From Pyropia yezoensis (lineage: Eukaryota > Rhodophyta > Bangiophyceae > Bangiales > Bangiaceae): a DNA stretch of 64,000 nucleotides. Shown here in pieces: positions 1-64,000 of the stretch; the stretch's first letter is position 1; each line of letters begins with the position of its first letter. The stretch is taken from NCBI GenBank assembly GCA_009829735.1, contig CM020620.1, forward strand, positions 10,785,420 through 10,849,419, in the 5' to 3' direction. The notes below the pieces were generated by a model. That model did not search any database. It saw only the letters and a list, made by a program, of their open reading frames with translations, and was not told the origin of the DNA. A program made the position numbers and the translations under genes.

Positions 1-3000
1 TAGGAAGACGCACGTGCAGCGGGATCTGGTCGACGGGGCGACTCAAGACGGGCACCCTCCAATGTACAAGCACCCACCGAGAGGACGCCGGCGCTCGACA
101 GGAAGCCCCGTTGTAATGCACGACCGTCAAGTGGTGGTCAACAGCACCTACGGCAACACACAGTGTGCCTCACTGCGGCCGGATGGATGCGTACTGAACA
201 GCACCACAGGCGCAAGCAACAGCAAGCCGGCAGCAAGGATGCGTCAGAGGGGTTGCCGAGTAATGGCGAGGGGATATGCCGCGTGCCTGCTCCCACCAGG
301 CACGGAAAGGGTGCTCGACGGGCTGGTGTACAGGAAGACGTCACCAAGCGGGCGGCGTAACGTCGGGGGCGCGGCGGGCGTCGCCCACCCGGCCAGCAGC
401 CCGAGCCGGGGCGGCAAATAAGAGCGCTCCCACGCGTGAGCACAAGAGGGGCTCTCTCGCCCGTTCCCTCCACCCCCCTCCCGCACCACCCGCTGCTGCC
501 CCCCCCGCCCCTCACAGTCTCGGCCCTCGCTGGGCCGGGAAGAGGCTGCCGGACGGCCCACACCACGAGAGCGCGCCGGCGCACACCTGCGCGGCGGCCG
601 CCGACAACGCGCTGCGGTTGTCGCCGTTTCCAGGGCCCCAACAAGCCACAGCGGGACAGGAGGGAAAGACACCTGCTCCGTGGCGCTGGGGGCGTGACGG
701 ACTAGTGCAAGGCTCCTCAAGGTGAAACTCCCCCGCCACGGCACACCCCCGCCGCCCCACAGCGTGTCTGAGTGACCCACCACGGGAGCTCTCACGGGAG
801 AGACCTCCACCGCCGCCTACGACGGCCGCTGTCGAAAGAGACGGAAGGCCGCAACCTCCAAGCGAGTAGTGCAGGAATGGCGTTCGGATTGTGGCCGCAG
901 CAGTGGGGTAGCAGCTAGTGGGGGGGAGGGGGTGGGGAGCGGATGGGGCAGGAGGAATAATGGCGCTGCCTCCGCAAGCGATGGGCTACGCCACGCCGCG
1001 GCAGCGGTGCGGTGTGGAAACCCCGCGACTGGCGGCTGCACGCGCGAGCGCACGAGCCGAGCGGCAACGCAGGACCAGCGACAGGACCCGTCGCGGTGGC
1101 CAGAGGCAACGCACGCAGACGGGCGTCAGCGACAACGAGGGCAGACGGGCCCACGCCGCCGCCGCCGCCGCCGCTGCCGCCGCTGCCGCCGCCGCCGCTG
1201 CGGCCGCCGCCGCCTTCTCACTTCCGCCGACAGGGAGGGCCCACACGTTCGTTAGTGGCACACCGTCGCGAGCGCCCCCGGTCCTCGGCCAATTCCCACA
1301 CGGCCTGCCAGGCCCTCCCGGGCGGCTGGGCTCTGAAGCGCAGACAGCGGCGCCCGGGCACGCACGCCCCAGACGTCCCACACGCTCCCGCCAGTACCGC
1401 CCCCCTCCCTCGCCAACCGCCGCCACCCCTCCTCCCCGCCTCCCGTCGCACGCCCAACGACAGCCCAGGACAGACGTCGCGACCCCCCTCGTCACCGCAG
1501 CCCAGACGCGGTGTGGTGCCTCCAGCGCACAGCGATGGGGGCCAACAAGGATGGGCACGCCGCCCGCCAGCCAATATGGGATGGGGCAACCGAGCGGGGG
1601 TTGATGCGCTCACGAACGGGGATGGCACCCGCGGTCGCAACCACCTCTCAATTACTGCGCCGTCGGGGCCAGCTAACGTCCAGCTTGGCAAGCATTGTTG
1701 AAGCAGCCAACAAGGACCACAGAATCGCCAGCCGAAAGAACTCGCTCACGGGATCCCGACGCCGGGTCTTCCCGCCATGGCGGGTCCTAAACGTGGGCGT
1801 ACACAGTGCTCACAACAGGTTTTGCCGCCATCTGATTGGTCAAAGAAACAAGGAAAAACGCCTTTACTCCCCTTTGGCCAATGGGATGCACTCTGCTTTT
1901 GTGCCTTGAAGCCAAGATCGGAGCAACATCTGTCGCACCGAGATGGCCACGATGTCCCCAGGCGACTTTGGCTGGCCTCGACGCATCGTCTATAGTCCAA
2001 ACACCAACGGGCGGGCTCGTGCGCTGGACCACCTCCCATGGCCACCTCCAGCTCTGCGTTGTTGCATCGTTGTCTCTAGACGGTTGGAGCCGAGGAGGCC
2101 TTGCACCCGTGCCGCCCCGCGTGACGAGTCATGGGACCGTGCCCGACGTCGGACGGGCAAGCCCAGCACGCCGCCAGCCCTCATCCGTCCCCGATTGCCA
2201 AGTCCAGGTGGAATTCGGTTACTCTGATGGTTTGATTGGCCATCGTGGTGTCCGCTTGGCTACCACGGGGGACTGCAGCGGGAGGGTGTCTGCGTCGAGT
2301 GGCGTCACACCCCTTTGCCACCCTGATGGTGCTCTGTTGCCCGCCGCGATCCTGGGCAGGTCCAGGTGCCGCTGCCGGCGTGTGCCCGCCCAACAACTGA
2401 AGAGCGAGGACGACGGGACGCGTCTGTGTCAGGGCACTTGCCCATTCTCTGCACAGCACATTATTTGTACAAGAAGTACATAGACATCGACTCTGTTTCC
2501 AGAGTGTTTGCGCATATTTAGGGGGAAACTGAGTAGACGAATGCAAGAGGACAGGCAAGATGACACGTTGTCAGGTGGCTTCCCCTTGCCACGTCTCCAA
2601 TCAGCAACTGAGTCCACCACAGGGGCGAAAGCCGGTGCAAAGGTTGTCTAGAAACGTGAGCTGAAGGAGCCGTTCCAGGTTGTCAATCAAACCTCACAGG
2701 AGAAACTCCCAATCGTTGACCTGGCCTGCCTCTGGCGCGACCTTCCAGTTGACAGCACGCAGGAGCCGTGTCGTTTGTGAGAAGCACCCCTCCTGCTGTT
2801 TGCAGTTGCATTGTTGGCTGCTGCGCTCAGCTTACGGCAGTCAGCCGAGACGTCACATTGCTAGATGTTGGCGCATCGCAGTTGGTGGCAGCTGCCGCCC
2901 AGACATTGATGGAAGCATTCCATAGGCCGACACCTATCGTAATAAGGGATACAAGTGCGCGTGCCGTAAGGCATGGCAGGTGAGCACGTGACGCAAAAGG

Positions 3001-3277
3001 ACGGCTTCCTCATTGGAGCACTCCAGCGTCCACAAAGCTGCAGCCTGTCAGGCTAGATAGATGGATCCAAACGTTTTCTTCATTTGATGTCAACGTGGCA
3101 CAGCAGTCCACAAGTACTGATGGTTGACCGTCCTCGGAAAGGAGCAGTGGTCAATTCGAGCAGCCGGGAATTCCCATTGTGTATGGATTTGTCCCGGAAG
3201 TGCAACAACCAGCAACGGCCTCCGCGGCCGCCGCCCCCAGCGAAGGCAGACGCCCCCTTCCCACCTCCCCTCCCCCA
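1..3277. other. no gene recognised
   Basis: I see no open frame with recognisable protein content. The first 1.6 kb is GC-rich, with open frames on both strands that look compositional, and has a GCC-type trinucleotide run near 1155-1216. From about 1700 to 3060 the GC falls and all frames are frequently interrupted. Confidence 0.5.
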
Positions 3278-3405
3278 TATAGCGCGTCCCGTAAAAAGTG
3301 GACGTGTACGTGTCGTGTCGTGCAGTGTGGGCTTGATTGGTCAAGTGGCCGATTTTCGACAGGATCACGTAACGTACACGTCCACTTTTTACGGGTCGGA
3401 CCGTA
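3278..3405. mobile_element. palindromic MITE, copy 1
   Basis: This is a ~128-bp element whose ends are inverted copies of each other. The left arm carries CCCGTAAAAAGTGGACGTG and the right arm its reverse complement, and both ends finish in TA. A second copy lies at 5557-5679 with the central part in the opposite orientation. Terminal inverted repeats, TA-bounded ends and no coding capacity fit a mariner/pogo-type MITE. The superfamily assignment is an inference. Confidence 0.8.
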
Positions 3406-3419
3406 GGCGCCTGAGGCAG

Positions 3420-3482
3420 CCCTCCGCTCGGCAGCAGCCGCCCTCCGCCCGGCGGCAGCTGCCCTCCGCCCGGCAGCAGCCG
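3420..3482. repeat. 21-bp tandem repeat, 3 units
   Basis: Three consecutive 21-bp units (3420-3440, 3441-3461, 3462-3482) begin CCCTCCGC and differ at a few positions. The surrounding 3406-3720 stretch is GC-rich and I recognise no gene in it. Confidence 0.75.
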
Positions 3483-3722
3483 CGCCCTTCTCGGCCGCAG
3501 TCGCCGCCCCCTCGGCCGCAATCGTTCCCCTCGCGCGTCGTCGGCCGCCCGCCTCCCGGCGTCGTCCCGGGGGCGGGCGGCTTCGTGGCGGAGACTGCCG
3601 GCGTCGTAAGAGGGGGCGGGTGGGCACCGTAGGCGGGCGCCCCCCTGCCCCAGTCCCCCCGCCCCCTCTTCGACGAGGCCGCGGGCGCTACCGAATTGGG
3701 TGGGCACCGCAAGGCCGCCCCC

Positions 3723-3797
3723 GCGACGTCTCTGGACCATGGTTGTCACGAGTTTAATGTATGCATTTTTTAATTTAATTAAAGCATAGATTAAAGC
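3723..3797 (+). repeat. direct repeat, copy 1
   Basis: About 75 bp starting CGCGACGTCTCTGGACCATG and running into an AT-rich tail is repeated in the same orientation at 4406-4479. The ~610 bp between the copies is GC-rich with overlapping open frames on both strands and no recognisable product. The pair could be the terminal repeats of a small non-autonomous element or a local duplication. Confidence 0.75.
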
Positions 3798-4405
3798 ATA
3801 GAATAATCAAACCCCGGAACCGACCGTTGCATTAATCATACAGCATTTATCGGCAGTAAGTATACCAAAACCTTGTAAGTGAGTAGTACTCTATTGTTGG
3901 AATGTAAAGCTGCCGCGTACACAACACGATTCGCAACAGCACCGTCGCTCACTACACTACGCTGGTGGCCGCTCTGGGCATCATCGCCCGGCGGCACCAG
4001 GCGGCGTCGGGGGCGGGGGTGGCTGCGCTGGCGGCTCTGGTCGTGGTGCCTTCGGCGGTGTCGCCCGCGACGGTCGCGGTGGTGGAAGAGGGGGGGGCCG
4101 TGAAAGCGGCCAGCCTGGCCCTCCTTGCCACCGACGCTGAAGCGGTCGCGGCGGGCGCCGATGGTGGGGATGGTGATGGTGGGAGCGCCGTCGGTCGATG
4201 GCCGGCAGATGCCGATGCCGCGCCAGCCGCAACCGCCGCCGCGTCGACCGACGCCGACTCGGTGGCGCTGCGGCGGCGGCCACAACGGCAGCCCTGCCGA
4301 CGCTCGCAACGGTGGTCGCCCCCCTCTATCCCGTGGCGGTTCGCGCCGTCGCCACGGCCCTGACCTGGGTGCCGGGATAGCTCGGGGTGGCGCTGGCCTG
4401 CTTTT

Positions 4406-4479
4406 CGCGACGTCTCTGGACCATGGTTGTCACGAGTTTATTGTATGCATTTTTATTTTTTATCAAAGCATAGATTAAA
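4406..4479 (+). repeat. direct repeat, copy 2
   Basis: Second copy of the ~75-bp repeat at 3723-3797. The GC-rich half is almost identical and the AT-rich tail has diverged. Confidence 0.75.
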
Positions 4480-4526
4480 CACATCTCAACGCGCCATGCT
4501 GTCGTGACCGTCCATCTTGCCCTTCA

Positions 4527-4588
4527 CACCCCAGTTCAGGGACACCCCAGTTCAGGGACACCCCAGTTCAGGGACACCCCAGTCGTGG
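4527..4588. repeat. 16-bp tandem repeat
   Basis: Three perfect units of CACCCCAGTTCAGGGA (4527-4542, 4543-4558, 4559-4574) are followed by a partial fourth. No gene is recognised around it. Confidence 0.9.
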
Positions 4589-4589
4589 G

Positions 4590-5556
4590 CGCCATGGGCT
4601 TTGCGCTGGCTTACCGAGACGCGGCGGTGCGCCGAGGCGCCACGTCGTCGACGGCCGCTGTCATGTCAGGTTCAGCCCCCAACGCGTAAGGTGCACCGCC
4701 GCCGGAAGAAGATCCTGCCCCATTCTGTCGACCTCAATGGTAAACCGTCACGAGTGCTGCCAGCCGACCCGACACTCGAAAACGGTATGCCCCTGAAGCT
4801 CTTCTCGTGGCTCGTTGAGAAGGACGAGGGGTAGAGGACGCGCTAAGAGGGCGTCACTGGTGCTCTAACGTTGTACTGCGACTGCTAGGTTGGCGCCCAA
4901 CCACCCTTGTTCTTGGTGGCGCATTGTGGGAGGCGTACAATTTCTCATGGATTTTGTTCACAATCAAAAAAGGTACAAAAAGAGACACATTGGTGATTAA
5001 TTGAAGAATGCCTTTAATTAAAGCATTCTTTAATCAAAGGTGACTCATAAAATGCAGGCATTTTGCCAACCATGCTCTGGACACCACCGACGGGTCCGCA
5101 CATCACGATGATCGCCCCACGTGTGGCCAGGAGCAATTTGACATCGCAAAGTACGTGGACCAACCAATTCGCATTGAGGCACAACAAGGGAATCCATCTG
5201 GTATCCATATAGAAGTGCTTCGCTACTAATCTTGTGACAACATTTTTGAAATAGTCATGATATGAGTATTCCAGTGCTCGGCGACTAATATTTTATATAT
5301 TAAATATCTCATCGGCGCCAGCGCTGGCGGGCGCGCGGACAGGCAGGGCACGCGGTCGGGGTGGGGAACGGTCGTGGAAGCACTGTGGCACCGCAGGTGG
5401 ACCGTTTTATGGGGGTGGGACTCCCTCTCGCTTACCATCGGATGGCGGCCGCTTATGTAACCTCCGCGGCGGTGCCCAGGTCGGTGTGGCTATCATGGTG
5501 TGTCTATCAATTTCCAGACCCCAGTTCAGCCGGCCAATTGATTCTGATCTCTCTGT
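4590..5556. other. no gene recognised; AT-rich palindrome
   Basis: Mixed-composition DNA without a convincing open frame. At 5004-5030 there is a near-perfect palindrome (AAGAATG and CATTCTT around CTTTAATTAAAG with one extra C). Similar TTTAATTAAAG-type AT-rich stretches occur near 3780, 19810 and 20490. Confidence 0.5.
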
Positions 5557-5679
5557 TATAGTGCGTCCCGTAAAAAGTAGACGTGCACGTGTCGTGATCA
5601 TGTCAAACATCGGCCACTGGACCAATCAAACCCACACTGCACGACCTGTCCACGTCCACTTTTTACAGGACGCACAATA
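5557..5679. mobile_element. palindromic MITE, copy 2
   Basis: A 123-bp copy of the element at 3278-3405. The ends are inverted repeats containing GTGCGTCC and GTAAAAAGT and both finish in TA. The central ~45 bp matches copy 1 only as reverse complement, so the two copies are inserted, or have flipped, in opposite senses. Confidence 0.8.
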
Positions 5680-7158
5680 ACGTGGGGACCTGGTGCCGAG
5701 CTCTTGACCTACCCTAGCCGGACCTATTACAGTCTGTTGTCACGTCGGATGCAGGGAATTTAGAGACATTGTTCCAGACGAGGGCATGCCAATGGCTCCG
5801 ATCATGTTGGCGATCGGCCTGCGGATTACAGAACGATTGAGTGTGTGAGCGTCTCGGAGTGCAGCTGAGCCATCCAGGTATCCACGTTGATTGCGCATGT
5901 TGCTCTTTTCGACCGGCGCGTGGCCGGAGCACCACCACCCTTGCTTGGCGAGTCAAGAGCATGTCAGTCAATCATCTTCAAAACTGTCTTTTCAGTACCT
6001 GTGCGATCGATTGTGACCGGGTATTGTCACGGACGTGACAATCTCAGGTCAGACAATAACCGGTACAGACTGTAACGGATGGCCCGAAGCGAGCAAGGTC
6101 GTCGGGCATCAGCCTATAGATTCCTTGGGATAACACTTTCACCTCATGACCTCGACCACCGTAAAAAATGACATGAAATATAAATATAGTATCGACTTTT
6201 GGAACACAATGTGTCATGTTGGCCTCGGGTAGGTTTCGAATAGTCGCCTCCCGTCACCGTCTTGCCACCGGGGCTACGCCCATCTGTCCGCCCCCCCGCA
6301 CCCGCCCCCTCTCTCACTGTCCATTTGGTCCATTCTCGCGCTCTTTATCCACAGGCACCCCAGTCGCTCCCTCGCATCACGCAAGCGGGGAGGCCCCCGT
6401 TCTCCAGCCACCCCTCCGAGAGGCGTTGGCACGTCCGCAGCTATGTGTACGTATGAGTTTAGACAGCCACCGACCAAGGCATACCCTGGCAGCGGCTGGT
6501 AGTCTCCTGACAATCAGCCTTCTGGGAACTCTCTCCGTCTCTTCTTCACCTTCGTCCCCTCTCACCCATTCCCCTTCCCCCCTCCTCAAAGCTGTTCCCA
6601 AAAGTCATTCCTGCCCGCCCTATGCGCCCTAGGACAGCACCTTGCGGCCGTTGAGCGGCTGCGTCAGACGATCCGTCAGCACCACCACCCCCGATTCGAG
6701 GAGCGCGCGGCCGAGGCGAGACAGCTGCGCCTGGCTCGCCGTGATGACCTTCCGCGGCATAACCCAGGTGACGCCATCAGAGCACGGCGGCGTCGTCAGC
6801 GTGTGCCAGGCGGCGGGACGGCCGCGACCCACGCAAACACACCCCACGCCCCCGCTCCCCACAAAACCTCACATATGTCTACATTAAGAAGCGCCCCCTC
6901 CCTCCCCTCGCCTTCACTCTTCTTGCGTCGTTCTCCTCGAGACATCTGCAAAAGCTGCCCGAGGAAGCCGCACGCCGACGATGCCATCAAACACAGGTTC
7001 ATAAGATGGCGCCCCCTCCTCACTCACTCAGCGTTCCCTCTCCACCATTGTATGTCTCCACTAATGTGCGCTCCTCCTGGAGGTCTAAAAACGGCTCTCC
7101 TACACCACATGCCAGATAGATAGATGACGAGCAGGAAATATTCAAATGTTTTGATATG
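5680..7158. other. no gene recognised
   Basis: No supported gene. A 9-bp-arm hairpin lies at 6023-6042 (ATTGTCACG, GA, CGTGACAAT). A short minus-strand frame at 6629-6862 has a protein-like composition (it ends in an LSRLGRALLESG-type helix) but matches no family I know and could equally be an exon fragment or chance. Confidence 0.45.
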
Positions 7159-7161
7159 TTA

Positions 7162-7494
7162 GGGCACAGCCACCAACGTGGGCTATCAGCAGATTCACCA
7201 CTATTGCTGATCCTATTTTTCGATACGTAAGTCGGACTTGTGGTTCGTGAAATTTCTGGAATCTTAACAGCCAATCAGCGCACGTTCTCGTTGGTTTGGG
7301 ATAGCTCAAGAGCTATCGCTCGACCAAAAGGCACTGCTTTGGCTCGGCGATAGCTCAGAGCTATCGTGGGTCAATTTCGTACAGGTCTCTGATTGGATGA
7401 TCTCTGATTCCATAGACCTGGCATGATTCCATGTAACGTTACATACCGAATAGTTTCGGCTTTCTTCCGATAGCCCACGTTGGTGGCTGTGCCC
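7162..7494. mobile_element. PIF/Harbinger-type MITE
   Basis: This is a 333-bp element with perfect 26-bp terminal inverted repeats (7162-7187 and 7469-7494) starting GGGCACAGCC. A 3-bp TTA is duplicated directly outside (7159-7161 and 7495-7497). A TTA/TAA duplication with GGG-starting inverted repeats is the signature of PIF/Harbinger elements. There is no coding capacity. Inside are two small palindromes, at 7300-7317 and 7349-7365, both built on GATAGCTC...GAGCTATC. Confidence 0.88.
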
Positions 7495-7497
7495 TTA

Positions 7498-8967
7498 GAT
7501 GTCACGGGAAGCTCTAATCAAAGTTGAGCGTCCCTAATCAAAACACAAATCTCGTATGTGCATGTCACCCGAGCCTCCGCTGTGGCCACCAATCTCACGA
7601 AAGGGAGAGTGGATGTGCTAGGGCGGCAATGATGAGACGCCGCGTTGCCGGCAGATGGGGATTTGGCAGAGGACGCCGCGTGCAGTGCTGGTGGCTGGCA
7701 GTGTTACGGGCGTGCGGGCTGGCCACCGTACCTCAGCCACCACCCGCCTGTGGCTCTGTCTGCTGCGCGCGGGGCTGGCCACCGCAGCCAGTTTGCAGCG
7801 GAATGAAAAGGGCCTCCACGGTGGACAGCGTAGTGGCCGCAGATGGGGAAGTGGCGGCAGAGGTGACACCGCGTCGCGACGGCGGCAACACGTTGACGCC
7901 GGTGGGCGGCAGAGGCGCTGGCGGAAGGGGGGTGGCTGCAGCGGCTGTGGTGCCAAACGACCTGTCGGACGGGGGCACGCGTCGCACGGCCCGCCACCTG
8001 CGCTGGAAGTCGGAACACCGAGCGGGTGGGAGAGTGGATAGGGTGGGGGGGCGAAGGAGTCAAGGGGGCCTTGAACGGCTTACCCCGCGTCGAACGTCAC
8101 GCGGTCACAGAGGGAGGCGGTGCCGCCCCCTAGTCTTGGCTGGCTCCAGCTGGACGGCCGCTCGGTAGGGCGGCATGGGAGGGCGGGCCGCCCTGGACAG
8201 GCGCGCGTCAACGCACCCCTTGTCGCTCGTTCCGGTCAAGAGGCCACTGCACAGCAACAGCGGCAGCGACGCACAGCGTGTCCACTGCGGCCGAGGTGGA
8301 CGCGACAATCTACATAACTAGTCTATTGTGGGCGGTGCCACTGTAGACGACGTGGCCGCCTTGGACGTGGGGACGCCAGGCAGGGAGGGGCGGGTGCCCC
8401 GGCGGCCACGCCCCTCACCCCCGCCGGCTGCCACTCCCCAACCACTGTGAGGAAGGGTGGGCCGGCCGCCTCCCCCGTCGCAAACGGCCTGTGCGCGGCA
8501 ATGGGAGGGACCGGGCGGCGGGCGGCACGGAGGGACCGGGCGGCGGCCGCCTCGCGTGGTGGAGAGACGAGTGGGAGAAACAGGCGTGGGTGGAGGGACT
8601 GGAAAGTGGTGGGAGGAATGGTGACCGTGCGGAACTTCCGCGAAAGTCACCGGCAGGCCAGCGTGATCCGACACGTGGCGTCTCCACCCCAGCCTTGGCG
8701 CCGGCGGTCACGCACGCTCGCCCGTTGCTGCGGAGGCCGGCGCGGCGGCTGACCGCAACCTCCCGCCCGCGCGCGACGCGACCACCACCGCCGACCCCGT
8801 CACGCCGCCGCCGCCGCCACACCGCGTGCCCCCGTACCGCCCTCCCTGTTGGCTGTGTTGCACCAGCTGCGGGCGTTGCGGGCTGTTGATTGTTAGTCGT
8901 GGTTGGCGGCGCACCGCCGCCGCCGCCGCGGCGGCCGCCCCTCGCCCCCGCCGCCGCGTCGGCCGCC
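7498..8967. other. no gene recognised
   Basis: GC-rich sequence in which several frames on both strands stay open because stop codons are rare at this composition. None has recognisable motifs, so I do not call a gene. The 3' part is the upstream region of the gene starting at 8968. Confidence 0.4.
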
Positions 8968-10563
8968 ATGGCGGCAACCGCGGCCGCGGCGGCGGCGGCT
9001 CGGCAGGCCTTTGTCGCCCCCGCCGGTGCCCCCCCCGGCGGTCGTTGGCAGCGGCCGCCGACGGCGGCAGCTGCCGCGGCGGCTTCGGCGGCGGCAACGA
9101 CGACGACGACGACGGCGGCGACGACGGCGACGGCGGCGGCGGTGGCAGGCGCGGCACGGCAGTGGCGGTGCGCGTATGGCGGTGGTGGCCCCGGCGGCGG
9201 CTGGGCTGGGCGCGCTCTGCCGTGGCGGCGGGCGCGGGTGGTGCGGCTGTCGCCGCCGCCGCCACGGGCGGGCGGCGGCGGTGGGGCGGTGGTGGTCGCC
9301 ACCGCCGGTGCGGCGGCGGCGGGCCCGACCGCCGAGCCGCCACGCATCCCCGATGACCTCGACCTGGACCCGACGGGCGCGACGGCGGCGGCGGCGGCGG
9401 CGGCAGAGGCGGCCGAGGACGCGACCGACGGCGAGGAGGGTGATGCGGCAGACGGCAGTGGCGGTGGTGCCAGCAGCGGTGCGGCGGGGGCGGGGGTGAG
9501 CATGGCGTCCCTGCCCCGTGACGTCGAGCCCGTTGCCCGCTGGACGCCCGCCGGCCTCTTCGGCCCGATTGTGGACGAGAAGCGGCTCGAGACGGAGCTC
9601 CTCGAGGCGGACCTCGCGCAGCGGCCGGACCACCCGCTCAACCTGCGGCTCGCCTTTTACGCGCCGTCCACGCCCGGCCGCCTCGGCGGCGCCATCCGCC
9701 GCGGCGACGGCCGCGTCGCGGTCGTCGGGGCGCTCAAGCGCTTCGCGCCCGCCGCGCACGACGAGGCGCAGGGGGTGGGGGACGGCCGCTGGTCCGCCGC
9801 GGCGGGCAACCTCGACGACGGCCGCGGCGGCGGCGGCGGCGGCGGGCGGCCCCAGACGCCGCTGCCGAGTGGGGGCGCGGCTGTGGCGGCGGCGGCGGCG
9901 GCGGCGGCGGCCGCGGCCGCGTCGGCAGCGACGGCGGCGGCAGGGGCGGGCTCGCCCGTGGCGGTGGCGACGACCCCCGCCGCTGCCGGCGGCGGCGGCG
10001 GCGGCCCGCCGCCCCCCCCCGCCGCGGCCGGCGAGGCGGCCCGCCCCGCCGCCGCGCTGCCGGTGGCGGCCGCCCTCGCCGCCGCGTCGGCGGCCGCCGC
10101 CGCGCGGCGGGCGGCGGGCGGCGGAGCGGGGGGTGGCGCGGCGGCTGGCCGCCGCCGCCCTCGACGCGTGACGGCGGCCGGGGGAGTGGGGGCGGCAGGC
10201 GGGGGCGGGGGGGGGGGTCGGCGCCCGACGCCTGCGCGCGCCGGTGGCGGCCGCTCGGTCCGCCCCGCTGGGTGGCCGGCCCGCCCCACGCGGCCTGCGC
10301 GCCGCGCGGCCGTGCCGGCCGTCGTGTGGGGGAGACGCGGTGGGAGGGCGGGCGGGACGGCGGCGCCGCGTAGGCGCCCGCGCCGGCGGCGGCGGGGCGT
10401 CTCGCTGTTGCGGGGGTGCGCCCGCGGTGGGGGGGGGACGGGTGTGTGGGTGGGTGGGGGTGGCGCTGCGCCGGGGGGGGAGCAGAGGCGCCGCCGTCAG
10501 CGGGCTCCGTCTCGGGGCGGCACCCTTGCCGGGGAGCGCCGGCGCGCGCTTGGCCCCCCGTGA
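8968..10563 (+). CDS. hypothetical low-complexity protein, possibly plastid-targeted
   Basis: The frame opens with an ATG in a textbook Kozak context (GCCGCCATGG at 8962-8971). Near the start it encodes an alanine run followed by RQAFVAPAG, which resembles the phenylalanine-containing transit peptides of red-lineage plastid proteins. Poly-Ala, poly-Thr and Gly-rich tracts follow. Around 9505-9770 there is a more normal, globular-looking stretch (it contains LPRDVEPVARWTPAGLFGP and DEKRLETELLEADL), with G or C in nearly every third codon position. The last ~130 codons are basic low-complexity and may not be translated, so the true 3' end could be earlier or follow an intron. I recognise no family. 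Plastid targeting is an inference from a short motif. Confidence 0.4.
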   Translation: MAATAAAAAAARQAFVAPAGAPPGGRWQRPPTAAAAAAASAAATTTTTTAATTATAAAVAGAARQWRCAYGGGGPGGGWAGRALPWRRARVVRLSPPPPRAGGGGGAVVVATAGAAAAGPTAEPPRIPDDLDLDPTGATAAAAAAAEAAEDATDGEEGDAADGSGGGASSGAAGAGVSMASLPRDVEPVARWTPAGLFGPIVDEKRLETELLEADLAQRPDHPLNLRLAFYAPSTPGRLGGAIRRGDGRVAVVGALKRFAPAAHDEAQGVGDGRWSAAAGNLDDGRGGGGGGGRPQTPLPSGGAAVAAAAAAAAAAAASAATAAAGAGSPVAVATTPAAAGGGGGGPPPPPAAAGEAARPAAALPVAAALAAASAAAAARRAAGGGAGGGAAAGRRRPRRVTAAGGVGAAGGGGGGGRRPTPARAGGGRSVRPAGWPARPTRPARRAAVPAVVWGRRGGRAGGTAAPRRRPRRRRRGVSLLRGCARGGGGTGVWVGGGGAAPGGEQRRRRQRAPSRGGTLAGERRRALGPP

Positions 10564-11400
10564 CCGCCGTGGCTCGGCAGACGATTCCTTTTTTACCCAC
10601 GTGGGGGTGGGCGGCGGCGGCGGCGACCGCCGCTGACCACTTTTCTCCCCTCGCCTGGTTGCCGCGGCGGCCGCCGCCGCCGCCGCGCGGCCCGTGTGCG
10701 TGGCGCACGGCTGTGCACGCGCGCCGCCCCACCCCACCACAGGCACAGACGCGGGTGGGCCGGAGGGGCGGCGGCGCCCCCCCCCCCCCCCGCCCCCCCG
10801 CCTCGGCGGCCAGGGCGGTTCCGCCCGCGCACGCGCCCGTCGCCTCGGCGGCGACGGCGGCCGCACGCGACGGCAGACCGCCCGCCGCGCGGCCGCCGCG
10901 TCGGCGGCGCCGGGGCGGTGCGCGCGAGGCGCCGCCGCCGCCGCCGCGTGCGCCGTGGCGGCGGTGGCGGCGGTGGCGGCGCGGCGCCGCCCGCGGCGCC
11001 GCCCCCGCCGCGGGCCCGCCGTCTGCGCCGCCCCCGCGCGGGGCGGCGGGCGTGGCCACCCGGTGGGCGCCGCGGGGCCTGCCGCCCACGCCGGCGCCAG
11101 GCCAGAGGGACCCCCGCGCCGCCGCGGGCGGCAGGCGGCGCACGGGCGGCAGGCGGTGCCGGCGGTGGCCGCGGCGGGCCCGTCGAGGGGTTCCACCCTC
11201 ACCCGCCCCCCGCCCTCCCCACGATCACGCGCGCCTCGGGTTTTGCCCCCCCCCCACCCCGCTCACGGCACCGCCCACCGCCCGCCGACCGCCGTCGCGG
11301 CCGTCCCCACCCACCGCCGCCGCCACCGCGACGGGCGGCCGCGGGTGGCCGCGGCGTCGGCGTCTCGGGGCGCCGCCGTTGCGCACGGCCGCGGCGTGCC
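10564..11400. other. extremely GC-rich spacer
   Basis: Several frames are open through here on both strands, but the translations are Arg/Pro/Ala/Gly homopolymers without domains. It probably holds the promoter and 5' leader of the RNase HII gene starting at 11401. Confidence 0.4.
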
Positions 11401-11661
11401 ATGGCCGGGCGTCCGCGCCACCCCCGCCGCGGGTGCGTCGCGTGGGCCGCCGCCCCCGCCGCGCCGCGCGGGTGGGCGGCGGCGGGCCGCGGCGGCCGCG
11501 GCGGCTGGCCGACCCGCCGGCCCGCCGCGACGGACGCGGTGGGCAGTGGCGGCGGCGGCGGCGGGGGCGGCGGCGGCCGCGCGGCGCGGTACCGCCGTGA
11601 GCGGCTGGTGGTGGTGGCGGCCGCCCGGTCGGCGCGGGGGGGTGGCGGCGGCGGCGGTGGT

Positions 11662-11693
<32 letters not shown>

Positions 11694-13690
11694 TACCGCG
11701 ACGCCGCCGCGGGCGCCGCCGCCAAAAGCCGCCCGCGTGCTGGCGGTGCCCAAGAAGCGGCTGGCCGCCGCCGCGGCGGGCGATCCGCTGGCGGTGGAGG
11801 CGTGGCTCCGCGCGGCGGGCTACGCCAGGGTGGCGGGTGTGGATGAGGCGGGCGTCGGCTCGTTGGCCGGCCCCGTCGTGGTCGCGGCGGCCGTCCTGCA
11901 CCGGGGGGGCGGGCCGGGAGGCCGCCTGGACCTGTCGGGCGTGCGGGATAGCAAGGTGATGAGCGCCGCCGCGCGGGCGGCGGTGGTGGCGCGCCTCCCG
12001 CCGTCGACCGACGTGGCGGCGGGCGCGGCGGCGCCGCTGACGCTCATGGGCCGTTGGGCGCTCGGCTCCAACGGTGCCAATGGCGGTGGCGGCGGCGGTG
12101 GCGGCGGCGGCGGCGGCGGCGGGGGTGTTGTCCGCCGTGGCGGCGGGCCCGACGCGGGCGTCGAGTACGCCGTCGCCACCGTGACCGCCGCCGAGGTGGA
12201 CCGCCTCGGCCCGGCCGCTGCGACGGCCGAGGCCGCGGCGGCGGCGGCGGCCACGCTGCCTGGTGGCGTGCCGGACGCGATGCTCATCGACGGGGACCCG
12301 CCGGGCGGCGGGGCACCGTCAACGTCGACGGAGGCGGCGGCTGCGGCGGCGGCGGCGAGGGTTCCTCCAGACGTCAAGGTGGTGACGTACCTGCCCGCCG
12401 CGGACCGCCTCGCTGTCGCCGTGTCGCTGGCTTCCATCCTCGCCACGCACACGCGGGACGCGCTGATGGTCGAGGCCGAGGCGGGGTGGCCCGGATACGG
12501 GTTTGGCACCCACCGGGGGCACCCGACGCGGGCGCACCTGTCGGCGCTCGCCGCCCGCGGGCCGTGTGCGATCCACCGTTAAGCGGGCGGCGGCGTGTCA
12601 CGGAGGGGCGGCCGGCCGGCAGTCCACGGCCAATGGCGCGCCCAGCGGGCGGAAGAAGGGAAAAGGGGCCACCAAGTAGGGTGTGTGTAGAGGAGGCGGC
12701 TGCGCGGTCTCCTGTTAGTTTTTGTTGTGTGTTTTGTGTGATAAGGGGTTACAGTGCATGTCCTAGCGGGTGCCTCTTCTCTGTACTCTCCGCTTGTATT
12801 TGAGTGTGACGGGGGGGCCCGGATCTCCGGGTATCGGCCCCCTGCAGGGCACCTGTCTCCCACTGGGGATATGAGGTGTGGCGCGATGGCGGAGCCGCCG
12901 GCCGTCGACGGCCGGCACGTTCGTTTGCCCTCGCGCCCCGCCCGCCATCCCTGCCTGCAGCATTCGCAGGGGTGCGCGCGCGCGCGCCTGACAGAGTCAC
13001 TTTCTCTCTCTCCTTGCTTCTCTTTCTCTTGCGTGCCTCTCCTCGCGTTGCACGCTGTTTGCCCTCTGTCTTGGGGCAGCAGATATCTTTCTGCCACCTG
13101 CGACCCCTGGGGACTGTTGGGCACCCTCCGGGGACATACGTCCACCCCAGCGGTCGGGGTTTTGAATAAAACGTATCAACTGGCACACCCGCGACTCGAG
13201 GGCAAGAGTAACTCTTTTTGTGGGCAGCGTGGTGACGGGGTGTGCGTAGGTGCGACGAGCAGAGGTGCGTGCCAGACAGGAGCGCCAATCATTCATGCCC
13301 CCCCGCGAGTGTCGGCGGGACTGGTGTTGGGTGTGTGTGCCTTTCGACGTTCCAGTCCGTGTATACAAGAAGAGGCAGCGGGGGGGACGTGCCGCAGCTT
13401 GCTTTCGGTCTGGACATGAGCATCACCGCGCTGTATGGCTGAAAGGCGGCCCACGCGCTTGCTGCGTTAGTGACGAGCCGCGTGTGCCCCAGCGCCGGCG
13501 GCGGTGGCGGCGCGTCGGCGGTCCCATCGCGGGTGGCTGGCTCGTAAGCGGCTACCTTGAAGCGGGCTGAGGTCCGGGTGCAGCGGCTGTTTGTGTTGGG
13601 CTAGGTGTACACGGCAGAGGGGAAGTGGGGGGGGGGGGCAGTGAGTACTGATGCACCTTGAACGATAGGCTTAAATTGCTCACATCATAT
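11344..13690 (+). repeat. segmental duplication block A, copy 1
   Basis: This block carries RNase HII and its downstream region and is duplicated in direct orientation at 53698-55590 with high identity. Copy 1 has about 490 extra bases (roughly 12721-13210) after the gene that copy 2 lacks. It also lacks ~17 bases at the 3' end of the RNase HII coding region that copy 2 has. Beyond this block the copies match only over 17 bases of the tRNA anticodon arm (13761-13777). Confidence 0.85.
11401..12582 (+). CDS. rnhB: ribonuclease HII, copy 1 (C-terminally shortened)
   Basis: Bacterial-type RNase HII hydrolyses RNA in RNA/DNA hybrids and nicks 5' of single ribonucleotides in DNA. The ~130-residue Arg/Gly/Ala-rich leader could be an organelle-targeting extension. 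The catalytic domain follows: AGVDEAGVGSLAGPVV (D148, E149), a central aspartate in MLIDGD (D297), a fourth acidic residue in HTRDALM (D353), and the C-terminal PGYGFGTHRGHPTRAHL and GPCAIHR motifs. The start was chosen as the ATG equivalent to that of copy 2. Poly-Gly insertions interrupt the domain. Two positions are odd: the GRG substrate-recognition motif reads GVG, and the usual HKGY motif reads HRGH. Compared with copy 2, a ~17-bp loss just after IHR creates an immediate stop and removes a lysine-rich tail of about 40 residues. Confidence 0.88.
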
Positions 13691-13726
13691 TTAAAAAATT
13701 GTGTTCATCGGTCGAACGCGTGGAAA
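12583..13726. other. RNase HII downstream region with copy-specific ~490-bp segment
   Basis: Bases ~12721-13210 are absent from the second copy (55100 region). The boundaries carry similar TTTTTGT-type sequence on both sides, so it may be an insertion with a short target repeat or a segment deleted from copy 2. A frame at 13250-13570 is also open in copy 2 (55153-55539), but this is expected from duplication and is not evidence of a gene. Confidence 0.5.
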
Positions 13727-13823
13727 GGGCCTGTGGCAAAATTGGATACTATAACAACGAACGCGCTTGACTACGAGATATCGAGACATCAAGAGATTGC
13801 AGGTTCGAGTCCTGCCAGGCTCG
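13727..13823 (+). tRNA. tRNA-Arg(ACG) with intron
   Basis: The arms fold as follows. A 7-bp acceptor stem pairs GGGCCTG (13727-13733) with CAGGCTC (13816-13822), one G-U, discriminator G. The anticodon stem pairs CTTGA (13766-13770) with TCAAG (13789-13793). The T arm is GCAGG-TTCGAGT-CCTGC (13799-13815) and the variable loop is AGATT. An A box (TGGCAAAATTGG), a B box (GGTTCGAGTCC) and a TTCTTTT terminator at 13831 support Pol III transcription. The anticodon loop is 18 nt. Removing 11 nt (13777-13787) after position 37 leaves CT-ACG-AA. Intron bases TCG can pair with anticodon-loop CGA, as in nuclear tRNA introns. The D arm has ~12 extra bases (about 13749-13760), and only two D-stem pairs form as written. 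It reads CGN arginine codons if functional. Confidence 0.88.
13777..13787 (+). other. tRNA-Arg anticodon-loop intron (11 nt)
   Basis: These 11 bases lie after anticodon-loop position 37, the standard nuclear tRNA intron site. Excising them restores a 7-nt loop with anticodon ACG. The boundary could shift by one base because of local repetition. Confidence 0.75.
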
Positions 13824-13859
13824 TCAGATATTCTTTTGCCGCTCGACCACGTCTAAAAG

Positions 13860-14468
13860 TTACAGCCGCTCATCTTGCCAGCGGGGGAACGCCTTGGCCA
13901 GCACCCGCGCCACCCGGTTGTGCTCCCCCACAAAGAGGATGTGGAGGGCGGTGAGGGCGGGCTGCACGTTTGCCCGGCGGTCACCGGCGGCAAAGAAGGT
14001 GGCCTCCTCCGACGGCTCGTTGGGGAGCACCGACCCGCCCAGGATGCTTGCCTCGTTGGCCGGGAGCATCGGCTCGGGCCCGCCGCCGCCGCCGCTGCGG
14101 CCGGGGTACCCGCGGCGGTGGCGGCCGCCGGCCGCAGCGCCGGCCGCGGCGCTGCCGACGCCGTCGCCGACGCGGAGGCGGCCGCCACGGTGGGCGCGCA
14201 GCGCCTCGACGCGCTCTCACCCGTCGCCGTAAATGTGGCTGCCGTCCAGGAAGGCGGTGGCCAAGTTAGCGTGCTCCCGTCGCTGGCCCGTCGCGGCCGG
14301 CCGCCCCGCAGCCGACCCACCGCGGGGAAACGCCGCCAGCGGGGACAGGGGAATGGAGCGGGCAAATCCCGAGGGCGGCTTCCAGGACGAGGGCCACGGC
14401 CACCGTCGCGAGGGCAACGTCGGGCGCCAGACCCGGCGCCCGCGCGGCAGCCGCCGCCGCCGCGGCAA
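13860..14468 (-). pseudogene. animal-type heme peroxidase fragment (peroxinectin/COX-like superfamily)
   Basis: Reading leftward, the frame contains NLATAFLDGSHIYGDG, the conserved (I/L)DGSxxYG region of animal-type heme peroxidases. It then carries LPANEASILGG, and then AAGDRRANVQPALTALHILF followed by VGEHNRVARVLAKAFPRWQDERL. The last part matches the family's AGDxRANEQPxLTALHTLFxREHN signature, including the conserved Arg and the EHN histidine region. Directly after YGDG there is an in-frame TGA (14217-14219), after which the same frame continues with family-like sequence. The homology stops at a TAA at 13860, 36 bp from the tRNA gene, where an intact protein would continue for several hundred residues. 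N-terminal parts are unclear in the GC-rich sequence upstream. I read this as a broken, truncated gene; an unrecognised intron at the TGA (GGTGAG resembles a donor) is the alternative. Confidence 0.72.
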
Positions 14469-15226
14469 ACGCCACCGTCACGGCCCGCCCCGAGTCGGCG
14501 CCGTTGTCGCCGCCACCGCACCCGGCCACGGCGGGGCCCACCGCCGCGGCGCTGGCGAGGAGGAGGTCCTTGAACGCCCCTGCGAGCGCCGCCGGCAGAT
14601 CACCGCCGCGAGTGTACCTCCCAGCGGGGGGAGCGGAGGCGCGGGTGGGGATGGCACCCGCCGCCGCCTTCCGCGGCGGGCACCACAACCGCAGGCAGAC
14701 CCAGCGCGGCAACGGCGGTCGGCACCGCTGCCGCGATCGCCCGCAGCATTGCCCCGCGATCGCGGTCGGCGGCGCCGCCCTGGACCGGGCTCCCCCGCCC
14801 CTGGTCCCCCGGGCGGGACGCCCTACATAGCCCCATCCCTGGGCGCCGCCCCCCTCCGCCAGCGCCGGCAGCAGCAGCGCCGCCGCCGCACCAGCCGCTC
14901 CCAGCGCCGTCGACGACACGGCCATGGGCACCGCCGGTGGGCACCCGGGTATGGTGGTCCCCCCACCGGTCCGGACGCCGGGCCATGTGGGGGCGGGCTC
15001 GCCAGCGCCCGCCCCGCCCGCCTCCCCCAGCCCCGCGCGGGGCAGCACAAAGACGGGGTCCCCAAACACGGCGCCCGCCCCGGCCGCCTCCGCCTGCGCT
15101 GCGGCGGCCGCAACGCGGGCCCGGAGGGCGTAGCGCCGCCGCCGCCACCGCCGACGGGGGCGCCTCTACAGGGACGCCCCCGCCAGCACCCCCCCCCCCC
15201 CCCCCCCCCCACCGTCACCGGCATCA
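14469..15226. other. GC-rich stretch, upstream of the peroxidase fragment
   Basis: Minus-strand frames remain open and could include N-terminal peroxidase sequence, but I find no motif that fixes a frame. A short poly-C run lies near 15190-15212. Confidence 0.3.
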
Positions 15227-15997
15227 TCAGCCGCCGCGGCCTCCACCCCCCCCTCTCCGGGCCCCCCTCCCCCCGAGCCGCGCCGCGTCGGCGGCGGCAC
15301 CCAGCGCCTCAAGCAGCTGCCTCCGCCCCGCCGCTCGCCCCCACAGTAGGTTGAACCCCACGATGGCAGCGACAAACGCCGCCGGCGTGGGCACCCCGCC
15401 GGCGACAGCGGCGACAAGCGCAACCCCCGCCACCCCCGCCGCCGCCTGCCACCGGGTCAGGCAACACTGCAGGACCAGGTAATACACGGGCACGCGCCCG
15501 CGCCGGGGGCGCCGGCGGCATTGGGTGCCCCAGCAACGAAAAGGCGCCGCCGCACCACCCCGAGGGCCCACAAGGCCCCCCGTGTGCCGCCGCTGCCGAC
15601 GCGATGGCACTCCCACCCCCGCCCCCGCCCCCGCCCCCGCCCCCGCCCCCGACGAGGGGAGTGACAGGGGCGGCGCGTCCCGCCACCCCCTCCCCGCCCA
15701 CCCCCACTCGACCCGCTCCGCCGCCGCCCCCGCCGCCAGTGGCGACAACACGTCCGCGGCGGCCACCCGCCACCCCGCCGGCACGTCGGGCGCTGCCGCC
15801 CAGCACCGCAGGGCGGGCGGGGCAGGCCGCAAATGCCGCGGCCACCACCCCCGCCGCCCCGTCAAGGGGGGTCGGCCTGGTATCCCCGCCCTTCCCCGGC
15901 CCCTCTCCGTCCCCACCCCGGCGCACCTGCTGCCACAGCCAGTCCGCGGCGGCGGCGTCGCCCCCAATGGAGCGCGCGACGAGGCGGGAGACGGCAT
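15227..15997 (-). CDS. hypothetical protein with hydrophobic C-terminal part
   Basis: A 256-codon minus-strand frame. Its C-terminal third (around 15230-15480) has alternating hydrophobic stretches, for example AGVALVAAVAGGVPTPAAFV then AAIVGFNLLWG, suggesting one or two membrane segments. The N-terminal part overlaps block B, which is duplicated at 52698-53592 without this hydrophobic tail. A competing frame through the same DNA also gives a plausible helix (LDAVSRLVARSIGGD near 15950-16000), so the gene may be split by introns or broken. No family recognised. Confidence 0.25.
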   Translation of the reverse strand: MPSPASSRAPLGATPPPRTGCGSRCAGVGTERGRGRAGIPGRPPLTGRRGWWPRHLRPAPPALRCWAAAPDVPAGWRVAAADVLSPLAAGAAAERVEWGWAGRGWRDAPPLSLPSSGAGAGAGAGAGVGVPSRRQRRHTGGLVGPRGGAAAPFRCWGTQCRRRPRRGRVPVYYLVLQCCLTRWQAAAGVAGVALVAAVAGGVPTPAAFVAAIVGFNLLWGRAAGRRQLLEALGAAADAARLGGRGARRGGGGGRGG

Positions 15998-16353
15998 CCA
16001 GCTGGGCGCCGCCCAGCCGCTAGGGAGGAAAGCCGAAGAGGAAGGCCCGCGTCACCACCCACAGCACGGGCCGCACGGCCACGGCGGGGAGAAGGAGGGC
16101 GACTGTGGGGGGGGGGGGGGGGAGGGGGGCACGCCCCACCCGCCGTCACCACAATCGCCACCACCGCCACCACCACGACCACCACCGCCGCTGCCGCCGC
16201 CGCCGGGGTGCACCGCCGCCGCATCGGCGGCAGCGTCGACCAGGCCCCTCAGCGCCTGCACCGCATCCGCCCGCCGGGCGGTGTTCAGGTGCGCCCGCGT
16301 AAGGACCCCGCCGTCGTCGCTGTCGCCGCCGTCGCGGCCGCCACCACGGCCGC
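15484..16353 (-). repeat. segmental duplication block B, copy 1
   Basis: This ~870-bp block matches 52698-53592 in inverted orientation. Copy 2 carries a tandem duplication of a 24-bp unit (52810-52857) and different lengths of the GGGGGC-type hexanucleotide and G runs. In copy 2 block B lies directly upstream of block A; here it lies downstream of A and is inverted. Confidence 0.85.
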
Positions 16354-16417
16354 CGCTACAACCGCCTATCAATCTGATGGGGTGGGGCTCGTACTTCCGC
16401 CACGTCTCCATGAAGCC

Positions 16418-18955
16418 TCACTCAGAGAAGACGTCCTGCCCACTTACAAGTGCAAGGAGTCTGCCCAAGCTGTACACCGTCCTTCCCAAGAGGAGCGGAA
16501 GGTCCGTCCGGGTCCGGATGATGGTGCGCTCCGTCCACGCGCCGGCAGCTGGATGCTCATTCTTGTCAGACTTGGTCAGCTCGTTGTCAACTACGTGCAA
16601 GTAGCAAGAGCGCGGCAGCCAATAGTCGTACTCGTCCTGGCCGCCAAACAGCTCCACCAACCTGGACTCATCGTTGTGCAGCTTCCGTAGGATGGTCACC
16701 GGGTTGCTGTCTGGCAGGGCGGTGGCGCCACGCTTCTTGGCCTGGACCCAGACTGCGACAGGACCGTCTGGCCCAACGAGGAAGAACACGCCGTCAAGCT
16801 TGAAGAAGTTGTTGGGCAAAAGGAACACCGTCCTCGACACCTGCTTTGGGGAGCTCCGTGCATGCCGCAGAAGATCCATCACGGCATCTGACTGCCGAGT
16901 GTTGTTGCCCTTTTTGCCAGCCAGCCGCCGCACCTCCGTGTGCGCGACCGAGGCGTTCACGCGCACGTCCCGCACAATGCGGTCCTCGCCAACGTAGACG
17001 GCACCAATCCCAAGCAGCTCCAGCAGGGTCACGGAAGAGTAGGCCGTTGGGAATCGGGCGCGGCAAATGGAGCGCAGGTACTCGGAGTACATGACCAGCT
17101 CTTCCCATCGGGCTCCGATCAGCGTCTTGCGGGCCGTCTCCGGGGAGGGCGAGGCGTTAGCCAGGTCAACCGGGTCGCCCTCCGCCTGCTCAACGACAAC
17201 GTCGACAACCATCCTCAACGCATCCATAAGGGCAGAGGGTGTGCACTCGGCGGTCACGCCTGCAACGGCGTCCAATCCGGTCAAGTCCGGCACGAAGGTC
17301 TCGTCACCCCCTGCAGTAATGTAGGCCAAAGCACGGGTGTCACCCCAGGTGAGGTCCCGTACAGACAGGTTGCACCACCGCTGGTACTCAGCCAGAGCCA
17401 CAGCGTCACGCTCCTTGCGCTCTTCCTCTTCCTTCTTCTTCTCGGTCATGTCTCGCTTGTCCGATGTGCGTGCATCAGCTGCACGCGCGGTGGTGGCGTC
17501 AGCTCCGTCCTCCACAAAGGCTGCGTCTACCCTAAGCGCAGAGGATGCACCAGCTGCAGACGCCTCGAGTACTGCTCCTCCTTGCACACCAGTTGACACC
17601 CCAAGATGACCGCCCGCGGAGGGATGCGGCAACACGAGATCGTCTGCGCGCACCTCCTTGGCGACAAAGACGGCCGCCAGAACCGCATCACGGAACTCCG
17701 GGGGTGCCGACCACAGGTCCGGCGGCAGGTTTTGGCGGTTGACTTGTGCAGGCTCGTTGGCGCTTCCAGCACCGTCAGCGTACGCACTCGCAGACCGCCC
17801 CGATGAGATGCCCGTATTGACCGCCTCCACAACGTCAAAGAAGTCCAGCTTGCGCACATTCTTGAGCGCCAAAGCGGTCAGGGCACCGGCACGCCAGTTA
17901 GCCCCCGCCATCAGCGCGTAAACTTCCGCGCAGTCCGTCACCTTCATCTTGAGCCGCGTCGATCCCACCGATACAGCCAGCTTGTCGTCGGCCTTGCGGG
18001 GCCTGGACCACAAGGCGTTGCTCATCGTGATGAATAGCTCTGCAAACTTGGGAGGGTCAATGCTGCGCACCATCTTGGCGCGGCGCCCCGACGCCGTCTG
18101 CTCTGCAATCATCAGGGCCCGGTCCAGCGACGAGAAGATGGCTACACCGTCACTGTCGTCAGCCAAGGCGCACGCTTCGCTGCGGATGGGGTACTTGATG
18201 TCTTTCTTCAGCTTGTCGCACACATTGGCCCCGGACATCGAGGTCGACAGCAACCCAAGCTCGTCCACGAGCAGCACCAACCGCGCCCCAGGACCGGCTA
18301 GAGACATCTTGCGAAGAATCATGCTGCGTGCCTCCTCTTCCACGTCGTCCGGGGTGTACTCGCCCTCTGCCCCGGTGTGCTCGCTCTTCAGCGCAGTGTA
18401 GAAGGTCTTCATGAATTTGACAAAGGAGGGCTTCCGCCCAATCTTGGCCAGCTCGCAATACAGCAGCCGCACGTACAGCAGAAGGTAGTAGCCGCCAGGG
18501 AACTTGGTGCAGGCCTCCTCGGCGGGTAGCACGGGGAAGCTGCCGTTGAAGCTGACACCCATGACAACGACGGGTGACCCCGCGGGGTCTGGCATATCTG
18601 CTTCGAGGGAGGCGCACAGAGCGGCCGTGCGGAGGGCCTCAGTCTTTCCGCGTCCACTCGAGGCCAGGATATAGAGCAAGGGCATGCGTCCGGGTGCCGT
18701 CTGTCGATCGCCACCACCCTGAAACGCGAGGAGTTCAATGCGTTCCAAGAAGGCGTCTCCCATCGCCTTCCGCTTGTCCCAGGCGACTTGGGAGCTTGGG
18801 TTGGGCTGGAAGATGACATCGAAGTTGGGAGGCGTCCAAACATCTTGTGGGAGCTCGGCGTCCCCTTCAAGGAGCGAGAAATCGAATCGGGCCTGTCCAA
18901 GACGCTCAAGCAGACGACAAACTGGTCCAGGGAAGGAAGGTGTAGTCGATACGCC
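16418..18955 (-). CDS. Crinkler/RHS-like P-loop NTPase with putative PD-(D/E)XK nuclease (exon 2)
   Basis: This 845-codon exon encodes a P-loop NTPase. Numbering from the internal Met at 18763, Walker A is ASSGRGKT (34-41) and Walker B is RLVLLVDEL (161-169). Near the C-terminus, LDG (D657) followed by VAVWVQAKK (Q674, K676) fits the D...(E/Q)xK pattern of restriction-endonuclease-fold nucleases. An NTPase followed by such a nuclease is the architecture described for Crinkler (CR) effectors of oomycetes and fungi and for trypanosome RHS proteins, proposed to derive from mobile elements or to act on chromatin. The middle region is charged (TEKKKEEEERKERD, a likely coiled linker). Codon use is ordinary, without the Ala/Gly homopolymers of its neighbours. 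The frame is intact over more than 2.5 kb, which argues for selection or a recent origin. The CR/RHS assignment rests on motifs and architecture and needs a profile search. Confidence 0.75.
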   Translation of the reverse strand, partial: GVSTTPSFPGPVCRLLERLGQARFDFSLLEGDAELPQDVWTPPNFDVIFQPNPSSQVAWDKRKAMGDAFLERIELLAFQGGGDRQTAPGRMPLLYILASSGRGKTEALRTAALCASLEADMPDPAGSPVVVMGVSFNGSFPVLPAEEACTKFPGGYYLLLYVRLLYCELAKIGRKPSFVKFMKTFYTALKSEHTGAEGEYTPDDVEEEARSMILRKMSLAGPGARLVLLVDELGLLSTSMSGANVCDKLKKDIKYPIRSEACALADDSDGVAIFSSLDRALMIAEQTASGRRAKMVRSIDPPKFAELFITMSNALWSRPRKADDKLAVSVGSTRLKMKVTDCAEVYALMAGANWRAGALTALALKNVRKLDFFDVVEAVNTGISSGRSASAYADGAGSANEPAQVNRQNLPPDLWSAPPEFRDAVLAAVFVAKEVRADDLVLPHPSAGGHLGVSTGVQGGAVLEASAAGASSALRVDAAFVEDGADATTARAADARTSDKRDMTEKKKEEEERKERDAVALAEYQRWCNLSVRDLTWGDTRALAYITAGGDETFVPDLTGLDAVAGVTAECTPSALMDALRMVVDVVVEQAEGDPVDLANASPSPETARKTLIGARWEELVMYSEYLRSICRARFPTAYSSVTLLELLGIGAVYVGEDRIVRDVRVNASVAHTEVRRLAGKKGNNTRQSDAVMDLLRHARSSPKQVSRTVFLLPNNFFKLDGVFFLVGPDGPVAVWVQAKKRGATALPDSNPVTILRKLHNDESRLVELFGGQDEYDYWLPRSCYLHVVDNELTKSDKNEHPAAGAWTERTIIRTRTDLPLLLGRTVYSLGRLLALVSGQDVFSE

Positions 18956-19128
18956 CTGCAGATAACAAGAAGGGAATCGAGCCGGGAAGACAATGGGAGA
19001 GAGCGAGCGGTCCAGCGGAGAGTTGACAATCTGTCAGAATGACCAGCGTCCGTCAAACCCAGTCCCAGCCCTCAACAAACTGCATGGAGACACTCTTACT
19101 CAGAGATGCCCTCGACCAATTCTCATAC
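18956..19128 (-). other. spliceosomal intron of the NTPase-nuclease gene
   Basis: The donor is CAG|GTATGA at 19129/19128 and the acceptor is TTATCTGCAG|GG at 18956/18955. Removing these 173 bp joins a coiled-coil-coding frame ending ...APKDHQ to the NTPase frame in phase 0. Confidence 0.7.
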
Positions 19129-19701
19129 CTGATGGTCCTTGGGCGCCTTCTTCATCGTCACCTTGTTGAGCTCCTCCTGCAGCCTCTTGAGGTCCTCTTG
19201 CAGCCTCTTGATTACTTCCGCGGATGACGGCTGGTCCGCATTGCGTCCCGCATCTCCAGGTTGCGCAGAGCATATGAACGGAGTTCGCAGCAGAGCTCTA
19301 CCAACCCCGACAAAAGGACGACCATAGCGGGGGAGGTGGGGCGTTGGTCGGAAGGATGCACGGGACCTGGGTACCGGCGGCGTCACAAGTGTACAAACAC
19401 GCGCGTCAGGGACTAAAAAGGCAGTGGGATGATGGGGCGTCATGGTGCAAGCCGCCAGCTGCACAAGGACGTGCACACGCCACAGCCGGGCAACGAAGAG
19501 GTATGGCCGGCCGGGGAAGAATGAACGGACGGAAACAAATCTCACAGCAGGTCGACCAAGTATGTAAGCGCTACTGAGCAACCGTGGCCCCCTGGTTCGG
19601 TTGCTTCTCGGTGAGAGCTGGTGGTTCACCGCTGGGAGCTGAGTCCGAGGCAGTGTTTGAAAATCAGGGAGGACGCCGCGTGTCATGACCATGATTGGCA
19701 C
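19129..19701 (-). CDS. probable 5' exon of the NTPase-nuclease gene
   Basis: The frame runs into the donor site at 19129 and its last ~35 codons encode a strongly heptad-like helix (SAEVIKRLQEDLKRLQEELN). A coiled coil ahead of the NTPase is plausible as a partner-binding header. The true start is not clear: ATGs at 19701 and further in are candidates, and the N-terminal half has little protein character, so another intron or a later start is possible. Confidence 0.45.
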
Positions 19702-20779
19702 TCACTCACGTAGGAATCGAGATGTACCTGCACCCTGTAAAAAATTGCCGGGTGCACCCTGCTCCTGCCTTCTCAGCAGGGTTCGCAAGAATGTATTTTT
19801 TTGCCTCGGCTTTGATTAATATATAGATTAATTAAAATATTTTCATTTTCATTATATGCCTTATTCATCATATTACCGTACTTAAAAATTCTTGACGACT
19901 TATGTCTGGCATTGTATGCCGACTATCGCTGCCGCAACAAACGCTTTTGTCTTCGGTGCGGCTCCTGGCCACGCTCACCGTCGCTTTCCGGGATGCACAA
20001 GGCGGTTTTGCACAAGCGCCGTCCCCCTTGACGAGGTGACTTGCACGCGTCCAAGCTGAGCTCGCTGACTGTGGGGACGGCGCGCGCCCGCCGCCCCTTG
20101 CACAATGGATAGGCGTTTTCTTGCACGGCAGTTGGTCAGGGACTTGCAAGACGGCCTTGTGCGCGACTTTCGGGGGGAGGCGAGGGGGCGCCGCCGCCAG
20201 CGCCATCCGTGCAGGCGATTGCTTGGCATGAGTACCTCACTGCACCTGCAGGGTCAAGGGAGAAGCCAACATTATGGCGACGCGTTGCGCATCCTCTGAA
20301 GAGAGGGCCCCGCCTCATGTAGGATGCCGAGACTGTCATTTGACGCTACAAAGAAAATTGGGAAGTACTCAGTGAGCTTGCGCGGTTGGGGCCCCAGCAG
20401 TCTGCTGGTCCGCAATGATGGTAAAATTGTTCATCAATTACGCTCTCAAGTATACGATAGATTAATCAAAGGGCCGTTTCTACTCTTTGATTAATCTATA
20501 GACTAATTATAAATTAATCTAATTTAACATAATGTATACATTTCATTGCTGCCAACCAAGCTTCTCAGGGCTCCTCGGATCGGGCCGCGCTCCAGACAGC
20601 GGGCCACGGAGCGGGCGGGTCGACATATGGAGGTAGCACGCCATGCAGGGCTTCAAACCAAAACTCTCGCAATACCGACTAAACTCTGAGATCATCAGGC
20701 GGTCGGGGCGCCCTGCGCGCGGGCGAGATGACCATGCATCCGCATCCGTAGCAGGCAGCTCCCACACCCCACCCCATTG
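19702..20779. other. no gene recognised; hairpins
   Basis: No supported gene. Two adjacent hairpins lie at 19729-19756 (TGCACCC / GGGTGCA) and 19757-19781 (CCCTGCT / AGCAGGG). A perfect 15-bp-arm hairpin lies at 20457-20499 (ATAGATTAATCAAAG / CTTTGATTAATCTAT) inside an AT-rich patch. Confidence 0.5.
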
Positions 20780-21118
20780 CAGCCCCCCGCGCCGCTCCCC
20801 GCCACCGGGGCGGTGCTGCTGGTGCCGTTTGGCTGCCTGGCGGGGGGGTGCGTTCCTCGTTGCGACGGCTGGAGATCCCGCTCCCACGCCGCTCCCCGCC
20901 ACCGGGGCGGTGCTGCTGCTGCTGTTTGGCTGCCTGGCGGGGGGGGGTGGTCCTCGTTGCGGCGGCTGGGGATCCCGCCCCCAGCGCCGCTCCCCGCCAC
21001 CGGGGCGGTGCTGCTACTGTTGTTTGGCTGCCTGGCGGGGGGGTGCGGTCCTCGTAGCGGCCGCTGGGGATCCCGCCCCCGCGACGTTCCCCGCCACCGG
21101 GGCGGTGCTGCTACTGCT
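20780..21118. repeat. ~97-bp tandem array, part 1
   Basis: The core GCCACCGGGGCGGTGCTGCT starts at 20801, 20898, 20996 and 21093, giving a period of 97-98 bp and about 3.5 copies. Each unit also carries TTTGGCTGCCTGGCGGGG. The array is interrupted by the solo LTR at 21119 and resumes in diverged form after 21600. Confidence 0.88.
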
Positions 21119-21594
21119 TGTGGCAAAACCCGCTCTCAGGAGCCTCCACCCAGTTGGTGGCAACGGAGAGGGTGCCTCTCGTAACGTTTAGAACCGGAAG
21201 AAGTGCAAGTCGCACACATGCTGTCTCCGTTGTGGGGCAATCCCCCCACTAGTAAACAAGAAGATGGTATGTGGGCCAACAGTTTCTTGGTCGGGACCGG
21301 GAAGCGAGGCCAAGCCCCGCTGTCCCTCCCTTTATCCCCCCAGGGGCCCCTCAGAATCTCGCCACTCAGAATCTCCCACCCCAGCACCTGCCCACCGGGC
21401 CACACAAAAATTCAAGACGATAAAATGCAGAAAACCCTCAAGTCCAAGTTGGACTTCCTACGAAGCTAACTATCCCAAACTTAGGGAATAGGGACCCAAA
21501 TGCATGGGGAGGAACGGGTCAGGCTAGTGGCCTGCCGCCCCTTGCAATTGCCTGGCACGTGTTGCCCCCCTACCTGGGGGTCAATACTGCCACA
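21119..21594 (-). mobile_element. solo LTR of the E3 family
   Basis: The 476-bp sequence begins TGTGGCA and ends TGCCACA and is flanked by a perfect 5-bp duplication CTGCT (21114-21118 and 21595-21599), the hallmark of an LTR insertion reduced by recombination. It is the reverse-orientation relative of the 3' LTR of E3 (63121-63589). Its first ~70 bp have diverged but most of the remainder is close. It splits the tandem array. Confidence 0.9.
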
Positions 21595-21599
21595 CTGCT

Positions 21600-22429
21600 G
21601 TCTTGGTTTAGGTGCCTGACGAGGGCGTAGCCCGCGATGCGGCGGTTGGGGCCGGCGCCGCAGGCCCCGATCACCGCCGCCAGCGCGGTGGTGCTGTCTT
21701 GTTTTGGCTGCTTGGCAGGGGTGCGGCCTGCATTGCGGCTGCTGGGGCTACCGCCTTTCGCAGCGATTGCCGCCAACGGGGTGGTGGTGATGCCGCGGTG
21801 CGGTTAGTCGGGGGGGGGGGGTCGGACCGCATTGAGGCGGCTGGGGCTGCCGTCGCCCGCCCCGTTTTCGTCCTCCTCGGGGTGGTGCTGCCGCTCTACA
21901 CCTGCCTGATGGGCGTGCGGCCTGCGTTACAGCGGCTGGGGCTGCCGCCGCCCGCCCCGACTTGGTCCACCGCGGCGGTGGTGCTGGCGCTGCTCGCCTG
22001 CCTGATGGGCGTGCGGCCCGCGTTTGGACGGGCGGGACTGCCGCCGCCCGCCCGAATCCCCGCCACCGGGGCGGGAGCGCTCCCGCTGTCTAGCTGCCTG
22101 GAATAGGTGCGGCCCTCATTGTGGCGGCTGCTGCCGCCGGTGTTCTGCCTGGTTGGAGGGGGTGCGGTCCTCGTGGCTTTGCGTGCGACTGGCGCCGCAC
22201 GTCCGTTTGCCCTCAACGTTGCCGTGCTTCTGCCTCTGTTTGGCTGCCTGGTTGGGGCGCGGCCTGCGTTGCGGCGGGGGCTGCCTCTTCTTTGGTGTCT
22301 GGTGAAAGAGGGGTGCAGCCCGCGTGGCAGCGGCCGAGACTGCCGCCGCCCGCCCGTTTTTCGTCCACCGCTGCGGAGGTGCTGACGCTGTGCACCCGCC
22401 TGGTGGGGGTGCGGCCCACTTTGCGGCGG
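21600..22429. repeat. ~96-bp tandem array, part 2 (diverged)
   Basis: Degenerate continuation of the array. For example CTGATGGGCGTGCGG recurs at 21906 and 22002, 96 bp apart, and GCTGCCTG-type cores continue to about 22400. No gene recognised. Confidence 0.7.
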
Positions 22430-22981
22430 CGGGGGCGGCAGCTGAAGGGGGACAGGCCTAGGCGGCCGGTAGTTCGTTTGGGCTGGTAGCTGCGCGTGTG
22501 GGGGGGGTCGCGGCCTGGAGGCAGAGCAGGGAAGTGGCCTCTGCCTGCTGGAAGAGGGCGCCGGCCGGCGACGGCCGGCGGTGGGGTGGCGGCGGCCTGG
22601 GGGTGGGTGGCGGTGGCCGGCAGAGCTCCTTCTCCTTCATCCCGCACGATCGCATCCTGGTTGCGCTCTGCCGCCCCCTTTGAGCGTTAGTCATGTACTC
22701 CCGCCCTCCCTCGTTGGCCGCTGGCGGGGTCGCGCCTCCCCACTTGCCTGGGGCGGCTGCCCCCCTCTGCTCTGAGCAGACGGTTGCCGGTGGAAGGAAA
22801 TGGGGAGGAGAGAAGGAGCGTAAGAGGGCTAGCCACCAACAGGCAGAGACACGCACGGGTGAGCACGTCGGAGTGCCCAAAGTATTTGACACGAAAATTT
22901 GCGCGGCCTGGTCAGTATTCATTTCCGCCGATCATGTGGTAGTTGGCTCCTATCTCGCGGCACATCTCAAAAGAGGATCTG
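22430..22981 (+). repeat. ~550-bp inverted repeat, left arm
   Basis: Nearly identical in reverse complement to 26579-27131. The two arms enclose ~3.6 kb that includes a DNA transposon and an LTR. This may be a foldback-type element with long terminal inverted repeats or a recent inverted duplication. Confidence 0.9.
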
Positions 22982-24095
22982 CTGTTGACGATGTGGTTGG
23001 TTGTCACGCGCCCTCAGCTGCGCAACCTGAGATTTTGTTCCCTGAATGCCCTTTGACATGTTGGACGAGTACAGTATTTAAGTTGACAAGGAACCTGGTC
23101 AGCGACTCGCGATCGCCAACGTCAGCTGCGAAGCGCCGGCACCTGCCCCCCTTCGCCCCACCCCCTTGCTCGCTTTACCATATGTGGGCCGCCCGACAGA
23201 TCTGGTGAATATACAGGGCGCCAGCACTCACTCATCTCATCTTCGAGAACGCGCCAGTAAGCGTCTGTCGAAGCAGGGCCCCCAACGGCCCGATCGGAAG
23301 GAGCGTTATATCTGCGCCCCCGTTTGGGTTCCGCCGCTTAGGGGCGGCAGTAACAGCAAAACGAAAGACGGCCAGCTGTGAACTTTTGTTCATCCCATAG
23401 GTATGGTATGCGCTTCAACGGAACGCGAATGCTTTTGCAGCCGGCGCCGGAATGCGCCACCAGTCTGTCTTATCATCGCCAGTTGACCAGAATGCGCCTG
23501 GAAGGAAGTTCCAGGGACCCCCACGGCGGAGAGGGTCATTTGTGTATGGGAAGAGTGACCACGCTGCATCCATTGGTGTACAAACCTAGTGCTAACGAAG
23601 CGTACAGTGGGCATGAATAGCGTGTGAGTGGGTGGGCGAAGCGCGTTGCGCTATAATCGCACCCCCCGGGTGTTTTTGAGCATTGTGGATTTCCTTTTCC
23701 GGTTGGAGGCTGATTGACGAGCCACCTAGTATTCGTCGTCTGCTCAAAGTGGTTGGACAGCGTGCTGAGGTGCGCACAATGATGACAGCCTGATAGGGAC
23801 TGTGAGGAACTGTGGCGCAGCTGGACGACCTCACAGAGTCCGTCTGTAAGGGCAGTGCGTTGGAGGTGGTAGGCGGCATACAAGACGTCACTGATCACGC
23901 GGTGTTAGTCACACAGTGTTATCTCCAAAACTTCTCGCTGACTGTGGCAAACCCGCTTGTGTCGGTGTGCGACGGGTCATGCACTGGGTACACTAGGCTC
24001 CTTTGGAAGGTGACGTACGGTTCAGGGACGCAGTAGTGAACTTTTTGGTGACGTCCTCCACCGACTAGAACGACGATGCTTAACACGCCTATGAG
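22982..24095. other. no gene recognised between inverted repeat and transposon
   Basis: About 1.1 kb of mixed composition without a convincing open frame. If the nested transposon and LTR are disregarded, this is the native spacer of the 550-bp inverted repeat. Confidence 0.5.
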
Positions 24096-26108
24096 GCGCG
24101 CGCGCCGAATCGCAAATGTGGCCCTCGAATCGCATCCCAGACTCCCGCCAACCAGGGCCCTGTCGGGGTTTTGGCGGGCATCCAATCGCTGGGATTGACA
24201 TCCAGATGATTGCTCGGGCCACCCCCGGTCACCGCCTGTCCCCATCGCCGCCGCCCACATCCTCAACCCTCTCACCGCACCATGGCGACCAAAACGCCCA
24301 CTGAGGTGTGCCTGGCGCTCCTAGAGGACGTCAGGCACACCTTCGACACCCTGGAACAGGCGCTGAGGTACGTGGCGGCTGAGACCAAGCGGACCTACTC
24401 GTCCCTGCGGTGGGCGTACCACCGCTCGCGTGGTGGATGCGAGAAGCGGCATGGGCAGCACAAGCTGAGCGCTGAGCAGGAGGCTGTGTTGGTCTCCGTG
24501 GCTCAGGCGTTCAGTGTGAACAACTTGGCTCTGTCAATCGCCCAGACGCGCCAGCTGGTGGAGCGCAAGTGGGGCGTGTCGGTGTCCCGGCATTGGGTCC
24601 GTCTTTTCGTCAACCGCCACCGGAGCAGGCTGAGCAAGCGGGCCTGCAAGGCGCTGGCGGACAAGAGGACAGGGCTTGACGTGTTGGACGGCGTCATGGA
24701 CTTTTGTGACGAGCTCAAGGACTTCCTAGCTCATCACCACTTCCCCGCCCACGCTGTATTCAACTACGACGAGACAAGGGTAGTCCAGAAGGGTGACAAG
24801 CTGGTGCTGCGCCGCCGTGAGGCGGCAAACAAGGAGAGGGCCAATGTGCGGTCCACGCGGCACCAAACCGTCGCCTCCCTTTTGACATTCGTGGGCGCGG
24901 ACGGCTCTGTTTTGCTGAGCATATACATTCTCAAGGCCAACTTTGACGAAGGGAGGAGGCCACTGTGGACTTTACGATGGAGGCGGCACCCCGGGTGACA
25001 CGCGGCACGTGGCCAAGGTACTACTGTTGGAACACGACGGGCTACCTGGACGCGGACGTGTTCAAGGCGGTGTTGTCCAAAGTGGCGGATGAGTTTCATC
25101 GCAATTACCCCGGTCTGGAAGCTTTCCTGTTTGGTGACCAGCTAGCTGCCCACCGCCGCGCCGACATTGTGGAATTTGCGCTCGGCCTGGGCCTGTTCCT
25201 GTTCTCCCTTTCCAAGAATACTTCCCACATCACGCAGCCGTTAGATAAGGCGCCCTTTGGGTCGCTGCAGGCGGACAGGGTGCCCCGGAACGAGGCGGCC
25301 GTCATGGACGGCATGCTGACCAACACGGGTAGCAAAGACTCTCTGATGCTGGCAGCGTACGAGGCTAAGCGGCGCGCCTTCTCTCGGCCAGTCATTGTCG
25401 GCGCTTTCCGATGTCGAGGCCTCTGGCCGTTCGACGCGAAGTTAATGCTGGCAAACGTGCGCGCCAACTTGGGATTGGTTGAGATGGGCCAGACTGCTGT
25501 TGACGCCGCGCGCCACGCGGCGTCGGAGGTCATACGGGCTGCACAAGAGCGCGTGGACGAGGCGCAAGCCAGGTCAACCAGGGGGAAGGCGGTCGTCAAG
25601 CGTGGCGTTGTGCACTCCCCCTACCTCCTCATGGAACGACACCGCGAGATGGAGGCCGAGGCCGCGAAGGAGGTGGCGGCTAAGAAAGTTCGCCGCGAGG
25701 AGCGTGAGAAGAGAAACGAGGACCAGCAGCGCCTGTCGGCTGACAAGGCTGAGGCCAGGGAGCGCCGTCGCTGCCGCGTTTGTGTCGGACCAGTGTACCG
25801 TGGGGGCAAGCGGTGGATTGGGTGCATCTGTGGCGCATTCTGTGTGTGCCCTTCTTGCTCCAAGTCGCTCGCGGCGGGCCTGGCGTTGGGCGAGCACCTC
25901 AAGGTATGCAAGGGGGCCGTTGGGAGTGGTTCCGATAGCGACAGTGAGTCGGCGGGCGAGGGGAGTGGCGGCGAAGGTAGTGAGTAGTCAGTTGTATGAT
26001 TTTATGGCAGGACGTGTCAGTCCTGTGATTGCAAGAGCCAGTTTGGCGAGCACGGATCACCGACTCGGATGCGATTCGAGGGCCACATTTGCGATTCGGT
26101 GCGCGCGC
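24096..26108 (+). mobile_element. pogo-type DNA transposon
   Basis: A 2.0-kb element bounded by 42-bp terminal inverted repeats (24096-24137 and 26067-26108) with one mismatch, containing CCGAATCGCAAATGTGGCCC. It encodes a DDE_1/CENP-B-type transposase. The expected TA duplication is not clear. The right end lies base-to-base against the LTR copy at 26109. Confidence 0.85.
24282..25987 (+). pseudogene. DDE_1 (pogo/Tigger/CENP-B-like) transposase, frameshifted
   Basis: Transposases of this family cut and paste elements with terminal inverted repeats. The start ATG is in a good context (CACCATGGCG). Residues ~60-118 resemble the CENP-B-type helix-turn-helix DNA-binding region (LSAEQEAVLVSVAQAF ... 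GVSVSRHWVRLFVNRH). The catalytic triad is visible as FNYDET (D163), LFGDQLAAH and SHITQPLDKAPF. The first frame ends at 24998 and the rest is in the -1 frame, read from about 24950. A single missing base in the GGGAGGAGG stretch near 24955 explains it, so this copy is probably inactive. After a basic, Glu-rich helix, the C-terminus has an unusual cysteine cluster (CRVCVGP ... GCICGAFCVCPSC) that may bind zinc, followed by an acidic Ser/Gly tail. Confidence 0.88.
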
Positions 26109-26578
26109 TGTGGCAAAAACCAAATGCACACACGGCACCCAAGTTGGGGCGGTGTGCAAGGGCTGCCTCCCGTGTCGGGGGAACCGGAAGAAGTGCAAGT
26201 CGTACACACTCTGTCCCTGTTGTGGGGCAAACCCCCCACTGACAAACAAGAGGATGGTGTGTGGTCCAACAGTTTCTTGGTCGGGACGGGGACGCAGGGC
26301 CAAGCCCCGCTGTCCCTCCCCTTATCCCCCCAGGGTCCCCTCAGAGTCTCGCCACTCAGAATCTCCCACCCCAGCACCTGCCCACCGGGCCACACGAAAA
26401 TTCAAGACGATAAAATGCAGAAAACCCTCAAGTCCAAGTTGGACTTCCTACGAAGCTAACTATCCCAAACTTAGGGAATATGGACCCAAATGCAGGGGGA
26501 GGAACGGATCAGGCTAGTGGCCTGCCGCCCCTTGCATGGCACGTGTTGCCCCCCTACCTGGGGGTCAATACTGCCACA
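26109..26578 (-). mobile_element. E3-family LTR copy without target duplication
   Basis: A 470-bp copy starting TGTGGCAAAAACC and ending TGCCACA, close to those at 21119-21594 and 63121-63589. The flanking 5-mers differ (CGCGC and CAGAT). It abuts the transposon inverted repeat on the left and the 550-bp inverted repeat on the right, so it marks a rearrangement junction and not a simple insertion. Confidence 0.85.
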
Positions 26579-27131
26579 CAGATCCTCTTTTGAGATGTGC
26601 CGCGAGATAGGAGCCAACTACCACATGATCGGCGGAAATGAATACTGACCAGGCCGCGCAAATTTTCGTGTCAAATACTTTGGGCACTCCGACGTGCTCA
26701 CCCGTGCGTGTCTCTGCCTGTTGGTGGCTAGCCCTCTTACGCTCCTTCTCTCCTCCCCATTTCCTTCCACCGGCAACCGTCTGCCCAGAGCAGAGGAGGG
26801 CAGCCGCCCCAGGCAAGTGGGGAGGCGCGACCCCGCCAGCGGCCAACGAGGGAGGGCGGGAGTACATGACTAACGCTCAAAGGGGGCGGCAGAGCGCAAC
26901 CAGGATGCGATCGTGCAGGATGAAGGAGAAGGAGCTCTGCCGGCCACCGCCACCCACCCCCAGGCCGCCGCCACCCCACCGCCGGCCGTCGCCGGCCGGC
27001 GCCCTCTTCCAGCAGGCAGAGGCCACTTCCCTGCTCTGCCTCCAGGCCGCGACCCCCCCCACACGCGCAGCTACCAGCCCAAACGAACTACCGGCCGCCT
27101 AGGCCTGTCCCCCTTCAGCTGCCGCCCCGGC
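26579..27131 (-). repeat. ~550-bp inverted repeat, right arm
   Basis: Reverse complement of 22430-22981 with only a few differences. Confidence 0.9.
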
Positions 27132-28436
27132 CGCCCCCCGCGCCCGGGCGTCCGCCCACCCGCAGCGGGGAGCGTGTGACATTGCTCATTCGGCTGTCTG
27201 CGACGGTGAGCGTCGCGCTGGGCGACGGGGCGGCCCCCTCGGAGCTCAGCGTTGAGGGAGGGGGCAGGCGCCCGTCGTCAAGCTCCTCGCCGGGGCGGCG
27301 GCAGCGGGGGACGTGGCGGCGGCCGAGACGGAGGCGTTCATCCAGAGGAAGGGGCGCTGGCCGGGACGAAGCTTTTCGCCGACCTAGGGGTGCAACAGGC
27401 GCAGTACAGACTGGCGGGGGGGAGGGGGGAGAAGGGGGGCGCCGCCGGAGGGGGAAGTGCGCCTGTCTGGGACGCCGGCGAGCGGCGTCCTCCCGACGGC
27501 GGCGACTGCGGCGGTGATGGCGGTGGCAATTGCACATGGCGCCGTTGCTGTGCAGTCCGCCGCGGGTCGGGACGAGAAGCCAGCCCCCGGGTGGCCCGAC
27601 AACGTGAGTCACTCGCGCCCCGCCCCCTTCCCACAGCCGCGTCAGCCGGCCAGCAGGTCCCCTCTGGCGGCCTCCCATGGCCTCCCACCTCGGCCGCTGC
27701 CCGGGCGGTGCCACAAAGCCGCCTTGAGGAGTGGCCAGCCGGCCTCCCACTGGGGGCGGTTACCTGTGCGGCGGCGGCCACCTTCCGCCACCCGTGGCCG
27801 CCACGCGGGGGCGGCCACGGCACGACCCCCCCCACCCTCTTCCCCTGTGCCACCACGACCACGTTCCCCGGACGTCGCCGGCGGGACGGAAGGCGGATCC
27901 GTCACCGTGCGTCCGGCGAACAGCGCTCGCACTGTTGGCGCGAACGCAGAAAAGGCGGGTACCTAGGAACTTGGGTGGATCGGTGATGTGCGAGTTCTAG
28001 CCCTCTGAGGGGCATTTCCATCAGCACATGTTAATGCGAGGGTGAAGAAACCATTTCGGCTACTAACCCCCCCCACACCCTTAGAATTGGGGAGGTAAGA
28101 TCGGCCTTGCAAACCCACCAGAGGCCGCTTTCACCGCACCCCCATGGGCAGCTTGAGGAGTTACTTCTGGGTGATGGTGTAGTTGTAGCTGCTGTACCTA
28201 GTCCAGAGCTAGTAAGGCAGACGTGTAGCGAGGCAGTTTTGTTTCTCATATCGACCCGGCATTAGCGTGCTAATCTCGCCACCATCCTCAGCCATTCCAT
28301 CATCCTCCCCCCCCTCCTCCATGCGCAGTACAGCTCTCTGCCCCCATCCACCCTGCCCTCCCCCCCGCTGGTCCTTCCTGCCGCCTGCTGTCCATGTATT
28401 AAAGCAGCGTCGGCAAACTTCGCTGTCGCCGCTATC
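27132..28436. other. no gene recognised
   Basis: GC-rich to 27970 with multiple open frames of low-complexity translation, then ordinary composition up to the E1 insertion site. I see no domain or motif that supports a gene. Confidence 0.4.
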
Positions 28437-28441
28437 CTCGC
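28437..28441. repeat. E1 target-site duplication, left
   Basis: CTCGC, repeated at 49515-49519 immediately outside the other LTR. Confidence 0.93.
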
Positions 28442-28980
28442 TGTAGCAGTACTCCCAACCACCAACCCAGAGTCAGGGAAGGAAGAGGAGTATTGCCGAT
28501 ATCCCAACTTGGGACACCGGAAGCAAGCACCTCCACACAGCCGAACACGGAACTTGCGTGTGGTGAACGGGTCAGCTCACCAAGGCACGAACAAGATGTG
28601 TCGGAGCCAGACGGTGTTTACTTGCTTGGCCAGCCAAGGTGGGCCCTCCCCGCCTTGCTGTCCCTCCTTATCAACCCTCCTCACACGCTCACGCAACCCC
28701 TCAAAACACTCAGAGAATGAACCCTCAAACAAACCAATCATATCACTCCACATGCAAAGCACTCAGAGCGTAGAAATCCGTCTGGCTCCCGTGCAAAAAT
28801 CCCAAGAAACAAACACCAGCAGCATTACCCTGCTCTAGTATGTCGGAAGTCCTAGTCGAATTTCCGTCCAGAAGTCAGAAGTTTCACCATCGTGGGTCGG
28901 GTGAATTTCGACTTCCGGTCAGGTCCACTTGACCCGAATCTCCAAAGTATTGGTACCGAATTCCGGCCCAATCTCCCACA
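28442..28980 (-). repeat. E1 3' LTR
   Basis: Near-identical to 48975-49514. On the plus strand it starts TGTAGCAGTACTCCC and ends TCTCCCACA. Confidence 0.95.
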
Positions 28981-28998
28981 TTTCCCCCTTCTCAAAAG
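28981..28998 (-). promoter_or_regulatory. E1 polypurine tract
   Basis: On the minus strand a purine run GAGAAGGGGGAAA lies directly before the 3' LTR, the expected plus-strand DNA priming site. Confidence 0.75.
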
Positions 28999-29988
28999 TC
29001 CAGCCGTCCCGGTGGACGTCCAATCAGCTGCGAGTCGCAGTGACCGGGAGGGGAGGATGCAATTCCCGAGTCGGGATGCAAAGTACGGTGCATCGCTGGC
29101 GTCTAGCGTGCACCAGGGTTACGCCGGGGTTGCACTCGCGTCCGGCGGGGCCCTCCGGGAGAGGCAGTCCCTCTCCGGGGGGTGCGCTCTTTGCCCTAAC
29201 CTGGGTAGAGGAGCCCCCTCCACGCGAAACAGGTGTGGGGGAAAGTCGTCCCCCACCTGGTCAGGGTGCTCCACGGGTGGACTCCTGTGTGGGTGGGCCC
29301 CCTAACCTGGATGTCGGCGTTCCTCCGCCACACCCCCTGCCCCTCAACTGGAGGAGTAGGGCGTCGACGTTCTCACTCGGAACGTCGACCTGCACCTGCC
29401 CCTTCAGTTGGGGTACGGTTGCTCTCGGGGGGTCGGGTTGTATCCCCCCCTTAGAGCTCGATCCACCCCCAGCTGGCTCTCTGCGGGGTGTTCCTCGCTC
29501 CTTTCCCCCCCCCTTCTAGTCAGGGTTGAGGGGTGTGCGCACCCCGAGTTGGGGGTGTTGCACTCGGTCGCCGGCGGTGGTACTCGGCCGCCGGTGCGGA
29601 GTCTTCTCTCCCCGTCGTGTGTGCGGGCGGGTGTGTGTCTTCCCGCCGCTGCTCCCTCGCGTCGGCGGGTCTGTCTCTTCCAGCCGTGCGGATTGTGTCG
29701 CCGCTTGGGGTGGTGTCTTCCCCCTCCCTGCCCCTGTGTCGGGCGTCTTCGTTGTCGGTGGGGGCGTGGGTTGTGTCCCCCCCTTGTTGCTCTTCGTCGG
29801 CGGGGTTGTGTTTTCCCCGCGCTGCCCCTTGTGTCGGGCTTCTTTGTTGTCGTTGGGGAGTGTGGGTCGTGTCCCCCCCCTGTTGTTCAAGGCCCAGGTT
29901 GAGTTAACCTGGTGGCGGTCAAGGAGGGGGAGCGGGTCGTATCCCCCCCCCGTGCTCAACCTCACCGAGTTGGTCAAGGTTATTCAAG
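28999..29988. other. E1 spacer between LTR and aORF with C-tracts
   Basis: No coding region recognised. Several runs of 7-9 C (at about 29444, 29776, 29872 and 29943) follow GTAT or GTGT. The one at 29441-29455 (TATCCCCCCCTTAGA) is identical to the sequence that directly abuts the E2 LTR at 34710. This stretch should hold the promoter and leader of the aORF. Confidence 0.5.
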
Positions 29989-31905
29989 ATGGCGGGTGAG
30001 CCGAGTCGGCCTTTGTCCCCGTCTCCGACGTCTCTGTCGGACAAGCGACGGGCGGGAGAGGAGGCCCTCGGGACTGAGGAGTCTCTCAGCCGGGGGTCGG
30101 CCATGGAGACGACTCGTCCCGGGCGAGGGTCGGAGGCGGCCGCCTCAGCCGTCCCCGCTCCATCACCTCCTACTGCCCCCTCGGCTGTGGTCCCACCGGG
30201 GGATGGGTCTTCCAACCCGGTGGCGGAAGGGGATGTGACTCCCATCCCCCGCCTTCCTGAGTCGCGGCTGCTACTCCCGCCGCGGCCCCGTCCTCCTATG
30301 GGGCCCCGAGCCTGGGCGCCTCCCAAGTCAGTCGGGGAGCTTCCCGACTGCAAGCTCAAGGATGTCTATTTGATCATCCCCGAGCCACGGCGGACCGACG
30401 TATGGTACCGCCGGACTCGTCGGTACCCCAACCAGGTGACTCTACCTGATGGGGTGGTCTGCGACCTACCAGCGCTACTCTGCCTGGCGGACGCGCCTGA
30501 AGTCCAGGCGTTGTCAACCTCCCTCGCCATGGGGTCGGGCGACGTGGAGATCGACGACACCCACGCGGTGGTGTCTACCGAGTGGTGTGCCCTTCCTCGT
30601 CCCTACCTGGGCGGAGAGGACGCCCACGCCCAACACGGTGTGGTGCGAGAGGAGTTCCGACTCCGGGGCTCCTCGGGCTTCCTCATCCACGGGTCGCGGG
30701 TGGAGTTCACCCACGTACCTCTGGAGGAGCGTGAGCACCAGTACCCTCTTCTCCCAGGGTGGTGGGAGACAGTGGAGGTACCTTGCGGGTTTCCGGCTCG
30801 GATCCCCCTCCTCGTTGCCTACTTTGGCTCCGAGCTACGCTCCAGCTCGGAGGGCAACCGGGTCTTCGCCTACCTCGCCACGCACTGGGTGGTCGTGGTG
30901 GCTCGGGGCTGGTACTCCGATGTAGTCCATCGGGGTTACCTGTGGCACCTCCCACCGGCTCTGGTGGAGGGTATGGAAACCCTTGGCTTCCACTGGTTAG
31001 CCTTGGGCGCGGGGGACCTGGCTCCGTTCCTCCTCAAGGGTATGGTCACGCTGCACAATCGACTCGATTGGGCGCAGCTGGACCCTTTCCTCCGCCGCAA
31101 CAAGCGTTCAGAGCCGGGGTCGGAGAGTGAGCCACCCCGGGAGTTCGTCCATGTCACCCATACTCTGGTGCAGTGGCAGCTGCTCCTGCGTGAGGGGTTG
31201 GGGGACCCTTCCCTTCCCTACGCGGAGGGGGTTACTCCCTCTACGTCGCCCCCTGGCTCTGGGTGGGCGACGTCATCGGCGACGACTCGTCGTGGTGCTC
31301 ATCGAGGAGCCCCTCGAAGCCGCGGGCGAGCTGTGCCGACGTCTTCCCCGCGGGTCGCGACTCCGACCTCGGGGGGTGTGGAGCCGACTCAGGCTCCACC
31401 CTTCCAGTTCCTCGAACCCTTCCCCGACGTGGCGTTGGGTTCGCTACGGGTCCGAACTCCGGTCCCGATGCCGATTGCGCGTGGCGTCGGCGAGATGCTT
31501 CCCGACTTGGGAGCCATCATGTATGACGCCACGTTGGAGGCCTCACTCGTGGCCTCCCTTGACACGTTGGCTTGGGTCACCCGGCGTGTCAGTCACTTCC
31601 TCGCGTCGGGCGACTCAGCCACGGCGCGACAGTCATTGGCAGCTGAGGTCACTCGCCTCGCGGTTGGACACGAGTTTGTCCAACGGCTGCTGTCGACTCA
31701 GCAGCAGCTTCCGCGTCACGGAGGGAGTACCTCCGGACATCTTTCTTACGACGGGGATGGGTCCGCGAGTCGGCGGGCCCCTCCCAGTGCTTCCACTCCG
31801 GGGCCCTCCCGAGTGGGTTACGCCCCTCCGCTACCGGCCTACGACCCTGGGGGTTCGTGGTTGGGCGGTCCCTATAGTCGTGGGGGTGGGCATATGGAAC
31901 GCTAG
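29989..31905 (+). CDS. E1 antisense ORF (aORF), function unknown
   Basis: A 638-residue protein encoded on the strand opposite gag-pol, between pol and the polypurine tract. The first ~130 residues are Pro/Ser/Glu-rich and likely disordered. The middle (about 255-420) is globular and homologous to the aORF of E3: WWETVEVPCGFPA against WWPQVEVPYGFPA, LATHW against LATQW, and LLREGLGD...PYAEGV against LLREGLGI...PYAPGV. It is less similar to the E2 aORF (HRGYLWHLPPALVEG against RQGRLFHLPTGVRRH). The C-terminal ~240 residues contain a Ser/Thr/Pro linker, a predicted helical patch (VASLDTLAWVTRRVSHFLAS) and a Gly/Pro tail. I see no catalytic, zinc-binding or membrane motifs. Its 3' end lies 128 bp from the 3' end of pol, so transcripts would converge. 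Extra antisense ORFs are known in some plant Gypsy lineages, but I cannot assign a role here. Confidence 0.85.
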   Translation: MAGEPSRPLSPSPTSLSDKRRAGEEALGTEESLSRGSAMETTRPGRGSEAAASAVPAPSPPTAPSAVVPPGDGSSNPVAEGDVTPIPRLPESRLLLPPRPRPPMGPRAWAPPKSVGELPDCKLKDVYLIIPEPRRTDVWYRRTRRYPNQVTLPDGVVCDLPALLCLADAPEVQALSTSLAMGSGDVEIDDTHAVVSTEWCALPRPYLGGEDAHAQHGVVREEFRLRGSSGFLIHGSRVEFTHVPLEEREHQYPLLPGWWETVEVPCGFPARIPLLVAYFGSELRSSSEGNRVFAYLATHWVVVVARGWYSDVVHRGYLWHLPPALVEGMETLGFHWLALGAGDLAPFLLKGMVTLHNRLDWAQLDPFLRRNKRSEPGSESEPPREFVHVTHTLVQWQLLLREGLGDPSLPYAEGVTPSTSPPGSGWATSSATTRRGAHRGAPRSRGRAVPTSSPRVATPTSGGVEPTQAPPFQFLEPFPDVALGSLRVRTPVPMPIARGVGEMLPDLGAIMYDATLEASLVASLDTLAWVTRRVSHFLASGDSATARQSLAAEVTRLAVGHEFVQRLLSTQQQLPRHGGSTSGHLSYDGDGSASRRAPPSASTPGPSRVGYAPPLPAYDPGGSWLGGPYSRGGGHMER

Positions 31906-32033
31906 AGTCAGCGGTCGAGCGACTTGTTCTTTTCTTGGCGAGAAGAGTGGTGTGTGTTCATCTCGTTTTGTATTGTGCCATAGTCGGCTTTTTTAGTAGA
32001 GAATCATTGAAGAACCATGGTATGCGTTTGTAC

Positions 32034-34344
32034 TCATGGTTGGCTTGCCGCTCTGCTCTGACTTGGAGCAGGGACTTCATCCCCCGACGTACGAGTGCTA
32101 CGTCGGCGTATAGATATGCCCGCAGCCTGGCAGTATCTACGGACCTTCTCTACTGGTAGGTCCTCTACAAACTCCCATGTGTCGGAAGTTGGTCCATACC
32201 CGAACCACCTGACTCGGAGCATGAGTCGCCCCGACTCATCGTATCCGTGTCCGACAAACTTGTCGAACACCGCCTCCAACGGTTTATTGGAGGAGGTCGG
32301 CAAGGATGGGACTTTCCATGCTTGCAAGGCCCTTTCCCAAGCGGGATCTCCCTCTGGGGGTTCGGGTGCGCGAGTCGCGTGATTCCCATTTATCGTCCGG
32401 ATACCATCATCACTCTCGATGGTTAACCGCCGTCCATCCGTCTTAAGGATGTGATATGGTCCCAGAGTTTTGAAGACCAATTTCCCTCCCTTATTGTCGT
32501 GGGAGTTGACATAAATCCAATCTCCAACTCGGAGCGGATCGCGACGATGTCTGACTCGGACATCGAAGTACCTCTTGTAACGAGCTTGGGCCTTCTCCAT
32601 AGTAGCCCGGACAAGGGGTATCATCTCCTCCAGTCTCTGGAGTAGGGAGGCTTTCGCCTGACTCGGTGTTTGAGTCGAAGTCTCACCCACTGTCTGAGTG
32701 AGACGCTCCACAGCTACTGACGGAAGTCGTCGGGGGCAGACGAAGGCAAACGGTGCCTCTCCCGTACTACTGTGTACCTGGGAGTTGTATGCTGTCACGA
32801 GTAGTGACGCATAACGTGCCCATGTGACTACATGGTCATGGACATCGTGACGTAACTGGCGCACTAGAGTCCTGTTGAATCGTTCCACCTGCCCATTAGT
32901 CTGGGGGTGGTAAGGGGTGGCGAAGTTCGTCTGCACCCCCAACATCTTCATGACTCCCTGATACAGGACGGACGCAAACTGTGGTCCGTTATCCGAAAGG
33001 ATAGAGTCGGGGATGCCATAACTGGCAACCCAGACGTCGAGTAACTCACTCAGAACGTCCACGGCCGTGATATCCTTGAGTGGGGATACTCGTGTGAGCT
33101 TAGTAAAGCGATCACACATCACCAGAAGGTACTCATATCCTTCAGGTGTTCGTGGTAGTGGACCGAGTAAGTCCACTGCTATCGCTGCAAACGGCTCTGT
33201 TGCAGGAAAGAGTCTCATGGAAGAAGTCTGCCGGGACTCCATGAGTCTATTCTTTGCGCAAGTCGCGCATGCGGCTACATACCCGTACACATCAGCCACG
33301 AGTGATGGCCAATAGTACTTCTTGCGTAGGGTCTGATACATCCTCGTAGACCCTGGGTGTCCACCCAACGGTGAGGAGTGCTCCCGTTGGAGGATACTCT
33401 TTCGTAACTCCTTGGGGACGACGACTTCCTTGTCCCCCTGGGTATATCCCTTACGGCAGAGTATGCCGTTGTCATTCAGGAAGAACCGAGTCGGTTGAGC
33501 CTGGTCGAGCTCCTTCCTGAGTCGTCGACAAAGTTTGTCGCTCTCCTGTGCCTGGACAAACTCATCCAGAGACACGGGTAATAGCTTGGCCATGCCAGGC
33601 ACCCTCGGGTCGAGGACAGTTCCGGAGCGAGTGGTCACTGCCACATGAGGGAGCTCCTCAGGGATGGGGGAAGAGTCTTTCCCATCCGTCGGTATGCGAG
33701 ACAACGCGTCTGCAACCGCCTGCTTCGGGCCTGGCCGATATTCAACATCATAATCGAACTCAGCGAGGCAGAGTCGCCATCGATTGAGTCGGTTATTCGT
33801 ACAGGCTGTAGTGGGGAGTATCCACTTCAAAGCCTTGTGGTCACATCGAATGAGGAACTTCCTTCCTTCGATGTATGGCCGTAGCATGGAGACTGCCCAT
33901 ACTACGCCAAGGCCCTCTACCTCCGTCACAGAATAGTTCTTCTGGGCCGGTGAGAGTCCTTTGCTAAAATAGCCAACGGGTAAATACTCCCCCGAAGGCT
34001 GTTGTTGGAGTAAGCAACAACCAAGTTGGTCGTAACTTGCGTCCACATCAACGATGTAGTGAGCCCCCGGTCTGGGGATCGCTAACACCGGTGGGTTGCA
34101 GAGGAGTTCTCGCAACCTATCAAACGCTTCTTTCTCCGAGGGTTTGGGAGCATCCAAGCGCTTGGGCATCTTGGAACTTACCAAGTGGTTCAACGGTGCA
34201 GACACTTTGGCATAGTTCGCCACAAAGCGTCTGTATACGTTACACATACCCAGGAAGCTCCTGAGTTGTGTCTGCGTCTGGGGGAACTTCGCCCGACGGA
34301 TGGCCATGAGGTTCTTCTCATTGACCAGAATGCGACCTGGCCGG
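32034..34344 (-). CDS. pol: E1 pol, 3' part: RNase H, integrase, chromodomain
   Basis: Continuation of the E1 polyprotein after the E2 insertion; the frame is continuous with 45172 once E2 and one target duplication are set aside. The C-terminal connection of RT (TQTQLRSFLGMCNVYRRFV) comes first, followed by RNase H (YIVDVDASYD, EVEGLGVVWAV, ADALSR). The integrase has an HHCC zinc site (REHSSPLGGHPG ... CATCAKNR) and a DDE core (AVDLLGPL, SDNGPQF, the PYHPQTNGQVERFNR region). A GPY-like region and a C-terminal chromodomain-like stretch (VFDKFVGHGYDESGRLMLRV, WFGYGPTSDTWE) follow. A chromodomain usually directs integration to histone-marked chromatin. The open frame extends upstream into the E2 LTR (to 34451), but that part is not E1 sequence. 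Confidence 0.93.
34340..34344. repeat. E2 target-site duplication, left
   Basis: GCCGG, repeated at 45172-45176. Confidence 0.94.
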
Positions 34345-34709
34345 TGTAGCACAATAGGAATCCGTCGCACGTCCACTCTCAGGGAACACTCACCAAGGGG
34401 GATCGGCACCAACGTCACCGGGAGGCCAAGGTTGCTGTCCTTGGAGCGCAAGCCACGGGACCAAGATGGGAGCCCAAATGGGAGGGGTTTGTTGTTCTAC
34501 CTTGGCCGGCGGTGGATTCGCCACCGGCCCCCTCGTTATAAACCCTCGGAGACACTACTAACTACCCTCCACCCCAAGATGCAAGTCCCTCTGGTCATAC
34601 GTAACTTATAGATACCGTGACCAGTACGAACTATCAAATTGAAAGTTAAGGGTTAGAAGTAGCCCCCCCCTAATATTAGGGTCACAATACGGACAACCAT
34701 ATTGCTACA
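34345..34709 (-). repeat. E2 3' LTR
   Basis: 365 bp, starts TGTAGCACAATAGG and ends ATTGCTACA on the plus strand, essentially identical to 44809-45171. Confidence 0.95.
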
Positions 34710-34724
34710 TATCCCCCCCTTAGA
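34710..34724 (-). promoter_or_regulatory. E2 polypurine tract
   Basis: The minus strand reads TCTAAGGGGGGGATA directly ahead of the 3' LTR. Confidence 0.78.
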
Positions 34725-35296
34725 TTCGGCCCGTCCTCGGGTCGAGTTGCATTCGGGTTACCGAATGTAAGTGGGTCGCGTGACTGTTTACCCGTCGGGT
34801 GGGGCTTTGCGCCCCGTCGCGACAGACACCCTTTTTCGAGGTTGTCTCAGGGGGGTGCCCCCCTTTGCGTGGTACACACACACGATCCGTTTTCCGGACC
34901 GTTAAATTCCCGATGCGGGTTGCTGTTCACGCCCCCCCTTTCCGAGGGGTGGTGCAAGCGGATCCGCCACCAGGTGCCTGGTGGTAGGGGGGCCCCTCTC
35001 GTGTGGACGATTGAGTGGGGGGCGGGGGCTGCCCGCGTTGCGTGGGGGCGGTTGGGGGTGACCCCCCTTACTTACCCCGTGTGTGGGTGTGGCCCCGTCC
35101 CGCCCAGGTGCCTGGGTGGAGCGCGGTCGTAGCCCCGTGGGGCGCGGGTCGACCCGCGTGCCTGCGGCGCTTCTCGTGGCCGTTTGTGGTCATAAGCGCG
35201 GGTGTCCGCGCTTCCCTGGCTCGTCCCGGTTATCCCGCCGTACCGGGTTGTAGCCGTCGACGGCTTGTGGGCGCGGGGGACTCCGCACCCGTTATC
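34725..35296. other. E2 spacer upstream of aORF
   Basis: About 570 bp between the polypurine tract and the aORF start. The aORF frame stays open upstream to 35015, but the first ATG followed by protein-like sequence is at 35297. It probably contains an aORF promoter and leader. Confidence 0.5.
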
Positions 35297-37744
35297 ATGT
35301 CCTATCCCCAGGTGCTTGAAGAGGAGGAAGACCTCCTGATCGGGGAGGAGATGGAGGACGACGCGCCTGTCGGTCCCGACGCCGCGCGTTACGGGGTGAG
35401 CTCGTCTGACGACGACGGGCCTGCGGTGTCCGTCCGTCTGTCGGCCGGAGGACTGTCGTCCGTGTGCAGCGGCACGACGGTGCCGTCGGCCGGAGGTCAA
35501 CCCGGCGGTCAACCGCGCGTGGCGGCTTCTACCCCCTCTCTGCCGGCTGCCCGGATGGGGCCTGGTGCCGGTGCCGACTCACCGCAGGTACCTCAAGATG
35601 GTCCGCCCTGCGGCGGAGGTCGCGACCCGCAGCCGACTTCGGCTGGTCAAGGTGGTCCGGGTGTCCGGGCGGTGACTCCTCGAGGCGGTCCCGACGTTGA
35701 CGCGGGTGGTGGTGGCGGTGCGACACCCGGTGCGGCGGGTCAAGACGGTGCGGGTGTCCGCACGGCCGGGGCTCCGGCTCCGGAGGCTGTCCAAGTGCCT
35801 TCCCCTTCCGAGGCGGGGGCTACGCCGACGGAAGGTGCCGGCGCCGGTGCCGTACCTGCGGTGCCGCGGGCGTCGAGCGGTCAAGACGCTCCATCTCCCA
35901 TGGCGGTTGACACCGGGAGTTACTCCGGGCGGGCGCCCGCCCTTCTTCTTCCTCCGCGGCCTCGTCCATCTCCGACGTCGGCCCCTCTGCCGGTGGTGCG
36001 TCCCCCGGCGCCCCCGATTCTTCCTGGTCCTGCCCGGGTTGCCCCGTTGGGTGGCGGCGTCGCCGTGGCGGCGGGTCAACCCGCCATGTCGGTGTCCGAC
36101 TTGGTGGCTCGGGTTCGAGGCCTCACGGTGCAAGAGTCGATGGAGTCCGATGGGCGTATGCGGGTGGACTTCCACCTGGTGCATCCCCGTGGAGAATCCT
36201 CCCGGCGCGTCAAGGTGGACCCGTGCTGGGAGCGGGAGTTGGTGCGGCTGGTCAACCAGCCGAACGCGGTCCGGGTGGAACACCATTGGATCCTGAGTCA
36301 GCCGGACGACCGGCATGCGCAGCTCTGGCGCACCCGGGTGGGACGGGGTGAGGTCTACCTCGACCCCAACTTCGGGGTCTGCGACTTGATTGCCCCCGCG
36401 TTGCCGCGGGAGATTGACTACCCGGCTAGTGCTCGGGGGATTGCGGCGGCGGCGGAGCCGGTTGCGTTTGGGGAGACGGTGAGCCGTACCGGTCGGTATC
36501 CCGACTTTGACTACTACCCGGGGGAACCCCCGTATCTGTCGTTGACGGCTCCCTACCCGCCCATGGCGGGGTTGAAGTCGGCGTCGAGTTGGCGACGTAA
36601 CCATGGTGTCATGGCCGATGCGTTCCGCACGGATATAACGTGTGCGTTGCAGACCGGCAACGGTCGTGCTCCGGTATACACTCCCGTGCGCCCGCCGCTA
36701 TGGCAGGAGGGGTGGGAACCCGCCCCTGCTTTCCGGTTTGACACCGGCTCCTGCCTCCGATACTTCAAGAGTGTGTTGGCCTCCCGGCCGGTCCACCCGT
36801 TGCAGGGTACCTTCACCCTTGAGGTTACCCTCGGGCAGGCTTCATCCTTCTTGCTGTCCGTCCGCCGGCAGGGTCGTCTGTTTCATCTTCCGACGGGTGT
36901 CCGTCGGCACATCGCGCAGTTGGGCGTGGATCTGATAGCTGCCAAGACCGGGTTGGCCCGGGAGTTCGAAGCCCTGCTGGCTGTTCACGATGCCGTGAAC
37001 TGGGCTGGGGTGTTGGCCCTTCCCCCGTACCGGGACCCGCAGGCTGGGGCTTCCCCCTTGCCTCGTCACTCGTTGCGTGTCCGGCGTACTCAGCCGGGTG
37101 AGCCTAGTTGCCATGGGTGGGCGTCCACCGAGGCCGTTCCTGACCTGGGTATTCCCATGGTTATCCATGACCCTCTTCAGGTCCTTGCTCCGTGGTTCGG
37201 TAACCCGATGCCGGCGGCGGTTGGCCGTCGTCCCCGAGAGTGGGGCTCTGTGGGTGGGGAGCGTGAGGTGTCCCGTCGTCGGGCGGAGTACCGCCGTGGT
37301 TACGGTGGAGCCCCTTCGGTAGGGTCCTACCGGGCCTCGTATCAGGTGCCACCGGCTCCGGTGGTAGCCGTGTCGGCTCCTGTGGCTCCTCTGGCTGCGC
37401 CAGTGTCACCTCCCGCCCCTGTCCTACATGACGGGGGTCCCCGTCTCTGGTATGAAGGCGTTGACGCCCTTGTTACCCGCGCAATGCGTGGGGGTCTCTC
37501 TGTTAGCTGGGGGGATATCCCCCCAGGTGCTGCGCTGGTTGGGTCAGCGCGTTGCTTCGGTGGCGTGCTGGACCGCCTCCAGAAAGCTCTGGAGGACGTG
37601 GAGGCTGGCCGCAGCACCCTCGTCCAGCTATGCACCGAGGTAACTCGGGTGGTCGACCGTCGTGACGTTGCCGACCGGTGGAGCACGGAGGTCTACGCGC
37701 TTACGCGTGAGTGGCCTCCCTCGAGCAGTGGGTCTACCCACTGA
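35297..37744 (+). CDS. E2 antisense ORF (aORF), function unknown
   Basis: An 815-residue protein on the strand opposite gag-pol, starting MSYPQVLEEEEDLLIGEE. An upstream ATG at 35015 is possible but would add an Arg/Pro/Trp-rich extension without homology. Residues ~1-250 are acidic, Gly/Pro/Ser-rich and probably disordered. From ~270 to ~680 the protein is globular (for example RVEHHWILSQPDDRHAQLW). The segment around residue 520 (SVRRQGRLFHLPTGVRRHIA ... HDAVNWAGV) is alignable with the E1 aORF (HRGYLWHLP ... HNRLDWAQL). The C-terminus ends with a helix-rich part (CTEVTRVVDRRDVADRW), again echoing E1 (AAEVTRLAVG). No catalytic motif is recognised. The frame is fully intact in a very young element, which suggests that the protein is needed by, or tolerated in, the active family. 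Confidence 0.83.
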   Translation: MSYPQVLEEEEDLLIGEEMEDDAPVGPDAARYGVSSSDDDGPAVSVRLSAGGLSSVCSGTTVPSAGGQPGGQPRVAASTPSLPAARMGPGAGADSPQVPQDGPPCGGGRDPQPTSAGQGGPGVRAVTPRGGPDVDAGGGGGATPGAAGQDGAGVRTAGAPAPEAVQVPSPSEAGATPTEGAGAGAVPAVPRASSGQDAPSPMAVDTGSYSGRAPALLLPPRPRPSPTSAPLPVVRPPAPPILPGPARVAPLGGGVAVAAGQPAMSVSDLVARVRGLTVQESMESDGRMRVDFHLVHPRGESSRRVKVDPCWERELVRLVNQPNAVRVEHHWILSQPDDRHAQLWRTRVGRGEVYLDPNFGVCDLIAPALPREIDYPASARGIAAAAEPVAFGETVSRTGRYPDFDYYPGEPPYLSLTAPYPPMAGLKSASSWRRNHGVMADAFRTDITCALQTGNGRAPVYTPVRPPLWQEGWEPAPAFRFDTGSCLRYFKSVLASRPVHPLQGTFTLEVTLGQASSFLLSVRRQGRLFHLPTGVRRHIAQLGVDLIAAKTGLAREFEALLAVHDAVNWAGVLALPPYRDPQAGASPLPRHSLRVRRTQPGEPSCHGWASTEAVPDLGIPMVIHDPLQVLAPWFGNPMPAAVGRRPREWGSVGGEREVSRRRAEYRRGYGGAPSVGSYRASYQVPPAPVVAVSAPVAPLAAPVSPPAPVLHDGGPRLWYEGVDALVTRAMRGGLSVSWGDIPPGAALVGSARCFGGVLDRLQKALEDVEAGRSTLVQLCTEVTRVVDRRDVADRWSTEVYALTREWPPSSSGSTH

Positions 37745-38057
37745 GGAGTGCTATTGTTTGTGCGGGAGAGGGCCCCGGCAACCCTTATGGTAGCCGGGTA
37801 GTAGTGAGTATAAACTCATCCCCCGCTGGGGGCATTGCTTGCCTCTGTTTGCTGCCCTGGGGAGTACCCCTTCTGGCTCAGTGGTGCCTTGCCTCCCGCC
37901 CAACTTCTTCCGGTTGGTTCATGCTTGGGGAGGTTATCCTCCCTCACTTTGTGTCTTGGCTTGGGGAGGTCATCCTCCCGCGTAAGCTCCCTAGTTACTT
38001 CGATATTATCGGAGTTAGCCTTTACCTTTAAGTTAACTTATTAAGGTTCAGGTTTTT

Positions 38058-38153
38058 ACTTAGTTACCTAAGCTTAGCTCTACTTAGTTACCTAAGCTTG
38101 GTTCGACTTGGAAACCTAAGTCTGATTTGACTTAGAAACCTAAGTCTGCCGTA
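38058..38153. repeat. four 24-bp hairpin-forming tandem units between aORF and pol of E2
   Basis: Units start at 38058, 38082, 38106 and 38130. Units one and two begin ACTTAGTTACCTAAG; the third and fourth read ACTTGGAAACCTAAG and ACTTAGAAACCTAAG. In each, CTTAG/CTTGG can pair with the downstream CTAAG. The array sits in the 480-bp gap where the aORF and pol transcripts converge, a suitable place for termination or polyadenylation signals. That role is an inference. Confidence 0.85.
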
Positions 38154-38224
38154 ACCATGTCACACCCTACTTAGTAGGTATAAGCCTCACCCCCCAACAG
38201 CCGAAGTCGGTGTCGGTTGGGTTG

Positions 38225-41200
38225 TTACAGTAGGCGTCGTCGCCTCATGTAAGGCATGAGTAGTTGGCGGGGTATATTTGCCGCCTGTTCCCAGGTGGGT
38301 GAGTCGTATCCGACCCACATAACCTTGACGTACCAGGGTCCTGGTAGGTCCGGGTCGGTGTGTCCGACCACGCTCTCTACTTGGTATGGAATCCCATCCG
38401 GTCCCACCGGGTCATCTGACCGGTGGGTTGTAAGAGCTTCATGTAGCAACCCAGCCGGTACCGGCTGAGGCTGTTCCGGCATCGGAGCAGGTGTGACGTC
38501 ATTCATGCTGATGCGTTGAATCTCCGTACCGGAGTGTAAGATAACAGAGTGGTTATCTCTGTGGAGGATCTGGTACGGTCCCTTGACCGGTTGCATAAGC
38601 TTGTTCCCTCGGAACTTCTGGTGTCTGATATAGACCCAGTCACCTGTTACCAGGGTTGCGTTGCGCACCCGTAGTCGGGCGTCGAAGTTCTTCTTATACC
38701 GAAGTTGTGTTCTGTCAAGGGCACCCTTGAGCTTAGGAATCATCCACGATAGCTTGGCCAACCAAGCTAGGTGGATGCGTTCGGCGGGTCGGCCCTTCGG
38801 TGTATCATACCGAGTGCACCTGCCGGGTGGCAGCGTCAGGTTACCGACGCCTAGTGGCATGACCCACTCCAGCGGAGCGATGTTGGTACTCCGATGCGGC
38901 CTGGCATTGTATGCCAGGGTGAGTACGGACAGAAGCCTGTCCCAAGTGTTCGTGTGCTCTGCCACGTAGCACTGTAGCATCTTGACGATGGTGCGGTTGA
39001 ACCGCTCCACCTGCCCGTTGGACTGCGGGTGGTAGTCGGATGCCCGACGTGGTTCGATACCGAACATGCCCAGGACCTTAGTGCAGAATGCCGACGTAAG
39101 GTTTGCTCCGTTATCGGAGGGGAGTTGCTTCATGACTCCGTATGCACCGATCCAGTGGTCAACCACTGCGTTCATAATCGTGTATGCCGTATCATTCGGG
39201 ATGGCTGCCGCTCGTGACAGCTTGGTGAATCGGTCAGACATGACCAGGATGTACCTGTTCCCTTCTTCCGTTACCGGAAGTGGCCCGAGTATGTCGATAG
39301 CGACTTGCTCGTTGGGCCCATCGGGTGGGAATAGCTTCATGGCAGACGCCTGCCTATGTAGACTCATGCGGTTACGCGCACAGGGGTGGCATCCCCTTAC
39401 GTGGTCGACCACGTCGACGGCCATTGCTGGCCAGTAGAAGAACCTTCGCATTGCTGCGAGCATACGTGAACCCCCCGGGTGTCCGGCTGTAGGGTTCTCA
39501 TGTTCTCGTTCCATGACGGCTTGCCGTAAGGACACGGGAACCACGACTTGATGTCGTCCATCGGCGGGTGCCCGCCGGTATATGAGTCCGTCTTCGTTCT
39601 CGGAGAAGATGCCGGCCGTACCGGCCAGGAGGTTAGCACGATGACGTCTACAGTCATCGTCGTTGGCCTGTGCCTCGCGGAAGTCCGCGAGGGTCAATGG
39701 GCACGCAAGGTGTGCCATGGTATGGTCAGCCATACCCTGGGTAGCATTACCCACCATGCACACCGGTACCACCGGGATGTCCTCGTCCACCGGGCGGGTA
39801 TCCCCGCTCGGGGTGTCGAGTCGAGACAACGCGTCTCCGAGGTGGTGGGTTGACCCAGCCTTATACACCGTGCGGTAGTCGTGCTCGGCCATCTTCAGCC
39901 TCCATCGGGCTAGCCTCCCATGGCTATCGGAATCCTTGTCACCAAGGTTGAGGAGCCATCGTAGGGGTTCGTGGTCGGACCTCACGATGAACCTGGAGCC
40001 CTCCAGGTATGGACGGAGCAGTTGCACTGCCCATATAACTCCGAGGCATTCACGCTCGGTGGCACTATAGTTCCGCTCAGCCGGGTTGAGTGTCCGGCTG
40101 AAGTACCCTACCGGACGTAGGTCCGGGATAACGTTATCGGTACCGATCAACGTCTCTCCCTGTAACAGGGTGCATCCCACTTGTGTATCACACGCATCGA
40201 CATCGATGACGAAGGTACCCCGTCTATGCGGTAACGCAAGGACGGGTGGGGCTAGTAGGGCTCGCTTCAGCGACTCGAATGCCTCCTCTTCGCTAGGCGA
40301 AGGGGGTTGGAGTACCTTGGGTAAGGTACTGCTCGTAAGAACCGTTAACGGTTTAGCTATCCGAGCGAAGTCCTTGACGAACCGTCGGTATACATTGCAC
40401 ATTCCCAGGAAGCTCTTGAGCTGCGTCTGGGTGTTAGGGAACCGGGCATCCCGGAGTGCCCGGGTATTGGCTTCGAGTACCCCTAGTTTACCAGGGGTTA
40501 TCTGGTGGCCCAGATATTCGACCGTCTGTTGGAAGAAGGCGCACTTCTTCAGACGCAGGGTTACCCCGGCGTTCCTCAAGAGGGTGAGTACCTCGTCAAC
40601 ATGTTGTACATGGTCATCCATGTTACGCGAGAAGACGATGACGTCATCGAGGTACACTAGGCAGTTACGCCACTTCACCCCAGACAGTATGATGTCGATA
40701 GCCCGCTGGAATGTAGCGGGGGCGTTGGACAATCCGAAGGGCATCCTTAGGAACTCGTACACTCCACTGTGACAGACGAATGCCGTCTTGGGGATATCCT
40801 CGTCCGCCACCGGGATCTGCCAGTATCCGGCATTGCAGTCGATGGTGGTAAACACCGTAGCCTCCCCCAGGGAGTCGATGCATTCATCCATCCTTGGTAA
40901 AGGGTATGAGTCCTTCTTGGTAACCAAGTTGAGGCGTCGATAATCGATGCAAAACCGAGGGGTTTGATCCTTCTTCGGCACAATAACGACTGGGGCACCC
41001 CGTTCCGACATCGAAGGTCGGATCACCTTAGCTTCACTCATCCTCTTCACTTCTCCATCAACGATCTCTCGTTGCATAGGTCCCGCTCGGTGCGGTTGTG
41101 AGCGGGCGGGTCGTGCGCCTGGTACCAGGTCTATACGATGTTGGGTTGCCCCAATGGTCCCCAAGGCCCCGCCTGTCCACATAACGTCATGCTTTCTTAG

Positions 41201-41719
41201 CATCCGTCGTACCCCTTCGGCTACCGAAGGGGGAAGGTGGTCGAGGTCAGCCTCGGCCAGTGCCTTCAAGGCCTCTTGGTCCTTTGGCGGCAGGTCCGCC
41301 GGAGCCGCCGATGGGTTAGGCTTCCCGTCATCGGGTTGCTGTCGCTCGGTGGTCTCGGCGACCGCCAGTACTTCAAGTGGTTCCACTTGACCTTCCTTAT
41401 CAGGGGTAAGGATATCTCCTTCGTAGAGTTCGGCAATCCCGAGGATAGTTCCCTTCGGGAGGGTGACTGCCTTACGGCGGTAGTTCGCCATCACTAGGAG
41501 GGACGACCCTCCTGCTGGGAGGTCTATGAGACCGTTGGCCATGGTCAACCCATGGCGCTTGTACGTCCGCAGGTTGGACCGGACTCTGCAGATGCCTGCG
41601 AGGTCGCAGTTAACCGGGAGGACTGTCTCTGACAACGGCTCAAAGCGAGTTCGCTTGGCCAACCGAAGTGTCTTCGGCTCGACGCTTGCGTACACCTCAG
41701 CCACGTTAACGTGGCTTCC
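38225..41719 (-). CDS. pol: E2 pol: reverse transcriptase, RNase H, integrase, chromodomain
   Basis: Long intact frame directly following an in-frame TAA after the protease. The RT contains FCIDYRRLN, FTTIDCNAGYWQIPV and the catalytic YLDD (about residue 350, counting from 41704). RNase H follows (VIDVDACD near 498, ATERECLGVIW, LGDALSRLD). The integrase has an HHCC site (EHENPTAGHPGG ... CHPCARN near 735), a DDE core (AIDILGPLPV near 800, SDNGANLTSAF) and the YHPQSNGQVERFNR region. A GPY-like motif (KGPYQILHR) follows, and the last ~55 residues form a chromodomain-like fold (YQVESVVGH ... WYVKVMWVGYDSPTWE). There is no ATG at the frame start, so translation must come through readthrough of the TAA at 41720-41722, or the element carries a recent nonsense mutation. 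No other break is visible. Confidence 0.93.
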   Translation of the reverse strand, partial: GSHVNVAEVYASVEPKTLRLAKRTRFEPLSETVLPVNCDLAGICRVRSNLRTYKRHGLTMANGLIDLPAGGSSLLVMANYRRKAVTLPKGTILGIAELYEGDILTPDKEGQVEPLEVLAVAETTERQQPDDGKPNPSAAPADLPPKDQEALKALAEADLDHLPPSVAEGVRRMLRKHDVMWTGGALGTIGATQHRIDLVPGARPARSQPHRAGPMQREIVDGEVKRMSEAKVIRPSMSERGAPVVIVPKKDQTPRFCIDYRRLNLVTKKDSYPLPRMDECIDSLGEATVFTTIDCNAGYWQIPVADEDIPKTAFVCHSGVYEFLRMPFGLSNAPATFQRAIDIILSGVKWRNCLVYLDDVIVFSRNMDDHVQHVDEVLTLLRNAGVTLRLKKCAFFQQTVEYLGHQITPGKLGVLEANTRALRDARFPNTQTQLKSFLGMCNVYRRFVKDFARIAKPLTVLTSSTLPKVLQPPSPSEEEAFESLKRALLAPPVLALPHRRGTFVIDVDACDTQVGCTLLQGETLIGTDNVIPDLRPVGYFSRTLNPAERNYSATERECLGVIWAVQLLRPYLEGSRFIVRSDHEPLRWLLNLGDKDSDSHGRLARWRLKMAEHDYRTVYKAGSTHHLGDALSRLDTPSGDTRPVDEDIPVVPVCMVGNATQGMADHTMAHLACPLTLADFREAQANDDDCRRHRANLLAGTAGIFSENEDGLIYRRAPADGRHQVVVPVSLRQAVMEREHENPTAGHPGGSRMLAAMRRFFYWPAMAVDVVDHVRGCHPCARNRMSLHRQASAMKLFPPDGPNEQVAIDILGPLPVTEEGNRYILVMSDRFTKLSRAAAIPNDTAYTIMNAVVDHWIGAYGVMKQLPSDNGANLTSAFCTKVLGMFGIEPRRASDYHPQSNGQVERFNRTIVKMLQCYVAEHTNTWDRLLSVLTLAYNARPHRSTNIAPLEWVMPLGVGNLTLPPGRCTRYDTPKGRPAERIHLAWLAKLSWMIPKLKGALDRTQLRYKKNFDARLRVRNATLVTGDWVYIRHQKFRGNKLMQPVKGPYQILHRDNHSVILHSGTEIQRISMNDVTPAPMPEQPQPVPAGLLHEALTTHRSDDPVGPDGIPYQVESVVGHTDPDLPGPWYVKVMWVGYDSPTWEQAANIPRQLLMPYMRRRRLL

Positions 41720-41722
41720 TTA
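41699..41722 (-). promoter_or_regulatory. possible stop-codon readthrough site between E2 protease and RT
   Basis: On the minus strand, TAA (41722-41720) is followed after GGA by AGCCACGTTAACGTGGCT (41716-41699), a perfect 18-nt palindrome able to fold into a hairpin. Protease and RT are in the same frame on either side. This resembles stop codon plus downstream structure readthrough signals in retroelements, but could be a chance mutation. Confidence 0.4.
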
Positions 41723-42412
41723 TAGCGTCAGGTCCCTGACGATAGCCGTGTGTCCTCGCTTCGTCCCGTCGGCTTCTTGAAGCTCGACGGTCCTCCGGCC
41801 TGGCCGGATTGCATCAACGTGAACGTTGATGAAGGTGCACCCCAGTATGCAGGGCACCGATAGCGTTTCACATACCAGGAAGTCAACTTCCGTGGTGAGA
41901 TCCCCGATGGTAACCTGCAGCGACATCGCTGCGGTCGTACGAATGAGTCGACCATTCGCGTCCTTGATGGTGGGTCCCCGAGTCACTCTGACTCGTGGAA
42001 GCCACTTGTCCGGGAGGGTATCCTTCCGGATAAGGTTGGGTCCAGCCCCTGTGTCCAGTACAGGGTAGTACGATCGTGTCGACTGGGGGTCAACCCCCAG
42101 GGTGGCTGATACCTTGAAGTTCTCCAAGGTAAACAACACATGTCCTACACCGATATCCGGTGTAGCTCGGGCATCCTGAACAGGACCCTTGTCTGGTTCA
42201 ACGTGACGGGGCTTCCCGTCCTCTCCTCCCAACCTTGGAGGTTGGTCATCAATCCCCTGACGCCGTGTCGTCGGGGCCGGAAGGTGTACCCGGGGGTTGA
42301 TGCGGCGTCGGCTCAACCGCGCTCTCCGTGGGGCTTTCCCCGCGGTACTCCGGGGTGGCTTGCTTGGGTGACCCCAGCGCCCCCCGGTCATCCTTCCTCT
42401 TACTCGTTTCCC
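41720..42412 (-). CDS. pro: E2 protease (Pro), -1 frame relative to gag
   Basis: Aspartic protease domain: VLDTGAGPNLIRKDTLP is the catalytic D-T/S-G region and VPCILGCTFIN the downstream hydrophobic-Gly motif of retropepsins. The frame is -1 with respect to gag and is open from the heptamer GGGAAAC at 42412-42406, just before the gag stop at 42402-42400, so it is probably translated by -1 frameshifting and not from the ATG at 42391. It ends at a TAA at 41722-41720, in the same frame as the following RT. Confidence 0.9.
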   Translation of the reverse strand, partial: GKRVRGRMTGGRWGHPSKPPRSTAGKAPRRARLSRRRINPRVHLPAPTTRRQGIDDQPPRLGGEDGKPRHVEPDKGPVQDARATPDIGVGHVLFTLENFKVSATLGVDPQSTRSYYPVLDTGAGPNLIRKDTLPDKWLPRVRVTRGPTIKDANGRLIRTTAAMSLQVTIGDLTTEVDFLVCETLSVPCILGCTFINVHVDAIRPGRRTVELQEADGTKRGHTAIVRDLTL

Positions 42413-44583
42413 GCCCTTGGTAGGGTGCTGTCCGCCGGGACATCCGGCTGAGGAGGTGCCCCCTCGACGGCCAGTACTCCACCTGGAGCTGGCTGCCTAC
42501 CCGGTGCGGGTCCGGGTGCTCGGGGGGGATACCCCCCGGTGGATGCCTTGCGTTGCGCCGCTGCCCGCCGAGACTCCTCGGGGATGAGTGGGCAGGAAGA
42601 CACCCAGTGCTGGGGATCCCCACACAACATACATCCGGACGTGCCGGTCCCCCCTTGAGGTCGCATCGGGGTAGCCCCGTAGCTACGGTTGCCTCCCTCG
42701 GGCGCCCGAGTGCCTGCTCCCTGGTAGGCCTTGGGTCCTTGGGTCAACCGGAACATGGACTCCCCCAACCGGTTGGGTCGGCCCGCAATCTGCGGGGGTG
42801 CCTCCGTGCGCACCGCCCATGTTGGCAAGGGTTGGTGAGGGTTACCCGTCACCGGGGAGTACCCCGTAGTCCGCACATACGGGACGTGCCGTCCCGTTCC
42901 TTCGTTGACCTGGAACTGGGTTCCAGCCGGGGCGATGTACGCTACCGTACCATGTTCATCAATCACCGGCGTCGCCGGTAGCAACAGGTGGCCCTGTTGG
43001 TCGACTAGAGGGTCACCCTCACCAATAGGGGTATGTTCGGTCGCCACCAGTACTGGTGCGGCCTTACGTTCCACCTTCTCTTGCCTCGGTACCGGGGTAA
43101 GACTGGGCTTGCCTCCCTCACCCTTGGGCTTCGGGGCCAAGGCACACTCCGGGTGTAGAACCCGGTAGGCGTCCCCTAGGGACTTGCACATATGCATCAG
43201 TCGACTGAAGTTCGTCCGTGCCGTGTTGGCGCCCCGTGCGGATATCCGCACGTAGTTGGGTACTCCTGCGAACAGGATGGCCCGTAGCTCCCCTTCTCCG
43301 AGGAGCTTCCCCAGCTCGTAGTCGAGCTCTTGGATCCGGCGTCCAAACATCTCCTCATCCTCCCAGGACTGGGCGGTGGCAGTGCGAAGGGCCCGATAGT
43401 GGTCCTCGCACTTGTCCTCACTGAGGTAGCTGCTCAGCAGCTCCTTCAATATCCCACGGTAATCCATGGGGGTGGCCGCGACCCTCATTCCCGGCATCGG
43501 GGATGCCTGGCGAAGAATGCCTCGCACCCGTTCATCAACAAAGAACGGGAGGATCTCCAGGGCCAGCCCCTCGTTAACGAGCGCCATGTCTGCGGCTGCC
43601 TTGAAGCTAGTCAAGAAGCCGATGACTGCCAACGGGCGTCCGTTCGGCCCCCCGAACATAGGGACTCCCTTCATAAGGGTCTGCATAGAGCGGATCGCCC
43701 GATGCGACGTATTACGCATCGATTCCGATACGGTGGTAGAGCGGTCCTCCAAACGATAACGTTCCGGAGTAAGAACCGACCGGAAGACCTCGTTGACGAT
43801 CTCCGTGTCAGCGTCCTGGATATCCAGTCGCTTAGCCAGTTGATGAGCGAACTCATCGGACTCCATCCGCTTCAGTAGGCTCGCAGTTACCTGCGCGGTC
43901 ATAGCTTCCACCACTGAAGATGGTACTTCAGGCGTCGGCACCTCGGGAACCCGAGTTGCCGGGCCTCCTTCGTCGTGGGGGTACTGCGAGAGGGTACCCC
44001 CTCCCCCCATAACCGACTCTCCCCCGGCGTACGTATCTGCCGGGTCGTGTCCGCGGAGTCCGCTTCGGGTGCTCCGAGCGTATCGCTCCGTGTGACTCCG
44101 TTCCAACTCTGCCGACGAGTCGGACCCATACCCCATTGTGTCCGGGGGTTGTCCAGGAGTAGCAACCCCGGGATTGACCCTGGTGGACTCCGAAAGTAGT
44201 CCGGCCGGTTCGAACCGTACCGGTGTGGGAGGAACACGACGGGGTCCCGTCGTGTGCCGTGTTGACATCAACACTGCCATTGCGTCCTCCGTCCGATCTT
44301 GACGGGCGTCGAGCCCGGAAAACCGGGCCTCGATGCGGGCCAATGATGCCATCAGGGAATCCCCTGGTGAAGGAGGCGGCGGAGTGAGGTCGGTCGACGA
44401 CAGTTGAGGCGGGCCCCCGCCTCCTGCCGTCCGAGCCGTGCCAAACGTCGATCCGGCACCGGAAAGCATTGGCGTCTCAATGTTATCGATCGGGTTCCCG
44501 ATCCCGGTTCCCGTAGTCACCTCCGGGGTCGGCGTCGACGCCGATCCGTCATCTTGAACGTTCCCCGTCTCTTGGGTAGACAT
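42400..44583 (-). CDS. gag: E2 Gag with zinc knuckle
   Basis: 727 residues from the first ATG (MSTQETGN). The N-terminal half is Pro/Thr/Ser-rich. The middle contains a capsid-like helical region (for example SLLKRMESDEFAHQLAKRL, EILPFFVDERVRGILRQAS and SYLSEDKCEDHYRALRT). Near the C-terminus there is a CCHC zinc knuckle CMLCGDPQHWVSSC (CX2CX4HX4C; about 42595-42636) for nucleic-acid binding. The protein forms the virus-like particle in which reverse transcription takes place. The frame is intact and ends at 42400, overlapping the -1 pro frame. Confidence 0.92.
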   Translation of the reverse strand: MSTQETGNVQDDGSASTPTPEVTTGTGIGNPIDNIETPMLSGAGSTFGTARTAGGGGPPQLSSTDLTPPPPSPGDSLMASLARIEARFSGLDARQDRTEDAMAVLMSTRHTTGPRRVPPTPVRFEPAGLLSESTRVNPGVATPGQPPDTMGYGSDSSAELERSHTERYARSTRSGLRGHDPADTYAGGESVMGGGGTLSQYPHDEGGPATRVPEVPTPEVPSSVVEAMTAQVTASLLKRMESDEFAHQLAKRLDIQDADTEIVNEVFRSVLTPERYRLEDRSTTVSESMRNTSHRAIRSMQTLMKGVPMFGGPNGRPLAVIGFLTSFKAAADMALVNEGLALEILPFFVDERVRGILRQASPMPGMRVAATPMDYRGILKELLSSYLSEDKCEDHYRALRTATAQSWEDEEMFGRRIQELDYELGKLLGEGELRAILFAGVPNYVRISARGANTARTNFSRLMHMCKSLGDAYRVLHPECALAPKPKGEGGKPSLTPVPRQEKVERKAAPVLVATEHTPIGEGDPLVDQQGHLLLPATPVIDEHGTVAYIAPAGTQFQVNEGTGRHVPYVRTTGYSPVTGNPHQPLPTWAVRTEAPPQIAGRPNRLGESMFRLTQGPKAYQGAGTRAPEGGNRSYGATPMRPQGGTGTSGCMLCGDPQHWVSSCPLIPEESRRAAAQRKASTGGYPPRAPGPAPGRQPAPGGVLAVEGAPPQPDVPADSTLPRAGNE
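42406..42412 (-). promoter_or_regulatory. E2 -1 frameshift heptamer
   Basis: GGGAAAC on the minus strand, aligned with the gag frame as G GGA AAC, followed by GAG and the gag stop TAA. This fits the X XXY YYZ slippery pattern. About 12 nt downstream, GGATGACC can pair with GGTCACC with one bulged base. Confidence 0.6.
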
Positions 44584-44808
44584 AGTCACAATCAGTCAAC
44601 CGACGTAACAATCACCACGAATAAGAGAGCGAGGGGGTAGATTGGGGAGAGTAACAGTAGATCACAGTCAAAGGTAAAAACTCAACACAATCGATCAGGT
44701 CGCAACACCACGAGTACAAGAAAAGGACGAGATCCCTATCCGTGTGCCAGGGCCGAAGACGGCGTCACCACAAGGGTGACGGAAACCCGTCCCCTGCTGC
44801 TCCACCAA
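44584..44808 (-). promoter_or_regulatory. E2 leader with primer-binding site
   Basis: One base after the 5' LTR the minus strand reads TGGTGGAGCAGCAGGGGAC (44807-44789). This is complementary to a tRNA 3' end ...CUGCUGCUCCACCA, including the CCA tail. The cognate tRNA is not identified. It is not the usual initiator-Met primer (TGGTATCAGAGC). Confidence 0.72.
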
Positions 44809-45171
44809 TGTAGCACAATAGGAATCCGTCGCACGTCCACTCTCAGGGAACACTCACCAAGGGGGATCGGCACCAACGTCACCGGGAGGCCAAGGTTGCT
44901 GTCCTTGGAGCGCAAGCCACGGGACCAAGATGGGAGCCCAAATGGGAGGGGTTTGTTGTTCTACCTTGGCCGGCGGTGGATTCGCCACCGGCCCCCTCGT
45001 TATAAACCCTCGGAGACACTACTAACTACCCTCCACCCCAAGATGCAAGTCCCTCTGGTCATACGTAACTTATAGATACCGTGACCAGTACGAACTATCA
45101 AATTGAAAGTTAAGGGTTAGAAGTAGCCCCCCTAATATTAGGGTCACAATACGGACAACCATATTGCTACA
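44809..45171 (-). repeat. E2 5' LTR
   Basis: 363 bp, essentially identical to 34345-34709 apart from a C-run two bases shorter. Confidence 0.95.
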
Positions 45172-45176
45172 GCCGG
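45172..45176. repeat. E2 target-site duplication, right
   Basis: GCCGG, matching 34340-34344. Both copies lie within the E1 pol coding sequence. Confidence 0.94.
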
Positions 45177-46906
45177 ACTATATGGCCGAGGTACTCCACC
45201 TCATTACTAAAGAGGTGACACTTCGTAGGTTTGAGTGTTACTCCTGCTTCACCCAACAGGGTAAACACTCTGTCCAAGTGGGACAGGTGTTCTTCGGCAG
45301 TCCCGGAGAACACAATGATATCGTCCAGATACACCAGGGCGATCTGCCACTTGACTCCGGCAAGTATCAAGTCAATAGCACGCTGGAAAGTCTCAGGTGC
45401 ATTGAAAAGCCCGAAAGGGAGCCGTGTACACTGATAAACTCCACAGTGACACGTGAAGGTGGTCAAGTGTCTGTCCTCCTTGCGGATGGGTATTTGCCAG
45501 TACCCCGCGTTGCAGTCCAACGTGGAAAAGTACTGTGCTTCACCGAGTGAGTCGAGGCAATCGTCCATACGGGGTAAGGGGTAACTATCCCTTACCGTCC
45601 GCTCGTTTAGCTTACGATAGTCAATGCAGAACCGCATCGTGCCGTCTGACTTTGGCACCAAGACTATGGGACTGGCCCACTCACTTGAGCAAGGCTCAAT
45701 GACACCCATGTCTTGCATCCGTTGGACCTGCTCTCGGGTGAGTTCCCGTGAGTCTGGTCCCATACGGTAGGGACTCAGGCGAACTGGCCTAGCCCCTGGC
45801 TTCAACACGATTCTGTGTTCGGTGGCCTTTATGAGCCCAAGGTCACCATTCCACAACTTGTGATGCTTCTGGATTAACTCATCCAGTCGTCCATGTAAAC
45901 ACTCCGGGATGTTCTCCCGATGTACCGTCGGCGACTTAGCCGTCGATGAACTCGATTGGTCGGCAGAGCCTGCCGTTCCAATATCCTTCCATTGCTGTTG
46001 AGTCACAGCAACGACATTCCCCTCAAAGGTAGAGATCGACGCAATCTTCATGCCTCCGGGGAGTCGTCGAGGTTCCTCCGACGAGTTGAGGACCTCCACC
46101 CACCAAGTTTGGTCATCCCCACAAGTCATGGGGCCCCATGCAACTTGCACTTGGTGAGTATGATAGACTCGGTCCACGGGGGAAACGAGTCCATTCCCTC
46201 GAAACCGTGTGCATACTCGCACAAAGGTCCTTGATCGGGGCGGGACTACCGTACCCTTACATACTCGTACACGGGTCGTAGAGCCTCCACCCTTGGGAGA
46301 GTTTTCCACAGGTTGATGAGTCGTAGGGGAAACAGTCCTCCCTTTACGCAATATGGGGACAGTCTCTCCATTACGCATTCGGATTACCCCTTCCGGTCCA
46401 CAGACGGCCGGGACATGGAGGTCCAGATAGTCAGTTCCCAGGAGTACGGGGACTGACATATTGGAGACTACTCCAAAGCTCACCTGCGTCTGGTAGAACC
46501 CAATGCAAACAGTCAATGCAATAGACCCAACAATGGGGAGGAGTCCCCCATTGACATCAAACATACGCCACTCGGGTGAGCCGGCGGGACTCACATCCGT
46601 CCCCTCTGGCAATAAGTCATGCCTAATGAGAGAGGCAGCAGAGCCTGTGTCGACTATGACACGAGAGGTAAACTCATATCCATCCTGCAGCCAGAGTCGA
46701 GCTGCGACCTGGTAGTTACTCCCTACCAGCACTGACACAATCCGACTCGGGTCGTGCTTCTGAGGAGGGACCTTGTCTCTAGGCCTCACCCCTCGAGGTC
46801 GAGTCAGGACCTTCACACTCCCATGGGTCGGTGAGTGTGAAGCAACCCGCTTCATTACCGCTGGAGCCTTTGGGTCAGTTTTAGTCCCAGCGGCTAGGCG
46901 TTTCCT
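45177..46906 (-). CDS. pol: E1 pol, 5' part: protease and reverse transcriptase
   Basis: The frame is -1 relative to gag and open from the AGGAAAC site (46906-46900); the first ATG is at 46855. The protease has IVDTGSAASLIRHDLLP (catalytic D-T-G) and VPVLLGTDYLD. The RT has PYRMGPDSRELTREQV, FCIDYRKLNERTVRDSYPLP, FSTLDCNAGYWQIP, LPFGLFNAPETFQRA and the catalytic YLDDIIVF. The coding sequence is cut at EYLGHIV by the E2 insertion. The few codons beyond (to a stop at 45167) are E2 sequence. Unlike E2, protease and RT are in one uninterrupted frame. Confidence 0.93.
46858..46906 (-). promoter_or_regulatory. E1 -1 frameshift signal
   Basis: The minus strand has AGGAAAC (46906-46900), then a 6-nt spacer GCCTAG containing the gag stop, then CCGCTGG (46893-46887) pairing with CCAGCGG (46864-46858). 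Heptamer, short spacer and stem match the layout of -1 frameshift elements. AGGAAAC departs from the X XXY YYZ rule in its first base. Confidence 0.58.
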
Positions 46907-48657
46907 TCATCCGACTCGGATGATGGAGTATCCTTGCCACTTGAGCTGGGGGAAGAGGTTTCCCCCTTCTCAAGCGTGGACTCATTCTCTGACTGAGGTT
47001 GAGTCATGGCCGTCACCCGTGTGGTGCGCGGCCGGGTATCCGAATCAGTCCTCGGAATACCGAGCTTCCCAATACGAGCCAACAGGGCTCTCAGTCGAAC
47101 GTCCAGAGTGGGGCATTGGGCTGCCCAGTGTCCCGACTTGGAACACTGCCAACACGGCCGATCACTCATTGACACCGATGGCCCCGCTTTTCCCTGTGAC
47201 TTATCAGGGATAGCGGCCACCATACCTTCCGTCTCACGAGTTGAGGACGAAGGTACTGCAGGGTACGTCCGCGTGTAGGAAGGCACCCTTGCAGTTCTGC
47301 GGAAGCGACTTGCTTCCATTCCCTTAACTTCTTTCTCTCGTTCCTTCCGCTGCTCAGACACGAGCCAGCGGTACTCATCACCCTTAGTCTGGGCGATGCG
47401 TGCCAACTCCGCCAGAGTCATGGTCGGAGTATTACGCTCTCGCACAGTCGCTCGAGCTGCTCGGTGGACACCCTCCACAAAGCGTCCCTTAATGACTCCT
47501 TGGGGATATAGGAATCCACAGAGGACGTTCAGCTGACGGAGTCGTTCAGCGAACTCCCGTTCCTCTTCACCCTTACTCTGGGTGGCGCGGTTGAACTCTT
47601 CAACCTGCACAGCCAAGGAAGCCTCGTCTGCGTAAAGACGAAGGATCCAATTAACCAACTCCAGGCAGGAGGACACCTCACCCGGGTTCCCACCATGCCG
47701 ACTTGGCATGACGTTCATCACCTCGGAGCGGAGTGGCTCCTTGGTGAAGTCCTGAAGCATGAAAAAGGCTTCAGCTTCAGAGACATCATTGTCATCGCAG
47801 GCTTTTGCGAACTTCCGCAAAAACTGGAAGACCTTCAGGGGTGGTGTCCCGTCCCATTCTGAACGGACCCCGAAGGATTGCGCAACGTGTTTCTTGCGCC
47901 GGCTCAGGGTACGGGCCTGACTATTCGAGTAGGTCAACGACTTGTTGACCAACCCATATGTCTCACAGTCGAAGACATCCTTGAACAATGGATTATTCAC
48001 CACTATCTTTCCTGGGACGACTCTAGTCCCAAGACGGTCCGTGTGAGTCACACGACCACGTCGGATAAAATCCTCTTCACCCGACTTGCCACTTGCAGAG
48101 GACTCCGACTCTGAGTCCACCTCACGACGGAGAGTACGTCGAATCTCCCGTCGCTTCTGACGCCTCGAGGCCTGCTCAGGCGGAGGGGTGTTCCCCTTCA
48201 ACGCCTTCCCCACCTCCTCTCGCACGACTTGTGCGATGGCAGTCATCACCGAGTCATCCACGATACCGGATGAGCCAGGTGGAGCTTGACTCGAGCTCCC
48301 ACCCGGTCCTTCCGGCACCAGTCGTGGCGCGGACCCACCAACCCTGGGTACGGAACTCCCCGTCCCGTCACCTCTGCCGGTCGGCGGTCCCATGCCGAAG
48401 TGAGTGTCGCCACTCCCCGAAGAGGTTGCCGGAGCCTGACGCTGGCTCGGCGCTCCCACCGGAGAAGGGCGAACTCCGCCCGTCTCTTCCGGGGACGGCC
48501 TGGGAAGGAACCTGGCCGACCGCCGTCGGGGTCCAACCTCTGGACCCACCACATCCGCACTGCCCGGCCTGGGTGGTACTCCGCCCGTCGGGGGAGGACT
48601 ACGCTCCCCCTCCCCAGGTACACTCGGCGCAATGGGGGGGTCTCCCTCACCAGCCAT
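46894..48657 (-). CDS. gag: E1 Gag with zinc knuckle
   Basis: 587 residues from the first ATG (MAGEGDPP). A Pro/Gly/Ser-rich N-terminal third precedes basic helices (QKRREIRRTLRREVDSES). The retrotransposon-gag capsid-like region follows (FGVRSEWDGTPPLKVFQFLR, ELVNWILRLYADEASLAVQV, EEREFAERLRQLN). A CCHC knuckle CWQCSKSGHWAAQC (CX2CX4HX4C) is near the C-terminus, and an acidic tail ends ESDEGNA. It is clearly related to the decayed gag of E3 at 58118-60022. The stop at 46896-46894 lies just after the frameshift heptamer. Confidence 0.93.
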   Translation of the reverse strand: MAGEGDPPIAPSVPGEGERSPPPTGGVPPRPGSADVVGPEVGPRRRSARFLPRPSPEETGGVRPSPVGAPSQRQAPATSSGSGDTHFGMGPPTGRGDGTGSSVPRVGGSAPRLVPEGPGGSSSQAPPGSSGIVDDSVMTAIAQVVREEVGKALKGNTPPPEQASRRQKRREIRRTLRREVDSESESSASGKSGEEDFIRRGRVTHTDRLGTRVVPGKIVVNNPLFKDVFDCETYGLVNKSLTYSNSQARTLSRRKKHVAQSFGVRSEWDGTPPLKVFQFLRKFAKACDDNDVSEAEAFFMLQDFTKEPLRSEVMNVMPSRHGGNPGEVSSCLELVNWILRLYADEASLAVQVEEFNRATQSKGEEEREFAERLRQLNVLCGFLYPQGVIKGRFVEGVHRAARATVRERNTPTMTLAELARIAQTKGDEYRWLVSEQRKEREKEVKGMEASRFRRTARVPSYTRTYPAVPSSSTRETEGMVAAIPDKSQGKAGPSVSMSDRPCWQCSKSGHWAAQCPTLDVRLRALLARIGKLGIPRTDSDTRPRTTRVTAMTQPQSENESTLEKGETSSPSSSGKDTPSSESDEGNA

Positions 48658-48974
48658 CTCCACAAGAGTCACGTGGAGTCAACCAAAACGACCAAACGGT
48701 GTCCAGAGTCGGGGATCGTCAGCTAGGGAGTTCCTAGAGCACGTTCCACCCCTCCACCTACCTCAAGGAAGGCGGTGAGGTTTCCCGAAACTCCGGGTCT
48801 CCCACCAAGACTCACGGTGGCCAACCTCGTCACCCAGCGAACGCTCGGAACGTAGGCGAGTCGATCGTGTCACCGGAAGTCTCGGTGCCGAAGGGGGAGA
48901 GGGGCCAACTTGGTCCCGTCTCCGGTCAAGGGAGGTACCAAAGTCGATATCCTCTCCCCCGCTGATCCACCAAC
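48658..48974 (-). promoter_or_regulatory. E1 leader with primer-binding site
   Basis: Two bases after the 5' LTR the minus strand reads TGGTGGATCAGCGGGGG (48972-48956), complementary to a tRNA 3' end ...GCUGAUCCACCA. It resembles the E2 site (TGGTGGAGCAGC), so both families probably use related primers. Confidence 0.7.
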
Positions 48975-49514
48975 TGTAGGCAGTACTCCCAACCACCAAC
49001 CCCGAGTCAGGGAAGGAAGAGGAGTATTGCCGATATCCCAACTTGGGACACCGGAAGCAAGCACCTCCACACAGCCGAACACGGAACTTGCGTGTGGTGA
49101 ACGGGTCAGCTCACCAAGGCACGAACAAGATGTGTCGGAGCCAGACGGTGTTTACTTGCTTGGCCAGCCAAGGTGGGCCCTCCCCGCCTTGCTGTCCCTC
49201 CCTATCAACCCTCCTCACACGCTCACGCAACCCCTCAAAACACTCAGAGAATGAACCCTCAAACAAACCAATCATATCACTCCACATGCAAAGCACTCAA
49301 AGCGTAGAAATCCGTCTGGCTCCCGTGCAAAAATCCCAAGAAACAAATACCAGCAGCATTACCCTGCTCTAGTATGTCGGAAGTCCTAGTCGAATTTCCG
49401 TCCAGAAGTCAGAAGTTTCACCATCGTGGGTGGGGTGAATTTCGACTTCCGGTCAGGTCCACTTGACCCGAATCTCCAAAGTATTGGTACCGAATTCCGG
49501 CCCAATCTCCCACA
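48975..49514 (-). repeat. E1 5' LTR
   Basis: 540 bp, about 99% identical by eye to 28442-28980. Confidence 0.95.
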
Positions 49515-49519
49515 CTCGC
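49515..49519. repeat. E1 target-site duplication, right
   Basis: CTCGC, matching 28437-28441. Confidence 0.93.
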
Positions 49520-51016
49520 TTCCAACCACCCAACTCCGCCCCAAACAACCCCCACCACGCGCGAGACACATCGCCTAGCTTCCCCCCCTCCCTTGCCCGC
49601 TCCGACCTTCCCGCAGCGGCCGTTACTTCCGATGCACACCCAACTCTGCCCCTGTAGGTCTTCCTCTTCTCAGCAACCTCAAAACACGCTCGCACCATCC
49701 GACGCCCGTCCCGCCGCGTACCGTCTTCCACGCACACCCCGCTCCCGCTGCCGTTGCGACAAACAAACACAGCGCCGCCGCCACCGCCAGCCCACCCAGC
49801 GCCGACCTCCACTGTCCCCCGCCGTGCCCCCTCCCCCCCAACTCTACCCCGGCGCCACAGCGGCGGCGGCGGCAGCGGCGCCGGTGATGCAAGCGTGCTC
49901 TCCTGCAAGCAAAAAAGAGTCAGTGCGCAGGGCACACAAGCATCAGTCAAAAAAGAAGGGGAGGGGGAAAACCAGCAAGGGCAATGGAGACAGCAGGAGA
50001 TTGGGTGTGTTGGTGAGATGAAAAAGGGCGATGAGGGGTACAGAGGTCTCGAGCCGGCGGCTAGCCGGCGGTCAAAACGGTGGTCGAGCAGGTGGCCGAG
50101 CGGGTGGCCGAGCCGGTGGCCGAGGCACCGCCGCCGACGCCGCCGCCGCCGTCGCCGTGCGCGACCAAGGCGGACGTAGCCCTCGTCGCGCGGCCGCAAA
50201 CGGCGGTGCCGGTGCCGGTGCCGGCTGCCACCACTGCCGCCGCTACCCCCTCCCCCGCGGGCGGGCGTGGCACCAGCTGGGGGGCCTGCAGGCCGACCAC
50301 GACCAGCGGGGACGGCACCGGCATCGGCGGCGGCTGCGGCGGCGGCACTGGCGGTGGATGGATTGTGCTGACTTGGCGCTTCGTGAATGCCAGCGGGCGA
50401 GCTCTTGGGGTAGGGATTGCGCTGTCCACGTGGACGTGCTCGAAAAAAGCGCGCCCTTTTTCACCCAATCATCGTTGAGACCGCCCGCAGAAGCGACACA
50501 GATCCGGCCTCGTCCAATCATAAGGCGGATTCGGTGCCAGAGAGTGACCTGGCAAATCCAGACGCGCGCGCCATGGTCGCCGTGTAGCCCTCTGTCTCGG
50601 AGCCCTCCCTTATGTTCCTCCCCGTCGCCATGTACCCCCGTACACCCGTCCCCCCCTCCCCCATGTTGCCCCCCTCCCCCCTCCCCCTCCCCCCCCTCTG
50701 GAACTCTCCGTCCCCCCCCCCCCCCCTTCTCCCCCGCTCCTGCCTTTGACCTCTCGTCTGCTCTTTCTCTCCCCCGCCTCTCTCCACCGCGTGCTGACAA
50801 TAGCGTGGATGCTTTCTCAGTCTTAGGGGCGTCCGGAGGAGCTAGTGAGATGGCGGCGGTAGCGGCTGGCGTTGGGCGGCGAAAGCGCGAGCGGATGACA
50901 CGGTTTGGTCGGCTACGTGCGGTACGGGAGGGTTGACTTTGTGGGGTGCAAGCGGGGGGATGAGCTGGCGGAGGGGGAGCCGTGGGAGACCCGGGAGGCT
51001 ACGCGGGCTCGACCAA

Positions 51017-51052
<36 letters not shown>

Positions 51053-51560
51053 CGGGGCCTGGGGGGTGGAGTGGGGTTTTGTCTGTTGGTGTGGCTTGAT
51101 TGTTGTATTGCATTGGGGGTCATGTACGGCAAGGCGGGCTGCTGGTAGGCTGGGATTGGGGAGGGGCGGTAGCTGTGTTTGTGAGGGTCCGAGGGGAAAG
51201 AGAGGGAGGGGTGGGGGGCGCGTCGGCGACGGCCAGGCGGGATGGTCCTCCCCGCGAGGGTGGAGGGGGTCGCTCATCATGCTGCGTGCTCTGCGTGAGC
51301 GCTGGCTGTTGCTAATGATTAATCCTCAAACTAAACAACAAACTAAGCGGGTTGTGGAGACCAAACCCCGAAGAAGGGGGGGTTATCCGCCCCCCCCTGA
51401 TGGGCCCAAAATCGAGGGGGAGGGGGGGGGGTTAACCGTCGATTGGTTGGTCCAGAGTGGTTAGTCGTCCAAATGGTTTTAGCATGTACGTTAATGCGCC
51501 AGCACAGAACGAAACCGCCGCGGGGGCGCCAATGCCGCGCCCAACAAGGCCGTGTGGGTG
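49520..51560. other. no gene recognised; G33 tract
   Basis: GC- and purine/pyrimidine-biased DNA with low-complexity open frames. At ~50086-50130 a 12-bp unit containing GGTGGCCGAGC is repeated about four times. Bases 51017-51049 are an uninterrupted run of 33 G. I see no supported gene. Confidence 0.45.
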
Positions 51561-51713
51561 TGTCACATGGAAAAGCGAGGGTGACCTGAACTGCGTCAGG
51601 TAGCACGTCCATGGTGTAAAAGTTCGAAAACCAGCTTCGGCCTGGCCGCAAGACCCCATCCACGTGGGTGCACGGGACGCCCCCACCCCCCCCCCCCCCC
51701 CCCCCCCCCCCCC
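51561..51713 (+). repeat. dispersed repeat ending in poly-C, copy 1
   Basis: About 125 bp starting TGTCACATGGAAAAGCGAGG is nearly identical to 57082-57206. Both copies end in GCCCCCA-type sequence followed by a long C run, here 28 C. Confidence 0.9.
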
Positions 51714-51746
51714 TCTGCACCCTCCAAAAATTTTAGAGGGTGCAGA
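51714..51746. repeat. hairpin next to poly-C tract
   Basis: Perfect 11-bp arms TCTGCACCCTC / GAGGGTGCAGA enclose CAAAAATTTTA. A related TGCACCC...GGGTGCA hairpin with an A/T-rich loop is at 19729-19756. Confidence 0.8.
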
Positions 51747-52697
51747 TAGATGCGGATTCCTGCCTCCACTCACTTCTTCCCGCATGGCATGCAATTCGCA
51801 CTCGGTCGAGACCTATCGGTCTGTGTCCAGCGATGACGTTGTTGTAGCCTGCCTTCGCTCGAGTGGGGATCGGCTCGGCGGGCCGCCGACGTGGGGGGAG
51901 GGGGGAGACCAGACTGGGGAGATGGGGGCATTCCGCCTGGCGGGGGTGGGTGGCCCCGCCGCCCGTCCGCCCCCCCTCCCCGCCGGCGGTGGCGGGCGCC
52001 CCCCTCCTTTCGTCGACGGCACGGCGGCACCCCATCTCCACGGCCCTCCCTTCCCCCCCGCGGCGGGGGTGGTAGAGGCGAACTGGGTTGTCGCGGACGA
52101 GGTGGGCGGGCCGGGCGCGGCACCTGGGTTTGGGGCGCCCCACTGCGCGCTCGGCTCGTGGGCGTGGACACCCCTCCCGGGTGCGCCTCAGCATCAGCCG
52201 TGGGGGCGGGGGCGGGGGGGGGGGGGCGACAGCCGTGCGGGGCGGGGGGCTGGGGGCGGGGGCACCCGTCCCCGCCACGAGGTACCGCGCGCCGGTGCCG
52301 ACTGGGGACAGCAGCGGGGGAGTGTGGGGGTGTGGGGGGAGAGGCAGCCACGGCGCAACGGAGGGGTGAGCGGCAGTGCCAGAGGGGAAGGGAGGTGGCA
52401 GACCAAGGCCCCGGGGCGCACCACGCACGGGCAGCGGTCGACGGCGTGGACTCCGCCCTCGGGAACACCAGGGTGCTGCCGGATGACGCGGAGGTGCGGC
52501 GGGTAACCGCGGCGGTGGGGGCGGCCGCGACCGCGGTCGCGGCGGCGGGTGCGGGAGCTGGTGCGGGCGTGAGTGTGGGTGTGGTTGTGGGTGCGGGGGT
52601 AGCAGGGGTCCTGATGTTCGCGTGGGTGGTCTTTTATGGCTACCCGCGCCCACGCGGCGGCGGCGGAGCAGGAGCGGTATGACAGAGGTGGGGGCCG
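51747..52697. other. GC-rich, possible exon fragments upstream of block B
   Basis: A plus-strand frame (51891-52682) ends with a hydrophobic stretch (SVGVVVGAGVAGVLMFAWVV, ~52570-52630) preceded by a plausible helix (LPDDAEVRRVTAAVGAA). It could be an exon of a membrane protein continuing into block B, but no splice pattern is convincing. Confidence 0.25.
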
Positions 52698-53592
52698 CGG
52701 CCGTGGTGGCGGCCGCGACGGCGGCGACAGCGACGACGGCGGGGTCCTTACGCGGGCGCACCTGAACACCGCCCAGCGGGCGGATGCGGTGCAGGCGCTG
52801 AGGGGCCTGGTCGACACCGCCGCCGATGCGGCGGTCGACACCGCCGCCGATGCGGCAGCGGTGCACCCCGGCGGCGGCGGCGGCGGTGGTGGTGGTGGTG
52901 GTGGTGGCGGTGCTGGCGGTTGTGGTGGCGGCGGGTGGGGCGTGCCCCCCTCCCCCCCCCCCCCCCCCACAGTCGCCCTCCTTCTCCCCGCCGTGGCCGT
53001 GCGGCCCGTGCTGTGGGTGGTGACGCGGGCCTTCCTCTTCGGCTTTCCTCCCTAGCGGCTGGGCGGCGCCCAGCTGGATGCCGTCTCCCGCCTCGTCGCG
53101 CGCTCCATTGGGGGCGACGCCGCCGCCGCGGACTGGCTGTGGCAGCAGGTGCGCCGGGGTGGGGACGGAGAGGGGCCGGGGAAGGGCGGGGATACCAGGC
53201 CAACCCCCCTTGACGGGGCGGCGGGGGTGGTGGCCGCGGCATTTGCGGCCTGCCCCGCCCGCCCTGCGGTGCTGGGCGGCAGCGCCCGAAGTGCCGGCGG
53301 GGTGGCGGGTGGCCGCCGCGGACGTGTTGTCGCCACTGGCGGTGGGGGCGGCGGCGGAGCGGGTCGAGTGGGGGTGGGCGGGGAGGGGGTGGCGGGACGC
53401 GCCGCCCCTGTCACTCCCCTCGTCGGGGGCGGGGGCGGGGGCGGGGGCGGGGGCGGGGGTGGGAGTGCCATCGCGTCGGCAGCGGCGGCACACGGGGGGC
53501 CTTGTGGGCCCTCGGGGTGGTGCGGCGGCGCGCTTTCGTTGCTGGGGCACCCCATGCCGCCGGCGCCCCCGGCGTGGGCGCGTGCCCGTGTA
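52698..53592 (+). repeat. segmental duplication block B, copy 2
   Basis: Inverted relative to 15484-16353. It contains a 24-bp tandem duplication (52810-52833, 52834-52857) and a GGGGGC hexanucleotide run near 53424-53463. The hydrophobic 3' extension present at copy 1 is replaced here by unrelated sequence from 53593. Confidence 0.85.
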
Positions 53593-53697
53593 TAGCTCCA
53601 CCACGTCCGCCGCGGTCGTGACGGGGCGGGGGGTGACCCAGACCCCCGCCGCCGTTCCCAGCGTCCCATTCAGCCGCCGCCGCGGCGGCCAGCCGCT

Positions 53698-53898
53698 GGT
53701 GGCCGCGGCGTCGGCGTCTCGGGCGGCCGCTCTCGGGCGCGGCCGCGGCGTGCCATGGCCGGGCGTGCTGCCTCCCCCCGCCGCGGGTGCGTCGCGTGGA
53801 CCGCCGCACCCGCCGCGCCGCGCGGGTGGGCGGCGGCGGGCCGCGGCGGCCGCGGCGGCTGGCCGACCCGCCGGCCCGCCGCGACGGACCTGGTGGGC

Positions 53899-53931
<33 letters not shown>

Positions 53932-55590
53932 CGCGCGGCGCGGTACCGCCGCGAGCGGCTGGTGGTGGTGGCGGCCACCCGGTCGGCGCGGGGGGGTGGC
54001 GGCGGCGGCGGCGGTGGCGGTGGTGGTGGTGGCGGCGGCGGCGGCGGCAGTACCGCGACGCCGCCACGGGCGTCGCCGCCAAAAGCTGCCCGCGTGCTGG
54101 CGGTGCCCAAGAAGCGGCTGGCCGCCGCCGCGGCGGGCGATCCGCTGGCGGTGGAGGCGTGGCTCCGCGCGGCGGGCTACGCCAGGGTGGCGGGTGTGGA
54201 TGAGGCGGGCGTCGGCTCGTTGGCCGGCCCCGTCGTGGTCGCGGCGGCCGTCCTGCACCAGGGGGGCGGGCCGGGAGGCCGCCTGGACCTGTCGGGCGTG
54301 CGGGATAGCAAGGTGATGAGCGCCGCCGCGCGGGCGGCGGTGGTGGCGCGCCTCCCGCCGTCGACCGACGTGGCGGCGGGCGCGGCGGCGCCGCTGACGC
54401 TCATGGGCCGTTGGGCCCTCGGCTCCAACTGTGCCAATGGCGGTGGCGGCGGCGGTGGCGGCGGCGGCGGCGGCGGCGGGGGTGTTGTCCGCTGTGGCGG
54501 CGGGCCCGACGCGGGCGTCGAGTACGCCGTCGCCACCGTGACCGCCGCCGAGGTGGACCGCCTCGGCCCGGCCGCTGCGACGGCGGAGGCCGCGGCGGCG
54601 GCGGCGGCCACGCTGCCTGGTGGCGTGCCGGACGCGATGCTCATCGACGGGGACCCGCCGGGCGGCGGGGCGACGTCAACGTCGACGGCGGCGGCGGCGG
54701 CGGCGGCGGCGGTGGCGAGGGTTCCTCCAGGCGTCAAGGTGGTGACGTACCTGCCCGCCGCGGACCGCCTCGCTGTCGCCGTGTCGCTGGCTTCCATCCT
54801 CGCCACGCACACGCGGGACGCGCTGATGGTCGAGGCCGAGGCGGGGTGGCCCGGGTACGGGTTTGGCACCCACCGGGGGCACCCGACGCGGGCGCACCTG
54901 TCGGCGCTCGCCGCCCGCGGGCCGTGTGCGATCCACCGGCGGTCGTGCAAGCCGGTGAAGCGGGCGGCGGCGTGTCACGGAGGGGCGGCCGGCCGGCAGT
55001 CGACGGCCAAGGGCGCGCCTGGCGGGCGGAAGAAGGGAAAAGGGTCTACCAAGTAGGGTGTGTGTAGAGGAGGCGGCGGCGCGGTCTCCTGCTAGTTTTC
55101 TCTTTTTCTGGGCAGCGCGGTGACGGGGTGTGCGTAGGCCCGACGAGCGGAGGTGAGTGCCAGACAGGAGCGCGATTCATTCATGCCCCCCCGCGAGTGT
55201 CGGCGGGACTGGTGTCGGGCGTGTGTGCCTTTCGACGTTCCAGTCCGTGTATACAAGAAGAGGCAACGGGGGGGACGTGCCGCAGCTTGCTTTCGGTCTG
55301 GGCATGAGCACCACCGCGCTGTATGGCTGAAAGGCGGCCCACGCGCTTGCTGCGTTAGTGACGAGCCGCGTGTGCCCCAGCGCCGGCGGCGGTGGCGGCG
55401 CGTCGGCGGTCCCGTCGCGGGTGGCTGGCTCGTAAGCGGCTACCTTGAAGCGGGCGGAGGTCTGGGTGCAGCGGCTGTATGTGTTGGGCTAGGTGTATAC
55501 CGCAGAGGGGAAGTGGGGGGGGGGGGCAGTGAGTACTGATGTACCTTGACCGATAGGCTTATATTGTTCACATTATATTGATACAATTGT
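53698..55590 (+). repeat. segmental duplication block A, copy 2
   Basis: Direct-orientation copy of 11344-13690 containing the second RNase HII gene. It starts ~105 bp after block B. It lacks the ~490-bp segment found after the gene in copy 1. Confidence 0.85.
53755..55056 (+). CDS. rnhB: ribonuclease HII, copy 2 (longer form)
   Basis: 433 residues. An Arg/Gly/Ala-rich leader of ~130 residues may direct organelle import. The catalytic domain carries the D-E-D-D set at D149 and E150 (AGVDEAGVGS), D298 (MLIDGD) and D355 (HTRDALM), and ends with PGYGFGTHRGHPTRAHL and GPCAIHR. Poly-Gly and poly-Ala runs are inserted between core elements. As in copy 1, the GRG motif is GVG and the HKGY position is HRGH. 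After IHR the protein continues for about 40 residues rich in Lys, Arg and Gly (RSCKPVKRAAACHGG ... GGRKKGKGSTK), which copy 1 has lost. Because this copy retains the full tail, it is the better candidate for the original gene. Confidence 0.88.
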
Positions 55591-55601
55591 ATTTAATGTT
55601 T
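55057..55601. other. RNase HII copy 2 downstream region
   Basis: Matches 13211-13690 of copy 1. A frame open in both copies (55153-55539) shows no domain and is probably non-coding. Confidence 0.4.
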
Positions 55602-55618
55602 ACGCGCTTGACTACGAG
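55602..55618 (+). pseudogene. tRNA-Arg remnant at duplication edge
   Basis: ACGCGCTTGACTACGAG is identical to 13761-13777, the 3' D stem and 5' anticodon arm of the tRNA-Arg gene. The match stops exactly at the anticodon-loop/intron boundary. Acceptor, T arm and the rest are absent. Confidence 0.75.
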
Positions 55619-57081
55619 TTAAACAGGCCAGGAAGGGTAGTTAAAATCTCAGGAAACGCTTTCTCAATACTACACGTCCTAAGAGATGAAGTCCAATCGG
55701 ACTAGTCTCATCTAAGTCAAGTCCATGACGAAGAGAGGTGCTTACAAGGCATCCTGTCCATTGATCTATTTACTCTCAACCTGACGCATGCTGGATGCTC
55801 GTACCGCCTCGCCTGCAACATCTCGCCGGATCTGAACCTGACGAATGCCCGAGCCCGGAACGCCCGGGTGTCTGATCTACATATGCGCGTCCCGCCGCGT
55901 TCGGACAGCCCGGCGTCGAGTCGGGGCGTTTCTCGGGAGCGCATTCGGGACGTTCTGTGCAACCGAACCGTCAGTGCTGGATTTGTGGCATCATTACCGC
56001 ATTTTTACATCAGAGATGCTCCCCAGGACAGAATACGTCATGTTCTCTGTTTTGGTGCACTCTATCATACGGCATTCCGTTTTCGATTCGTTGTCTCATT
56101 GAGAGGGTTTCCTGGGCGTTTCCTGGCCAGCAATGTGTATTTTCTGGGCCAAATAACCAGCATAAAAACCGGGTTATTGTCCGCAGGAAACGGTCCGCGG
56201 GCGACGCCGCCGACGCGGTGCCGGCCGCGATCGCCAGCTCAGGCTTCAAGTCGCGCACCAGCTGGCACCGCGTGACGGCGTGGCGGCAGCGGTGGCTGTG
56301 GAGGCGGAGGCGGCAACAGAGTCGGCTACGGGGCCGTCTGTTTCGTCAAAGCACGACGCCATCATCCCGTCTGTCGCTCTGGAGCCCCCCTGTAGCGTAA
56401 TGGAACCCAGGTTCCCGAAACCTCAAACCACAAACACTCACACAGAGTCCACAGTCCGGAGTCCAAGAAGGAACAGGTAAGAGCCCTTGCTGATCCACTC
56501 GCCCGCCACGATACGAGGCAAAGGTAAACAGGACAAAAGCCCGAGGGAGAAGGAACCCAAAGCACTGTTGATTTCACAAGATGGCCCCGGGGAGAACCCC
56601 GGAGCACCCCTCAAGAATCTCCCCCCCTGGCCCCTCCAGGGGCCCAGAGCGAGGGCCCTGGAGGGCGCCCCGAGCGGGCCAAGTGCCAACAAGGCACCGG
56701 CCGCTCAACGGGCCAACACACGAAAAGCAAGCGAAATCCCCCCACACACAAATGTCAATCCCCCAAAAAAACCCAGTGGGAAAAAGGGGAAAGACACGAA
56801 ATCACGCAAGGAAAACAAATGCGAAAAATCAAACAATTAACCCGAAGGTCAGTATGCCCCCAACCGGGCAAGTCCTCCGCTCCGGGGGACCAATCAGGGC
56901 ACCGGGCGTGTCGCCACTGCCCCGGGCCACCGATGCAGGGATCCCAAGCCAGCGCGTGGTTCCACGTAACGCTGCCAGCCGGGTCCCAAGTCAGCCTCCC
57001 GGGTCCCAACGGTATCTGAGGGCCACAACGCCAGACCCACTCCCCCATATCCCCTTGGCAAGGGCGGCGACAGGTGGCGCC
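55619..57081. other. no gene recognised
   Basis: Ordinary-composition DNA with short open frames on both strands, none with recognisable content. Confidence 0.45.
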
Positions 57082-57205
57082 TGTCACATGGAAAAGCGAG
57101 GGTGACCTGAACTGCGTCAAGTAGCACGTCCATGGTGTAAAAGTTCGAAAACCAGCTTCGGCCTGGCCGCAAGACCCCATCCACGTGGGTGCACGGGACG
57201 CCCCC

Positions 57206-57239
<34 letters not shown>
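57082..57239 (+). repeat. dispersed repeat ending in poly-C, copy 2
   Basis: Second copy of the repeat at 51561-51713, here followed by 33 C (57207-57239). What follows the C run differs between the copies, so the C tract marks the end of the repeated unit. Confidence 0.9.
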
Positions 57240-57243
<4 letters not shown>

Positions 57244-57900
57244 GGCGGCGACCACGGTGACGGCGGCGCCCAGGTCGGCCGCCCCCGCGACGGCGCCCTC
57301 CAGAGCGGCAGCCGTGGCAGCCACCGCCGGCCCCTCGGGCGCGGCGGCGACGGCGGCTATCCCCAGAGCCGCCGCGGCGCGACCCTCGCGATCGCCGCCC
57401 GCACCGCCGGCGTCGACACAGCCGACAAGTGGCCTAACGCGGAGGCGGCAGCCGCGGCCGCCCCGCTTGGGGAGGTCACCCACGCGGCGAGCGGCAGCCG
57501 CGGGGCGGGCGGGGATCTCCCCCTCGCCGCCGGCACCATCACAACCCCCGTCTCGGCTGCGGTGGCGGACAGCACCGCCAGCCCCAGCACCGCAGCCGCT
57601 CTTGAAGGAAGAACAGAAAAGCGGAGGAAGGAGGCGGTCTCGGCGCCCGCCGCCGCAGCCTCGCGCGCCCGCGCGTGGAGGCCGTCAGGGCCGAACAGGC
57701 GCACAAGGATGGAGCGGCGGCCAACCCCCCCCCCCCCCCCCCCCCGCCTCCCCCTCCCCCGGCTGGCGGCCGTGCCAGGTGGCTTGCGCAGCACGTCGGG
57801 GGCGCGCCAGGCAAGACCGCCACGACGGTCACGCGGCAGGCCCCGCCGGCGGTCGGGCTGTCGATCAGGGCAACTCCCCCGCCACCCGTGGTAGACGGGT
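57240..57900. other. GC-rich low-complexity stretch
   Basis: Open frames on both strands, with an 18-20 C run near 57725-57742. One plus-strand frame gives a somewhat protein-like Ala-rich translation but no family is recognised. The left end of E3 must lie at or after this stretch; no 5' LTR is visible. Confidence 0.35.
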
Positions 57901-59918
57901 ATGATGGGGCCTCCCCTCCCCGGCGCGGGCAGCCAGCACCCCCCCCGACCGACCCTACGGACATTCCGTCGCGGACGCCCTTGGCGGGCACGCCCGGCGG
58001 CATTGCGGCCTGCCGGCAGGCCACCGAACCCCAGCGGCACGTCCGCCCAACCCGCCCCTCCCTCCGCTCGGCATATCCATCCCGCTCATCCTCTCCCTCG
58101 TCGTTCAACGCCCCCCCTTGCCCGTTTGGACCTGCCTCCAGGTGGAGTGCCAGGCGCCGGTGAGGCTCCCGGCCTGGCAAAAGCCACTCCAGGCGCGAAC
58201 CCTGATGGGAAGGCAGCCCACGGCTTCGGCGACCGCTCTACGTTTACCTCCCGTGAGTGCGGGGCCTGGGCCTCACCCACGGGGGGGGGTACGTTTGCAT
58301 CGCCCATCCAGGACCGTATGGCTACGGATGACTAGAGGCGCCCCTTTGGGGGGCGTACCTGCTGTGGGGGGGTCGTCCTCCACGGTTATGGAGACGGTTC
58401 CTCTGGCGGCTTTCCGCCAGATGTTGACTGAGGTGGTGTCACCAATTTCTGCTCGACTCGAAAAGGTCGAGGGTTCAATCTCTCGATCTGGTCGGCGGAC
58501 TCGCCGCCGACCCCACGGTCATTCGCAGACCTCTTCCTCTTCAGAGGCAAGTGATCTCGATCCTGAGAGGCGTGGGGCGAGGCGCTTAAGCGCTTCGACC
58601 CACCGCCGGGTGGCCCGAGTGCTATGCTGCGGACGTGACGGGGAACCGGAGCGGGTTATCCCGCTCAAGATAATACCCGATGATGATACCTTTAAAGGCA
58701 TCCTAGATTGCGAGTCTTATGCACTCGCCAACAAGAGCGTACGCTATGATGATGAGATGGCTCACGGCTTAGGCCGGAAGCGCAAAGAGATATCCCTCAC
58801 GTTTGGGCGTGACGCCCTCTGGGACGGGACCCCCCCTCTGGGGGTGTTCGAATTCCTAAATCGCTTCCGTGAGGCTAGCGATGACAACGACCTCTCAGAA
58901 GGTCGGGCTATGTACCTCCTTCCGGAGTTTACTAAAGGGAAACTTAAGAAGGAGCTCCACTTCTTTATCCCCTCTAAGGCGGGGGGACGAGCGGGAGAGG
59001 TCACGTCGTACTTGGAGCCGGATAACTAGCTCCTCCGCAGTTATGCGGGTGAGGAAATAATATCATCCCAAGAGGCAGCGTTTAACAACGTTGCCCAACA
59101 AGAGGACGAAATTGAGGGCGCCTTTTACCGTCGCGTCCGCGACGCAAATGCGCTCCGCGGGTATATACATACTGCAAGCCAGCTTAAGGGCCGCTTTATG
59201 CAAGGGGTCTGGTGGGAGGTACGGACTGATGTCCGTGAATTTAATACACCAGACACGCCTTTAGAGGCGTTCTTACGATATGCTCAGCGCAAAGGCGACA
59301 TATGTCGCCGGCGCAAGGAAGAGCTGCGGGCCCAATGGTCCGCAGACGCCGCAGAGCCTCGGGTTCGGCGCAATGTCTCTACAGGCATTGCCGCGGGGGT
59401 GGCTACTACCCCCAGCGGATCGTCCGTACCGTCCTTGTACGGGGGGAAGGCCAAATTTGGCTCTGAAGTGAAGTCCCCGACTGATAAACCGGGGAGGGAG
59501 CGTTTAAACCGCTACCCCTGCTTGGCTTGTAATAGCCATGAGCATTTTACGCGCCACAGTCCCGACCTTAGTGTCGAGACGCGGGCCAAGTTTGAGAAAG
59601 CTCGTAAGGAGCGCGCACGAGTTGAGGGCCGTATTCCGCGGAGTACGGCGATGACAGCGCAGCCCTTAGCGGTTGACACTGAGGGGGGGCCCTCTGGCGC
59701 CCCTGAAGGGGGTCCTGGCCCCCAGGGGAATACCGAAACCGATGGGGTGACCCTGTGGCGCGACGCTAAGTTGTGGGACATCACCCTCTCACAATACGTA
59801 TCCGTCGCAGAGACTGAACGGGAGTGGGCTCGGGTCGACCGCCAGCCAGCGTTCGTCCTGGGGCTTAAGATGCAGTCCGGGCCTCAGGGATGGAAAAAAA
59901 CACCTGGGGAACTACCAG

Positions 59919-59955
<37 letters not shown>

Positions 59956-60022
59956 ACTGTCCCTATCTACTATCTTGCGAGACCACAGCCAAAGGAACGG
60001 GCTTGGAAGAATCAGCGGGTAA
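57901..60022 (+). pseudogene. gag: E3 gag, frameshifted and interrupted
   Basis: The N-terminal Pro/Gly-rich part (57901-58335) is in a different frame from the rest, so there is a frameshift near 58330. The main frame (58118-60022) follows E1 gag closely: FKGILDCESYALANKSVRYD against FKDVFDCETYGLVNKSLTYS, and WDGTPPLGVFEFLNRFREA against WDGTPPLKVFQFLRKFAKA. A TAG at 59027-59029 replaces the Trp of the NWILRLYAD segment. The zinc knuckle CLACNSHEHFTRHS has lost its last Cys (Ser instead). The protein can no longer be made in full. It is most closely related to E1 among the elements here. Confidence 0.85.
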
Positions 60023-61040
60023 AGAAGACCCTTGTTGAGCTTGACTCTAGTCCGATCTTGTGAGATGAGTTGGGAGGTGTCGTCTAAGAGGGAGGGGCAA
60101 CTCGACCGTGAAATGCCTCTACTCCCAAGCTTGTTTTACACACTCCGGCGAGCAGGCATGGGTGGTAACACCCTTTTTCTAGGATTAACACCTCTTCGGG
60201 GGTGGACCTGCGCGGAGGAGATTGTCAGGTGGGGAGTTTGGCTGGGGCGGCACATTTGTTAAAAGATAACGCAGGTGTCCAAAGAAGAGCTTAGCGAGAA
60301 CAGAAAGCTCACGTAGAACAAAATGGTAAAAGCTCATTTGATTTTGATTTTCAGTACGAATACAAACTGTGAAAGCATGGCCTATCGATCCTTTTGACCT
60401 TCAAGGTTTGAAGCAAGAGGTGTCAGAAAAGTTAACACGCGTTGCGGTAGCTTTTAAGAGTGGACTCAAAGTGTTCCGCTAGTCCCCCCTCGGACCGCCA
60501 CTTACAAAAAGCCTTGGGATGGGGCGACGCTGTCAAATTGCGGGGAGAGCGCCGCGAGGGTCGGCGACGACGGCGAGGAGGCGAGTATGCCCGGCTCGCA
60601 CGACGTTTGCCACGCCCAAGTGGGGCTGGCTGGGGCATAATAGCCCCGATGCGAGCCAACTCGGCCGTCATAAACCCCGCCACCGACTCGCAACTCGCGG
60701 TCGCCACCGCAGTACGAACACGGTCCTCAAGTTTGTAGCATCCCTGGCCCCGACTTGGCGCCGACCCGGGACTACAACCAGAGGGCACCAGGTGCCAGAA
60801 CACGCCCGCCGTGTGCTGATGGTTGGCGGCCGTGGCCCGTGCCCGGCACTGGAATGCGGTGGACTACGCTATCCACACGTGAGAGAGGGATTTCTGATGG
60901 GTTTTTGCATACTTGTGAGGGACTTGATTTGAGAGAATTTGAGTGTGAGATTAGTGAGTGGGAATAGAATTCGTAGTGATAGTGGCCCCCGACCTGACGA
61001 GGTTAGACTCGGGTCGGGGCCACTCGGGGGTATGGGGGGG
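60023..61040. other. E3 interior without recognisable pol; hairpin
   Basis: I find no RT, RNase H or integrase motif in any frame, so pol has been deleted or replaced. At 60981-61024 a long hairpin (AGTGGCCCCCGACC with GGTCGGGGCCACT, one bulged C) lies 17 bp beyond the aORF stop. Confidence 0.55.
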
Positions 61041-62783
61041 CTACCTGGCCAACGTGCCGAGGCTCTCCCTGATGCACGTTAAGAGGGACAGCGAGGCGCC
61101 CTTGGCCCGCGCCCTCAGGAAAAAGACAACTGCGCGTTTGCTTTCCTCTTCCCCGTGTGCACTACCGTGCGTATCTGTTTGCTCTGCGAGCAGGCACGTG
61201 AGGCAACAGGCATACCACTCTCGTAGTTCCCCTTTCTGTGTTACCTGTCCCTTTCCCCCGAGGGATATTGACACGTGTCTGAGAGGATCGAGTTTTATAC
61301 CACAAAGTTGAGGAGTCTCGGAAGTTTGAAGGGTTGCGGTCGACGCGGCCAACCAAGAAATGGTGCGCACCAACGTGGTGATCATCATCTCTGAGGTTAG
61401 AGGCGCGGGCGGCAGCACCAACTTGGGGTATACCGTCAGGAGGGTGGCCCCCAAGTTGGGGGACACCGGGGTGGACGACTCAACGGCTACGCTAACCGGG
61501 ATGTCCCCGTGTGGCTGGTAGGGGACAGGAGGAAGTGGAGGGGCACGCCGAGGTGGCGGTGCCCGGGTGTAAATGCGACCCCGACTTGGGGCCCCCGCAG
61601 TGGGTTGAGTCATACGGTCATCATGTGAGGGCACGGCCATAACTATGGCCTTGTCCGGGGGTGGCGCAGTGTGGCGATCCACTCCCGGGGCATACGGGTA
61701 GTCCCCGATGCCCAACCCCTCTCGTAGGACCACACGGCCGTCGTGAAGTTCACGAGCGACCCATACGAACTGGCGAAGTGCGCCATCGTCCTTGGGCCCA
61801 CGAGTGGGGCGGCGCAACTTGTGCTCGATGCTCTCCCACTCGATAAACTTGTGGAGGCGGAGCATCTCCTCAAGTAGAGTGAGTTGTCCTGATGAGCACC
61901 CCTCAGCAACTAGCTGAGGGGTGAGCTGTTCCAAACCTTGGATAAGCCGGAGGAGGAGATGCCGGAGCATCCCCCGCCGCTGAACACAAGACACCCAGGT
62001 CGACATGACCTCAAGGAGCCACTGGGTAGCCAACATGGCCCACACCAGATGATCCGGGCTAGCCGTCAACATGACGGAGCCGAAGTGGTCAAGCAACCGT
62101 GGCAGCAACGCCGGGAACCCATACGGGACCTCAACTTGAGGCCACCACTCGGGCTTCTTCGGATAGTACTGCTCCTTACTGGCAGCAGACTGCTGAGGAA
62201 ACTCAAGTTGAGCCGAGGTCACCAAGTAGGGACCTCGCCGGAAGTCCTTCTCCATCCGCACATCAAAGTGATGAGTGTGCGGATCGGCCTCATGAAGGTA
62301 CGGGGGGCGAGCTGCCACCGCGTCCCAAGTAAAAATCGGCAAGTCGCCGGGACCCGGGATAGTTCCCCCGCGGTCCACCATGGCCTTGGCCCGCTGTACG
62401 TCTTCGACTTCCTCATCCTCCATGATGGCAAACTGGTCCGTCCTGAAGCCGGCCGGGAATCCGGCCCTACGGGGATACTTCTCCCGTAGGCGGTCCCATG
62501 CCCGACCCATCGCTGGGCCAAGTCGGCCACAGCGAAAAACAGTCAACCCCTCCTCATACAGAGGCCAAGCGGGGTAGAACCACCGCCCCAAGGCCTCGCG
62601 CGGGACAACTTGTCCCGCCTCCGGGGGAGATCCCGCCGTCAACCCAAAGCCGGGTGACGCGGGAGTCCCATCCCCCGGAGCGATCGCGGAGCCCCCGCCG
62701 GAAGTCCCGGCGGGCGCTGCACCGTAGGAGGTGTCCTCCATACGTTCATCGAGAGAGTCCGTCTCCACCCCCGGGGTCGCCAT
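61041..62783 (-). CDS. E3 antisense ORF (aORF), function unknown
   Basis: 580 residues from an ATG in a good context (GAGAGCCATGGCG; the frame is open to 62954 upstream). The N-terminal ~80 residues are acidic and Gly/Pro-rich. The globular middle (~210-370) is homologous to the E1 aORF: WWPQVEVPYGFPALLPRLLD, AMLATQWLLEVMSTWV, RRGMLRHLL, MLRLHKFIEWESIEHKLRR and VVLREGLGIGDYPYAPGVD have direct counterparts in the same order. The C-terminal part after a Pro-rich linker has a helical stretch (MMITTLVRTISWLAASTA), as in E1, then a tail that looks unconserved. The frame has no stop although gag of the same element is broken and pol is gone, which is notable. No enzymatic motif recognised. Confidence 0.8.
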   Translation of the reverse strand: MATPGVETDSLDERMEDTSYGAAPAGTSGGGSAIAPGDGTPASPGFGLTAGSPPEAGQVVPREALGRWFYPAWPLYEEGLTVFRCGRLGPAMGRAWDRLREKYPRRAGFPAGFRTDQFAIMEDEEVEDVQRAKAMVDRGGTIPGPGDLPIFTWDAVAARPPYLHEADPHTHHFDVRMEKDFRRGPYLVTSAQLEFPQQSAASKEQYYPKKPEWWPQVEVPYGFPALLPRLLDHFGSVMLTASPDHLVWAMLATQWLLEVMSTWVSCVQRRGMLRHLLLRLIQGLEQLTPQLVAEGCSSGQLTLLEEMLRLHKFIEWESIEHKLRRPTRGPKDDGALRQFVWVARELHDGRVVLREGLGIGDYPYAPGVDRHTAPPPDKAIVMAVPSHDDRMTQPTAGAPSRGRIYTRAPPPRRAPPLPPVPYQPHGDIPVSVAVESSTPVSPNLGATLLTVYPKLVLPPAPLTSEMMITTLVRTISWLAASTATLQTSETPQLCGIKLDPLRHVSISLGGKGQVTQKGELREWYACCLTCLLAEQTDTHGSAHGEEESKRAVVFFLRARAKGASLSLLTCIRESLGTLAR

Positions 62784-63102
62784 GGCTCTCCCCGAGTTGG
62801 GGAGAGACGCCCTGGTTACATCGGCACGAGACCCGCCTCGAGTTGAGGGGGACTCGGATCGTGGGTAGACGGGTGGCCTCCCCAGCGTGGGGCGGCCCAG
62901 GGGAAGGTGAAGGAGATGTGGTGGTGGTGGTGAAGTGAGAACCGGGGAGAGCAAGCTGCCGAGTGGGCAAGCTTGAGGAGAGGGGCGGTCAACGTGACCG
63001 CCTCCACATCCGCGTTACGTACTCAAGGGGGGACAGCAAGTCGCGCCCCCACGCCGAGACGTGCGTTTACGCACCCCCTCACAGGGCCGACCGGGTCGAT
63101 CG

Positions 63103-63120
63103 GAACTGAGGAGAGGGGAG
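63103..63120 (+). promoter_or_regulatory. E3 polypurine tract
   Basis: GAGGAGAGGGGAG directly precedes the LTR on the plus strand, consistent with E3 gag being on the plus strand. Confidence 0.75.
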
Positions 63121-63589
63121 TGTGGCAGTATTGACCCCCAGGTATGGGGGCAACACGTGCCATGCAAGAGGCGGCAGGCCACTAGCCTGATCCGTTCCTC
63201 CCCCTGCATTTGGGTCCATATTCCCTAAGTTTGGGATAGTTAGCTTAGTAGTAAATCCAACTTGGATTTGAGGGTTTTCTGCATTTATTGTCTTGAATTT
63301 TCGTGTGGCCCGGTGGGCAGGTGCTGAGGTGGGAGATTCTGAGTGGCGAGATTCTGAGGGGACCCTGGGGGGATAAAGGGAGGGACAGCGGGGCTTGGCC
63401 CTGCGTCCCCGTCCCGACCAAGAAGCTGTTGGACCACACACCATCTTCTTGTTTGTCAGTGGGGGGATTGCCCCACAACAGGGATAGAGTGTGTGCGACT
63501 TGCACTTCTTCCGGTTCCCCCGACACGGGAGGCAGCCCTTGTACACCGCCCCAACTTGGGTGCCGTGTGTGTAAGTGGTTTTTGCCACA
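63121..63589 (+). repeat. E3 3' LTR
   Basis: 469 bp, begins TGTGGCA and ends TGCCACA. Related copies in the opposite orientation are at 21119-21594 (solo, with target duplication) and 26109-26578. Confidence 0.88.
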
Positions 63590-64000
63590 GTATCAGGTTC
63601 TCAGTGACGACGCTTGGACCGGCTCCCGTGTCGACCACCGGAGTCACATCTTGGGGGAGGCCATCCCCCACACGCATACGAGCATTAATCTTGAGGTCGT
63701 CAGTACGCAGGACGAGCAAGGTCCCCTTGAATAAACAGGGTGTCCAGGCGGCTAATGGTTGGACAGGTAACCGCCGTCCTTTCTCCTGGCAAGCAAGGGG
63801 AGAACGAGTGGAAGTACCCTGCCGTCGGACATTCGGGAAGACGGTAGGGGGGAGCGCCTGCCCTCCTCGTTTGCAGATCCTGAGGATTTCTTGGAGGTCT
63901 CGGCTTCCAGGTCGAAGTCCGTAGAAGCTTCCTTGGTTAGAGCCTCGGTACCACGGTGGTGGACCCCCACGACGGCGGACGCCGCCCGCCGTCGCGCCCC
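63590..64000 (-). pseudogene. E4: Gypsy gag/protease fragment, cut by E3
   Basis: On the minus strand, a frame from about 63760 to the LTR junction encodes FKGTLLVLRTDDLKI, RMRVGDGLPQDVTP and VVDTGAGPSVVTENLI, the catalytic region of a retropepsin. It stops exactly where the E3 LTR begins. Upstream (63752-63970) a second minus-strand frame with Ser/Arg/Glu-rich content may be the end of gag. The element continues beyond the window. The junction suggests E3 inserted into the protease gene of E4, but the other half of E4 is not visible left of E3. Confidence 0.72.

What the first reader, a model, noticed from the sequence alone, without database searches (positions are those of the whole stretch)
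29989..62783. A homologous antisense protein-coding ORF in three Gypsy elements
E1 (29989-31905, +), E2 (35297-37744, +) and E3 (62783-61041, -) each carry a long extra ORF between pol and the polypurine tract, on the strand opposite gag. The E1 and E3 proteins share an ordered series of motifs over ~160 residues (WWxxVEVPxGFPA, LATxW, LLREGLG...PYAxGV). E2 shares a shorter part (RxGxLxHLP ... NWA). Gag sequences of the three differ strongly and position, orientation and layout are conserved, so this is a real module of the family and not a captured gene. In E3 the ORF is open although gag is broken and pol is lost. Antisense extra ORFs are known in some plant Gypsy lineages; I know of no description of this protein. 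Roles could include silencing suppression, packaging or an envelope-like/movement function, but nothing in the sequence decides this.
Basis: partly seen in the sequence, partly recalled or inferred. Interest (0 to 1): 0.88.

Follow-up and report, generated by a model that had tools for sequence, protein, structure and literature searches.

The report
Antisense accessory gene in algal retrotransposons
Several families of retrotransposons in a red alga carry the same unrecognised protein gene, written backwards behind their usual genes and, where it could be measured, kept intact by natural selection, so these elements seem to need a protein whose role is still unknown.

Summary
Confirmed and extended, with one correction. 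Gypsy elements E1 and E2 and the remnant E3 carry, between pol and the 3' LTR and antisense to gag-pol, ORFs of one protein family (E1 versus an E3-family copy 36% over 287 aa, 1e-43; E2 versus the same copy 1e-9). A fourth family, E4, met only because its solo LTR lies inside E3, has a homologous antisense ORF in the same place. The ORF is protein-coding: two E3-family copies differ by 58 synonymous and 6 nonsynonymous changes (pN/pS 0.04), as strict as pol. E1 and E2 are also clearly below 1; E4 is uninformative. Correction: E3's ORF is not intact. Related copies have an Arg/Ser-rich tail there. The host is a Bangiales red alga; the named homologs are all Pyropia vietnamensis. No Pfam family passes its cut-off and no PDB match is convincing. 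Antisense accessory ORFs are known in plant and fungal Gypsy elements; this is a different family in a new host group. Most likely role: a nucleic-acid-binding accessory protein.

The parts
28442..49514 (-). Gypsy element E1 (gag-pol on the - strand), interrupted by E2
   Evidence: LTR pair 28441-28980 / 48974-49514, 98.9%; TSD CTCGC, TG...CA ends
28442..28982 (-). E1 3' LTR
   Evidence: inner end approximate
29435..29950 (+). E1 non-coding stretch between 3' LTR and aORF with four GGGTYGTRTCCCCCCC motifs (29435, 29768, 29864, 29934)
   Evidence: 3-5 motifs by a relaxed pattern in each of 8 E1 copies, the window's included
29989..31905 (+). E1 antisense ORF (aORF), 638 aa: low-complexity N-terminus with LLLPPRPRP, W/P/G-rich core about 130-420, Pro/Arg-rich linker, C-terminal conserved segment about 500-570
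   Evidence: 69 loci scored in the genome, a lower bound
32034..34344 (-). E1 pol, 3' part: RNase H, integrase, weak chromodomain match; its stop lies 128 bp from the aORF stop (convergent genes)
   Evidence: the ORF runs on into E2's LTR at 34345
45172..46906 (-). E1 pol, 5' part with reverse transcriptase
46894..48678 (-). E1 gag with a zinc-knuckle match just under the Pfam cut-off
   Evidence: PF00098, E 0.0007, 20.0 of 20.8 bits
34345..45171 (-). Gypsy element E2, nested in E1 pol
   Evidence: LTRs 34345-34709 / 44809-45171, 99.5%; TSD GCCGG
35297..37744 (+). E2 aORF, 815 aa
   Evidence: 55 best copies listed in the genome, 53 without stops
38225..41719 (-). E2 pol (RT, RNase H, integrase); stop 480 bp from the aORF stop
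42400..44595 (-). E2 gag
   Evidence: 24% to E1 gag, 7e-14; no Pfam match
61305..62783 (-). E3 aORF, residues 1-493 (the genuine part of the reported ORF)
   Evidence: compared without gaps to 29 other family loci
60734..61304 (.). 571-bp solo LTR of a further Gypsy family (E4) inserted in the E3 aORF, TSD AACTT; it supplies the last 87 codons of the reported ORF
   Evidence: 40 copies listed in the genome, this one included, several pairs about 9.08 kb apart
60543..60732 (-). E3 aORF continued after the solo LTR; homology to the family ends at about 60543
58652..59659 (+). gag fragment, assigned to E3 by position and orientation (inference)
   Evidence: tblastn with E1 gag, 37%, 2e-57
63120..63590 (+). 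E3 3' LTR
   Evidence: PPT-like GAGGAGAGGGGAG before TGTGGCAG

Best explanation
A conserved accessory gene of a group of red-algal Gypsy retrotransposons. Shown: at least four families carry a homologous ORF between pol and the 3' LTR, on the opposite strand, convergent with pol; in three of them (E1, E2, E3 family) purifying selection has acted on the protein while copies multiplied, so the protein, not only an RNA, matters to the element. Inferred: it is made from its own antisense mRNA, started in or just inside the 3' LTR and ending between the two stop codons; it is a soluble protein that binds nucleic acid, probably in the nucleus, through its Arg-rich linker and, in the E3 family, an Arg/Ser-rich tail; it helps the element at a step such as transcription, RNA export or protection, or return of the DNA copy to the nucleus.
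For: Homology and fixed layout in four families. Selection: E3 family L013 vs L017 58 syn / 6 nonsyn, pN/pS 0.04; E1 vs L041 (90% DNA identity) 112/75, pN/pS 0.25, with 0 stops against 5.3 expected; E2 vs L043 and L044 (73-74% DNA identity) 0.38 and 0.37, with 3 stops each against 7.1 and 7.8 expected; 0 of 1000 context-matched permutations reached the observed value in each of these four. aORF pN/pS 0.03-0.27 in 28 pairs of 8 E3-family copies; pol tail 0.02-0.31 in the 15 pairs that align in frame. Rows without stops in the lists of best matches: 59 of 70, 73 of 76, the interrupted window copy counted as open, 53 of 55, 48 of 63; such lists favour intact copies. Nucleic-acid-binding idea: net +10 and +6 in residues 521-560 and 561-600 of an E3-family copy, with RRRRRHSRRSP; Arg-rich linkers in E1 and E2; no 19-residue hydropathy above 1.4 and no N-glycosylation motif in three proteins.
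Against: No transcript, localisation or binding data. The strongly basic tail is in the E3 family only; net charge of E1, E2 and E4 is -5, -3 and -3. E4 copies (3 compared) show pN/pS 0.8-2.1 from 10-14 changes per pair, so no sign of selection there. Close E1 pairs scatter from 0 to 2.3.
Confidence: 0.5

Rival explanations
1. Anti-silencing factor: the protein binds repeated non-coding motifs in its own element and removes silencing marks, as VANC proteins of Arabidopsis VANDAL elements do.
For: E1 has 3-5 GGGTYGTRTCCCCCCC-like motifs in the non-coding stretch beside the gene in each of 8 copies. The aORF diverges about as fast as gag between E1 and E2 (both 24%). VANC targets are tandem repeats in non-coding regions (abstract of PMC10398659).
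Against: No CpG loss in the parts of E1, E2 and E3 measured (CpG o/e 0.68-0.98, nowhere more than 0.03 below GpC o/e); 68 of 244 differences between copies touch a CpG; so no clear footprint of long-term cytosine methylation, although the copies are young. The strict motif occurs in the window only in E1. Homology to VANC was not tested.
Confidence: 0.2
2. Particle protein: an extra structural or packaging protein of the virus-like particle.
For: Arg-rich low-complexity segments could bind RNA; selection is as strong as on pol in the E3 family.
Against: No similarity to gag of the same elements (hhalign E 0.7 and 0.35) and no zinc knuckle. Supply from a separate antisense mRNA would be unusual for a particle protein.
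Confidence: 0.15
3. Envelope-like or movement protein.
For: Position between pol and the 3' LTR is where env lies.
Against: Wrong strand; no hydrophobic N-terminus, no transmembrane-like stretch (highest 19-residue hydropathy 1.2-1.4), no N-glycosylation motif in the three proteins examined, E1, E2 and an E3-family copy. No dedicated signal-peptide predictor was run.
Confidence: 0.04
4. The antisense RNA matters and the ORF is incidental.
For: Antisense RNAs are discussed as regulators of other LTR elements (review PMC7264820).
Against: Codon-specific constraint: pN/pS is below 0.45 in this frame in all 10 comparisons and 0.66-11 in four other frames; the fifth, a mirror frame that shares third positions, gives 0.18-0.52 and is higher than the aORF frame in each pair. 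Changes to stops are fewer than expected in the comparisons where more than 3 were expected.
Confidence: 0.02
5. A host gene captured by one element and spread to others.
For: No other origin is visible; the outside relatives found are unnamed or 'hypothetical' proteins.
Against: Four deeply diverged families (integrase tail 33-62% identical) share it in the same place; E1 and E3 are closest in both pol and aORF. The genome lists, capped at about 55 to 76 best matches, were not checked for a single-copy host relative, so one is not excluded.
Confidence: 0.09

Closest known systems
[quoted passage not shown]
   Same: Same position and orientation, present in most copies, conserved, function unknown; Grande's protein is nuclear and has its own promoter (review PMC7264820, parts 1 and 2 of 3 read; the Grande paper itself is not held)
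   Different: TRP28 (PF04195) was not found in any protein scanned. Direct comparison with Grande or RIRE2 proteins was not possible. Retand elements are non-chromovirus elements of flowering plants (PMC11963269, passages); these are elements of a red alga with chromodomain-like pol ends in some families
Boty / BcGypsy1 brtn of Botrytis
   Same: An antisense extra gene in a fungal Gypsy element (named in PMC7264820, and in passages and the reference list of PMC8365987)
   Different: Protein sequence not available here, so homology is untested
Plant mobile domain (PMD, PF10536) ORFs of plant Gypsy elements
   Same: An extra domain carried by Gypsy elements (passages of PMC9289625 and PMC5418596)
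   Different: No PMD match in any protein scanned
VANC anti-silencing proteins of VANDAL DNA transposons
   Same: Element-encoded extra protein with repeated non-coding motifs nearby (abstract of PMC10398659)
   Different: That VANDALs are DNA transposons is recalled; homology untested; no methylation footprint seen
HBZ / APH-2 antisense genes of HTLV
   Same: Antisense gene of a retroelement with a nuclear product (background passages of PMC11963269; the antisense promoter inside HTLV's 3' LTR is in PMC7264820)
   Different: No sequence relation was looked for

Membership tests
Antisense aORF class (aORF-3R) of LTR retrotransposons | ORF between pol and 3' LTR, antisense to gag-pol | tested here: met
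   E1, E2, E3-family copies, one E4 copy
Antisense aORF class (aORF-3R) of LTR retrotransposons | present and conserved in most copies of the family | tested here: met
   many copies of each (lists of best candidates, so copies without the ORF could not appear); pN/pS
Antisense aORF class (aORF-3R) of LTR retrotransposons | transcribed from its own promoter (known for Grande) | not testable with these tools
   no RNA data
Retand lineage (TRP28) | Transposase_28 domain PF04195 in the antisense ORF | tested here: not met
   hmmscan of 15 E1/E3-type and 5 E2-type proteins (E up to 10) and 1 E4 protein (E up to 1): none. None in the genome, but the control rang only in E. coli, below the cut-off, so that part is weak
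Retand lineage (TRP28) | non-chromovirus pol | tested here: inconclusive
   chromodomain match after integrase in E1 (17.3 bits) and E4 (20.8 bits), both under Pfam's cut-off of 25.1; none in E2
Plant mobile domain ORFs | PF10536 | tested here: not met
   no match in the proteins scanned; the whole-genome search also found none, but no control genome rang
Envelope-like ORFs | sense orientation, hydrophobic signal and transmembrane segments | tested here: not met
   antisense; hydropathy and glycosylation scan of three proteins
Gag-like / second capsid | similarity to gag, zinc knuckle | tested here: not met
VANC-type anti-silencing factor | sequence-specific binding to repeated non-coding motifs and loss of silencing marks | not testable with these tools
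   motif repeats seen in E1 only; no CpG decay

The most novel reading that the evidence does not exclude
These elements are ambisense by rule: a group of red-algal Gypsy elements, with integrase tails only 33-62% identical between families, all depend on one fast-evolving antisense-coded protein of a fold not yet seen, acquired once in a common ancestor and separately from the antisense genes of plant and fungal elements. If so, antisense accessory genes arose repeatedly and meet a general need of Gypsy replication.
Probability: 0.35. Interest if true: 0.8.

Novelty: new variant of a known kind. Interest (0 to 1): 0.6.

Why it matters
Antisense extra genes in plant and fungal retrotransposons have been reported for years without a settled function (review PMC7264820). 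Here is one in a red alga, in at least four families with many young copies, under selection as strict as that on pol in the family where both were measured, and without a TRP28 or PMD match. That makes it a good place to ask what such genes do, and it argues that they are not a quirk of flowering plants. It also matters for annotation: relatives from Pyropia vietnamensis are deposited simply as 'hypothetical protein'.

Tried and rejected
Rejected: chance ORF, antisense RNA alone, envelope-like protein, duplicated gag, TRP28 and PMD membership.

Led nowhere: a viral-contig scan with the E1/E3 profile found 21 pattern matches, none a relative. PDB searches with E1 alone and with A1 gave nothing; A2 gave two weak matches (E 0.13 and 0.47), which I take as noise. 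E2-type proteins have a sub-threshold DUF6214 match (2 of 5, best E 0.014); not pursued. An element at 21191-26579 with E3-type LTRs has no Pfam domain in the four ORFs scanned inside it (which also scanned two ORFs outside). Other red algae could not be searched by DNA. E2-E4 homology fails when compared directly (605 of 1000 shuffles; hhalign E 0.07); the two are linked only through E3.

Discarded numbers: (loci not yet turned to one strand; replaced). In one search the pol-tail values of the 13 pairs with L011 or L026 (0.52-0.93) were left out of my range. One search shows why: L011 has a one-base gap against the others in this stretch, and the first 119 bases of L026's stretch do not align. 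One search used 8 of the 30 E3-family loci held; one search used the 8 E1 loci held, out of 69 scored.
Full report
WHAT THE WINDOW IS. The window lies in a 107.5-Mb genome in 11 contigs, three of them 29-44 Mb. The named outside relatives of the proteins are all from Pyropia vietnamensis; one unnamed relative (source 'ena') is 98% identical to E1's. It is a Bangiales red alga, most likely Neopyropia (Pyropia) yezoensis; the species name rests on my recall of its genome size and three chromosomes, not on a tool.

ANATOMY. E1 (28442-49514) and E2 (34345-45171) are Gypsy elements with both LTRs and with gag and pol on the minus strand; E2 sits inside E1's pol, and each has a 5-bp target duplication. 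In both, the extra ORF lies between the pol stop and the 3' LTR on the plus strand, so it converges with pol: stop codons are 128 bp apart in E1 and 480 bp in E2. E3 is a remnant: 3' LTR 63120-63590, aORF residues 1-493, a gag fragment at 58652-59659 and no pol match. In a relative of E3 (L014) the layout of this end is visible: LTR, about 340 bp, a 647-aa ORF, then the end of pol (integrase and chromodomain-like tail) on the other strand.

A CORRECTION. The reported E3 ORF (61041-62783) is partly an accident. After residue 493 a 571-bp solo LTR is inserted (60734-61304, TGTGG...CTACA, target duplication AACTT). It happens to extend the frame by 87 codons. The three relatives translated continue instead into a basic, Arg/Ser-rich tail. 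So E3 cannot be used to argue that the aORF outlives gag and pol.

A FOURTH FAMILY. The solo LTR led to its own family, here E4 (40 LTR copies listed, several pairs about 9.08 kb apart). One copy, read as two stretches, has gag and pol on one strand and, on the other, an ORF that ends 145 bp from the pol stop. Taking the start at L047:197 (my choice; an in-frame ATG also lies at L047:5, in the LTR), it has 705 codons and begins about 185 bp from the LTR. Its product is homologous to the others: blastp to the E3 window protein 2e-6 as a pair, hhalign to the E1/E3 profile 7e-7, 0 of 1000 shuffles against an E3-family protein, 1 of 1000 against E1, but 605 of 1000 against E2. I looked at this family to see whether a Gypsy element picked for another reason would have the gene; it did.

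HOMOLOGY AND AGE. Integrase-tail identities are E1-E3 62%, E3-E4 45%, E1-E4 44%, E2-E4 37%, E1-E2 33% and E2-E3 33%. The aORF identities are 36% for E1-E3 and 24-25% for E1-E4, E3-E4, E2-E3 and E1-E2; E2-E4 gives only a 28-residue match. E1 and E3 are the closest pair in both genes; the deeper order is not resolved by the aORF. For E1-E2, aORF and gag are both 24% identical while pol is 41%, so the aORF changes about as fast as gag.

SELECTION. Eight E1 copies: pooled pairwise dN/dS 0.33 over 28 pairs. E1 versus a 90%-identical relative: 112 synonymous and 75 nonsynonymous differences, no stops where 5.3 are expected. E3-family pair L013/L017: 58 and 6. Over 28 pairs of 8 E3-family copies the aORF gives 0.03-0.27, and the pol tail 0.02-0.31 in the 15 pairs that align in frame. 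E2 versus two 73-74%-identical relatives, which carry stops and are decaying: 0.38 and 0.37. In the ten comparisons, context-matched permutations reached the observed nonsynonymous share in at most 2 of 1000; other frames gave 0.66-11, except the mirror frame that shares third positions (0.18-0.52, always higher than the aORF frame). Three E4 copies gave 0.8-2.1 from 10-14 changes per pair, too few to show selection.

THE PROTEIN. Across families: a low-complexity start, acidic in E2 and E3, with a LLLPPxPR-like motif (E1, E2, E4); a core with the motifs WWxxVEVPxGFPA and LATxW (E1, E3), RGxLWHLP and LHxxxxW (E1-E3, with changes), of which E4 keeps VEIPVGF and LWFLP; a Pro/Arg-rich linker; and a C-terminal segment with an AExTR-like motif. 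No transmembrane-like stretch or N-glycosylation motif in the three proteins examined. No Pfam match in 15 E1/E3-type members or in E4, and only a sub-threshold DUF6214 match in 2 of 5 E2-type members; no convincing PDB match. Relatives in the 5.8-billion-protein collection: 13 for the E1/E3 profile and 4 for E2, of which six bear a name, all Pyropia vietnamensis 'hypothetical protein'. That search needs shared short words and scored about 8,000 candidates, so distant relatives could be missed.

MECHANISM. A gene kept under protein-level selection on the strand opposite gag-pol needs its own mRNA. The room for a promoter is the 3' LTR plus a non-coding stretch of about 0.2 kb (E4), 0.34 kb (E3 family), 0.6 kb (E2) or 1.0 kb (E1). 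Basic linkers and the Arg/Ser tail suggest nucleic-acid binding. I take a nuclear accessory factor as most likely (0.5), an anti-silencing factor next (0.2), then a particle protein (0.15). None has direct evidence.

COMPARISON. A review (PMC7264820, parts 1 and 2 of 3 read) describes antisense aORFs in Grande, RIRE2, Retand, PvRetro13 and fungal Boty, function unknown, Grande's nuclear with its own promoter. A 2025 survey (PMC11963269, passages including the abstract) finds TRP28 in antisense ORFs of 97% of Retand clusters, in flowering plants only. The present family shares position and orientation with these, not that domain. My searches of the held open-access library listed no paper on such a gene in red algae (seen as listings, 12 of 19 papers and 12 of 1,378); most subscription papers are not held.

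Noticed in passing
window 60734-61304: Solo LTR (571 bp, TSD AACTT) of a high-copy Gypsy family, here called E4, about 9.6 kb long, inserted in the E3 aORF.
   Followed up: yes
window 29435-29950: Four GGGTYGTRTCCCCCCC motifs in E1 between LTR and aORF; on the genomic-RNA strand these are G7-9 runs that resemble E2's polypurine tract (TATCCCCCCCTTAGA in the 29440s is shared with E2 at its LTR edge near 34710). Extra polypurine tracts, promoter parts or protein-binding sites are all possible.
   Followed up: partly
window 21191-26579: LTR pair (93% identical) closely related to E3's LTR around about 4.6 kb without a Pfam domain in four ORFs scanned: probably a non-autonomous relative. A 560-bp stretch inside it (22425-22985) recurs inverted, 99% identical, just outside (26576-27135).
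   Followed up: partly
window 8893-16690 and 51733-55099: Very GC-rich (up to 86%) stretches with long overlapping ORFs in many frames, about 95% identical to each other in part (for example 11319-12722 and 53673-55099).
   Followed up: no
L043, L044: E2-like copies at 73-74% DNA identity with stops in the aORF: probably an older, decaying sister group of E2.
   Followed up: partly
G000 C2:9880067-9892399: Four E2-type aORF matches spaced exactly 3,489 bp apart, as if part of the element were tandemly amplified.
   Followed up: no
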